Shown in pieces: positions 1-64,000 of a stretch of 64,000 nucleotides of DNA (its first letter is position 1; every line of letters begins with the position of its first letter). Source of the DNA: Norana najaformis. Lineage: Eukaryota; Annelida; Clitellata; Crassiclitellata; Hormogastridae. Position numbers and translations under genes: made by a program. The notes beneath the pieces were generated by a model, which saw only the letters and a list, made by a program, of their open reading frames with translations, did not search any database and was not told the origin of the DNA. Location of the stretch: assembly GCA_964023275.1 (NCBI GenBank), contig OZ029921.1, positions 28,193,230 through 28,257,229 of the forward strand, written 5' to 3'.

Positions 1-690
1 GAACAAGGTGATCTGGATGGTTGGATAGTGAATATCTGGCGATTGTAAGATGGTTGAGAAGTTTGAAGATATTGTAGGGAAGGGATACGAATTTGCAGCG
101 GATGCGCCGTATGGCCTTTAGCCAATGAAGTGACTTGAGCACTATAGGTTTATATGGTGATGTTTGGAAATTGTTTAACTACAAGAGCAAGAGCGTTCTG
201 GATTGCTTGAAGGCGTTTTATTCAAGATGAATCAATGTTATAGAAGAGGGATTTGCAATAGTCAAGTCTGCTGCAGTATGAACAGTTTATGTGGTTACTG
301 TGCAGGCATTTTTATCACAATATAGGGCGAAGTCGGCGGATGTCACGAATATGGATACAGAAAGTGGGAGATAAGTGAACGATGTGGTCGGCAAAAGTAA
401 GGTTTTTGTCGAAGATGTTTTCGAAATTACAGACTGGAGAAGAGCAAGGCGCAGGTGAAGTCAGATCCTTTAGAGAAAGGTCCCCAGGTTAGGTTAGTTT
501 ATTTGTTAGTTATTCATGGAGACCAATTATGAGAAATTCTGAATTTCATGGGTTGTGACACAGAAGGTTATCGGTCGTCCAGGCTGATAATTATGTTGGT
601 GAGGGTGGTACGTAGATGATTTAGTTTAAAAGTAAATAATTAGAGAGCGGCAAGTGATGATTCGAAGGAGTGAAAAGATAGATGGAAAGG
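1..690 (-). mobile_element. Decayed L2/CR1-like non-LTR retrotransposon, reverse transcriptase C-terminal part
   Basis: Read on the minus strand, this stretch gives broken peptide pieces typical of the reverse-transcriptase C-terminal region of L2/CR1 LINEs: a block like IRDIRRLRPIL, then a block ending SRLDYCKSLFYNI, followed by an IQNALALVVK-like block. The frame is interrupted by stops and shifts, so it is dead. It matches the better preserved element at about 57640-58440, also on the minus strand. Its 3' part lies off the left edge of the window. Confidence 0.7.
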
Positions 691-1007
691 AAAGTGGTTG
701 ATTCGCGGATGAGGAATGCAGTACTGCCCCAAAATATTTTTGTTTCTACTGGTTATATGCCTGCACCTGTGCATTAAAATATACTACGAATATTTTTGGA
801 ATAGCTAGAAACACTCGAAAAAATCATCGGAGATTCTCGATAATTTCCGTTGGTCGTGTTTATTCTGAATGTGTAGTACAACCGGATGAAATAATATATG
901 ACAGATAATCTGCGGTGGGTCTGTAGGCAGATGTGTGTGCAACAGTACGGGATTCAAGTGGGAAATACAGAAGCATCTATTTTTGGACCCTATTCTGTCC
1001 GTCACCT

Positions 1008-1040
1008 TATAAAAAGCAGAATCGCTCGAGACAATTCAGT
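1008..1040 (+). promoter_or_regulatory. TATA box and initiator of the small gene at 1138-2086
   Basis: TATAAAAA lies at 1008-1015 and a TTCAGT initiator-like site at 1035-1040. The A at 1038 is 30 bp from the first T of the TATA box, the standard metazoan TATA-to-start spacing. It would give a 5' leader of about 100 nt before the ATG at 1138. No transcript data are available, so the start site is inferred. Confidence 0.6.
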
Positions 1041-1137
1041 AGCGAAGAAGACACAAGACACAGAAAGTCAATCGAGACGAGAAGAACGAGAACAACCGAC
1101 GCAGTTAACCGACAGAGTTTAACACAACCGAATCAAA

Positions 1138-1219
1138 ATGTACAACTACGAGGCAGCCATGGAACAGGAATCAACTAAGACCACTCAGTTCACCATCGGC
1201 GTTATTGTTCCAGATGATG
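1138..1219 (+). CDS. Small two-exon gene, exon 1 (codons 1-27 plus one base)
   Basis: I do not recognise the product. The ATG at 1138 follows TCAAA, and an in-frame TAA at 1120-1122 supports this start. The exon encodes MYNYEAAMEQ... up to ...VIVPDD and ends at a strong donor, GATGATG|GTAAGT (1219/1220), in phase 1. A TATA/initiator pair stands 100-130 bp upstream. Joined to exon 2 (2049-2086) it encodes 39 residues: an acidic and polar N-terminal half, then a short hydrophobic stretch, with no signal peptide or membrane segment. A TATA promoter, short protein and AU-rich 3' region would suit a rapidly regulated transcript, but that is inference. The peptide could also be an upstream or alternative ORF. 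Confidence 0.5.
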
Positions 1220-2048
1220 GTAAGTTTGTTTCTTTAATGACATCTGGTAGCAAAGGAGAAATCGGATTTATACAAGTTAGAATAAGACATATGACTGTCT
1301 GCTAACATGCATGCCTTTGTGCCAGATAGTATTCAGTTACATGGTTCCGGTAGAGATCTGTCTCTTTGGTAGAATGCAAACCATCTATCTTTACAGGCTG
1401 GGAAGTTACACGATCAGTATTTAATTTCTCATGGTGCCACTGATCGCATGGAAGTATTTCTTAAAAGGATCAATACATCTGATGATTTCATCTGGAGATT
1501 GTTTTCCTCCAACTATGCCACGAAAAAAAACAAAAAAGGCTAACATACTGTACTGATGAGAAATAGATATAATCGTGAGAGTAATGTCTGATAATGGTAA
1601 ACACTAATGTAGCTGAAACACTAACTTGAATATCCTAAATTATTTTATAGTCTTGCATTTAAACAATAAAATAGCGTATGATACAAGATCCCTGGGTAAG
1701 CTTATTTACTAAGTGTAGGTAGAAATTTTAAGAATGAACGTGAAGTACCTATGTAATGTAATGCAATACAATGTATTGCAATGTAGTGCAGCTTAAGGTA
1801 ATGTAATTACAACAATTAACATAACATCGAAGGTAGCGAGCTACTTCTTGGGTGCTTTACAATGTCAGTTGTCAATGTAAGTGCTAAGAGTGTAATAAGG
1901 TGCAGATGAAGAATGGAATCAAAACTGTAGTTAGCTACAATTGTCGCCTCTTAAAGCTCATACATTGAGAAACTAATGTGTTTATTCATTCTGTTAAAAG
2001 CTCAAGCTTTGAGAAACTAATGTGTTTGTATTGTTTTGTTCTTTGTAG

Positions 2049-2086
2049 ATATTCCTTTCCCAATCGCTGACCTCATCTACCATTGA
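2049..2086 (+). CDS. Small two-exon gene, exon 2 (last 13 codons)
   Basis: The acceptor is TTGTTCTTTGTAG|AT with a pyrimidine-rich tract, and the two bases AT complete the phase-1 codon from exon 1. The frame reads DIPFPIADLIYH and stops at TGA 2084-2086. A second open stretch (2068-2268), one base behind in frame, runs across this stop and encodes a Ser-rich peptide containing SSPKRDGGSSAESSNSKSPE. No acceptor that I can see would place that stretch in frame with exon 1. Confidence 0.45.
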
Positions 2087-3600
2087 ACACATCGGCTGAT
2101 ATACGAAAGGTATCATCACCTAAACGTGATGGCGGAAGTTCAGCTGAATCCTCCAATTCCAAGTCTCCAGAAGTTCTGAGTTACACTACAACTGATCATC
2201 GACGTATCATCATCGGACCATCATTCGTGTCTCTCATCTATTCAGAAATCCACATAGCTTTTCTCTGAACATTTAATTTATTTGCTTAAGTGCTATTTAT
2301 TTATTTGGATGCATTTCTCTATTTATGAAAGAATTTAAGAAGTGTTTTCAACTGTCTAATTTCCTTGAGATCTTGATGATAAGACGTATATGTTACGGTC
2401 AAAGCAGCTATTTGCATATATTTATTACTTTACTGAGTTATACATATCTAAATGTAAGTCTATTTATACATACATTTGAAACATTCATACATACGTACGT
2501 TCATACACACATACATGAATAAATAAAAAATACACACAGATAAAGACAAAATAACAAGAAAGACAATCAAATGCAAAGAAAGACATGGATATAAGAATTA
2601 TTAACAGTATATTTTACTGTGTATGCCTACTTTTTGCCAGCTAACGTTTGAGAATATTAATTATGCGATCTATGTTTGTATTGGCACGTTTTATTTAATT
2701 TATTAATTGTAATATTGTAGGCATAATTGCGACAGTGAGACGGGTTTCTGTGTATTGAAATCATATCGGAATGTTATTTGAAATGTAGTACTTCTGTAGC
2801 GCCTGTTTGATTCTATCAGCCGCGGTGTTGGCGAAGATGGAAGCATTTACGTGCATTCAACTCAAATGTGCCTTTTCGAGTGTCTAACGAATATGTAATT
2901 GTATTCAGGAAGTAATTGTATTCATTTTTGGGCTAGATTTTAAAGTAGTTTCTGTGAAGAAAGTGTGCGTTTGTGCTGTCAAATGGTGCAATGTCTGTGA
3001 TACGCTATTGTAACAGATTATCTTAATGCGGTATTGGAGGCGATATGACCTTCGTCACTTGAACACACCTAGGCAGTTTGATGTTCAGTAATGGTAGCTC
3101 ATTTGAGAGATTGATTTCGTAGATTTTTTACTGAAATTGTTATTTTACATTCCTGTTATACATTACAATTGTATTTACATGATTGTCGGTTTTACGAGCC
3201 TTTACGTACTGAAATCACCATTTTGTTGTATGTTGCTTTATAGCGGTTTTAGAGTTTTACGTTAGTTTATTTATAGATTAAGTTTATCATTTTATTTATT
3301 TACTGTCTTAATTTTTTAAGTGTAGCCGAACTGTTTTATTGTAAACTGCTCATATAATTCGCGCATATTTGGTGATCTCTCTCTCTCTACACTCATAAAA
3401 TTTTCCAGTTTCCTGTATCTATCTAGTGAAGGAGACGGAATAACTTGAATTTCAAAAGCTCTACTAATTTTAGTTTTAAAGTTTGACATTCGTGAATACT
3501 GCAGGCGTATTGAATTTTATAAAGGCCTACAAGCGTTAGTCAGTCTTTTACAATCTAATATGTTAATAATGAACAGTTTTGTAATAAATCTTGAAGTTAA
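2087..3600 (+). other. Probable AU-rich 3' untranslated region, then intergenic DNA
   Basis: No further convincing gene here. Repeated ATTTA motifs occur at about 2270-2330 (TATTTATTTATTTGG). AATAAA signals lie at 2518-2523 and 3583-3588. This looks like an AU-rich-element 3' UTR for the small gene, with either signal as the end. The remainder is AT-rich and shows no other structure. Confidence 0.35.
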
Positions 3601-3683
3601 TTGGGTTGTTAATATTTGCCTACTTAGATCTCATTATCACATAATTATCGCTCTTAAATATCGCGTAACCGCAAGGGTCAGAG

Positions 3684-4345
3684 TCATTTCAGCTTGCTTC
3701 TAGTTTTCGGTAATTGACAAGCGATGGCAATGTAGCGCTGGATAAAGATAGAAAGGCGCCTAAAAAGGAAACTGACCTCATGTGACTCTCCAGAAATTGT
3801 TGAGAGGCGACGGCCAACCTCACAGATGAAATCGACCCCGGCAGAATTAATTGGACCCAGTGTTTCGAAGGCGGTGGGTAGAAACAGATGTGCAGATGGC
3901 AACCCTGAATGATTTTCGGTTTTATGTGTGGCAGCCTCTTCTGTCGCTGCCTCTGGCAAATTTGTTGTGTGGGCGATGTAATATGGCGCACAAGAATGTA
4001 CGACTGTGGGATCCTAGGCCAGATATTTCCCAGCCTCCGATGGAATCATTGCAGCCCCGTCTGGTCTCTTGCCACCAGAACGTAGCAACCCGGTTGGTTA
4101 CTTAGTGCTAGGGACATCAGCTTTCTGTAAGGCCCACAGATTATATCATTGATGGCATAATGACGAAGGCATCGCCCGAAAGCCAGTCTGCAGACGAGGC
4201 CGTGGTGACCATTAGGGCTAACCAAATCCCCGCAGCGACATTGATGAGGGCTGAAGAGGTCATGGCCCAATCGAAGGTCACATGCTACTCGCACCCCCTC
4301 ATTGTTTAAGCAAAGGCCAAATGGTGAGATTGGAAGAGCGCTCAT
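3684..4345 (-). mobile_element. Decayed retroelement-type C-terminal (nuclease-like) coding relic
   Basis: On the minus strand the region reads, in broken frames, LCLNNEGVRVACDLRLG, then CRCGDLVSPNGHHGLVCR, GKRPDG, and later FLPTAFETLGPINSAG with GRRLSTISGESHEVSFLFRR. The order CRCG, GKRPDG, ETLGP, GRR..SG is one I recall from a C-terminal module of reverse-transcriptase-bearing repeats in marine invertebrates; GKRPDG plus the following Trp-Asp region may be a nuclease core. An in-frame TAG replaces the expected Trp and several frame changes follow, so it is inactive. The clade assignment is uncertain. Confidence 0.55.
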
Positions 4346-4426
4346 CCAGTCACCGGAATGGGAGCAACTGAATGCAGCCGTGTTCGATCAGTCGGTTTCC
4401 AGGCGTCTGCCCAAACCGGGGACCTA

Positions 4427-4494
<68 letters not shown>

Positions 4495-4649
4495 ACTGCT
4501 ACTACTACTACTATCATCATCATCATCATCATCATCATTATTATTATTAAATTTATTATAATTATTATTACTGCTGCTGCTACTACTACTACTACTACTA
4601 CTATTATTATCATCACCATCAGCATCATTATTATTATTATTATTATTAT

Positions 4650-4686
<37 letters not shown>

Positions 4687-4740
4687 GCTACTACTACTAC
4701 TATCATCATCATCATCATCATCATTGTTTTTATTATTAGT
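4427..4740. repeat. Compound trinucleotide microsatellite (TTA, CTA, TCA blocks)
   Basis: (TTA)n at 4428-4491 is followed by alternating CTA, TCA, TTA and CTG blocks to about 4740. The long open frames here on both strands encode only homopolymeric Ile, Thr, Leu or Val runs and are not genes. Confidence 0.95.
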
Positions 4741-5053
4741 GGAACGACTAAGTTGATGATTACAACAAAAATTACGACGACGATGTTGCTGCTGCTGATG
4801 TTGATGACGACGACGACTATGATGACTACAATGCTACTGTTAATTATACAACGTATTTGTAGACGGCAATTACTAAGAACAATGGCCGGCATTAATGAAT
4901 TTTTAGGAAAAGTAATAAACGACTACGAAAACACATGTTTCGATTTATTGGTTCATTATTACTTTCTATGATTATTTCGTTCATTGATTCATTTAGAAAT
5001 GTGCACTTGCGCAGCACTTAAAAGACAAAAAGAAACAGCGTAGACGTTCATTC

Positions 5054-5335
5054 GCTCTGCGCCTTAGTCTGTGTAACATCATATAGCGTGCATAATACTT
5101 GTGGATTTCGTACGTGTACATTTAGATGCTTGCCTATATATACATGCATTTAACATATGTTTTATAAATGAGTTATTTCTTTTGCAACTTTCTGCGTTAC
5201 GATCCACGGAAGAAGGATTGCATTTTGACATATTATGCCTACACCAATGCCTATGTCGTTTGCTTTCCGCAAAAGAAATAACTCATTTATTATGCACGAT
5301 ATATGATGTTACACAGACTAAGGCGCAGAGCTTCT
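5054..5335. repeat. Foldback (hairpin) repeat, MITE-like
   Basis: GCTCTGCGCCTTAGTCTGTG at 5054 onward recurs as its reverse complement ending near 5335, continuing through a block containing TAACATCATATA and GTGCATAAT. The inner block AAATGAGTTATTTCTTTTGC (about 5166-5185) is also inverted at about 5268-5287. The left arm is split by about 65 bp absent from the right arm. No coding capacity. Likely a non-autonomous foldback element; target-site duplications are not obvious. Confidence 0.7.
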
Positions 5336-5499
5336 GCGCGCTAGTTCGGCTAAATCTTTCTTCTGTGGAAAATCTTTTCTTGATTTCCTTTAGGTGCAGC
5401 TTTAAGTGCTGTCAAAGTATTCCCGAGATGTTGCCGGCATAATATGTCGTGTTTTTGAAAGGGACCAAATGGACCACAGTCCACGCATCTAAGGCTATT

Positions 5500-5764
5500 A
5501 TATATATATATATATATTATATGTATGTATGTATGCATGGATGCATGTATGTATGTATGTACGTATGTATGTATGTGTGTTTGTATATAGGTGCATCGAC
5601 TGAGGCGTAAGAAATAACCTGGATGGGAGAAATAGTTTATACTGGCATTAAGAAACGACGCAGTGTTGTGATTTTCTTCCAAACAGTGTATGATCTGAAT
5701 TATTAATGAATGTTGTGCATTACACGGAGCTCAAGTAGAAACATTACATTCAGATATTTACACA

Positions 5765-5819
<55 letters not shown>

Positions 5820-5820
5820 T
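5500..5820. repeat. (TA)n and (GTAT)n microsatellites
   Basis: (TA)n at about 5499-5517, (TATG/CATG)n at 5520-5590 and a long (TA)n at 5768-5815. No gene features between them. Confidence 0.9.
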
Positions 5821-6187
5821 TAAACGTATATGTCGACATGTAGTATTTCTCCCTACATGTAGGGTTATAACCTCGTAGAAATGCCTATGTTATAACAAGT
5901 CCTGTTTACAGATAAGTCGAAGTATACAGGCTGGTTCCGTTTGATTGCGAAAGCTGTGCCATCAGTCACATACGCTTAATGTTTACACAGCTAATAAATT
6001 GTTGGGCACAACCAATATCACACTGATAGCCTTAATTCTAGGGCTTAAGCTTAGTTTCTTACGTTTTACGCATATGAACCTAGATAAACTTAAATATTAA
6101 AGTCTATGAGCATATATACCAAACACCCGAACGAAGAGAATAATCTAGAATGAAAGCGAGGCTCGTCATTCAATCTTAGTGAGCCGT

Positions 6188-6345
6188 GTACGTATGTGTG
6201 TATGTATGTATGTATGTATGTATGTGTATGTATGTATATATGTATGTATGCATGTATGTATGTATGTATGTGTGCATGTATGTGTGTATATATGTATGTA
6301 CGTATGCATGCATGTATACATGCGTATGCATATGTATATGAAACT
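6188..6345. repeat. (GTAT)n microsatellite
   Basis: Nearly uninterrupted GTAT/GCAT tetranucleotides. Apparent ORFs encode only Cys-Met-Tyr-Val repeats. Confidence 0.93.
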
Positions 6346-7595
6346 TATATTGTATTTATTATATAATCACAATAAGCTTATAGTATGAACCGCCAAGTGT
6401 TGACAGCAATTCAAAGCCAATTGAAATCATTCACGTTAGATTACTTTTATCGGATCAACCTGTGGAGTAAACTGTTCCTTACAAGCATCCAGTGTGAGAC
6501 TCATTCAGCTTATGACTTTATGGAGTTGTTGTTGACCGTTTTCTATGAGGGAGATATAGATTTTCCTGGGCGATAATTTCGTTGGTGAGGAACTTCAGAG
6601 AACCAGCAGCCATAGAAAAACATGCACTCTGGCGCCATCTATGTTGAAAACGCCAGTTGCAAGTCCAATTTCACTAAACACTTGAAGCTTTATAAAAGCA
6701 CGTTTACACTGACTAAGAATCTAAACCAGAGTTGCACATGCTTAACGGATAAATGACAACCAGAATCTTATAAGTGGACAGCATTTGTAACGCTTCGAAC
6801 GCAACAGATTTTCCTGGTCACATGGGATATTCATTGCCCTGTATCCAGAATCAAACAGCGGGCGCATATAGAGAGATCAAAGGCTTTATCAAAACACTGC
6901 CTTTCAATACCCGAAGTCATTCAGCCTATGAACTGAAGCGTGATGGATGAATGTGTTAAGGAAATGTCCGCTGGTCGTGTGGAAGAGATGAGCGGAAATC
7001 AAAACAACGGGTGCTCAAATAGAATTGAAAGATGAGACTCCTCCTTCGGTTCTAGTTAAATAACATGTTGACAGAAATGTTCTCGGGACTTCGAATAGCC
7101 ACGATGCATGCATACTTTTATCTAGACTACGTATTGGTCTATGTATGTTTAGTCTATGTAAATGGTAACTATGCAAACGCAAACTATACATGTGTAGACT
7201 ATGAATATATGCCTAAATATGCATAAGTATCCTTACATATTTATAGTATTTATACGTAAACTATATATGTATATTTATGTATGCATATGCATGTATATAA
7301 ATGTAGGTGATATGTGTATGTATGTTTATGTAAGGCTTTTGGCAAACTGTGATGACAACGATGATGCTTATAAAGACAAATATGATGACGATGACAACGA
7401 CAATTAAGAAGACGATGAAGATGATTATGAAGACGACTATGATGACGAAACACAAGACAGAGATGACGATGGGGATTTCCCTCTCCGAGAACTTGACAAG
7501 ATTTAGCCAGCTTAGACATCTTATTTCTCCAGAGCCTAGTTATATAAATCCCGAGGAATCACATATACTTCGGGCATTAAAAAACATACCAAAAC
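6346..7595. other. No gene recognised; short GTAT and GAT-rich stretches
   Basis: Single-copy-looking AT-rich DNA with a GTAT-like patch at 7260-7330 and a GATGAC-rich patch at 7345-7470. Short ORFs here are repeat-driven. I see no splice-bounded coding segment. Confidence 0.4.
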
Positions 7596-7597
7596 CA

Positions 7598-7658
<61 letters not shown>

Positions 7659-7660
7659 AC

Positions 7661-7730
<70 letters not shown>

Positions 7731-7971
7731 TCTGATGTCGCTGAGGACGAGGCCTGATTTCACAGACACCATTCAACAGCTCCTAGAGTAATTTTTTCAG
7801 TTCCTTAGGGACCACACTTACAGCGGGCAGAAAAATAAATAGTAGTTATATTAATGAAAATAAATAAAATAATAATAATATAATAATAATAATAATTTAC
7901 TACTGCTGTACTACTATAATGTACTACTGCTACTGCTACTACTACTACTACTACAACCACCACCACTACTT

Positions 7972-8003
<32 letters not shown>

Positions 8004-8027
8004 ACTACCACTACTACTCTCATCTAT
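7598..8027. repeat. (AAT)n and (CTA/CTG)n trinucleotide microsatellites
   Basis: (AAT)n at 7598-7731 with a central ATT switch, then about 130 bp of non-repetitive DNA, then AAT/CTA/CTG blocks at 7860-8020. They lie immediately downstream of the GPCR gene. Confidence 0.93.
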
Positions 8028-8127
8028 GTTATAATAAAAAGGCGTTCATCAGGTTAGATTAGATTAGATCCATGCAAAATAGTCTGCCATTACTTTACAT
8101 AACATAGCATTAGGCCGACTATAGTTT

Positions 8128-9450
8128 TTAGATATCTGCAACACAATGCGGCGATAGTCTTAGTTCGAAAGCTGCGCTCTGACTCCTCGAATCCCTCTCA
8201 CGATGGCTCTCCTTCGGAACGACATCAGTCCGAATATTGACCAGCTTCATTTGCTGCATCGGCTTCTTCTTCTTCTGCTTCGATTTCGTCGTCTTCTGCC
8301 GAATCTCGCGTCCGAGAAGCCGCGAAATTTGAACGCGAGGTCGACGACAGCAGAGGTCAGCCACCGTCCGCCGGAACTGGACGTTGAAGGTGCAGTAAAG
8401 GACGAAGTTGAGGGCGAAGTGAAAGAGCTGGAATGCGTTGAGGACCATCCGGGCTACGAGGAAAACCTCGCGGTCGACTTGACTGGACCGACCGAGCGGA
8501 GTCAGATGGACGAAGAAGTCAAGCAGTTCACATGGGTAGACAAGACAGACGAACATGACGATCACGGCCACGAGGGTGACGTTCAGTCGGTTCCTCGACG
8601 GACGACGGTAGCGCACGGTCGGGCACGCTCTGTCCGTCTGGTTCTGCCGCCAGAGAACGTCCGAGCGGCTAAGGGCCTGAATCAGTCCGATGTTGAAGAA
8701 GCCAAGTAGGACACCTGGAACGAAGATCCCGATCACGGCTCGCATCCATTGGAACACGAACCCCTGATCTGTCGTGTGGTTGAAGTCGCCGAGATCAATA
8801 AGCAGCCGGGCCTCCGTTCCATTCACGCTGAACGGCCTCGCCTGGAACAGGAAAAATGAGGGCAAGTTTGCGAGTGCGCATGCGAAGTAGGTTACCAATA
8901 TGACGACGCAGCTGCCCGTGCGACCGAACGCGATGCGTGTGTGCAGCGGGAAACAAGTGGCCACGTATCGGATGGCGGCCGTGATAACGATAAGCCAGGT
9001 GCTGATAAGGCCAAACGTCGTTATCACTCCGGTGCTGTAGATCTGATAGTAGAAAGCGAACGACTGACCGTCGAAGAACAGGTGGTACTCGGGCACGAAG
9101 GCTCGCGGCAGGGTCGACAGGCAGACGACCATGTCCGACACGGCCAGGGAGACTAAGCCGACGTTGACCGCCTGGTCAGGGGTCTTGATCCCTCGACGGA
9201 TTCTCTGACGAGTCAGGACGAAGATGTTGAGTAGGTTGCCGAGTATCCCGAGGCAGCAGAGAGTGGGAAGCAGAACGGACTGGATGAGCAACTCGAAGGT
9301 CGGGTTGCTCTCGAGCACAGTCGAGACTTTGGTCTCATCCTCGTCGTCAGGTGGCGGCGTCATCGTCAGGTGACCGGAAACTGTACTCGACGACCTTTCA
9401 GCCATAACCGGAAACGGATGTGACGTCGTATCGTCGTCAAATGAAAGCAT
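8128..9450 (-). CDS. Class A (rhodopsin-like) G-protein-coupled receptor, single coding exon, 440 residues
   Basis: Predicted plasma-membrane receptor with seven hydrophobic segments: TM1 about 54-79 with GNLLN (71-75), TM2 93-118 with LAVSD (102-106), TM3 136-160, TM4 178-201, TM5 234-260, TM6 288-312 with CLVYP, TM7 330-353 with ALNFVLYC. The FVLYC ending, extended acidic N-terminus and paired cysteines at 367-368 resemble peptide receptors, but the ligand is unknown. N-glycosylation sites are at N210 and N224. Oddities: the TM3-end DRY is IRY (160-162), TM7 has LNFVLY rather than NPxxY, and I see no cysteine at the start of TM3 or in extracellular loop 2, so the usual disulfide seems absent. 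The tail has a lysine-rich stretch (about 388-396). The ATG at 9450 is the first of the frame; a TAC|AG-like acceptor lies just upstream, so a 5' non-coding exon is possible. High GC against AT-rich surroundings supports real coding. Confidence 0.9.
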   Translation of the reverse strand: MLSFDDDTTSHPFPVMAERSSSTVSGHLTMTPPPDDEDETKVSTVLESNPTFELLIQSVLLPTLCCLGILGNLLNIFVLTRQRIRRGIKTPDQAVNVGLVSLAVSDMVVCLSTLPRAFVPEYHLFFDGQSFAFYYQIYSTGVITTFGLISTWLIVITAAIRYVATCFPLHTRIAFGRTGSCVVILVTYFACALANLPSFFLFQARPFSVNGTEARLLIDLGDFNHTTDQGFVFQWMRAVIGIFVPGVLLGFFNIGLIQALSRSDVLWRQNQTDRACPTVRYRRPSRNRLNVTLVAVIVMFVCLVYPCELLDFFVHLTPLGRSSQVDREVFLVARMVLNAFQLFHFALNFVLYCTFNVQFRRTVADLCCRRPRVQISRLLGREIRQKTTKSKQKKKKPMQQMKLVNIRTDVVPKESHRERDSRSQSAAFELRLSPHCVADI

Positions 9451-9589
9451 CTTTCTCTGTAGCAGAATTTTTCAAAAAGATAAAATTAGTGGAGGCAATC
9501 GCTTTGTTTATTACATGCAAACAGCAACAGCTGTTATTTGTTAGCCATGTTCACCGGAAGTTTAGGACGTTTAGGCTGAGGTGAAAAAT

Positions 9590-9760
9590 GTGACGACCTG
9601 AGGTGAAAAATGTGACGACAACATTCTTACAACAGGGCAACCTTTTCTTACGGTTTACTTGGCCCGACAACAAGTTGTCGCTTTCACACGATGCATCACG
9701 ATTCGAACCCTGGAAGCAGCGGTAAACTGCATAGCGTTCTGTCACTATGCACTAATCAAA
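9590..9760 (-). mobile_element. Possible tRNA-derived SINE fragment
   Basis: The reverse strand carries GGGTTCGAATCGTG at about 9690-9705, close to a pol III B box, with a weak A-box-like stretch upstream near 9740. A short direct repeat of AGGTGAAAAATGTGACGAC lies nearby (about 9578-9618). The assignment rests mainly on the B-box resemblance. Confidence 0.3.
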
Positions 9761-9789
9761 TCCAATTCCAAACACCATCCACCGTAGCC

Positions 9790-9950
9790 TACCTACCATA
9801 GGCTACTCTTGGATCTTGACCTGGAATCGAACCTTTCTAGCTTATCGATTTTGTTTTGACTGAGCGCCTGTGAATAAGCTGGTTCCCGCAACCTGGCTTT
9901 CGTTGGGCGCTATAGAAATCTCGAGTTTACGATTACGCTTACGATGCACT
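9790..9950 (+). mobile_element. SINE family 2 copy with LINE-type 3' tail
   Basis: Shares GGATCTTGAC, ATCGATTTTGTTTTGACTGA, GCGCCTGTGAATAAGCTGG and GGCGCTATAGAAATCT with copies at about 30600, 49910 and (inverted) 60405. It ends in TTTACGATTACG. The GCGCC...GGCGCTATAGAAAT module with GATTAC tail matches the LINE 3' end at 29512-29590. Confidence 0.7.
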
Positions 9951-10617
9951 GTGTGCAAATACACGGTTGAATTCAAAAACAGGGCTTCGTTCAATTACCT
10001 TAAAAATTGCCTGCGTGATGCTGTTCAACCCATTACACCCACGGTTGCGTGACATGCTCCATTATATTTCTTATACCTGTTTTGTCTTTTGTTTACATAA
10101 TAATTACAATTTTCTGACTTCCAGATCCACCTGAGCACGCGCATTTTTAAATGGACCATTCCACTTGTTGTCCCATCCCCCTGACAACATTTGGACCAGT
10201 CCGTCGATGAAGCTTTCTTCGCAGCTTTCACTGCCGATAATCTCGGACTTAAAGGGACGTTCCACCTGTTCACGACAACCTCACAATTAATGACCGATAG
10301 TGGTTGAAGCCATCTTAGTTGATGGTCCTTTGCTATTGTCGATTATGAATAGCTACTGCTGAAGATTTTTAAGTGAGCAACATAAATTACATATACAAAA
10401 TTAGGACCTTCCGCGCCAGTTCAGCAACAAACTATCTCTACATTATTATTATTAAACTGTATTATTAATAATATTTTTAATATTTCATTTTTTATTATCA
10501 TCGGATGTACTTTTAATTCCTCAGGAACACGAAATTACGCTAAAAGCTGTTATGAGAAATAATGAAATCTGGCCTCATCCTCCGCAAAATCAATGAAAGT
10601 GTCACGAAGAAATATGG

Positions 10618-10725
10618 TTCTGTAGCGCTGGATACAGATGGAAAGGTGCTGTAAAAGGAAATTGACCTCACACGACTCCATAAAATTTATGTTCGAAAGG
10701 CAACGACCAACCTCACGGATGAAAT
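10618..10725 (-). mobile_element. Second fragment of the relic at 3684-4345
   Basis: TGTAGCGCTGGATACAGATG and the following 100 bp match 3732-3835 with about 20% differences, covering the part that encodes the GRR..SG segment. Only this 3' piece is present. Confidence 0.6.
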
Positions 10726-10734
10726 TATTATTAT

Positions 10735-10853
10735 CGTTAAGAAATTTATTATTATTATTATTTATATAAAAATCATAATAGTATTGTTAATAAGTTACTT
10801 AGGTAATTATTATTAGTATTATTGTAATTAATTATTATTTATTATTATTATAG

Positions 10854-10885
<32 letters not shown>

Positions 10886-10896
10886 ATTATTATTAT

Positions 10897-10930
<34 letters not shown>

Positions 10931-10961
10931 AGTGGAAGTAGTAGTAGTAGTAGTAGTAGTG

Positions 10962-11024
<63 letters not shown>

Positions 11025-11025
11025 A
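10735..11025. repeat. (TTA)n and (TAG)n trinucleotide microsatellites
   Basis: Interrupted TTA/ATT blocks up to 10895, then TAG repeats (with TGG interruptions) to 11023. They follow the relic at 10618-10725. Confidence 0.93.
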
Positions 11026-11207
11026 TGAATCTGAGGCGCCTGTAGTCCCCTGATCCGCACTTACTGGACCATCGGAACGCAGAGGTGAAAGACCGAAGCC
11101 TTAGCGATCGGCAGACGACAAACTATTCAGGTATTAGTCTAACGACTGTCTTTAGTTGCCGCTAAGTGCTTCCTCGTCCTCGGTCTCTTTGTATTTTATT
11201 GGGTTAA

Positions 11208-11600
11208 TTGAATCTATGAGCTAAGAGAGGCAAAAGAGAGAAACAGAAAGACAAAGAGACAGACAGACCGACAGACACACAGACACACACAGACACACAG
11301 ACAAAGAGACAGACAGACAGGCAGGCAGAGACCGAAACAGAAACAGATTCAGAGACAAGGGAAGACAGAATGTTGCTGTGTGTACTTGAATCTATGAGCT
11401 AAGAGAGGCAAGAGAGAGAAACAGAAAGACAAAGAGACAGACAGACACACAGACAGACACACAGATACACACACACAAAAACAGACACACAGACAAAGAG
11501 ACAGACAGGCAGGCAGGCAGGCAGTCAGGCATAGAGACCGAACCAGAAACAGATTCAGAGACAAGGGAGAGACAGTATGTTGCTGTGTGTACTTTTAAAG
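11208..11600. repeat. Tandem duplication of about 180 bp containing (CAGA)n
   Basis: TTGAATCTATGAGCTAAGAG begins at 11208 and again at 11388. Both units run through CAGA-rich DNA and end with GATTCAGAGACAAGGGA, then TGTTGCTGTGTGTACTT. The CAGA tracts differ in length. No gene. Confidence 0.85.
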
Positions 11601-11899
11601 CTGCTTGTCGTCCGATTTGCCACAGCTTTAAAACTTCTAGAACGTCGGTGGCTGGAGCAACTAACAGATCGATGAGGGTCGGAGATGCGGGGATGAGAGG
11701 GAGATGCGAGTGTCACTTGCACTCGCAAGGGTCGCATATAATCGTCGTCGTCGTTGTCATCACCGTCAACGTCTGCTGCCAATCGATGCATGAACAGCAG
11801 CAGCAGCAGCAGCCGTGGAATGGAAGGAGACAGCTTCCGTATGAATGATGGCACAATTATGGGCAGAACCAAAATGTTGTGTGATTCTAGGAAAAGACT

Positions 11900-12275
11900 A
11901 GATGAATGGACTTATGGATTAATGGATGGACGGACTTATGGATTAATGGATGAATAGATGGATGGACGGAGGACAGATTGATGGATGGATGGATGGACTT
12001 ATGGATTAATGGATGAATAAATGATGGACTGAGGACAGATGGATGGATGGATGGATGGATGTATGGACCGATGGACGGACGGATGGATTAATGGATGGAT
12101 GGACGGGGTACTGATGGATGGATTGATGAACGGATGAAAGCATGGGTGGATGAATGGATGGATGGATTGAGGACAGATGGCTAGAATGATGAACGGATGG
12201 ATTAATGAGTGGATGAATATATAGATGAGGGGATGGATAGAAGAACGGATGGACGGACGGACGGACGGGTGACGT
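11900..12275. repeat. (GGAT)n-based minisatellite
   Basis: Imperfect ATGGATGGACGG-type units for about 370 bp, with GGACTTATGGATTAATGGAT recurring at 11908, 11933 and 11996. Reverse-frame ORFs encode only His-Pro-Ser repeats. Confidence 0.92.
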
Positions 12276-12279
12276 CCAT

Positions 12280-14668
12280 ACGTAGATGTAGGCTTTATTC
12301 AACAGTCTACCTTTACTTTTTATTTTCACATAAACGACCATGCATGATGCAGCGTTGTTCGTCGGTATTTAATCAGATCTCGAAGGCTTCTATGCAAACT
12401 TTTTATTACATTACAGTAATAAAGTGGAACATTTGGGTCTTTATCCTTATATCTGTTCGTTGGATATTTGGACAAAGAGGCAACATCTTGCAAGAGTTGC
12501 ACGGACAACATTTCGTTGCCTGTTTACGTGCGTTTTCAAAAGGAACAGCCGATCTCATCTGATTTCGAACTCAGGACGTTGGGTTAGAAGGTTCTGCGCA
12601 CATAAATAGATCAACGCTAGAAAATCTAACGAGCAATTGAATAACATTAGACTTTAATGAACCTTCTTACCTAAAACATGTCCAACTATTACAGTAAACT
12701 ATACAATATGTTAACTACCTTTAATGAGCCTACCTTGAGTCTAACTAAAATATGCTAATATGATTGTGCTTTCGTTGTCAAATAGTAACCTTTCTTACTG
12801 TCAGTGGAGTCTTCGGATAAAAAGAGAAGCAATATCCGCAGCACAAGTAGCAACTGGTACATATCACACAGCACCTTTGAATTATCTAAGGATGCTGTAT
12901 CCGTTCTTAAAGCCGCAGAAGGAGTCTGCCTGTTGCATCGCGTTCGACGCCTACAGGTGCTTTGGCACCAGTCGAAGCAACCGAGGACTATGGATAGCCA
13001 GCAAGATACCTCGGCATACGTGCTTTATCGGCGCTTGGGCGCTCCGCAAGAGTAATCCGCTTGCAGCTTGACGACACTGCGCTAGGCCGATTAATTACTC
13101 GTCAGCGTTTGTGTTGCGGAAAGCGCTTGCTAGCTAAGTGTCAAGCGCTGAGGCAGCTGCTGATGTGCAGCATACCCTGCTGTCAAAGCTAAACGCCGAG
13201 TGGCGATGCATTCTATGGCGATGGCTATTCATGGCTACCCACGCAGGATGCATGGGCTTTCCCTGGCTTAGGAAATGAGAGCTCATCTCTTTCCGGTAAT
13301 GTTGAGGGGTTCCAAAGAAGGACAGAATGCACTGGGAAAAGGACGGAGGTTCCAGAGACATTATCCAGATTATAGAGCAATTTGAGCATTACCACAAAAT
13401 GCAGGCATTTAAAAACTCACCCACATTTAGATGATACTCTAAAACCAGAAAATTAATGTAGACCTACTTTGGCGAAGCTTGGAGTATTCGTAAATATCGA
13501 TCGTCTGGTATTAAAAGTCAGTTAATGGCAGTTAATACAGATCCAACTAACTTGCTTTAAAGAGTATCCTTCATTCGTTCAGCATGGACAAGAGTAACTG
13601 CAGCATTGGATGAAAGCAATCGAGAAATGGCCCGCAATTCCCGCAGCAGATAAAAACAAGACTCATGCGCTCGTGAAAGTTGACTACCTGTTCAACGACG
13701 ACCCCAAGATTCAAAAGAAGACAAAGTGTGGAAATTCAGTCAATAGCTATGATTCAAGAGTTTCATTCTTCAGTTGGTGACTTTTAGGCTATCCAACCAT
13801 AAGAATTGTGCTTTGTAATGGATGTGTGTTTATGTCTCTAGGTTCTAACATGGAGTGGACGCCAGCGACTGATTTTGTGAATAACACGGCAGGCAATTTC
13901 TAATGGTTTATCTAGCGCCATTTTCATAATGTGTGTCGTTTCGCTCTAAAGCTCAACTGGTTATGCAGAAGTTACTTTTCGGCGATTATATTTTGAGTTA
14001 ATACTCTGGAAACGCGATTCATTCCGTCAGAAACCGCTGTTACTTCATAGTGTATTTTAATTATTTTTTCGCTTCATAAATTTATTTATTTTCAATCAAA
14101 CTCTAAAGATCAGGCAGGTAGACAGGCATTTATGTTAATATTCGAAGACTGGATTTAGTAAATGTTGCATATAGATTGCACGAAAAGTTTGGTAAATACG
14201 CGTAATGCATAAATTCCGATTTGTACAAATTGAATTTATTTATTTTTTGTTCATCATCAGTTATGCTCTGAATGAATTATTACGGGTCATCGGTTTCGAA
14301 ATGCGTATAGCAAATGCCGTGTGTTTTCTGTAATATTGCTGCCTATACCGAACATTGTAGCAGAATCAGCGCAAAGGTTTAACAAGCTGATAATAATCTA
14401 TGTCATAATTATAATCTATGCATTCGAAGATCATTAAACAGAGAAATTTCACACCAAACAGCAGCTCAGAAACCAAGCCACACATTGCGTAGCCCAAGTG
14501 TTCAACCCAGTATGCATGCATACATTACCTGAGAAGATACATAGGAATCCACCCGTACTGATTCGGTCTGCCGATGTTAGCCTGAGAATACAGACGCATC
14601 ATACCGAGAACTGCTGACCGGGTGTTCGTCGCAGACCTCATTAGCTGTTGTCGGTGTATAAAGCTGGA
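12280..14668. other. No gene confirmed; one weak exon candidate at 12806-12952
   Basis: At 12806 an acceptor-like CTTACTGTCAG precedes an open plus-strand stretch beginning ESSDKKRSNIRSTSS that runs to a CTACAG|GT donor-like site near 12952. It has no recognisable domain and no partner exon, so I do not call it a gene. The rest is AT-rich and shows no repeats or conserved motifs. Confidence 0.3.
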
Positions 14669-14793
14669 CTAATCAACTTCCGGTTCGTTTTTTGTCACCA
14701 AATGGATCCGTAGAACATCGCTAAGTTGCTTGCGCAGCTCTGTATGCGCGGCTCTCTTGCCGAACGCATAAACAATGGGATTGAAACGGTCAG
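14669..14793 (-). CDS. Terminal coding exon of a class A GPCR (TM7 end and C-tail)
   Basis: On the minus strand the exon reads DRFNPIVYAFGKRAAH, TELRKQLSDVLRIHL, then VTKNEPEVD and TAG (14669-14671). NPIVYAF is the NPxxY motif closing TM7, and the basic stretch after it fits helix 8. The 5' edge is an acceptor ATATATAG|CT at 14793, entering in phase 1 (two bases plus 41 codons). Upstream exons should lie at higher coordinates. I searched 14.8-19.8 kb by eye and found none, so the intron may be long, the gene may be a fragment, or the exons may have decayed. The C-tail is short (about 35 residues). Confidence 0.6.
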
Positions 14794-16765
14794 CTATATA
14801 TGGACAGGTGTTTTTTTTTCGAAAAGCACGAACATTGACCTTTACAAAATCACGAAAAACGCTTCTGCTAATTATGATAAGTTTTGTGTGGCATTCGTGA
14901 CTCTAGCACAACATGAAATTTTTGCGTCGGGTATGCAGTAAAAGCCACGCTGAATGTAACTGCAATACTTATTGTTCAGAGTCATACAGTCAGCTCCCTG
15001 GAAAAACGAAAGCAACTAGTCTCGTTCTTCTGGACCCATCTGCCGCTTTCGTTGCCGCAGATCTGGTATGCTTCATCTCCACCATTTCGAGCACTGGTTG
15101 GGTCTTTCAGGTCGTTTTTCAGATTCCTTCTTAGCGAGTCAATCGATAAATTTTCTGCTCCAGCGTACAAGAGGATCTCACGACGATCCAAAACCTCGGC
15201 TAAAATTCGATGAATTGGTTGAAACTGAACCGAAACGATCAAGAATTCGAACAGTATGCATTGAGAATATACATTCTGAAAGAAAGAAATTCGGTGCCGG
15301 GAACTGCCTACCTCTAGCTCTGTTGAAAACGACTGACACAAGAGCGCTTACTTACTTACTTACTTTGCTCGGTTTGATTCACCAACCGATTGACTGTAAT
15401 GCTCTGCTGGTGACTGTAGGTGTAAGTGACGCAATGAAATACGGTGATATATTGAATTGTATTTGTTGCTTTGTATTATATATTATTTTGTAATATGTTG
15501 TATTGCATTGTATTGAGCTTTTGCACGATAAGCTACTTCATACTTTATGAGTCTCGTTTCGCCTTATCCTCTTTATTAGCTGTCCATCTTGCAACAGATC
15601 AACATCTAATCGTCCCATAAATCAATTAGTGCGTAAGCGCGTTGATCTGTAGATATCGATGTTCGTTTATTCCAGTCGTGATCGATCCATTCATTTCGTT
15701 TAGATGCAGTGACACACGAATCCCTCTGGGCGTTTATTTCAACGCGAACCTGTTCACCTTTTCATCAGTCCGCTCAACCATTGAAGGCTTCCCGCCAGCA
15801 ATACGCGTCTTCACCCACCAAGGCAGTGCAGCCCACTTCCTCATATGCATTCGCTTGTCTCTGCTTGTCCTGCCAGCAATACATCAGCTAGTCAACCAAC
15901 AAGCCAATTAACTAGTCAGTAGTACGGACCTTCGGTCATTTAGTACATCTCTCCATATTCCAACCAGCCAACTAACAAGCCAGCCAGTCAACCAACTCAC
16001 AGACAGCTGATCTAGCCATTATAAACGTGGGTATAAGATTGGGGTTATTGCTCCTAATTTCCTATAGACGTCAATCTGAGGCATAATTAGGGGTTTCGTG
16101 ATCTAAGCAGAAACAATTCGTTCTCGGCATTCGAGACACACGTGCTGTCAGGCACAACAGCGTGTGCTACGTGGCTGGTTAGTCCTCTGACTTTGTCTTT
16201 AGCGGACGACGTTAAACTCCTGACGAAATGACGAATTCCAAAGATTCCACTTGGAACTTGGGATCAACCGTGTTCATGAATAGAAATGTAACGATTGATT
16301 TCGACAGATTAGGTAACTATCGGTGCCAAGTTGCTAATTACTAGCAGACTTGTGTCGAATTGTCATTATTCGATCAGGTCACCTGGTTGTCTTTCTCTGG
16401 TCATATCTAAGTCATAACTTGGTGAACGGGCTTTTTCGTTTGTTGGACATAAATTTTGGAACTCCGTACCTGTGTCTGTTCATTCTGCTCAGTAGCTTCT
16501 GTCACTTCGTTCTCAGCTCAAAACTTACCATTTTCAAATTGTTTCTTCGCCATAGGCTGCCTCTCTGTCTTGTGGACTAACCTTCTAGATACTGACCTGA
16601 TTGCAGCTTGGCTTTGGTGCGCCATCGGTTACTAATAACAATTAATTACAATTTGTCATCGTTCATTACTTTTGATATTGATTAAGTTGCTAACTACATT
16701 GTAAGACTTGGAAGTAACCAAATGCAAACTAACATAACTGCAACCGTCATAAATTCTTATTATAA
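14794..16765. other. No gene recognised
   Basis: Mixed-composition DNA without recognisable exons or repeats, except ACCAGCCAAC-like short repeats near 15957-16000. A hydrophobic plus-strand ORF at 16350-16580 has no GPCR or other motif that I can defend. Confidence 0.35.
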
Positions 16766-16767
16766 TT

Positions 16768-16823
16768 CTTCTTGTTCTTCTGCTTCTACTTCTTCGTCTT
16801 CACCTTTGTTTTCTTCTTCTTCT

Positions 16824-16858
<35 letters not shown>

Positions 16859-17150
16859 ATGATCTTCTTATTTTTTCCTTCTTCTTCTTCGTCTTCTTCT
16901 TCGTTTTCTTCTTCTTATTCTTCTTCTTCCTCTTCTTCAGGATCTTCTTATTTTTTCCTTCTTCTTCTTCTTTTTCGTTTTCATGATCTTCTTATTTTTA
17001 TTCTTCGCGTTCATCGTCATCATCTCCTTCTTCTTCTGTTTCATAATCTTCTATTTCTTTTTCTTCTTCGCGTTCCTCCTCCTCTTCCTCCTCCTCCTCA
17101 TTATCATCATCATCATCTTCTTCTTCTTCTTCTTCTTCTTCTTTAATGTT
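16768..17150. repeat. (TTC)n polypyrimidine tract
   Basis: About 380 bp of TTC/CTT with TCATGATCTTCTTATTTTTT interruptions that repeat at about 16857, 16939 and 16981. Strong strand asymmetry; ORFs encode only Phe, Leu and Ser runs. Confidence 0.93.
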
Positions 17151-17211
17151 CTGGCCTCAGGCAGGTCGAGAAATCCAACGACACAATTCCTCTCTGTTTT
17201 GTGCAATTCTT

Positions 17212-17321
17212 TCATTTTTTTGTAGTGTTCTCCAAGACGCTGTCGAAGTTGCTCCTCACTAGCTCATAAACGATGTCATAGTAAGCGCAGTTTCTGAGAA
17301 GCTCCTCTATTGCTAACGAAT
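17212..17321 (-). other. Weak candidate for a terminal coding exon
   Basis: The minus strand is open for 36 codons, reading SLAIEELLRNCAYYDIVYEL and ending NTTKK then TGA (17212-17214). An acceptor-like GAACGTCAG|AT lies at 17321. The amphipathic, acidic/aromatic composition looks coding, but the stretch is short, has no recognised domain, and no upstream exon was found. Confidence 0.2.
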
Positions 17322-17539
17322 CTGACGTTCAAATAGTTGCCTTCTTAGAAGAACGCAGAATAAGACAAAACGATGTTTTCCAAGTAACTTTGTCACGGAC
17401 GATAAGGTCAAGAGCCGAGCGTGTCTTTCAGGCATATAGAGCTCTTGTATGGAGAGTGATATTGGCTGGTAGACGAGAAGGACCCCTAAAAACGCCAGCA
17501 ACCGTTGTCCCGTCAGCAAGGCCAGGCTGTCCAGTATAC

Positions 17540-17800
17540 AGACAGACAGGAGATAGATAGATATTTCAGAGAAGAGAGAGGAGAGTAAGATGCGAAGGTG
17601 AGAGACGAGATAGCAGAAGGTAAAGGAGACACGGTTGCGGAGAAGCAGCAAAAAGAAAGAGAAAAAATGAAAGAAAGAATTAGAGGAGAGAAAGCAACGG
17701 AAGCTTATAGGGTAGTAAAGAGACGGAAGAAAAGGGGGGGTGGGTAAGATGAGAAGCAGAAGAAGCACGATGATTAGTAGAAGAAAAGCAGCAGCAACAG
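17540..17800. repeat. Purine-rich (GA/GAA) low-complexity tract
   Basis: AGA/GAGA-rich on the plus strand, complementary in composition to the TTC tract at 16768-17150. It creates a long hydrophobic minus-strand ORF (17313-17894) that I regard as compositional. Confidence 0.75.
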
Positions 17801-18939
17801 CAGCAGAGGAAGCAGACGCGAGATGCTTTTCTTTTGATTCGGTGCTTTCAATTTCCCGAGTCGCCTCTTTACGAACGAGCGTCCAACAGTCCAATGTTAT
17901 TTATTTATTTAAAGCACTTACTACGCCCGGAAGTATCAGTAAATCTGAATCTGAGTCACGGAAATGTCCTCTTTATGTGCGGATTGGCACTGCATACAAA
18001 AGCAATTTCCTTCAATAAAAAGACATCGAGGCGTACCGGCCAAATTGAACGATCCCAACGTAGTGATGTATACGGCCATCTTGGTTCGCCGACCCTGCGT
18101 ATGTCCGGCGGCCAAGAAGACCGTTGTTTATGCTTCATTTTTTGTACCGGTAATTTGATTCTACATACGCGAAGGTTGCTCGATAATTAGTGCATCTCTA
18201 GCAGGTAGACTGGTTTCCATCTGCACAGTGTTGATTTACAGACTTGTATATGGTTACAAGACACTAAATTAAGTGTCTACGTACATGCATACATATACAT
18301 ACGTACATGCATGTATATATTCATACATAAGTACATATCCATCGATCATTCTGACCATATATGACCGTGGTATTGTGTTGCTCAGTCAGCGAGTTTTCGT
18401 GTTCCTGAAAGTTTGAATTACGTATGTCGTTGATAGAGTCGTGCGTATGGAAGCTGTGACGATTCAAGTACTTTTGTGATTGAATTGTTCGTTTGATTAT
18501 AATTTCTAAAATCAAAAAAAAGTCTTTACTCGAGTTAGCGCTATCCTACGAAAACGGACGAATCGACGGTTCGAAGCTCGATCGTTGACAACCCGGAAAG
18601 ATCGGCGAAACGTCCATCTATCTGTACACCATTCAAAAATAATTTCAATAAACTGAAATGTATTTGCTATACATCATCAGTCAGCGAGTTTTGAATAAAT
18701 TCTACTAACAAAAAGTAAGTCTTTTATCTTCGCCATTTCATGCAGTCCAGATTGTAAAGCTAACTGAACTGAAGGCCGGATTAATGTTCAGCTGAAAACA
18801 TGATCATAATATTACAAAAAATCAGGCTGTAGACTTAAACTTACGCAGCAGTATGCTCTCCTATACACTGCATCCAGTACGTTATGATACATATGTGTAG
18901 TATGTTATATATTATATAGACATATGCATTTATGTTCGT

Positions 18940-19325
18940 ATGAATGTGTGTATACCTGCTTGTATGTATGAATGTATGTTTATATGTATGTTTGTATGTA
19001 TGTATGTATGTATGTTTATATGTATGTATGTATGTATGCATGTATGTATGTATTTATGTATGCATGTTTGTATATATGACTATGTGTTAATGCATGTGTA
19101 CATGTATGTATGCATGACTTTGTATATATGTATGTATATATGACTATGTATGTATGACTATGTATGTAGGTATGGATGACTATGCATATATAACTATGTA
19201 TGTAATTATGCATGAAAACATCCATGCAAGCATGCAATTATGTATGTAGGTCTATGTATGTATGTAACTAAGTCTGTATATGTGAATGTATGTATGTATG
19301 TATAAATGCATGTATGTATGTATTT
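18940..19325. repeat. (GTAT)n microsatellite
   Basis: GTAT/GCAT tetranucleotides with interruptions. A shorter similar patch lies at 18275-18335. No gene between 17.9 and 19.8 kb was recognised. Confidence 0.92.
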
Positions 19326-19619
19326 AATTGTCCTTCGTTTATTATACGCCTCTATTAACATTCATTCTTAGAGGCATGGCTGAAGAATTGTTCGACAGAG
19401 GCGCAGACACAACATCAGCTATTCATCAACTGGACAAGGAGACAATCATTTCTTGTGGGTTTCCATGACCTTACAATAAATTTCCATATGAGATCGTGAC
19501 GCACCGGGATTCAATCCCGAACACAGAGGTGAAATACAAATGTCCATGTGCATGTATAAGTACATGTATATATATATACACACACAAATATGTATAGCGA
19601 TAGAGCACATGGATTACAT

Positions 19620-19745
19620 GCATAAGACAGAGTGAAGAGACAGGCAGACAGACAGACAGGCAGGCAGACAGGCAGGCAGACAGACAGACAGAAAAGATAT
19701 TGCTATAAACAGACAGACAGAGAGACAGAATAGATATTGCTATAA

Positions 19746-19782
<37 letters not shown>

Positions 19783-19850
19783 ATAGATATTGCTATAAAC
19801 AGACAGACAGACAGACAGACAATCTGAAAAGATATTGCTATAAACTGGTT
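19620..19850. repeat. (CAGA)n with repeated GATATTGCTATAAAC unit; left edge of the duplication
   Basis: Four copies of GATATTGCTATAAAC (about 19695, 19733, 19788, 19832) alternate with CAGA tracts. Homology with the second 18-kb unit starts inside the last CAGA tract (about 19803), so the duplication breakpoint lies in this microsatellite. Confidence 0.85.
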
Positions 19851-20279
19851 GACGTTCGCGTCATCGTCTGCACCTGGAAGTCTGCGAAATGTACGCGTCA
19901 TGCATACGTAATGACTGTCGAGGGAATTGCACCGAAGCAATCGTCCGAACGTCCATCTGGAGACCACACGAATCGTCGGCGTTCTAAACTGGGAAATGCG
20001 GAAAGAACCGAAATTTGATTTCCTTCTTCTTCTTCTTCTTCTTCTCCTCTATTCTACAAACTGAACAATTCCTCGCTCAGTCGATGGACATATGGCGTGT
20101 TAACAAATGGATTACTCACTTACTTAGTTGAACGGCAAATCACGCGATCGGATATTTTGCTGACTGTTGTTGACTTTTCATTGATCTATTGTAGTCATCC
20201 TCTTTAGTGTCATCATCGGCATCAATATCATCATAATAACTGTTCTTCTTCTTCTTTTTCATTTTATTATTAGTATTAT

Positions 20280-20445
20280 TTTTATTACCCGAGGTATATA
20301 TGATCCCTCAGCAACCGAAAAATTCTCCTCAGAATGAAAAAAACATTATTATTATTGTTATTGTTACTGTTAATGTTATCATCATCATCATCGTCGTCAT
20401 CATCGTCATCATCACCACCACCACCATTATCATCATCATCACCAT

Positions 20446-20496
<51 letters not shown>

Positions 20497-20520
20497 CATC
20501 ATCAAGTTTATTTATTCCCA
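20280..20520. repeat. (ATC/ACC)n microsatellite in A1
   Basis: TCATCATC and CCACCACC blocks at 20375-20505. Shorter in the other unit (39270-39365). No coding signal. Confidence 0.9.
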
Positions 20521-23100
20521 TATCGGACGCTACGTTTACGCGCCTTTGAGGCTGTTGTTAATTGCGCGCGTTATAAAAGTCTGTTTAATAATAATTAATA
20601 ATAATAAGTTTTGTGGCCTGCGACCAGACATCAAGTCTGAGCAATGTTTACTAATGGATGGATGTTCTCAGATTAATTACATTTAACATCGTTAAGGCAG
20701 GCGCAGACAGCGCCTCTGATTAGTCTCTTGAAGAGGCGCTATACAAATTTCTGATTACAATTACACAACAATTACAAAATAAGACGAATTGCGTGAAAAA
20801 GCCTCGCCAATTGTCCAATTCGCAAATATATGCATTGCGACCTATACGAGACATACGAAGGGCGCTATATTAGCGCGGTTACGATTACGATTACGTCCCT
20901 TTATATTGACCCTTCAAAATTGTTGCAACTAATCTAAACGCACACTAATAAAATTGAACTCAAGCAGAAAGGATTCGACCAATTTTTACAATTTTATCAC
21001 TTTATTTGAAATGAAAGAAGTTGCATACACCTGTGTCAAAGGTCACAATATAGCAAATCAGCATCTAGGAACATAAAATAAGATAAAATGCAGATGACAT
21101 TGTATGTTTAAGCCACACACCAGATATAACACAATACAGCCTATACATTGTATTATCTCATGCAGAACCTAAGACCTGCTTCTTCCTCTGGCCAAGGATG
21201 CTTGAATAAACGTAAATGTAACGCATCATGTACATGTTTTTCTATAGCGACCGTATAGCCTGGACCCTGCTCATTTTCTATGAATTTATCGGGTGAGATC
21301 CTTCACCACCGCTGCCCGTTTGAATGGGCATCACGTCACTTAAGGTCCCCGTGTACGGACCATGCTAGCCCGAGATCAAAGCTCTCTTTCGTCGCGGATG
21401 GGCTATACTTCAAACAGAAATATTGAAGGGAATCTGCACAAATTATCAAAGCGAATGAAGAGGTTATGTTCCATATGACACACATATATATCTTGATGGC
21501 GAGTATAATGGAACCGAAATAAAGCTAGCGATTACGCTGTATATGTCCATGTAATGTATGGTGCTTTATATATACACGTATATATATATGTATATGATTT
21601 TATTCGCACTTGTGGGCTACAGTACTGTCACGATTTATCTCTCTGTTACTCGTCATGCAATATGATATGATAATTATATCGAAGACAAACGAACGTACGT
21701 CACGATTTACTCATCATTCATCCATGTTGCACGTCACTCACTCACACACACACACCACCACCACCACCACCACACCACACGCAAATTCCTGCAAACTGAA
21801 GTGCATACAAAGCCTTTACCGGAAAGGTATGTCAAGAAAAAATTCAGCTTATGCGTTAACAGATAAAGATGTCTGCACGCATTACACTCTAATTGATATC
21901 TGCAGCAACATTTCGTTGATGACCTAGACGTAAATCAGAAACATGTACGAAATATATATATGAAAATATTTATGTACTGTTTGACCTATTTGCCAACATT
22001 TATTTAAAACAAATTATCTAACATTATATCTATAACTATATATACTATATCTATCTAACACTAAATGTTAATCTAAAACACTAACACGAGCAACACTTAA
22101 TTTCCGACCTTCTGTGTCAAATCCATAGGATATTTCCTCTTCGTGAAACTACCCTTAGATAAAACGAGACAAACAGAGAGAGTTACTAGAACTGCAGTCA
22201 TATAGAATAAGTTACCAACTTAGTAACACAAGCCCAGTTAAACGCAGTGATCCAAGATATACTTTAGAGATCCCTGTACACAGCCACCTGAGCTTAACGG
22301 CTCAATGATGGTACTGGTTTGCGACTTAAAGTTTAAAAATACATAAAACGACGCATTGAAAGGAGGCAGATTGCCGAAGTGAGTGGATGCTTATCACCAT
22401 TACACGCCAGTTCCTGTTTATTCGAGACGGCTACAGAAGCCAAATACAGTGCCATTCAAGACTTCTGATTAGTTTAGAGTCGGTGATCTTTCTGTGCAAC
22501 TTTGCAGCAAGCAATGGCTTTGAAATTGCAACAACCTCAGACCGCTATACAAAAAAAATGTTTTTCTGAAAAATTATACATCTGTGTCAAAAGTCACAAT
22601 ATAGCAAATCAATATTTAGGGCTGGTACTAGCAACATTAAGTCTGACAGTTTTAAGTAAGCGCATGGATGCATGTATCTACGTACCTAGTACAGCGCCCC
22701 TCACAAGACTCTTAATTAATCGCCGTAGGATAACCGAATTCAAGATTTCCTGGTCACAAACGTCATATGTATGTCAGGGTCGTAAGCTGTCCATTCGGGT
22801 GGAACTAGTCGGCCCAGTGTAGTTTAACCAAATCAAAACGACGGTCTGGCTTCGGTGATTCGCAATCAAATACCTTTCGAAAACGCACGATATCAAATAC
22901 AAATCAAAGTATATTCAAAACAGTACCTGTAAATCTGAAAAGTTCTGATGAGAGCAAAGTTGTTCTTAGACAACATAGAAAATCCCCAAAAATAAACTTT
23001 TATACTGCAGTTTAACACGAAAAGCATAGTTAAAGATTCTAGCGTGTTCATGCTGCAAGCCTGCAGTACCTTCTGAGTATTTTCATATTTTATTTCTGCA
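20520..23100. other. Non-coding part of A1 with two internal repeat pairs
   Basis: No gene seen. A block of about 185 bp containing ACCTTCTGTGTCAAATCCA and AACTGCAGTCATATAGAAT occurs at 22080-22264 and again at 23392-23577. A second pair, around GTGTCAAAGGTCACAATATA, is at about 21030 and 22585. A short (ACC)n lies at 21755-21775. A SINE/LINE-type tail (GAGGCGCTATACAAATTTC then GATTACAATTAC) is at 20738-20768. All recur in the second unit. Confidence 0.6.
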
Positions 23101-23104
23101 TTTG

Positions 23105-23267
23105 TTAAGCACCACCATCTAATAACTAAGCATCAATCGATGGCGCTGAGTAACTGTGAATGAAGGACTTGCTTAAGGTCACTACACAGGTACAACATCA
23201 GGGAAGCTCAAACCCGTTCTCTCCGCGTTAAAAGTCAAGCGCTCTAACCACTAGGCTACCGTGCCCC
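23105..23267 (-). mobile_element. SINE family 1 (tRNA-derived), A1 copy
   Basis: On the minus strand it starts GGGGCACGGTAGCCTAGTGG, with an A-box-like TAGCCTAGTGGTTAGAGCG and a B-box-like GGGTTTGAGCTTCC. It ends CAGCGCCATCGATTGATGC followed by TTAGTTATTAGATGGTGG. The head resembles a tRNA and the tail recurs in other dispersed elements. It lies about 370 bp downstream of the innexin stop codon. Confidence 0.85.
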
Positions 23268-23373
23268 ACACTGTGCTCCACAAGTACGAATGCAGAAAAA
23301 TCATATTAAAAACTATTACATCACGTCGACAAACGCTTCTGGAGTTTTAAGAAAATAAAAAAGAAACAGAAAA

Positions 23374-23379
23374 TTTATT
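23374..23379 (-). terminator. Candidate polyadenylation signal for the A1 innexin
   Basis: AATAAA on the minus strand, about 265 nt past the stop codon at 23641. It is conserved in the second unit. Position only; no transcript evidence. Confidence 0.35.
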
Positions 23380-23640
23380 TAAATAAACTCATTAACACCA
23401 GCAACACCTAATTTCCGACCTTCTGTGTCAAATCCACAGGATCTTTCCTCTTCGTGAAACTACCCCTAGATAAAACGAGACAAACAGAGAGGTACTAGAA
23501 CTGCAGTCATATAGAATGAATTACCAACTTAGTAACACAAGCCGAGTTAAACGCAGTGATACGAGATATACTGCCGATGCCGAGCACGGCTTTCGGGTCA
23601 TTTAGACTCATTTTTCCTTCATTTCATCGCTGTTTTTCGT

Positions 23641-24286
23641 CTACGTTTCGCGCTCCTTATTACGCGGCGCCCCATCCCTGAGGAGATTCTCCGCGGCTTG
23701 CAGTTGGTCGCGGAATACTCCCCACAGGGAGCAAATGATTTCCGTCGTTGTTATATTGTTCGTGTTGTGTGCTATGAGTCGCAACATGAATACGCCATCT
23801 TGTTTCAGGTACTTGGTCGTAAACTCGGGAACGAGGTCTCGTTGGCTGCTTTCGTTCTTCAGTTCTCCGCCGAGTCTCAAGTGGTTGGTCACGAACGAGA
23901 TTCGATCTTGACGGAGGACGGCTCGAAGGCACCAAATGAAGAAGCTCAAACAGCTGAAGACCGTCACAAAGATCATCCAGTACCAGAGGAAGACGTAGAT
24001 CTTCTCGTTGTAGAGGTTGATCGGTAGGACGCACTGGATGGTGTAGGGGTGGACGTTGGCCATGTCCTGGCCGCGGATCTTGAAGTCGCAGAGGGTGACT
24101 CGAGGGAAGGCTACGTAGGCGTCTTCTGTCCAGTCCCGATTCAGAGCCATCTGGCGGACGATGTCGACGCCGAAGGTCGTGTACTTGGTCGACAGGACGA
24201 CATTGAGCAGAAACAGCTGACCAATCACGTTGCCGATGTAGCAGATCTTCGAGAAGAGGAACAAAATCAAGAGGTAATTCCCCAGT
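23641..24286 (-). CDS. Innexin gene, A1 copy, exon 2 (TM3 to C-terminus)
   Basis: Acceptor TTTATCTTGGCAG|A at 24286 completes the split Arg codon of exon 1 (AG|A), so the protein continues ...CGKR-LGNYLL. It carries TM3 (about residues 199-228, with SKICYIGNVIGQLFLLN), extracellular loop 2 with two cysteines (C263, C282) 18 residues apart, TM4 (about 290-312) and a cytoplasmic tail. Together with exon 1 the product is 411 residues, a normal innexin length. The tail ends RNKERET at a TAG (23641-23643); the sister gene has GAG there and reads eleven residues further. A 15-bp segment of the sister's tail (around PADPG) is also absent. The frame is otherwise intact, so function is plausible. Confidence 0.93.
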
Positions 24287-26470
24287 CTGCCAAGATAAAG
24301 CATAATATATACACACACCAATAGTCATTTCACGATAATTAACCTCTGCCTCGCACAGCATCTGCTTAATAGATACTGGCAAATATCTCTTATGAGAAAA
24401 ATCCCCTGTTTACAAGCGCGTTAGTCACAAGCCATGGCAGAAAATGCCAAAAAATTGTCCCGATTTTGATAATTTTACCATCAGCACACACCTTTGCCTC
24501 AACAACGTGATTTTTTCTCATATTATTCGCCAGATAGCGGCGCCATAACGAGCCCAGTTCGACAATGCGAAAAGCTCATAAGGAATTTCGGAACTTGAAA
24601 ACAGTCGTCTAAGTCTCGATGGCTAAAAATCGGCAGTCAAATTTTGCGCGACATATGGTACAATCAACTTCCTTACTTGGCCCCCTCTTTCAAAACGTCT
24701 GAATCCTCCAATGGCCCCTCTGTCAAAACCCTGCTGACGCCCTTGCCTGTATTCATCTGTTTCAACTCGCTCATCCACCGTTCGTAGCCTGGCCTCTGGT
24801 ATTCCTCACCTGTCCGTTTCCGACCGGGGTTCTTCAGCGGATTACAACTTTCGACTCTGATTTCACTCGAAGCGACCATCGATTGATCCTCTATGTGCAT
24901 TATGATAATGGCGCTATATAAATCACTAGCTCATATCAACGTATAGGCTTATTCAAAGGTTGATGTGGTAAGAGTCGATCTTTATGTCCACTTTATTGTA
25001 TTTCTGCTTGATTTAGTATAACTTTTTAATTTGTACGAAAAAATTCGGTTAATTTGTTGAATAAAAATAGCTCGATTAACTCCCTGTGTTCCATTTAGGG
25101 CGCTGGCGACATCACTGCGTTTTAAAGCAGAGAATAAATAAAGCAATAAACCACACATAAAGCCCCGTAGCGGTTGACGCTGGATATACAAGAATGCTAA
25201 TTAATTCAACAACAACATTTCTTGTTACTTAGCAGGCTAAAATAGATTTACAGCTTCTCTTACGAGCACCATTTCAAATCGAGTGTAGTCTTTACTAAAG
25301 TTTGGCTGACTTATTAGTCCCATCGTCTGTTAATAGCAGTATTTGCAATTACTTAACAGTTATTGTGACTTACAGACAAAGAGTTGGCGTCAACTTTTAT
25401 GGTGACCAGAGAAAACGAACTCAGTGCATTAGTGAATTAAAAAGCAGTAAATTTATTGATCATCAACAGTTTCGAAAAATATACAGGTAATCAGGCTTAC
25501 ATAAATTCGTGTCAAAGGAAAACTCTGGATGGAACCATATTAGTCCTCTGCACAGAACTGCCCAATTACAGCGTAATATTGTACCGGTGATAGCATCAGT
25601 AGACGCTTTCAGTTTATATCAGACAATTTAATTCTGCGAACGTTCTAGCCACAGTGGTGTCTGCGGTTATCAGACGATACTTTTATCAATGTAGCTACAC
25701 AGGCCTATGCATACGCTGCAATGTGCCCAAAGCCTTTAAGATTTTGATGACCTGCTGTGAATTTCAAGATATCTCTACTTAACAACAACGTATGAGTCTA
25801 AATATGCGCAAACAAGATTTCCTTTCATATTTATCAGCTAAAAATTCTTGACATGATGTGTCATTACATCGAAACATGCAACTACTACAACTACATCAGA
25901 AATCATTTTGAAGAGTTAAGGTAAAGGTAGGGTAATCCACTTTGTTTAAATGACGCTACAGAAACTTATCAGAAGTGAGATCCAGAGGGTGAAGGATCCG
26001 CTGAAGCGCAAACACGACTGCGGCAATCCAACGGCGGGGCATCCGTTTACCACCCTAACTTCTTGTGTTGGTACTCATGGCTCGCTAGGGTCAATGCTCG
26101 CAGAGTGATTACATATTCTTTCATCTTTTCTTTGGCTTGGCTTTGCGTCTGTGTGTGACCCCCACCACGTTGTCACTTCTCTTATTATATGAGCAATGTT
26201 TGCTAACTAATGAACTTTTTGTTGTTAATGACTTTGCCATTATTTTGGTTAGCACAGACAGCACCTCGGAACAGTTTCACTTAAAAGGCGCCATACAAAC
26301 CTGCGATTACCAATAAAATTTTATTCAAGTTGATGAATCCCTTCCTTAAGACTTACCTTTTGCGATTACAAATACAATTATTCAAGTTGATGAATCCCTT
26401 CCTTAAGACTTACCTTTTGCGATTACAAATACAATAATTCAAGTTGATGAATCCCTTCCTTAAGACTTAC
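24287..26470 (-). other. Intron of the A1 innexin
   Basis: A phase-2 GT-AG intron of about 2.2 kb. It holds a dispersed-repeat tail (CGACCATCGATTGATCC at 24875 followed by GGCGCTATATAAATCAC), a 401-bp segment (25347-25747) missing from the sister intron, a LINE/SINE-type tail at 26250-26310, and the triplicated 57-bp unit next to the donor (26322-26478). No nested gene seen. Confidence 0.8.
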
Positions 26471-26478
26471 CTTTTGCC
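26322..26478. repeat. 57-bp tandem triplication spanning the innexin splice donor (A1 only)
   Basis: TTCAAGTTGATGAATCCC followed by TTCCTTAAGACTTACCTTTTG occurs three times with a 57-bp period; ACTTACC starts at 26351, 26408 and 26465. On the minus strand each unit carries AAAAG|GTAAGT. The first (26470) is the true exon 1 donor; the others (26413, 26356) are decoys in the intron. The sister gene has one unit. Confidence 0.92.
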
Positions 26479-27060
26479 GCACAGACGGCACAGCGTGACC
26501 GACAGGAGGCTCTTGAGGTCACACGAACACCTGTTGGACTTCCGGCTGCTGATGAAGCGAACCATCTGACTCGTAAGCATCGTCATCGTTCGATCTCTAG
26601 TCTCGACCAAGTTCGTCTTCGAGAACGTGTGCGCCGAGAACGTGTGCGCCGCCGACAAGATGTTATCAGCATCGATGCCCGCCTTACTGTTCAGTCCCCT
26701 CCAGATCATTGTTGGACCGTAGAAGAGGATCGCCTGTCCGAGCAGAATGAACGGAATCCACTGGTAATAGGTGATCATCTGTCGGTCCTCATCTTCCTTC
26801 GGGACCTCGCTGCTCCACGGCAGGTAGTAGGTGTTCTTCACCCAGCAGTAGTTCGTCGCGAACTTTGAGTGGCCGCTCTCGAAGTGGTTAGGCGTCCAGC
26901 AGGTGATGGGGTCCCGGACGTACTGGTTCAGTCCGACGAGAATGGCGAATACGACTAGAAGGATGACCGTGTAGCGGGAACTCAGACGGTCCGCGAAGTC
27001 GTCGTCATTTCCGGCGCGACTCGACGAAGCACTGAAGACGGTCTCGATGAGCTTATCCAT
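26471..27060 (-). CDS. Innexin gene, A1 copy, exon 1 (N-terminus, TM1, loop 1, TM2, cytoplasmic loop)
   Basis: Innexins form gap-junction channels and hemichannels in invertebrate cell membranes. ATG at 27060 has an in-frame TGA five codons upstream. The exon encodes TM1 (about 29-46), extracellular loop 1 with C54 and C72, the innexin-type YYQW element opening TM2 (YYQWIPF, 98-104; TM2 to about 120) and a basic cytoplasmic loop ending CRLCGKR. The donor AAAAG|GTAAGT (26471/26470) is phase 2 and splices to 24286. Compared with the sister gene there is a five-residue in-frame duplication (AHTFS, from a 15-bp tandem repeat). The innexin family is not in doubt; the specific paralogue is not identified. 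Confidence 0.95.
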
Positions 27061-27266
27061 CGTTGGAGGACTGGATCACTACATAAAATCCTGAAGCAAT
27101 ATCGAAAGGTGTACTGTACGTAGTAGCTGGAAACAAACAAGAAACAATATGCATATATATGTAAGTTTGAAGAGTTACCGGCTTCAGTTTTAGCCTCGGC
27201 ATATGACAGCAGGTGTCCGGTCTTTTCTCTTGCCGCCCGATCTTCTCCCTGACGATCAGTGCATGT

Positions 27267-27737
27267 ATTCGTTTTATAACCGAATTCGATAGGATGGCAT
27301 TAGACAATAAATTCCAGAGCCTTGGGCCAGCCACCCTGAATTTTGAAGGGCCAAAGATTGTTACGGTCCGAGGCACAGCAATTGTGAAAGTCTCGGCTGA
27401 TGTAGCACAATATTTGTTGCTCTGGCACAATATTTGTTGTTCTAAGACATGAACGATGAGCAAAGAAATGCCGGCTGATTTATATGCAGCACTTGTGACT
27501 TTACTATTCGTTTTATAACTGAATTCGATAGGATGGCAATAGACAATAAATTCCAGAGCCTTGGGCCAGCCACCCTGAATTTTGAAGGGCCAAAGATTGT
27601 TACGGTCCGAGGCACAGCAATTGTGAAAGTCTCGGCTGATGTAGCACAATATTTGTTGCTCTGGCACAATATTTGTTGTTCTAAGACATGAACGGTGAGC
27701 AAAGAAATGCCGGCCGATTTATATGCAGCACTTGTGA
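27267..27737. repeat. Tandem duplication, two units of about 239 bp (A1 only)
   Basis: ATTCGTTTTATAACCGAATT at 27267 recurs as ATTCGTTTTATAACTGAATT at 27506; both units run through CCAGAGCCTTGGGCCAGCCA and end at GCAGCACTTGTGA. The second unit has a single copy (about 46111-46322). The reverse-strand reading (FGPSKFRVAGPRLWNLL) resembles the C-terminal RLWN block of a LINE reverse transcriptase, so this may be retroelement-derived. Confidence 0.85.
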
Positions 27738-27914
27738 GACAGAATTTTCTGATCCAATAGCAACAAATGCATTGCATGCAAAACAGAAATTATAGATAGG
27801 TAGACAGAGTTTACTTCGGTTGTCAATATTTCGGATGATGAACTGGGATTCGAAACCAAGGGACTCTGGTGAATAACCGTCGCCTTAGCAACGAACGACG
27901 ACGTATCTTTCTGG

Positions 27915-28196
27915 CAGGGCCGTTTTAAATTCGTCGTAGGCCCTAGGCACTCTCGCATTTGTAGGCTCCAACTACCAACTCTGCATTAGAGCTAAACATA
28001 TTCACATTATTTCTTGACGTCTATCTTCCCTTGCACTACTTTCAATTGAAAACGATTTAGTGCGGAAAATGACATTTGAGGACATTATATGTGCCTTTGC
28101 TGAGGCAAAAGCCGCAAAGTTAACATAATGTAGCACAGCTTAACTTAAAAACTGTTTCAGCACAAACTTTAAGGTTATTAAATTTGTATTTCCTTG
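27915..28196. mobile_element. Truncated hAT-type MITE, A1 copy (left part only)
   Basis: Begins CAGGGCCGTTTTAAATTCGT after CTTTCTGG, as in the complete element at 46499-46903, but homology stops at about 28196 where the deletion in A1 begins. The right terminal repeat and right target duplication are missing. Confidence 0.8.
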
Positions 28197-28769
28197 AATG
28201 AATATGTATAGGCTCATATGCTTGAGCCTCTGGCCCGGTGCACAGCGGAAACGTAGCTTCTTATGCGTAGGTCATCTTAGGCAATACAAGGACTAAGCCT
28301 TAACACACACCTGAGGTATAGGCTACGCGCTTCAGTAACTTCGGTCTAACAGTGTTTGAGAAATTTCCGTACGTATCTATGGATACGTACGGAGCAGAAA
28401 AGGTAGGCGTTTCTAAGCAGTGAACAATGTCTACAGTATGCGTTAGGTACACAGTTGAGCATATATTTACGCAATAAGTGAGTAATACAATAGGCAGAAT
28501 ACCGTCTTCAGTTCTAAGTCGTGAGTTTCCAGGTAGGCCTATATCACGACACTTCTTTGCCTTGTGTGCCAACGTAGCATTGCCTAAATGCCGAAATCTC
28601 GAGTCTTATAAACTACGAATTGAACAGCAAACGGATCTATATATATACACATTTGTATATAGAACTGTGTACATAGGCCATAGTAACGCCTACGCGTTAT
28701 ATAAAACCAGGCCTGTATTTGCATGACTGCATAGATTCATATAGTCCTATATATAGGTAGGCCTCCAAC

Positions 28770-29370
28770 CACCATATCCCTCCTATCCTGAAATCACTCC
28801 ACTGGCTGAAAACTCCAAAACGCATTCATTTCAAAGTTCTTCCTCTAACCTATAACTCTGTGCAGTCCTCCCATCCTACTTATCTTCGCAGACTTTTTAC
28901 CATCCAATTCCCTCACGCTACCCGCTCATCCTCTTGCTTCACTGTTGCACGTCCCTTTGTCGCTACTCGTCTCAACTTCTCTAACCGATCGAATCCGATC
29001 TAATCCCCATTTCACAACCCACGTAACAGATGCTTTGACCCCTTCTCTGTCTGCTCCTCTGCCAACTGGACTTTGTTCTTCACTTGCTTTCTTTGGGAAA
29101 ACCCCTCTGACTTGACGTCTTGCATGTTTATATAGGCTTACCAGTACACTGCTACTCGACTCTGGAACGATCATCTTTCTGCATTTTGCAAATTCCTCGT
29201 TCCTCTTTCCCGTCCGTCGTTCACGCACCACCATCATTTGTCTCAAGCCCCTCTATCTATTACTACTAAGGTTTTCCTTTAAAAACTAAAATCACAACTT
29301 TTCAAGAAATCTTACCCTGATCCATTCAATCCGCCACCTTCCCATTTCACAACCCACCGTAACAGCTGCA

Positions 29371-29442
<72 letters not shown>

Positions 29443-29590
29443 CTCTGCCAACTGGACTTGGTTCTTAACTTGTTATCTTTGGAAAAACTCCTATGACTTG
29501 ACGCACGCTCTTAAACAAGCTGGTGCTCTGCGTTTAGCTTTAAAGTCGCGCTTTAGAAATTTTCGATATTACGATTACGATTACATATAT
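28770..29590 (+). mobile_element. Decayed L2/CR1-like LINE, 3' end, A1 copy
   Basis: In broken plus-strand frames it reads LKTPKRIHFKVLPLTYNS, PTYLRRLFTIQFPHATRSSS, ATRLWNDHLSAFCKF and FKKSYP, the usual order of the reverse-transcriptase C-terminus of L2/CR1 LINEs. A long (TC)n tract (29378-29439) interrupts the 3' part. The 3' UTR at 29512-29590 has AAGCTGG..., GCGCTTTAGAAAT and ends in GATTAC repeats. Stops and shifts make it inactive. Confidence 0.75.
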
Positions 29591-29599
29591 CCTAATATA

Positions 29600-30595
29600 T
29601 GCACTTTTATATAATTTCTATCTTAGGCCTTTAGTTATATATAGAAACATATATAACTAAAGGCCTGTATATGATATGTGTGTGTTTGTGTTTGTGTGAG
29701 GCGTTGCAGCCGGCCAAATCATTCATAATTATCTCGAAGCAAATTCCATAAAAATACACATGAGTAGTTTGGCCATATGATGTAACTTTTCGTAGCCTGC
29801 AGCTAAAAGGTTTAGCCTTTACAGCATCGTACCATAATTACCCACGGCTTAGATCGGCTTTTTATGTGTGTCTGACTGTCCTTATCCCAGGAGGAACTCA
29901 TAAAGAAGATGATGGTCGGGAATAATTAGGCGCGAAGGTGCCATGCTTTGAGCCATTGCAATCTTTTCATACATTATTTAGAGCACTATTTATTGACTCA
30001 CCAACAACAACAGAAAAATGCACGGTAGCACTGTAAGTTGGACAGCTGATGCTGGTCCTCAGAAGGTGTCATCCAAAAGAGTGATAAGTCCCGCTACAAA
30101 CCGTATGATCTTTTTACTATAATACATTCTAGACAGCCTTAACAATATAACTATGTCAACGTGGATGCTTGAAATTTGAATAGCTTTCTTCAACAAAGCA
30201 AACTCATTTAAGGTCTGCCTGTAAGGGAGTGAAGAGCAAACAGGGCTTGTGTAAAATTTGGTCCATTCCAACTAACGAGATTAAGACAACGGGACAGTTT
30301 TGCACATAGGCAGCTTGTAAATATAAATGAAAGACCCCGGCTTAAACGAGAGATAAGAGGTCTACCAATCGACCGCTGTATGAGTCTCCTCTTGTAGGCT
30401 ATATAAATAGATATTAAGCAAGCTTATACGGTACTTGGGTTATACCTCTATACCTCATGCGCATTATTGATTTACATAATAATGAATAATAACATTATAT
30501 AAAATAAAATAATAGTATAGTAGTGAAACTAGTAGTCGGGGTGGTGGTGGTATTGGTAGCAGTAGCAGTAGCAGTTGTAGTCGCATCCCAAACAT
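29600..30595. other. No gene recognised (A1)
   Basis: A short inverted repeat, AGGCCTTTAGTTATATATAG then CATATATAACTAAAGGCCT (29624-29665), could form a hairpin and is conserved in both units. A minus-strand ORF (30059-30271) is also open in the sister unit but has no recognisable domain. Confidence 0.35.
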
Positions 30596-30599
30596 CACC

Positions 30600-30775
30600 C
30601 ACAGTAGCTGCCACGCTGTCTGTCTGCCTGCATTTTGGATCTTGACTTGTGACCGAACTCTTTTGCCTATCGATTTTGTTTTGACTGAGCGCCTGTAAAT
30701 AAGCTGGTCCCCGTGACGTGGCTTTCGTTGGACGCTGTAGAAATCTGGGAACTACGATTACGATACGATTATTAA
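30600..30775 (+). mobile_element. SINE family 2, A1 copy
   Basis: CTGTCTGTCTGCCTG, GGATCTTGACTTGTGACCG, TATCGATTTTGTTTTGACTG, GCGCCTGTAAATAAGCTGGT, then GGACGCTGTAGAAATCTGGG and a GATTACGA tail. The sister copy is at about 49910-50065. Confidence 0.75.
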
Positions 30776-32027
30776 TTTTATTACTATGGATATTACTAAT
30801 ATCTCCCTTAAAGGTCGACTCGTCTTTCATCGTGGTGAAGGAAGAATGGTTGCTGTGGCTATGCCACCAGTAATGTAATTATTAACAGTCTGAAGTACCA
30901 GCAAGGCGTTACGTGAGGTGGACAGTCTCAACAGAACCCCGAAAATGGTTGGTAAAGGTAAGAAGCCACCTCGCCTTTTCGATATCGCAGCCAGTTCCAG
31001 TTCTGTATAAAGAGGAGATCGGACGAATGGGTGCCGATACTTCGCCCGAAAAGTGGAGACGACAGATATCCATGGCATATGACTGTCACAAAAACATAAC
31101 CCCGGATCGGACGTTGCCCCGGTCAACAAACCTCTTCTTAATCCGTTAAAACCTTGATATCGTTTCTTCTAGGTTAAATATTTACATTCATGCATAACAC
31201 TTGCATAATCCGTTGATAGTTACTCTTTTCATGGCCAGATTACGTCGTTTCAATTAATTTCTTGATTTGGACAGCGCACTGCAGACAAAGGTGTAAAGTT
31301 GTAAAGTTGTGCAGGTGTAAAGGGAAATGATTACAATAAGCAGTGGACTCCTTTATTTTATTAGTATACGGGCTTTCAGCCATTGGACAGTAATGATGAT
31401 TACTAATTATGTGACTTATTGGTTAATGTTCCATATTTGAAGTGTTTGCACTTCTGAAGCGTGACGGAGCTCAAATATTCCAGCATAAATTATCCAACAG
31501 CGGACGCTTTATACCTGAATTGTTTTGATGTAGGTAAGTGCCTGATCCAGATGTTTGCATAGGGTGGTCTGAGAGAGGATCCACAGACAAAAGCCAGCGA
31601 AAAGACCCAAGCTAAAATCATTTAATTATCTCTAGCAAACAAATTTTAAGTGTTTGTGAATTTCAGCATAAGTATTTTAAAAGAGAATTATAAACTGAAA
31701 ACATAATATATTCCGAGTGCATCTTGATCTATGCGTTTCAGAATATTTTAGTGGATATCATAAATAATGGAGTTTGGTCTGGTTCTCGGTTCGTCACGAA
31801 CGCACGGAAACCGTCTTTGAGTAGCGCAATATTCTTTGTAAATATTCGTTCATAAATATTCGTTCATAGATATTCGTTTACGCGTGGGTCTGTTTTGGCA
31901 GAAACTTGTAGTTTGTTGAGTTATTCGAGTTGCGTGCGTGAAACGGCTTCCTGTCTATCTTGGTCAGTGTTTAAATGATTGTAATTTGCAGTTGCCAAAG
32001 GACAGGATATTACTGTAGTTGTGCAAA
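30776..32027. other. No gene confirmed; start of an unusually conserved block
   Basis: Short ORFs at 30827-31149 are only partly conserved between units. From about 31614 onward the sequence is identical to the second unit through 32191. Confidence 0.4.
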
Positions 32028-32174
32028 ATGCGGATGATAGAAGTATTAGCAGTAGCGTTTGCCACCTTCACTGTCATTTTCTTCCTTCTCCTATCCCTGT
32101 CACTTTGTTCATTTTATTTTTTATTGCATGGTCCTGCTAAATGGATCACGATTTTGGAATGCGATTTTGTTTAG
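32028..32174 (+). CDS. Candidate small hydrophobic ORF, 48 residues, A1 copy
   Basis: ATG at 32028 opens MRMIEVLAVAFATFTVIFF, then a Leu/Ser/Cys-rich hydrophobic run to about residue 33, and ends CDFV and TAG (32172-32174). The hydrophobic stretch could be a signal anchor or membrane segment. The ORF and about 400 bp upstream are identical in the second unit. It is followed by the dispersed-repeat tail ACCATCGATTGATGGTG, so it may belong to a mobile element rather than a host gene. No homologue recognised. Confidence 0.25.
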   Translation: MRMIEVLAVAFATFTVIFFLLLSLSLCSFYFLLHGPAKWITILECDFV

Positions 32175-32177
32175 AAT

Positions 32178-32260
32178 CGACCATCGATTGATGGTGTCTC
32201 GTATCTTAACATAATGGCGCTATAGAAGTTACCAGATTAAATTTTGGCTTATGGTCTGCA
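32178..32260 (+). mobile_element. Dispersed-repeat 3' tail (CATCGATTGATG ... GGCGCTATAGAAGT), A1
   Basis: CGACCATCGATTGATGGTG and ATGGCGCTATAGAAGTTACC resemble the tail of SINE family 1 and the LINE 3' UTR module. It ends the block that is identical in both units. Confidence 0.5.
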
Positions 32261-32749
32261 GATACTTTCGCCTGATTAGTGATTTCCGTTACACGCTTCA
32301 GAATGTCTGGCTATAAGCCATAGTGACAGAGCTGTATACGGTTTGCGTGTAGGGTCTACGAGAGTTCTAGGCATATGTTGCGGCGTCTGCTATTAGAAGA
32401 TGGCACTTTCAAGAGTGCTTGTATGGCAAGAGGCCATCGCCGTGCCAGTCACAACAGGTGTTCGTTCAGTCCATTACACCTGTAGGGTGCTCTCGGTTGC
32501 CTGTTGACTCACGAACATTTATCTACGTAGGCAATTAGGCCTACATCTATCACGGCGCCGCATGGTTACTCTAGTATGACCTTAGTACAAGGGTATTAGA
32601 GTAGGTCAAAATGACCCATCTCTGGAGTCATTCAAGTCACGACTTAAGACCCACCTTTTACAAATATCATATGACTGTCGTTGATTTTTAACTCATGTAC
32701 TGCGCCCTTTGTCGGCCTCGGCTGTGCTACGTCCCTATATAAATTGTTT

Positions 32750-32897
32750 TATCATTATCATTATCATTATTATAATTATTATTGTTATTATTATTATTAC
32801 TATTATTATTACTATTATTATTATTATTACTATTACTATTTCTATTATTAGTCATGTTATTATTATTATTATTATTATTATTTATATTATTATTAAC
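32750..32897. repeat. (TTA)n microsatellite in A1
   Basis: Interrupted ATT/ACT repeats; counterpart at 52016-52156 with different unit counts. Confidence 0.9.
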
Positions 32898-33780
32898 GAG
32901 GTCGGATTATAGTCTGTGATCGAATGGCATCGACTTTAAAATGCAATATAAAAAGGTGAAGGGCCTATTGTAATTTTATCCAGTGTAGTAGAGAATATTG
33001 TGTGCTCCCAAAGTTGTATCGTTGACCAGAAGCTAAGTCAAGAGAACTAGTTAAAGCACAAAGGCAGACATTTGGCCAGATAAGCTTTTAATGGCGAAGC
33101 GTAGATGAAGGGTGTATATTCTCCCCACCAGTTGTAACTGAGACAAGTTTACACCAATGCATCTGTCGCCTTGCTTGAAGAGGTGCGCCTGTTTCCCGCG
33201 TTGCCACCGATTGACGAACAAGTCATAAGTTAAGAAAGCATGTCGCAAGAAATGTTGTCCAAGTTCCTTGCTGTGGGCACGCGAATGGATCCGTCCGGAG
33301 CCCATCATGTGAATTCGACATAAGGCCCAGGGTGAGGAAAATCCGAACACAAAGGGGTGCCTAAATTGGGTCAGTAGGCTATTCGGCCTGGATTTACAAA
33401 GCAAATACATTACTTTGCAAGATTCAGTTATCTGTACAGCACAAATTCTGTACTCAACGAAGCTTACTCGTTTGGAGGGATTGAACAGATATTTGGGGTC
33501 TGTAGCTCCTTAGCCCAAAGCTGGCATTGCAACATATTTTCCGTGAATAGCCAGTACATGTAGTAGTAGGCCTAGGCCCCTCAGTTTCAGCGCCAATTGT
33601 CGATCAACGATTGAACACAGTTCACATATCTATGCAAGTAGCGTAGGCCTACTAGCCGAGCTCCACATTACTTAAGTCGTATACCTGCCATCTTCATATC
33701 AACAACATAAAGCGGGTACTAATTGGTCAGCTATAGGCCGACCAAAATTTTGAATTATAACTACAACATGAGCTAGAAAT

Positions 33781-33783
33781 GTG

Positions 33784-33826
<43 letters not shown>

Positions 33827-33920
33827 ATAGCAAGCCCCTCTTTGAAGCGTTGCCGTTTCCACAATTCTTTGCCAATCGTCACGGTCCTGAGCTCGCCTCC
33901 AGGCTGTATGCAGCCCAAAG
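33781..33920 (-). mobile_element. LINE 3' remnant ending in (GAT)n, A1 copy
   Basis: On the minus strand a frame reads TAWRRAQDRDDWQRIVETAT and then LQRGAC, resembling the last residues of endonuclease/reverse-transcriptase proteins of non-LTR elements, followed by stops and about 15 GAT units. In the second unit the same element has about 23 units. The microsatellite looks like the retrotransposon's own tail. Confidence 0.5.
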
Positions 33921-35059
33921 TTCAGCGGCTGAAGCAGCCCAAAGTTTAGCGGCCGAAGAACTGTGAAGAAGTACCTGATCGAACCATTTAGTTTTGGGGT
34001 AATGATTTCAGGGTATCGAGGAAGACGATCTCTCTGGATACATGACAGGACGATGTATCGTTATGGATGACCACACTTGCAAGAATTTTATACATCATAT
34101 GCAGGTGATTACCCGAATCGCCGTTAGAGGTACACGTTGATCGGTGCCCATCTGATTGGTGATAGAACAGATAATGATAGGTCGATGCTATTCGTTGGTG
34201 ATAGGCAGTTACATGGTTTCAACGATAGGATGACACTGAGGTAGTTGGTGGATGCTGTTGGTAGGAAGATACTCCGATAGGTGAACATAGCGATAGATGG
34301 ATGCTATGATGGGCTGAAAGAGTTTTGGTCGTAGGGTGATCGCTGAGTTTGGCTCAGAGGGAGAAAGATGTGGTGATGGCACGATATGGTGTTTTAAAGA
34401 AAGGTTGGCTGGAGGACTGGGTATTTAGGCCAATGCGCCGTTGCTGATGAAGGAAGCATCGCTGAGCGTGCAAGACGATCAAATACTTAGATGCCATCTT
34501 TACGGCTGTACCTAACAGTCGGTAGACTCCGATAGAACTGTTCGTCGAGGGTGACCTGTGACCTGAGCATCGTCCTGTTTCGATGCCTTTCCTCGAGGCA
34601 GTCCAGTCCTAGATAGTCGTAGGTCAGGTTGAACTTGTTGGCGAAGAGTTCCGGTCGGGAAGCGAGCCAGGGAGCGTCTCGGACCCCGTAGACGCAGATG
34701 CCCCTGACGACCCTCCCGTTGCACTCTAGCTGATCGTACATCCCAACCCAGTTCTTAACACGAACCACTGGATGGACGGAATACTTCTCGGCAACATCCT
34801 TGAAAAATAACAACGCATACGTCAGTTACAAGAGCGCCAGAAATAATTGTAATTGTAATCTCAAATTTATATAGTTCAACTTCAAGGGAAACTCTATTGC
34901 GGCTGTCCCGACCCAACAGTATGAACCACGATCGTTTCACAAGATGAAAAGAGGTAGAGAGACCAAACAGCTCATGTCTCAAGTTGCAAGGCAACTTATC
35001 CGAAACAGAAGGGCCGATCACAGAGAATATTTAATACTGGACTGTAGAAGTTCGGGAGC

Positions 35060-35140
35060 GCCTCTGATTGATTGATTGGTTGATTGATTGATTGAGTGAG
35101 TTATTGATTGGTTGGTTGATTGATTGATTGATTGACTCTT
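35060..35140. repeat. (GATT)n microsatellite in intron of the A1 GT14 pseudogene
   Basis: TTGATTGATTGG-type repeats. A LINE/SINE-type tail (TGGCGCTATATACATTG, then ATTACAGTTAC) follows at 35305-35340. Conserved in the second unit at 54355-54430. Confidence 0.85.
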
Positions 35141-35689
35141 CTATTGATCCCAAATTCAACATATCAGCTTACACATAAAACGTACAGTTTGCCAGGATAC
35201 AAAAGGCAAACCCAGAAGGGACCAGGGGTCCCGCTTAAATAGGGTCGCCTCTTATCGTCTTATCGAAATGTAAACAAAGCCTCTGATGAGTATATCTTGA
35301 AATGGCGCTATATACATTGTAAATAAAATTACAGTTACAAGTTCGGGCCGGCGGGACATCTAGGTTACCTTTCGACGCATAAAGAAGAAATCTGGGCCAG
35401 GTTTGAATAATACCGTCAGTAATACTAAACTGACCATGTGTACTGCGAACAAGCTGCCATAATTAAGATTAGTGCATCAGTATCAATATTAAGCCAATTA
35501 GTCAGTGTTATCGATAACAACGGAACATTCAAAAGCACCAGTACTAATAACAATACCTGCAATAACGCAAATGCCACCAATATCAACAAAGCCAAAGACA
35601 ATAAAAACTATACCATCAAAAACACCATTAAGATTAATGTCGTCAATAGTAGCAGAAACAATGCTGTTGCAGCTGTGCAAGAGAGAGAC

Positions 35690-35766
35690 AGATAGACAGA
35701 GACAGAGACAGAGACAGAGACAGGCAGACAGACAGATATTATATATATATATATACATATACACAC

Positions 35767-35799
<33 letters not shown>

Positions 35800-35818
35800 A
35801 GAGAGAGAAGAGAGAGAG
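35690..35818. repeat. (CAGA)n, (TA)n and (GA)n microsatellites in A1
   Basis: Consecutive GACAGA, ATATAT and GAGAGA tracts. The sister stretch (54898-55035) differs in tract lengths. Confidence 0.9.
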
Positions 35819-36324
35819 GTTTTTTCACGTTATCATAAGGTAAGATAAAATCCATAACATAACATAACATGGGTTTAAAGTGGTTCTAGGACTATGCATC
35901 GCAGTATCAACCTCTGACTGACCTTCGTATCCCCCGGGGGCGTTGAGGTATGGGTTGTAGTTGAGGGTGTTCCAGTAGTGTTCCGAGGGGTGGCCAGTAT
36001 CCCAACACCATTCGAGGTACTTGCGTCCGTGCTCACTCTCGATAATGTACTCGGTCAGCCGTCGAGAGAAGAGGGCGTGCAGCTCACCCTTGAAGAAGGT
36101 CAGAGGGACGGGGTAGGGGGCCTTGGGCTCCAGGGTCTTGTAGAAGATCGTCTGCTGGTAGGTCTTGCTCCATCGATGCGTCCAACGATAGTTCACCCGA
36201 TCCATCTCCATTCTACAGCAAGACGATCATTACTCGTAGGGCTGTCTAGTTGTATTACACGTTAATGTGCCCAAACATACGTACGTAGGTGTGTGAGTGC
36301 GTCGGTACGTGCACTCATGCTAAC

Positions 36325-36692
36325 ATGGATACATACATCCATCATACATACATACATCATAGATACATACATACATATATATAAACATCATACATACATA
36401 CATACATACATCATACATGCATACATATATACATGCATCTTACATTCATGCATCATACATACATCATACATACATACATCATACATACATGCATCATAAT
36501 ACATACACATATACATACATCATACATACATCATACACAAATGCATACATACATATATACATACATACGCACATACGTATACATACACACATACATACAT
36601 AGTACATATATATATATACATTCATGCATACATACATACATTCATGCATACATACATACATGTATACATGCATACATACATACATACATAGG
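36325..36692. repeat. (CATA)n microsatellite in intron of the A1 GT14 pseudogene
   Basis: About 370 bp of CATA with TCATACATC variants. The second unit has only about 190 bp (55555-55740), so this tract expanded here or shrank there. Confidence 0.92.
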
Positions 36693-37395
36693 TTGTAATA
36701 AATCGGTTTACCTGGCGGTCGACCCTGCTATGTCGTTTGAGCCGTTGAAGATCTGTGCTATCCGAACCAGTTCAAGATTAGTCCTGAGTGGAAACTCTTG
36801 TCCAGTCAGGTTGATGAAGTACTTGTACTTGCCTCGGAAGTACTTGAGCAGGTCTGCCATGCAGTTGATTTCCGGTAGAATGACGGTGATGTCACCCCAC
36901 TTGACCTTCGCAAGGTGTGTCGACACCCAGACGTTATCAAAGCACCGGGCAATGGAGAGGACAGTCTGGTGCAGCAGCAAAGGGGACTTGGTGTCAACGT
37001 GGATGCAGTAGAGGTTCTGAGGCTGGTAGACGGCCCTCAACAGTCTCTCGATTTGCTCCACGTCCCGGTAGACGGCAAGACTAAACGCCAGAGGAAATTC
37101 CTCTTCCTCGCGTGAAAGAGGTACTTGGATGTAGCCTCGTTCCTTCTTGAAGCGCTCGCAGTCCTTGGTTAGGTCGAGGTACTGCTCCTCGTAGATCGGG
37201 ACCTTGGGCCGGGTCTTGATGATGTCGTCAGCTCGGTCCAGCTCTCTTGCGTCTCCGCCCAGTAGAGCGGCACAGTTAACGAGGTCTGTGTATTGGACCT
37301 TCGGAACCTACAGGAGTTCAGGATACACAGCATTGCTCGTCGAAGTATGAGGACTGACATCTGTATTGCAGAGGGTGTTTGTCCTTAGAGACAGG

Positions 37396-37558
37396 TGGGG
37401 CACGGTAGCCGATCAGATAGAGCGCTCGGCTTGTTACAAGGAGACTACGGTTCGAGCCTCCCCTAAGACGGTTGCTGTGGAGGGACCTCGAGCAAGTCCC
37501 TTACTCACAATTGCTCAGCGCCATCGATTGATGCTTAGTCATTCTAAAGTGGCGCTTA
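37396..37558 (+). mobile_element. SINE family 1 at the right edge of A1
   Basis: GGGGCACGGTAGCC start, A-box-like region with AGATAGAGCG, B box GGTTCGAGCC, and tail CAGCGCCATCGATTGATGC ending AAAGTGGCGCTTA. Homology between the two 18-kb units ends exactly at this SINE's 3' end. Confidence 0.88.
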
Positions 37559-37559
37559 A

Positions 37560-38640
37560 GACTGAAAAGCTAACGTTTCAAGCTATCGAATCCTTCTTCC
37601 CCTCCGGCATCATTCCATGACCACCATCACCGACGATTTCCACCGTAGCACCGTGCTGTCTTAACCGCTTGACCACCCGAACTTTGACCTGGCACCAAAA
37701 CTCATCAAACAACCTGGCTCTTGCGGATTTGATTTGATATAGCGCCGGTGATTAAGTTCATCTCCCCTGCACGGTTTTTATAATGCGCTGAGAAATTTCG
37801 AAGATTTACATTTACACAAAATATTTTTACGCTGTAGAAGAAATTCGTAAGATATAAAAAGCTTACCTCAGTAAAATTCAAAATGTCTAAAACGAATGCC
37901 AAAACTATGGTCACATATAGCGAAGGCGCAGTGGAAGCAGTGAGGCTGTTCGAGAGCGTATGACAGACAATGTGGCGTTTGTAACAGTGTCTGAAGTAGC
38001 GCTTCAGAAGTTATTCGTGGAAATAAAAGAAATTTTTCATAGAACTTCGACATCTTGCTGATACCATATCGTAGTTAGCTGTTCTTCGCCAGAGGGCCAA
38101 TTTGAACATGAATTCGAACATATGCATTTAACATACAATATGATGGCGTGTGACAGCATTTGGGCATTTGAAGTAGCGCTATAGAAGTAGTTTCTGGAGA
38201 GATAAAGGGATTTTCTCGTGGAACTTCGAAATTCTTAGAATGAAGGCCAGAACAGGGAAGACAAGTAGCAATGATTAGTTTGAAGGCGTAGGCCCAATGA
38301 CAAGGAATGATCAATAAAGCACGAAACATTAGGACTACGCTATTATTTTTAATTCATTTTAATGGAACTGGATGCATCCAGCTATCTTGCATTTAATAAG
38401 GTTAACTGAAAGCTAACTGATTATCAGTTAACGGTTTTTAATAATACCAGTACTAATCTCACGGTAAATGAAATCGAACTTTTCAAGATCTACATCCACC
38501 AGAAGCATAATTTCTTTATCAGGAAATTATCCTTATTCACCCAGATAGTCACTTCCTGTAGGCCCATAGTGAGCCTGCACTGTGCCACCGGGAACATCTG
38601 ATGGCCAGCCATGAGCCCAGTATTTTACTATTATTAATTC
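37560..38640 (+). repeat. Segment B, plus orientation (inverted copy at 56609-57690)
   Basis: Reverse complement of 56609-57690, about 96% identical in the parts compared. It starts inside the 3' part of an L2/CR1-like LINE (ACTGAAAAGC..., TTCAAGCTATC) and includes that LINE's 3' UTR (GCGCCGGTGATTAAGTTCAT, AATGCGCTGAGAAATTTCG, then GATTTACATTTAC). About 800 bp of non-repetitive DNA without a gene follows. It separates the two 18-kb units. Confidence 0.92.
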
Positions 38641-38720
38641 AATATTAGTTCATGACGAACCGAGAACCAGACCAAACTCCATTATTTATAATATCCATTA
38701 AAATAATACATACATAAATA
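38641..38720. other. Junction filler with inverted 60-bp fragment of unit A
   Basis: CATGACGAACCGAGAACCAG through TTATTTATAATATCC (38652-38696 or so) is the reverse complement of about 31745-31803, and of the matching site in the second unit, with a few mismatches. It joins segment B to the CAGA tract that opens the second unit. Confidence 0.8.
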
Positions 38721-39099
38721 GACAGACAGACAGTCTGAAAAGATATTGCTATAAACTGGTTGACGTTCGCGTCATCGTCTGCACCTGGTAGTCTGCGAAA
38801 TGTACGCGTCATGCATACGTAATGACTGTCGAGGGAATTGCACCGAAGCAATCGTCCGAACGTCCATCCAGAGACCACACGCATCGTCGGCGTTCTAAAC
38901 TGGGAAATGCGGAAAGAACCAAAATTTGATTTCCTTCTTCTCCTCTATTCTACAAACTGAACAATTCCTCGCTCAGTCGATGGACATATGGCGTGTTAAC
39001 AAATGCATTACTCACTTACTTAGTTGAACGACAAAGCACGCGATCGGATATTTTGCTGACTGTTGTTGGCTTTTCATTGATCTATTGTAGTCATCCTCT

Positions 39100-41960
39100 T
39101 TAGTGTCATCATCGGCATCGATATCATCATAATAACTGTTCTTCTTCTTCTTTTTCATTTTATTATTAGTATTATTTTTATTACCCGAGGTATACATGAT
39201 CCCTCAGCAACCGAAAAATTCTCCTCAGAATGAAAAAACATTATTATTATTGTTATTGTTACTGTTAATGTTATCATCATCATCATCATCGTCATCATCG
39301 TCACCATCATCACCAACATCACCACCATCATCATCACCACCATCATCATCATCACCATCATCATCAAGTTTATTTATTCCCGTATCGGACGCTACGTTTA
39401 CGCGCCTTTGAGGCTGTTGTTAATTGCGCGCGTTATAAATGTCTGTTTAATAATAATTAATATTAATAAGTTTTGTGGCCTACGACCAGACATCAAGTCT
39501 GAGCAATGTTTACTAATGAATGGATGTTCTCAGATTAATTACATTTAACACCGTTAAGGCAGGCGCAGATAGCGCCTCTCATTAGTCTCTTGAAGAGGCG
39601 CTATACAAATTTCTGATTACAATTACAATTACAAAATAAGACTTATTGCGTGAAAAAAGCCTTGCCAACTGCCCAATTCGCAAATATATGCATTGCGACC
39701 TATACGAGACATACGAAGGGCGCTATATTAGCGCGGTTACGATTACGATTACGTCCCTTTATACTGACCCTTCAAAATTGTTGCAACTAATCTAAACGCA
39801 CACTAATAAAATTGAACTCAAGCAGAAAGGAATCGACAAATTTTTAAAATTTTATCACTTTATTTGAAATGAAAGAAGTTGCATACACCTGTGTCAAAGG
39901 TCACAATATAGCAAATCAGCATCTAGCAACATAAAATAAGATAAAATGCAGATGACATTGTATGTTCAAGCCACACACCAGATTTAACACACTACAGCCT
40001 ATACATTGTATTATCTCATGCAGAACCAAAGACCTGCTTCTTCCTCTGGCCAAGTATGCTTGATTAAACGTAAATGTAACGCATCATGTACATGTTTTTC
40101 TATAGCGACCGTATCGCCTCGACCCTGCTCATTTTCTACGAATTTATCGGGTGAGATCCTTCACCACCGCTGCCCGTTTGAATGGGCATCACGTCACTTA
40201 AGGTCCCCGTGTACGGACCATGCTAGCTCGAGATCAAAGCTCTCTTTCGTCGCGGATGGGCTATACTTCAAACAGAAATATTGAAGGGAATCTACACAAA
40301 TTATCAAAGCGAATGAAGAGGTTATGTTCCATATGACACACATATATAGCTTGATGGCGAGTATAATGGAGCCGAAATAAAGCTAGCGATTACGCTGTAT
40401 ATGTCCATGTAATGTATGGTGCTTTATATATACACGTATATATATATATGTATATGATTTTATTCGCACTTGTGGGCTACAGTACTGTCACGATTTATCT
40501 CTCTGTTACTCGTCATGCACTATGATATGATAATTATATCGAAGACAAAAGAATGTACGTCACGATTTACTCATCAATCATCCATGTTGCACGTCACTCA
40601 CTCACACACACACACCACCACCACCACCACCACACCACCACACGCAAATTCCTGCAAATTGAAGTGCATACAAAGCCTTTACCGGAAAGGTATGTCAAGA
40701 AAAAATTCAGCTTATGCGTTAACAGATAAAGATGTCTGCACGCATTACACTCTAATTGATATCTGCAGCAACATTTCGTTAATGACCTAGACGTAAGTCA
40801 GAAACATGTACGAAATATATATATGAAAATATTTATGTACTGTTTGACCTATTTGCCAACATTTATTTTAAAAAATTATCTAACATTATATCTATAACTA
40901 TATGTATTATATCTATATAACATTTAATGTTAATCTAAATCACTAACACCAGGAACACCTAATTTCCGACCTTCTGTGTCAAATCCATAGGATATTTCCT
41001 TTTCGTGAAACTACCTTTAGATAAAACGAGACAAACAGAGAGAGTTACTAGAACTGCAGTCATATAGAATAAGTTACCAACTTAGTAACACAAGCCCAGT
41101 TAAACGCAGTGATCCAAGATATACTTTAGAGATCCCTGTACACAGCCACCTGAGCTTAACGGCTCAATGATGGTACTGGTTTGCGACTTAAAGTTTAAAA
41201 ATACATAAAACGACGCATTGAAAGGAGGCAGATTGCCGAAGTGAGTGGATGCTTATCACCATTACACGCCAGTTCCTGTTTATTCGAGACGGCTACAGAA
41301 GCCAAATACAGTGCCATTCAAGACTTCTGATTAGTTTAGAGTCGGTGATCTTTCTGTGCAACTTTGCAGCAAGCAATGGCTTTGAAATTGCAACAACCTC
41401 AGACCGCTATACAAAAAAGCCTTTCTGAAAAATTATACATCTGTGTCAAAAGTCACAATACAGCAAATCAATATTTAGGGCTGGTACTAGCAATATTAAG
41501 TCTGACAGTTTTAAGTAAGCGCGTGGGTGCATGTATCTACGTACCTAGTACAGCGCCCCTCACGAGACTCTTAATTAATCGCCGTAGGATAACCGAATTC
41601 AAGATTTCCTGGTCACTAACGTCATATGTATGTCTGGGTCGTAACGCTGTCCATTCATGTGGAACCAGTCGACCCAGTGTAGTTCAACCAAATCAAAACG
41701 ACGGTCTGGCTTCGGTGATTCGCAATCAAATACCGTTCGAAAACGCACGATATCAAATACAAATCAAAGTATATTCAAAACAGTACCTGTAAATCTGAAA
41801 AGTTCTGATAAGAGCAAAGTTGTTCTTAGACAACACAGAAAATCCCCCAAAATAAACTTTTATACTGCAGTTTAACACGAAAAGCATAGTTAAAGATTCT
41901 AGCGTGTTCATGCTGCAAGCCTGCAGTACCTTCTGAGTATTTTCATATTTTATTTCTGCA
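39100..41960. other. Non-coding left part of A2
   Basis: Corresponds to 20180-23100. It holds (ATC)n at 39270-39365, (ACC)n at 40615-40640 and the two internal repeat pairs (for example 40945-41125 with 42262-42437). No gene seen. Short ORFs are not consistently preserved between the units. Confidence 0.6.
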
Positions 41961-41964
41961 TTTG

Positions 41965-42127
41965 TTAAGCACCACCATCTAATAACTAAGCATCAATCGA
42001 TGGCGCTGAGTAACTGTGAATGAAGGACTTGCTTAAGGTCACTACACAGGTACAACATCAGGGAAGCTCAAACCCGTTCTCTCCGCGTTAAAAGTCAAGC
42101 GCTCTAACCACTAGGCTACCGTGCCCC
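41965..42127 (-). mobile_element. SINE family 1, A2 copy
   Basis: Counterpart of 23105-23267, nearly identical. Presence at the same place in both units shows the insertion predates the duplication. Confidence 0.85.
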
Positions 42128-42436
42128 ACACTGTGCTCCACAAGTACACGAATGCAGAAAAATCATATTAAAAACTATTACATCACGTCGACAAACGTTT
42201 CTGGAGTTTTAAGAAAATAAAAAAGAAACAGAAAATTTATTTAAATAAACTCATTAACACCAGCAACACCTAATTTCCGACCTTCTGTGTCAAATCCACA
42301 GGATCTTCCCTCTTCGTGAAACTACCCTTAGATAAAACGAGATAAACAGAGAGAGGTACTAGAACTGCAGTCATATAGAATAAATTACCAACTTAGTAAC
42401 ACAAGCCGAGTTAAACGCAGTGATACGAGATATACT

Positions 42437-42969
42437 TTTGTGCTAATAACACGCCAAACTATTACGCCCCTATGCATAAACCGGACAACATTTGTTTAAA
42501 TTGTAGATAGTATCGTCTGATATGGAAACTGATGTTGGTGTAAAAATGTACACAAAAAATAATTATATACACGATACGGAGTATGAGAAAAACAGAAAAA
42601 CTCAGAAAAAACGCCACACAAAGTCAGAAACATCGAAACCTGCTACCAGTAAGTTGTTTCATTGTCGGAAGAGAGAGCCTTCTAGAGTGGTCACTCCTTC
42701 AATGTCAAGAAAAGACGCCACTCCCTAAATCTATGCGACTACATGCAGGCGTTCCTCAACTGAGCTGAGGTTCTCCATGACTAATTCGCAATGAGCAACG
42801 CATAGCCTTCCATGCCCTGTCCATGTCTGAGTAACGCTGGGGTCAATATGCCATCCAGCAGACGTACAACAGCTAATTTGGCTCAAGGGATGATCGGGCC
42901 AGCAGCAGACTAGACGATGGGTGCGGCGAGTATGGGGTTGAACCAAACACCCCTTAACCCCCGGAGACT
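42437..42969. other. 533-bp segment present only in A2
   Basis: Bounded by the 3-bp repeat ACT (42434-42436 and 42967-42969); A1 has a single ACT at the joint (23570-23572). It contains a short Lys-rich ORF (42522-42728, no known domain) and otherwise ordinary sequence. A microhomology deletion in A1 is the simplest reading. Confidence 0.75.
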
Positions 42970-43004
42970 GCCGATGCCGAGCACGGCTTTCGGGTCATTT
43001 AGAC

Positions 43005-43698
43005 TCATTTTTCCTTCATTTCATCGCTGTTTTCCGTCTCCGTTTCGCGCTCCTTATTACGCGGCGCCCCGTCCATGAGGAAATTCTCCGCGGCTTGGCC
43101 GGGATCGGCTGGCAGTTGTTCGCGGAATACTCCCCACAGGGAGCAAATGATTTCCGTCGTTGTTATATTGTTCGTGTTGTGTGCTATGAGTCGCAACATG
43201 AATACGCCATCTTGTTTCAGGTACTTGGTCGTAAACTTGAGTACGAGGTCTCGTTGGCTGCTTTCGTTCTTCAGTTCTCCGCCGAGTCTCAAGTGGTTAG
43301 TGACGAAAGAGATTCGATCTTGACGGAGGACGGCACGAAGGCACCAAATGAAGAAGCTCAAACAGCTGAAGGCCGCCACAAAGATCATCCAGTACCAGAG
43401 GAAGACGTAGATCTTCTCGTTGTAGAGGTTGATCGGTAGGACGCACTGGATGGTGTAGGCGTGGACGTTGGCCATGTCCTGGCCGCGGATCTTGAAGTCG
43501 CAGAGGGTCACGCGAGGGAAGGCTACGTAGACGTCTTCTGTCCAGTCCCGATTCAGAGCCATCTCTCGGACGATGTCGATGCCAAAGGTCGTGTACTTAG
43601 TCGATAGGACGACGTTGAGCAGAAACAGCTGACCAATCACGTTGCCGATGTAGCAGATCTTCGAGAAGAGGAACAAAATCAAGAGGTAATTCCCCAGT
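43005..43698 (-). CDS. Innexin gene, A2 copy, exon 2 (TM3 to C-terminus)
   Basis: Acceptor TGTATCTTGGCAG|A at 43698 completes the Arg codon from exon 1 in phase 2. It encodes TM3, extracellular loop 2 (two cysteines 18 residues apart, in TLCDFK and TIQCVL), TM4 and a longer tail ending SDEMKEK before TGA. Joined length with exon 1 is 1269 nt, 422 residues. Relative to the A1 gene there are a few substitutions (for example HAYTIQ for HPYTIQ, FVAAFSC for FVTVFSC) and the tail insertion PADPG. The stop lies 30-40 bp after an A2-only segment (42437-42969), so 3' regulatory sequence may differ between paralogues. Confidence 0.95.
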
Positions 43699-45325
43699 CT
43701 GCCAAGATACAGCATAATATATACACACACCAATAGTCATTTCAAGATAACTAACCTCTGCCTCGCACAGCATCTGCTTAATAGATATTGGCAAATATAT
43801 CTTATGAGAAAAATCCCCTGTTTACAAGCGCGTTAGTCACAAGCCATGGCAGAAAATGCCAAAAACTGTCCCGATTTTGATAATTTTACCATCAGCACAC
43901 ACCTTTGCCTCAACAACCTGATTTATTCTTATATTATTCGCCAGATAGCGGCGCCATAACGAGCCCAGTTCGACAATGCGAAAAGCTCCTAAGGAATTTC
44001 GGAACTTGAAAACAGTCGTCTAAGTCTCGATGGCTAAAAATCGGCAGTCAAATTTTGCGCGACATATGGTACAATCAACTTCCTTACTTGGTCCCCTCTT
44101 TCAAAAGTCTGAATCCTTCAATGGCCCTCACTGTCAAAACCATGCTGAGGCCCTTGCCTGTATTCATCTGTTTCAACTCGCTCACCCACCGTTCGTAGCC
44201 TGGCCTCTGGTTTCCCTCACCTCTCCGTTTCCGACCGGGGTTCTTCAGCGGATTACAACTTTTGACTCTGATTTCACTCGAAGCGACCATCGATTGATCC
44301 TCTATGTGCGTTATGATAATGGCGCTATATAAATCACTAGCTCATATCAACGTATATGCTTATTCAAAGGTTGATGTGGTAAGAGTCGATCTTTATGTCC
44401 ACTTTATTGTATTTCTGCTTGATTTAGTATAACTTTTTAATTTGTACGAAAAAATTCGGTTAATTTGTTGAATAAAAATAGCTCGATTAACTCCCTGTGT
44501 TCCATTTTAGGCCACTGGCGACATCACTGCGTTTTCAAGCAGAACATAAAGCAATAAACCACACATAAAGCCACCTAGCGGGAGACGCTGGATATACAAG
44601 AATGGTAATTAATTCAACGACAACATTTCTTGTTACTTAGCAGGCTAAAATAGATTTACAACTGCTCTTACGAGCACTATTTCAAATCGAGTGTAGTCTT
44701 TACTAAAGTTTGGCTGACTTATTAGTCCCATCGTCCATCGTCTCTTAATAGCAGTATTTGCATGACCGGCTGTAAATGTCAAGGTACCTACTTAACAACA
44801 ATATATGAGTCTAAATATGCGCAAACAACATTTCCTTTCATATTTTAGCTAGAAATTCTTGACATGATGTGGCATTACATCGAAACATGCAACTGCTACA
44901 ACTACATCAGAAATCATTTTTAAGAGTTAAGGTAAAGGTAGGGTAATCCACTTTGTTTAAATGCCGCTATAAAAACTCATCAGAAGGGACACCCAGAAGG
45001 TGAAGGATCCGCTGAAGCGCAAACACGACGGCGGCAACCCAAGACGGGACATCTTTTTAGCAACCTAACTCCTTGCGTTGGTACTTATGGCGTGCTAAGG
45101 TCAACGCTCGCAGGGTGATGGCATATTCATTCATCCATTCTTTGACTTAGCTTTGTTATCTGAGCAATGTTTGCTAACTAATTAACTTTTTGTTGTTAAT
45201 GACTTTACCATTATTTAGGTTAGCATAGACAGCGCCTCGGAACAGTTTCACCTAAAAGGCGCCATACAAATCTGCGATTACAAATACAATTATTCAAGTT
45301 GATGAATCCCTTCCTTAAGACTTAC
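43699..45325 (-). other. Intron of the A2 innexin
   Basis: About 1.6 kb, GT-AG, phase 2; shorter than the sister intron because the 401-bp segment and the extra 57-bp donor repeats are absent. It keeps the dispersed-repeat tail CGACCATCGATTGATCC near 44287. Confidence 0.8.
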
Positions 45326-45900
45326 CTTTTGCCGCACAGACGGCACAGCGTGACCGACAGGAGGCTCTTGAGGTCACACGACCACCTGTTGGACTTCCGG
45401 CTGCTGAGGAAGCGATCCATCTGACTCGTAAGCATCGTCATCGTTCGATCCCTCGTCTCGACCATGTTCGTCTTCGAGAACGTGTGCGCCGCCGACAAGA
45501 TGTTATCAGCATCGATACCCGCCTTACTGTTCAGTCCCCTCCAGATCATTGTTGGACCGTAGAAGAGGATCGCCTGTCCGAGCAGAATGAACGGAATCCA
45601 CTGGTAATAGGTGATCATCTGTCGGTCCTCATCTTCCTTCGGGACCTCGCTGCTCCACGGCAGGTAGTAGGTGTTCTTCACCCAGCAGTAGTTCGTCGCG
45701 AACTTTGAGTGGCCGCGCTCGAAGTGGACAGGCGTCCAGCAGGTGATGGGGTTCCGAACATACTGGTTCAATCCGACGAGAATGGCGAATACGACTAGAA
45801 GGATGACCGTGTAGCGGGAACTCAGACGGTCCGCGAAGTCGTCGTCATTTCCGGCGCGACTCGACGAAGCACTGAAGACGGTCTTGATGAGCTTATCCAT
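45326..45900 (-). CDS. Innexin gene, A2 copy, exon 1
   Basis: ATG at 45900 and donor AAAAG|GTAAGT (45326/45325), as in A1. It encodes TM1, extracellular loop 1 with the two cysteines (ITCW, NYCW), YYQWIPF opening TM2, and a cytoplasmic loop ending CRLCGKR. It lacks the five-residue AHTFS duplication, and the donor region is single copy. Substitutions against the sister include K6 for E6 and HFERG for HFESG. Shared promoter-proximal sequence suggests similar regulation when duplicated, but no specific element is recognised. Confidence 0.96.
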
Positions 45901-46490
45901 CGCTGGAGGACTGGATCACTACAGAAAATCCTGAAGCAATATCGAAAGGTGTACTGTACGTAGTATCTGGAATCAAACAAGAAACAATATGCATATATAT
46001 TTAAGTCTGAAGAGTTACCGGCTTCATTTTTTTTAGCCTCGGCATATGAGAGCGGGTGTCCGGTCTTTTCTCTTGCCGCCCGATCTTCTCCCTGAGGATC
46101 AGTGCATGTATTCGCTTTATAACTGAATTCGATAGGATGGCATTAGACAATAAATTCCAGAGCCTTGGGGCAGCCACCCTGAATTTTGAAGGGCCAAAGA
46201 TTGTTACGGTCCGAGGCACAGCAATTGTGAAAGTCTCGGCTGATGTAGCACAATATTTGTTGTTCTAAGACATGAACGGTGAGCAAAGAAATGCCGGCCG
46301 ATTTATATGCAGCACTTGTGAGACAGAATTTTCTGATCCAATAGCAACAAATGCATTGCATGCAATACAGAAGTTATAGATAGGTAGACAGAGTTTACTT
46401 CGGTTGTCAATATTTCGGGTGATGAACTGGGATTCGAAACCAAGGGACTCTGGTGAATAACCGTCGCCTTAGCAACGAACGACGACGTAT
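45901..46490. other. 5' flank of the A2 innexin
   Basis: Contains the single copy (about 46111-46322) of the sequence duplicated in A1 at 27267-27737. On the minus strand it reads like a LINE RLWN block. No promoter motif is evident. Confidence 0.45.
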
Positions 46491-46911
46491 CTTTCTGGCA
46501 GGGCCGTTTTAAGGTCGTCGTAGGCCCTAGGCACTCTCGCATTTGTAGGCTCCAACTACCAACTCTGCATTAGAGCTAAACATATTCACATTATTTCTTG
46601 ACGTCTATCTTCCCTTGCACTACTTTCAATTGAAAACGATTTAGTGCGGAAAATGACATTTGAGGACATTATATGTGACTTTGCTGAGGCAAAAGCCGCA
46701 AAGTTAACATAATGTAGCACAGCTTAACTTAAAAACTGTTTCAGCACAAACTTTAAGGTTATTAAATTTGTATTTCCTTTTCTATTTTCGAGTCAATCAA
46801 TAATTGTTTTTCATTTTTCTCATTTTTGACTTTCATAGGCCCCTATAAAGTTCGTAGGCCCTAGGCACAGTGCCTACTGTGCCTAATGGATAAGACGGCC
46901 CTGCTTTCTAG
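46491..46911. mobile_element. Complete hAT-type MITE with 8-bp target duplication (A2)
   Basis: The element runs 46499-46903 (405 bp). It begins CAGGGCCGTTTTAAGG and ends ...TAAGACGGCCCTG, an imperfect terminal inverted repeat whose inner part includes TAGGCCCTAGGCAC in both orientations. The flanks are CTTTCTGG (46491-46498) and CTTTCTAG (46904-46911), an 8-bp target duplication with one mismatch. CAGGG ends and 8-bp duplications are typical of hAT elements. No transposase, so non-autonomous. Confidence 0.82.
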
Positions 46912-47240
46912 TTTCTAATCAAAGTTAGCCTCGCTTCGAACAGCCTGCTTTTCTTCCAGTCAAAGCTGACCATTCTATCTACCTGTTATCTCTTTCTAAT
47001 CAGACGACATTAATTCGACCTACCTGTTCTGTCTTACAATCAAAATTGACCACAACTCGACCTAATTGTTCCGTCTTAAAATCATAGATGACCTCAATTC
47101 GATCTACATATTCTATCTTCTAATCAGATCTGACCTCAACCTTCCTGCTTTTTTCTTCTGATCAGACTTGAAATCAGTTCGACCTACCTGTTCTGTCTTA
47201 CAATCAAAGATGACTTCCTTTCGACCTGAGTATATTGGTT
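46912..47240. repeat. Degenerate minisatellite with about 45-60 bp units (A2 only)
   Basis: Units like TCGACCTACCTGTTCTGTCT followed by TACAATCAAAGATGACC recur about six times with drift. The whole stretch is missing from A1 through the deletion spanning 46779-47537. Confidence 0.7.
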
Positions 47241-48099
47241 ACATAATTCAGAATGTTAACAACCGATTGACAAACACTTTGTGCGAGTTAAAGATCTTCC
47301 TAAACCGACAGGTCAGGTAGGTCTATAAATTTCCATTAATTACAATTCAGTGGAATGTCAAGCCAGGTTAGGCAGACTCGTTCAAAATGACTGCCGCAGG
47401 CTGAGCAGGGTACACAGCAAGTAGACTAATAGCTTCGGAAAGGGATAGGCAGCCTAACTGTGCAACTTCTCCCCACTCGCGCTTTAGACCTATAGGTCCC
47501 CTTGTTATAGCCTACAGGCAAATGCCTTTTAATTCCCAATGAATATGTATAGGCTCATATGCTTGAGCCTCTGGCCCGGTGCACAGCTCCTTATACGTAG
47601 GTCCTCTTAGGCAATACAATGTCTAGGCCTTAGCACACACCTGAGGTATAGGCTACGCGCTTCAGTAACTTCGGTCTAACAGTGTTTGAGAAATTTGCGT
47701 ACGTATCTATGGATACGTACGGAGCAGAAATGGTAGGCGTTTCTAAGCAGTGAACAATGTCTACAGTATGCGTTAGGTACACAGTTGAGCATATATTTAC
47801 GCAATAAGTGAGTAATACAATAGGCAGAATACAGTCTTCAGTTCTAAGTCGTGAGTTTCCAGGTATATCACGACATTTCTTTGCCTTGTGTGTCAAAGTA
47901 GCATTGCCTAAATGCCGACATCTTGAGTCTTATAAACTACGAATTGAACAGCAAACGGGTCTATATATATATATATACATATTTGTATATAGAACTCTGT
48001 ACATAGGCCATAGTTAAGCCTACGCGTTATATAAAACCAGGCCTGTATTTGCATGACTGCATAGATTCATATGGTCCTATATATATAGGTAGGCCTCCA

Positions 48100-48920
48100 A
48101 CCACCATATCCCTCCTATCCTGAAATCACTCCACTGGCTGAAGACTCCAAAACGCATTCATTTCAAAGTTCTTTCCCTAACCTATAACTCTGTGCAATCC
48201 TCCCATCCTACTTATCTTCGCAGACTTTTTACCATCCAATTCCCTCACGCTACCCGCTCATCCTCTTACTTCACTGTTGCACGTCCCTTTGTCACTACTC
48301 GTCTCAACTTCTCTAACCGATCGAATCCGATCTAATCCCCATTTCACAACCAACGTAACAGATGCTTTGACCCCTTCTCTGTCTGCTCCTCTGCCAACTG
48401 GACTTTGTTCTTCACTTGCTATCTTTGGGAAAACCCCTCTGACTTGACGTCTTGCATGTTTATATAGGCTTACCAGTACACTGCTACTCGACTCTGGAAC
48501 GATCATCTTTCTGCATTTTGCAAATTCCTCGTTCCTCTTTCCCGTCCGTCGTTCACGCACCACCATCATTTGTCTCAAGCCCCTCTATCTATTACTCCTG
48601 AGGTTTTCCTTTAAAAACTAGAATCACAACTTTTCAAGAAATCTTACCCTGATCCATCCAATCCCCCACCTTCCCATTTCACAACCCACCGTAACAGCTG
48701 CACTGTCTCTCTGTCTCTGTATCTGTCTCTGTCTCTGTCTCTCTCTCTGTCTGTCTGATACTCTGCCAACTGGACTTTGTTCTTCGCTTGTTATCTTTGG
48801 AAAAACCCCTATGACTTGACGCAGCGCTCTTAAATAAGCTGGTGCTCTGCGTTTAGCTTCAAAGTCGCGCTTTAGAAATTTTCGATATTACGATTACGAT
48901 TACATATATCCTAATATATG
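48100..48920 (+). mobile_element. Decayed L2/CR1-like LINE, 3' end, A2 copy
   Basis: Counterpart of 28770-29590 with the same blocks and 3' UTR (AAATAAGCTGGTGCTCTGCG ... GATTACGATTAC). The pyrimidine tract is a shorter (CTGTCT)n-like stretch (48704-48755) instead of the long (TC)n of A1. Confidence 0.75.
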
Positions 48921-48924
48921 CACT

Positions 48925-49905
48925 TTTACATAATTTCTATCTTAGGCCTTTAGTTATATATAGAAACATATATAACTAAAGGCCTGTATATGATATTTGT
49001 GTGTTTGTGTTTGTGTGAGGCGTTACAGACGCTAAGGCCGGCCAAATCATTCATAATTATCTCGAAGCAAATTCCATAAAAATACACATGAGTAGTTTGG
49101 CCATATGATGTAACTTTTCGTAGCCTGCAGCTAAAATGTTTAGCCTTTACAGCATCGTACCATAATTACCCACGGCTTAGATCGGCTTTTTATGTGTGTC
49201 TGACTGTCCTTATCCCAGGAGGAACTCATAAAGAAGATGATGGTCGGGAATAATTAGTCGCGAAGGTGCCATGCTTTGAGCCATTGCAATCTTTTCATAC
49301 ATTATTCAGAACACTATTTATTGACTCACCAACAACAACAGAAAAATACACGGTAGCACTGTAAGTTGGACAGCTGATGCTGGTGCTCAAAAGGTGTCAT
49401 CCAAAAGAATGACAAGTCCCGCTACAAACCGTATGATCTTATTACTATAATACATTCTAGACAGCCTTAACAATATAACTATGTCAACGTGGATGCTTGA
49501 AATTTGAATAGCTTTCTTCAACAAAGCAAACTCATTTAAGGTCTGCCTGTAAGGGAGTGAAGAGCAAACAGGGCTTGTGTAAAATTTGGTCCATTCCAAC
49601 TAACGCGACAACGGGACAGTTTTGCACATAGGCAGCTTGTAAAGATAAGTGAAAGACCCGGCTTAAACGAGAGATAAGAGGTCTACCAATCGACCGCTGT
49701 AGGCTATATAAACAGTATTAAGCAAGCTTATACGGTGCTGGGGTATACCTCTATACCTCAGGCGCATTATTGATTTACATAATAATAAATAATAACATTA
49801 TATAAAATAAAATAATAGTATAGTAGTGAAACTAGTAGTCGGGGTGGTGGTGGTATTGGTAGCAGTAGCAGTAGTAGTCGCATCCCAAACATCACCCACA
49901 GTAGC
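48925..49905. other. No gene recognised (A2)
   Basis: Same content as 29600-30595, including the hairpin AGGCCTTTAGTTATATATAG (48953 onward). No exon signals. Confidence 0.35.
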
Positions 49906-49909
49906 TGCC

Positions 49910-50065
49910 ACGCTGTCTGTCTGCCTGCATTTTGGATCTTGACCTGTGACCGAACTCTTTTGCCTATCGATTTTGTTTTGACTGAGCGCCTGTGAATAAG
50001 CTGGTCCCCGTGACGTGGCTTTCGTTGGACGCTGTAGAAATCTGGGAACTGCGATTACGATTATT
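49910..50065 (+). mobile_element. SINE family 2, A2 copy
   Basis: Same modules as 30600-30775, with the tail GGACGCTGTAGAAATCTGGG and GATTACGATT. Confidence 0.75.
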
Positions 50066-51318
50066 AATTTTATTACTATGGATATTACTAATATCTCCCT
50101 TAAAGGTCGACTCGTCTTTCATCGTGGTGAAGGAAGAATGGTTGCTGTGGCTATGCCACCAGTAATGTAATTATTAACAGTCTGAAGTACCAGCAAGGCG
50201 TTACGTGAGGTGGACAGTCTCAACAGAACCCCGAAAATGGTTGGTAAATGTAAACAGCAACCTCGCCTTTTCGATATCGCAGCCAGTTCCAGTTCTGTAT
50301 AAAGAGGAGATCGGACGAATGGGTGCCGATACGTCGCCCGAAAAGTGGAGACGACAGATATCCATGGCATATGACTGTCACAAAAACATAACCCCGGATC
50401 GGACGTTGCCCCGGTCAACAAACCTCTTCTTAATCCGTTAAAACCTTGATATCGTTTCTTCTATGTTAAATATTTACATTCATGCATAACACTTGCATAC
50501 TCCGTTGATAGTTATTCTTTTCATGGCCAGTTCACGTCGTTTCAATTAATTTCTTGATTTGGACAGCGCACTGCAGACAAAGGTGTAAAGTTGTAAAGTT
50601 GTGCAGGTGTAAAGGGAAATGATTACAATAAGCAGTGGACTCCTTTATTTTATTAGTATACGGGCTTTCAGCCATTGGACAGTAATGATGATTACTAATT
50701 ATGTGACTTATTAGTTAATGTTCCATATTCGAAGTGTTTGCACTTCTGAAGCGTGACGGAGCTCAAATATTCCAGCATAAATTATCCAACAGCGGACGCT
50801 TTATACCTGAATTGTTTTGATGTAGGTAAGTGCCTGATCCAGATGTTTGCATAGGGTGGTCTGAGGGAGGAGTACAGACAAAAGGCAGCGAAAAGACCCA
50901 AGCTGAAATCATTTAATTATCTCTAGCAAACAAATTTTAAGTGTTTGTGAATTTCAGCATAAGTATTTTAAAAGAGAATTATAAACTGAAAACATAATAT
51001 ATTCCGAGTGCATCTTGATCTATGCGTTTCAGAATATTTTAGTGGATATCATAAATAATGGAGTTTGGTCTGGTTCTCGGTTCGTCACGAACGCACGGAA
51101 ACCGTCTTTGAGTAGCGCAATATTCTTTGTAAATATTCGTTCATAAATATTCGTTCATAGATATTCGTTTACGCGTGGGTCTGTTTTGGCAGAAACTTGT
51201 AGTTTGTTGAGTTATTCGAGTTGCGTGCGTGAAACGGCTTCCTGTCTATCTTGGTCAGTGTTTAAATGATTGTAATTTGCAGTTGCCAAAGGACAGGATA
51301 TTACTGTAGTTGTGCAAA

Positions 51319-51465
51319 ATGCGGATGATAGAAGTATTAGCAGTAGCGTTTGCCACCTTCACTGTCATTTTCTTCCTTCTCCTATCCCTGTCACTTTGTT
51401 CATTTTATTTTTTATTGCATGGTCCTGCTAAATGGATCACGATTTTGGAATGCGATTTTGTTTAG
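51319..51465 (+). CDS. Candidate small hydrophobic ORF, 48 residues, A2 copy
   Basis: Identical at every base to 32028-32174. It sits within the roughly 578-bp block that shows no difference between units. Either a host micropeptide, part of a mobile element, or chance. Confidence 0.25.
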   Translation: MRMIEVLAVAFATFTVIFFLLLSLSLCSFYFLLHGPAKWITILECDFV

Positions 51466-52015
51466 AATCGACCATCGATTGATGGTGTCTCGTGTCTTAA
51501 CATAACGATGCTATAGAAGTTACCAGATTAAATTTTGGCTTATGGTCTGCAGATACTTTCGCCTGATTAGTGATTTCCGTTGCAAGCTTCAGAATGTCTG
51601 GATATAAGCCACAGTGACAGAGCTGTATACAGTTTGCGTGTAGGGTCTACGAGAGTTCTAGACATATGTTGCGGCGTCTGCTATTAGAAGATGGCACTTT
51701 CAAGAGTGCTTGTTTGGGAAGAGGCCATCGCCATGCCAGTCACAACAGGTGTTCGTTCAGTCCATTACACCTGTAGGGTGCTCTCGGTTGCCCGTTGACT
51801 CACGAGCATTTATCTAAGTAGGCAATTAGGCCTACATCTATCACGACGCCGCATGCTTAGTCTAGTATGACCTTAGTACAGGGGTATTAGAGTAGGTCTA
51901 AATGCCCCATCTCTGGAGTCATTCAAGTCACGACTTAAGACCCACTTTTTAAAAATATCATGTACTGCGCCCTTTGTCGGCCTTGTCTGTGCTGCGCCCC
52001 TATATAAATTGTTTT

Positions 52016-52106
52016 ATCATTATTATAATTATTATTGTTAATATTATTATTATTACTATTACTATTATTATTATTACTATTATTATTTCTATTATTAGGC
52101 ATGTTA

Positions 52107-52137
<31 letters not shown>

Positions 52138-52156
52138 CATTATTATTATTATTAAC
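52016..52156. repeat. (TTA)n microsatellite in A2
   Basis: Interrupted ATT/ACT repeats matching 32750-32897. Confidence 0.9.
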
Positions 52157-53037
52157 GAGGTCAGGTTATAGTCTATGGTCGAATGGCATCGACTTTAAAA
52201 TGCAATATAAAAAGATGTAGTGCCTATTGTAATTTTATCCAGTGTAGTAGAGAATATTGTGTGCTCCCAAAGTTGTATCGTTGACCAGAAGCTAAGTCAA
52301 GAGAACTAGTTAAAAGACAAAGGCAGACATTTGGCCAGATAAGCTTTTAATGGCGAAGCGTAGATGAAGGGTGTATATTCCCCCCACCAGTTGTAACTGA
52401 GACAAGTACACCAATGCATCTGTCGCCTTGCTTGAAGAGGTGCGCCTGTTTCCCGCTTTGCCACCGATTGAAGAACAAGTCATAAGTTAAGAAAACATGT
52501 CGCAAGAAATGTTGTCCAAGTTCCTTGCAGTGGGCACGCGAATGGAACCGTCCGGAGCCCATCATGTGAATTCGACGTAAGGCCCAGGGTGAGGAAAATC
52601 CGAACACGGAGGGGTGCCTAAATTGGGTCAGTAGGCTATTCGGCCTGGATTTACAAAGCAAATACATTACTTTGCAAGATTCAGTTATCTGTACAGCACA
52701 AATTCTGTACTCAACGAAGCTTACTCGTTTGGAGGGATTGAACAGATATTTGGGGCCTGTAACTCCTTAGCCCAAAGCTGGGATTGCAACATATTTTCCG
52801 TGAATAGCCAGTACATGTAGTAGTAGGCCTAGGCCCCTCAGTTTCAGCGCCAATTGTCGATCAACGATTGAACACAGTTCACATATCTATGCAAGTAGCG
52901 TAGGCCTACTAGCCGAGCTCCATATTACATAAGTCGTATACCTGCCATCTTCATATCAACAACATAAAGCGGGTACTAATTGGTCAGCTATAGGCCGACC
53001 AAAATTTTGAATTATAAATACAACATGAGCTAGAAAT

Positions 53038-53042
53038 GTGAC

Positions 53043-53110
<68 letters not shown>

Positions 53111-53190
53111 ATAGCATGCCCCTCTTTGAAGCGTTGCCGTTTCCACAATTCTTCGCCAATCGTCACGGTCCTGAGCTCGCCTCCAGGCTG
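53038..53190 (-). mobile_element. LINE 3' remnant ending in (GAT)n, A2 copy
   Basis: Counterpart of 33781-33920 with about 23 GAT units instead of about 15. The coding remnant is the same. Confidence 0.5.
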
Positions 53191-53769
53191 TATGCAGCCC
53201 AAAGTTCAGCGACCGAAGCAGCCCAAAGTTCAGCGGCCGAAGAACTGTGAAGAAGTACCTGATCGAACCATTTAGTTTTGGGTATTGATTTCAGGGTATC
53301 GAGGAAGACGATCTCGCTGGATACATGACAGCACGATGTATCGTTATGGATGACCACACTTGCAAGAATTTTATACATCATATGCAGGTGATTACCCGAA
53401 TCGCCGTTAGAGGTACACGTTGATCGGTGCCCAGCTGACTGGTGATAGAACAGATAATGATAGGTCGATGCTATTCGTTGGTGATAGGCATTTACATGGT
53501 TTCAACGATAGGATGATATTGAGGTAGTTGGTGGATGCTGTTGGTAGGAAGATACTCCGATAGGTGAACATAGCGATAGATGGATGCTATGATGGGCTAA
53601 AAGAGTTTCAGTCGTAGGGTGATCGCTGAGTTTGGCTCAGAGGGAGAAAGATGTGGTGATGGCACGATATGGTGTTTTAAAGAAAGGTTGGCTGGAGGAC
53701 TGGGTATTTAGGCTAATGCGCCGTTGCTGATGAAGGAAGCATCGCTGAGCGTGCAAGACGATCAAATAC

Positions 53770-54089
53770 TTAGATGCCATCTTTACGGCTGTACCTAACA
53801 GTCGGTAGACTCCGATAGAACTGTTCGTCGAGGGTGACCTGTGACCTGAGCATCGTCCTGTTTCGATGCCTTTCCTCGAGGCAGTCCAGTCCTAGATAGT
53901 CGTAGGTCAGGTTGAACTTGTTGGCGAAGAGTTCCGGTCGGGAGGCGAGCCAGGGAGCGTCTCGGACCCCGTAGACGCAGATGCCCCTGACGACCCTCCC
54001 GTTGCACTCTAGCTGATCGTACATCCCAACCCAGTTCTTAACACGAACCACTGGATGGACGGAATACTTCTCGGCAACATCCAGAGGAC
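53770..54089 (-). CDS. GT14 N-acetylglucosaminyltransferase-like gene, exon 4 (C-terminus)
   Basis: Acceptor TTATTTTTCAAG|GT at 54089 enters in phase 1 and reads GPLDVAEKYSVHPVVRVKNW, then CNGRVVRGICVYGVRDAPWL, FANKFNLTYDYLGLDCLEE and a basic end, stopping at TAA (53770-53772). The RxICVYGxxDxPWL and ANKF...LDCLEE blocks are standard for the C-terminal part of core-2-type enzymes. The 8 bp after the acceptor (GTCCTCTG on the coding strand) are those missing in the A1 copy. Confidence 0.92.
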
Positions 54090-54354
54090 CTTGAAAAATA
54101 ACAACGCATACGTCAGTTACAAGAGCGCCAGTAATAATTGTAATTGTAATCGCAAATTTATATAGCTCAACTTCAAGGGAAACTCTAGTGCGGCTGTCCG
54201 ACCCCAAAGTGTGAACCACGATCGTTTTTCAAGCTGAAAAGAGGTAGAGAGACGAAAAAGCTCATGTCTCAAGTTGCAAGGCAACTTATCCGAAACAGAA
54301 GGGCCGATCACAGAGAATATTTAATACTGGACTGTAGAAGTTCGGGAGCGCCTC

Positions 54355-54430
54355 TGATTGATTGATTGGTTGATTGACTGATTGATTGAGTGATTGATTG
54401 ATTGATTGTTTGGTTGATTGATTGATTGAC
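54355..54430. repeat. (GATT)n microsatellite in A2
   Basis: Matches 35060-35140 with small unit differences; lies in intron 3 of the GT14 gene. Confidence 0.85.
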
Positions 54431-54897
54431 TCTTCTATTGATCCCAAATTCAACATATCAGCTTACACATAAAACGTACAGTTTGCCAGGATACAAAAGG
54501 CAAACCCAGAAGGGACCAGGGGTTCCGCTTACATAGGGTCGCCTCTTATCGTCTTATCGAAATGTAAACAAAGCCTATGATGAGTATATCTTGAAGTGGC
54601 GCTATATACATTGTAAATTAAAATTACAGTTACAAGTTCGGACCAAACTGACCATGTGTACTGCGAACAAGCTGCCATAATTAAGATTAGTGCATCAGTA
54701 TCAATATTAGGCCAATTAATCAGTGTTATCAATAACAACGGAACATTCAAAAGCATCAGTACTAATAACAATACCTGCAATAACGTAAATGCCACCAATA
54801 TCAACAAAGCCAAAGACAATAAAAACTACACCATCAAAAACACCATTAAGATTAATGTCGTCAATAGTAGCAGAAACAATGCTGTTGCAGCTGTGCA

Positions 54898-54972
54898 AGA
54901 GAGACAGACAGACAGACAGAGACAGAGACAGAGACAGGCAGACAGACAGATATTATATATATATACATATAC

Positions 54973-55028
<56 letters not shown>

Positions 55029-55035
55029 GAGAGAG
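54898..55035. repeat. (CAGA)n, (TA)n and (GA)n microsatellites in A2
   Basis: Same order as 35690-35818, with a longer GA tract. Lies in intron 3 of the GT14 gene, about 115 bp from the exon 3 donor. Confidence 0.9.
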
Positions 55036-55150
55036 AAGAGCGATAGGTTTTTTCACATGATCATAAGGTAAGATAAAATCTATAACATAACATAGCATGG
55101 GTTTAAAGTGGTTCTAGGACTACGCATCGCAGTATCAACCTCTGACTGAC

Positions 55151-55440
55151 CTTCGTATCCCCCGGGGGCGTTGAGATGTGGGTTGTAGTTGAGGGTGTTC
55201 CAGTAGTGTTCCGAGGGGTGGCCAGTATCCCAACACCATTCGAGGTACTTGCGTCCGTGCTCACTCTCGATAATGTACTCGGTCAGACGTCGAGAGAAGA
55301 GGGCGTGCAGCTCACCCTTGAAGAAGGTCAGAGGGACGGGGTAGGGGGCCTTGGGCTCCAGGGTGTTGTAGAAGATCGTCTGCTGGTAGGTCTTGCTCCA
55401 TCGATGCGTCCAACGATAGTTCACCCGATCCATCTCCATT
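55151..55440 (-). CDS. GT14 N-acetylglucosaminyltransferase-like gene, exon 3
   Basis: Acceptor CTTGCTGTAG|A at 55440 completes the Arg codon (AG|A); donor GATACGAAG|GTCAGT (55151/55150) is phase 1. It encodes MEMDRVNYRW, a PVPLTFFKGELHALFSRRL segment (the acceptor-site/GSAY-like region of the family), and GHPSEHYWNTL, where the Glu (about residue 407) matches the catalytic-base position of core-2 enzymes, then NAPGGYEG. Confidence 0.93.
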
Positions 55441-55554
55441 CTACAGCAAGACGATCATTACTATATGGCTGTCTAGTTGTATCACACGTTAATGTGCCCA
55501 AACATACGTACGTAGGTGTATGAGTGCGTCGGTACTTGCAATCATGCTAACATG

Positions 55555-55740
55555 CATACATACATACATCATACATACATCCATCATACATACATACATA
55601 CATACACACATACATACATACATATATATAAACATCATACATAGGTACATACATACATTCATGCATACATACATACATACATACATTCATGCATACATAC
55701 ATACATGTATACATGCATACATACATACATATATAGATTG
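55555..55740. repeat. (CATA)n microsatellite in intron 2 of the A2 GT14 gene
   Basis: About half the length of the counterpart at 36325-36692. Confidence 0.92.
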
Positions 55741-55755
55741 TAATAAATAGTTTAC

Positions 55756-56351
55756 CTGGCGGTCGATCCTGCGATGTCGTTTGAGCCGTTGAAGATCTTT
55801 GCTATCCGAACCAGTTCAAGATTAGTCCTGAGTGGAAACTCTTGTCCAGTCAGGTTGATGAAGTACTTGTACTTGCCTCGGAAGTACTTGAGCAGGTCTG
55901 CCATGCAGTTGATTTCCGGTAGAATGACGGTGATGTCACCCCACTTGACCTTCGCAAGGTGTGTCGACACCCAGACGTTATCAAAGCACCGGGCAATGGA
56001 AAGGACAGTCTGGTGCAACAGCAAAGGAGACTTGGTATCAACGTGGATGCAGTAGAGGTTCTGAGGCTGGTAGACGGCCCTCAACAGTCTCTCGATTTGC
56101 TCCACGTCCCGGTAGACGGCAAGACTAAACGCCAGAGGAAATTCCTCTTCCTCGCGTGAAAGTGGTACCTGGATGTAGCCTCGTTCCTTCTTGAAGCGCT
56201 CGCAGTCCTTGGTTAGGTCGAGGTACTGCTCCTCGTAGATCGGGACCTTGGGCCGGGTCTTGATGATGTCGTCAGCTCGGTCCAGCTCTCTTGCGTCTCC
56301 GCCCAGTAGAGCAGCACAGTTAACGAGGTCTGTGTATTGGATCTTCGGAAC
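55756..56351 (-). CDS. GT14 N-acetylglucosaminyltransferase-like gene, exon 2
   Basis: Acceptor AACTCCTGTAG|G (56351), phase 0; an in-frame TAG in the acceptor itself shows the exon starts there. Donor ACCGCCAG|GTAAAC (55756/55755), phase 2. It encodes VPKVQYTDLVNCAALLGGDA, CERFKKERGYIQVPLSREEE, FPLAFSLAV, ERLLRAVYQPQNLYCIHVD and LLKYFRGKYKYFINLTGQEF, the donor-binding half of the glycosyltransferase fold. Stem cysteines (VNC, KDC) are in the usual places. Confidence 0.94.
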
Positions 56352-56439
56352 CTACAGGAGTTTAGGATACACAGCATTGCTTGTCGAAGTATGAGGACTG
56401 ACATCTGTATTGCAGAGGGTGTTTGCCCTTAGAGACAGG

Positions 56440-56602
56440 TGGGGCACGGTAGCCGATTAGATAGAGCGCTCGGCTTGTTACAAGGAGGCTACGGTTCGAG
56501 CCTCCTCTAAGACGGTTGCTGTGGAGGGACCTCGAGCAAGTCCCTTACTCACAATTGCTCAGCGCCATCGATTGATGCTTAGTCATTCGAAAGTGGCGCT
56601 TA
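56440..56602 (+). mobile_element. SINE family 1 at the right edge of A2
   Basis: Counterpart of 37396-37558: A-box-like GATTAGATAGAGCG, B box GGTTCGAGCC, tail CGCCATCGATTGATGCTTAG ... AAAGTGGCGCTTA. Unit homology ends at its 3' end. Confidence 0.88.
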
Positions 56603-56608
56603 ATAAAA

Positions 56609-57690
56609 GCAGAATTAATAATAGTAAAATACTGGGCTCATGGCTGGCCATCAAATGTTCCGGTGGCACAGTGCAGGCTCACTATGGGCCTACTGGAAGT
56701 GACTATCTGGGTGGATAAGGATAATTTCCTGATAAAGAAATTATGCTTCTGGTGGATGTTGATCTTGAAAAGTTCGATTTCATTTACCGTGAGAATAGTA
56801 CTGGTATTATTAAAAACCGTTAAATGATAATCAGTTAGTTTTCAGTAAACCTTATTAAATGCAAGATAGCTGGATGCATCCAGTTCCATTAAAAATGAAT
56901 TTAAAAAATAATAGCGTAGGCCTAACGTTTCGTGCTTTATTGACCATTCCTTGTCATTGGGCCTATACGCCTTCAAACTAATCATTGCTACTTGTCTTCC
57001 CTGTTCTGGCCTTCATTCTAAGAATTTCGAAGTTCCATGAGAAAATCCCTTTATCTCTCCAGAAACTACTTCTATAGCTCTACTTCAAATGCCCAAATAG
57101 CTGTCACATGCCATCATATTGTAGGGCCTATGTTAAATGCATGTTCAAATTCATATTCAAATTGGCCCTCTGGCGAAGAACAGCTAACTACGATATGGTA
57201 TCAGCAAGTTGTCGAAGTTCTATGAACAATTTCTTTTATTTCCTTGAATAACTTCTGTAGCGCTACTTCATACACTGTTGCAAACGCCACATTGTTTGTC
57301 ATACGCTCTCGAACAGCCTCTCTGCTTCCACTGCGCCTTCGCTATATGTGACCCTAGTTTTGGCAGAATTCATTTTAGACATTTTGAAGTTTAATGAGGT
57401 AATCTTTTTATCTTACGAATTTCTTCTACAGCGTAAAAACATTTTGTGTAAATGTAAGTCTTCGAAATTTCTCAGCGCCATATAAAAACCGTGTAGGGAG
57501 ATGAGCTTAATTACCGGCGCTATATCAAAACAAGTAAGAGCCAGGTTGTTTGATGAGTTTTGGTGCCAGGTCAAAGTTTGGGTGGTCAAGCGGTTAAGAC
57601 AGCACGGTGCTACGGTGGAAATAGTCGTTGATGGTGGTCATGGAATGGAGCAGGAGCGGAAGAAGGATAGGATAGCTTGAAGAGTTTGGT
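56609..57690 (-). repeat. Segment B, inverted copy
   Basis: Reverse complement of 37560-38640. With that copy it forms inverted arms of about 1.08 kb around A2. Here the LINE portion continues outward into a longer element (to about 58440), so this orientation is probably original. Confidence 0.92.

Positions 57691-64000: not shown

Follow-up and report, generated by a model that had tools for sequence, protein, structure and literature searches.

The window, a 64,000-nucleotide stretch of DNA, contains two direct copies of a unit A (A1 and A2), joined in the order A1, inverted right flank, inverted internal piece, A2. The order, the orientation and the source of each piece are established, and the genome searches found no further place with the source of the 58-bp internal piece (three candidates) or with the flank segment B' at full length (40 of 92 candidates scored). 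A template-switch event probably built the arrangement of A1, inverted B, inverted 58 bp and A2; that there was one single event, that the switches followed one another in a particular sequence and that B was placed by copying and not by ligation is what we infer.

The duplicated unit and its novel joint

The features of the unit and of the joint, all on the plus strand, are as follows.

19809–37559: A1, first copy of the unit, with the whole innexin gene and GT14 exons 2–4
31744–31801: source of templated insert 2 inside A1, 55 of 58 bases identical to the insert
37391–37559: SINE, its 3' end coinciding with the right edge of A1 (equivalent in A2, 56435–56603)
37561–38640: B, templated insert 1, inverted copy of 56612–57697
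37561–37816: LINE 3'-end portion of B, about 256 bp of 1,080, with matches at other loci
38648–38705: templated insert 2, inverted copy of 31744–31801 (equivalent in A2, 51035–51092)
38706–38735: tetranucleotide tract of ATAC/CAGA type where A2 restarts
38720–56603: A2, second copy of the unit, from self-BLAST and collinear alignment with A1
56604–56611: 8 bp between the end of A (the exit point) and the end of the inverted run, unduplicated (the 'NML' interval)
56612–57697: B', source of insert 1, directly adjoining the old right flank; LINE copies elsewhere cross 57697

The direct units of about 18 kb reported in the initial annotation were borne out by self-BLAST of the window, in which A1 and A2 matched in pieces and in the same orientation, and by a collinear alignment, run 11 and 17 bases beyond the right edges, in which 539 of 16,495 aligned sites were substituted (3.3%), with 63 gaps, the longest of 757 bp. 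Both proposed edges also held: the right edges fall at a SINE 3' end, a family member inside A (23105–23274, minus strand, 77% identical) aligning to the identical final base, and the left edge lies inside a CAGA tract. The SINE at 37391–37559 is presumably tRNA-derived, judging from its look. Rfam returned no family at gathering score and ARAGORN no tRNA. No long homology was found between the unit ends (SINE end and CAGA tract), and the joint carries inserted pieces. Tandem duplication by NAHR, which calls for long homology between the unit ends, is therefore not supported.

B matches 57697–56612 in reverse in the same self-BLAST, with 56 of 1,070 sites substituted (5.2%) and 10 gaps. It was correctly described as following A1 and A2 in opposite orientations, however what had been called a segment inverted between the copies is better described as an additional, inverted copy of the right flank in the novel joint. 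B' adjoins the old right flank, therefore B alone is the new piece, and it occupies the novel joint between A1 and A2. GT14 independently fixes the ancestral right joint, since the predicted splice from its exon 1, found once, to A2 crosses B'. The possibility that a duplicated A+B unit was simply inverted in place was rejected, as the sequence after B is unlike the sequence after B'.

The LINE that had been noted in B accounts for only part of it, the similarity ending near base 256 and the other 824 bp not being LINE. For the LINE portion, 38 of the 40 matches scored (out of 2,865 candidates) are other loci, 75–82% identical and inside the first 272 bp of B. In the genome search, where 40 of 92 candidates were scored, the remaining 824 bp had a full-length match in B and B' only, and 55 of the 57 matches were partial, 49 of them within positions 333–460. 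Those positions form a short dispersed repeat. Read in the LINE sense, B begins inside the element and continues through its 3' end. At five of six fetched loci LINE copies run on past the breakpoint at 57697, three by 81–376 bp and two by 24–27 bp, and one of the six (L006) begins at the same point as B, with two others within 27 bp. Within the LINE part, 24 states common to B and B' differ from the majority of the six other copies, and B appears to have been copied from one particular diverged LINE locus together with 824 bp of its neighbourhood. With LINE sequence stopping near base 256 and 824 bp lacking any other full-length match among the candidates scored, the idea that all of B is a LINE or another mobile element was rejected, as was an element-only insert made by LINE retrotransposition; the LINE-mediated inversion put forward earlier is likewise unsupported with a LINE tail this short.

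The start of B inside a LINE, shared with L006 and approached within 27 bp by two other copies, and its course in LINE sense through the 3' end would suit a 5'-truncated insertion carrying its 3' flank by read-through (3' transduction). That origin is very improbable: the parent copy would be old (75–82% identity to other copies), the insert starts precisely where the SINE stops and its far end is a 58-bp piece of A, inspection of the joints by eye revealed neither a tail nor a target-site duplication, and the 40 of 92 candidates scored included no intact LINE with that 3' flank that could have been the source.

The interval 38641–38719, missed by the earlier reading, contains the inverted 58-bp piece. 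Its source stretch has three matches in the 608-Mb genome (three candidates), namely A1, A2 and the piece in the joint, and both inverted templated pieces are found in the novel joint only. At three sites the fragment is unlike both A1 and A2; the probability of three private sites in 58 bp is 0.003 if the joint has diverged by only 0.5%, and these changes would favour an old joint. Under permissive scoring the match grows to 97 bp at 78% and reaches the beginning of A2, which was taken as a chance extension.

Base 56603 is joined to 57697, and 56612 to 19809 via the 58 bp and the microsatellite tract. Short, imperfect homology is present at junction 1, where CTTAA of the SINE end meets the LINE-family CTCAA; the AAG that comes next is retained in B and altered in B'. 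At junction 2, seven bases have no assigned template and clear microhomology is absent, and junction 3 lies inside the microsatellite, where the template cannot be named.

An assembly artefact, with two haplotypes placed in tandem and a possible misjoin in the ATAC/CAGA tract near 38.7 kb, is unlikely. The 3.3% divergence and large indels could be allelic, such values lying within the allelic divergence range of some marine invertebrates, and the sole join into A2 lies in a microsatellite. However, the window and 100 kb on each side (264 kb) are free of N's, and near-identical pairs are not abundant nearby: among self-matches of at least 400 bp and at least 85% identity in the 264 kb, identity above 91% is confined to the A1/A2 and B/B' pieces, the next best being 780 bp at 90.3%, about 83–93 kb to the right. 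Diverged templated pieces would also be unexpected from an assembler, and private changes number 14 in B (two of them SINE-side bases) versus 11 in B', and 3 in the 58-bp piece.

Innexin and GT14 genes

The following genes lie within or across the unit, all on the minus strand.

23641–27060: innexin copy 1, exons about 27060–26470 and 24286–23641; 411-aa open model
34487–37307: GT14 copy 1, broken, without exon 1 and with exon 4 shortened by 8 bp at its start
43005–45900: innexin copy 2; 422-aa open model
53770–59076: complete GT14 gene (core-2 N-acetylglucosaminyltransferase-like); 532-aa model

The reading frame of the gap-junction gene innexin is open in both copies, with PF00876 positions 1–156 and 155–331 on the two exons of copy 1 and positions 1–331 of 333 in copy 2 (E 4.3e-99). 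The gene in A2 is a predicted GT14 core-2 glycosyltransferase, its full model containing PF02485 (positions 1–212 of 250, E 1.3e-37) and aligning to the C2GnT1 structure 3otk (E 4.8e-70, chain residues 19–385 of 391); exon 4 alone and exon 1 alone matched no family. Exon 1 (58684–59076) lies in the right flank and exons 2–4 in A2, with intron 1 spanning B', and exon 1 has one match genome-wide, with no second at the DNA level. GT14 copy 1 is frameshifted because the start of its exon 4 is 8 bp shorter. As substitute first exons for this copy, eight minus-strand frames with a hydrophobic start were considered in 37310–43000, none of which was judged convincing.

Exons 2–4 of the two GT14 copies differ by 12 synonymous and 4 nonsynonymous changes, indicating strong constraint; had copy 1 been neutral throughout, 15–25 nonsynonymous changes would be expected, and the neutral share of its branch is at most 37–61%. 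This constraint suggests that part of the A1/A2 divergence may be older than the event. It also counts against the template-switch reading, in which copy 1 never had exon 1. Gene conversion as the cause of the low nonsynonymous change was rejected for exon 2, where the synonymous difference (0.0675) is not reduced; conversion may have acted in exons 3 and 4, where the synonymous difference is lower (0.034 and 0.017).

Constraint before the duplication would be accounted for if the rearrangement took two steps, in which the 1.1-kb B was first inverted (in an allele or in one copy) and an unequal exchange between inverted and standard forms followed, with a 58-bp templated insert. B is also somewhat more diverged than the non-coding sequence of A (5.2% versus 3.4%); a level of 5.2% is reached by 17% of overlapping A windows, and the first 200 columns of B come to 17 of 196. 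A standing inversion haplotype is offered for some cases in a human cohort (PMC6902434). We nevertheless consider two steps improbable, since the end of the duplication must then hit the inversion breakpoint by chance within a few bases, the sequence after B is unlike that from 57698 onward, contrary to a simple inversion, and the three sites at which the 58-bp fragment is unlike both A1 and A2 favour an old joint.

Origin of the joint

The replication-based template switch already suggested for this locus is supported and is strengthened by the 58-bp templated fragment. Rightward copying through A would have reached the SINE 3' end (equivalent to 56603) and broken off, with a switch to the opposite strand about 1.09 kb ahead, at 57697, from where leftward copying would yield the inverted B and stop within 8 bp of the break. 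A jump to 31801, the direction still leftward, would add the 58 bp, and a second strand switch, landing in the left-edge CAGA tract, would allow A to be copied again, this second copy rejoining the old right flank.

The seven unassigned bases at junction 2 and the position of junction 3 in a microsatellite speak against template switching. That the inverted B ends just 8 bp away from the exit point would be coincidental if templates were switched freely, and is to be expected with a break at that place or with B as a flipped fragment.

The flipped fragment is the basis of breakage and end joining between sister chromatids, in which two breaks in one sister, at the SINE end and 57697, would free B for religation in reverse, the other end of B would be joined to a second sister broken in the CAGA tract, and the 58-bp fragment would be added by polymerase theta or a similar enzyme. 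An inverted B spanning the exit point to 57697 with 8 bp lost then needs no coincidence, and the seven unassigned bases at junction 2 fit; however, three breaks on two sisters are required, as well as a 58-bp templated insert from about 25 kb away, and 58 bp is long for end-joining synthesis. This route is unlikely, though to be taken seriously.

For the favoured template-switch reading, a tentative refinement is that both limits of the event go back to one double-strand break, located where SINE and LINE meet: the first copy of A would have stopped at it, and the inverted flank would have run off there, 8 bp away. If so, the joint would preserve at base resolution, as a fossil, a break-limited event of three switches in which an animal germ line gained a second copy of an entire innexin gene, and it would have lasted long enough for all pieces to diverge by 3–5%.

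The longest identical run between the B and B' arms is 70 bp, making the continuing inversion hot spot previously proposed for them doubtful. The direct A copies share five identical runs of at least 200 bp, up to 588 bp, and with runs so long in the A copies and so short in the arms, deletion or further duplication would be likelier than inversion.

Comparison with known rearrangements

The serial template-switching cases retrieved in our literature searches are mostly human disease alleles and tumours, while this locus would offer an old, apparently inherited invertebrate case, readable to the base and with templates sought genome-wide. The event leaves the innexin complete in two copies and one glycosyltransferase copy cut off from its first exon, and it cautions against reading every inverted segment between tandem copies as a later inversion.

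Several known classes share single features with the joint. Complex insertions attributed to FoSTeS/MMBIR carry templated insertions of 6 bp to more than 13 kb with microhomology at the joints (PMC5120786); a templated insertion from a nearby locus is common to both, the 58-bp piece occurring in the joint and its source only, whereas those cases are complex chromosomal insertions in human patients (PMC5120786). Copy-number variants of Drosophila, also an invertebrate, arise by non-homologous mechanisms with added bases at breakpoints of up to about 60 bp, more than 20 bases being added in only 10 of 157 complex ends (PMC4056370); here, in contrast, 1.08 kb and 58 bp are traceable to templates. 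DUP-TRP/INV-DUP rearrangements likewise have an inverted segment within duplicated sequence, but at this locus nothing is triplicated and a flanking inverted repeat was not seen.

The joint architecture is that of human DUP-NML-INV/DUP template-switch rearrangements. In the PLP1 cohort, two duplicated segments are connected distal end to distal end by one switch and proximal end to proximal end by another, the distal segment can sit inverted between direct proximal copies (Figure S8a), and small templated insertions occur at joints (PMC6902434). The present locus likewise has distal-to-distal and proximal-to-proximal joins with an inverted segment between direct copies, and A and B' are duplicated with 56604–56611 between them not. 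It differs in scale and setting: the unduplicated interval is 8 bp versus 3,084–7,863 kb where given, and human ends used oppositely oriented LINEs or Alus, whereas a long inverted repeat was not seen here (PMC6902434). The pieces are 17.8 kb and 1.1 kb, the host is an animal with innexin and the event is old.

Structure and divergence of the duplicated units

Self-comparison of the window (28193230-28257229 of its contig, in a searched genome of 608 Mb and 17 contigs) upholds the rearrangement reported in the initial annotation, with direct copies of an ~18-kb unit (A1 and A2) and an inverted pair of shorter segments (B and B'). The features of the window are as follows:

1-579 and 57893-58427: two copies of one LINE, 71% identity
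8128-9471, minus strand: single open frame, 447 aa, matching PF00001 (rhodopsin-type GPCR family)
19809-37559: A1, first direct copy
26302-26477, A1 only: ~3 copies of a 57-bp unit holding the innexin exon-1 donor splice site; 116 bp matching this array absent from A2
27266-27737, A1 only: 239-bp tandem duplication, 98% identity
37561-38640: B, reverse complement of B'
38156-38273, with its B' counterpart: short dispersed repeat, ~71-85% identical at many genomic places, several loci having more than one copy
38648-38705: 58-bp inverted copy of 31744-31801 inside A
38720-56603: A2, second direct copy
56612-57697: B', right of A2

Between A1 and A2, 539 of 16,495 aligned sites differ and there are 63 gaps (longest 757 bp); in non-coding A, 482 of 14,089 sites differ (3.4%). 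The divergence of B from B' (56 of 1,070 sites) is on the high side, chiefly in the first 200 columns (17/196), and since 17% of overlapping A windows of B's size reach or exceed it, B need not differ in age from A. Because the 239-bp duplication is listed for A1 but not for A2, it probably arose after A1 and A2 were formed. The innexin gene, of a family that points to an invertebrate host, has an open frame in each copy (411 and 422 aa); 19 differences between the two are synonymous and 20 nonsynonymous (dN/dS 0.29), and copy 1 shows a 15-bp in-frame repeat, a five-codon gap and an earlier stop.

The structure is read from assembled sequence, and an assembly artefact is an improbable explanation of it. 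The surrounding 264 kb has no gaps, each piece carries lineage-specific changes, and among self-matches of that region (≥400 bp, ≥85%) none but the A1/A2 and B/B' pieces is above 91%; the runner-up, on the right, has 780 bp at 90.3%. Some 50-100 kb right of the window (loci L009-L018) there are seven self-matches, direct or inverted, of 434-1,669 bp; their identity of 85-90.3% is below that of A1/A2 and B/B'.

The GT14 gene and the new joint

Duplication in tandem leaves the old outer flanks as they were and creates one new boundary, the joint between the copies. The GT14 gene (core-2 N-acetylglucosaminyltransferase-like) runs leftward from exon 1 (58684-59076) through intron 1, which is B', to exons 2-4, which lie in A2; its model of 532 aa carries PF02485 and matches C2GnT1 across chain residues 19-385/391. 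Since the exon-1 donor, CAG|GTTCTA, fits the usual consensus only weakly, we infer the splice across B' to A2. Exon 1 was found once in the genome (one match, one candidate). The gene, with the tandem-pair logic, identifies B' as the old right flank and B as an extra inverted flank copy, exactly within the new joint.

GT14 copy 1 (34487-37307) has no exon 1 and an exon 4 start 8 bp shorter that shifts the frame, and is therefore most likely a pseudogene. Across exons 2-4 the copies show 12 synonymous and four nonsynonymous differences (dN/dS 0.095); copy 1 neutral throughout would predict 15-25 nonsynonymous changes (probabilities 7e-4 to 4e-7), and at most 37-61% of its branch can have been neutral. 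Copy 1, though broken today, bears the mark of long constraint in its exons: either it kept a function for some while (sharing exon 1 would be one way), or some of the divergence is allelic and predates the event, or homogenisation affected exons 3-4.

Sources of the inserted pieces

B does not resemble a mobile element. Searched against the genome, it gave at least 40 matches (40 of 2,865 candidates scored): B, B' and 38 other listed loci, whose similarity (75-82% identity) is confined to the first 272 bp and marks a LINE 3' end. For the other 824 bp there were at least 57 matches (40 of 92 candidates scored); among those listed, only B and B' are full length, and 49 of the 55 partial matches sit at positions 333-460, a short dispersed repeat. 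With the listed LINE matches limited to the first 272 bp and the other 824 bp not LINE, the LINE-mediated inversion initially proposed is unsupported.

Of six fetched LINE loci, five go on past 57697 in the right flank, by 81-376 bp in three and by 24-27 bp in two; the sixth (L006) starts at 57697, and LINE copies are often cut short. Over 265 LINE columns, B and B' have in common 24 states differing from the majority of the six other copies, with 14 private changes in B (two on the SINE side of the joint), 11 in B' and two unclear. The common states and the private changes on each side point to B having been copied from the B' locus, one particular old LINE locus, with both copies aged since. 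The initial annotation had treated the inverted piece as an inverted original; B is instead a templated insert.

The 58-bp piece, which the initial annotation had missed, matches its source at 55 of 58 positions, across which A1 and A2 are identical to each other. In the genome the 151-bp source region matched A1, A2 and the joint (three matches, three candidates), a rarity resting on one genome search that skips very common words. The piece is a templated insertion. All three of its mismatches are transitions absent from both A copies; the probability of such a count is 0.32 at 3.4% joint divergence and 0.003 at 0.5%, which makes it likely for a joint of the same age as the A1/A2 divergence and unlikely for a recent one. 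Permissive scoring lengthens the match to 97 bp at 78%, taken as chance extension.

Junctions and mechanism

The right edge of A is a SINE 3' end, and another SINE copy stops at the same base. At junction 1 (A1/B), the SINE end CTTAA meets CTCAA of the LINE family, a short imperfect homology, and the family's AAGACTG is kept in B and altered in B'. Junction 2 (B/58-bp piece) has seven bases without an assigned template, and junction 3 (58-bp piece/A2) lies within an ATAC/CAGA tract where finer placement is impossible. The inverted run reaches 56612 and stops 8 bp short of the exit point at 56603.

The pieces run A1, inverted flank, inverted internal piece, A2, flank; distal ends are joined to each other, as are proximal ends. 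A single replication-based event of serial template switching is, with moderate confidence, the most likely origin of the joint; template switching, the first mechanism put forward in the initial annotation, is favoured and is strengthened by the templated 58-bp piece. That the exit and return points nearly coincide suggests that both were limited by a break at the SINE/LINE boundary. End joining between sister chromatids, one fragment being flipped, also accounts for this coincidence and is unlikely overall, and a pre-existing inversion allele is quite improbable. The constraint on GT14 weighs somewhat against the simplest version of the single-event template-switch reading.

No identical run between the B/B' arms exceeds 70 bp, the longest, compared with five of at least 200 bp in the direct copies A1 and A2. 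The inversion hot spot proposed in the initial annotation is doubtful, and deletion or expansion through direct exchange would be likelier than inversion.

The locus thus holds a complex duplication that is old and well resolved; its kind is known and its host unusual, and it stands as real unless reads contradict it. In human PLP1 cases such an architecture is named DUP-NML-INV/DUP (PMC6902434); the likeness to those cases lies in the segment order and both join types, with an unduplicated interval of 8 bp at this locus.
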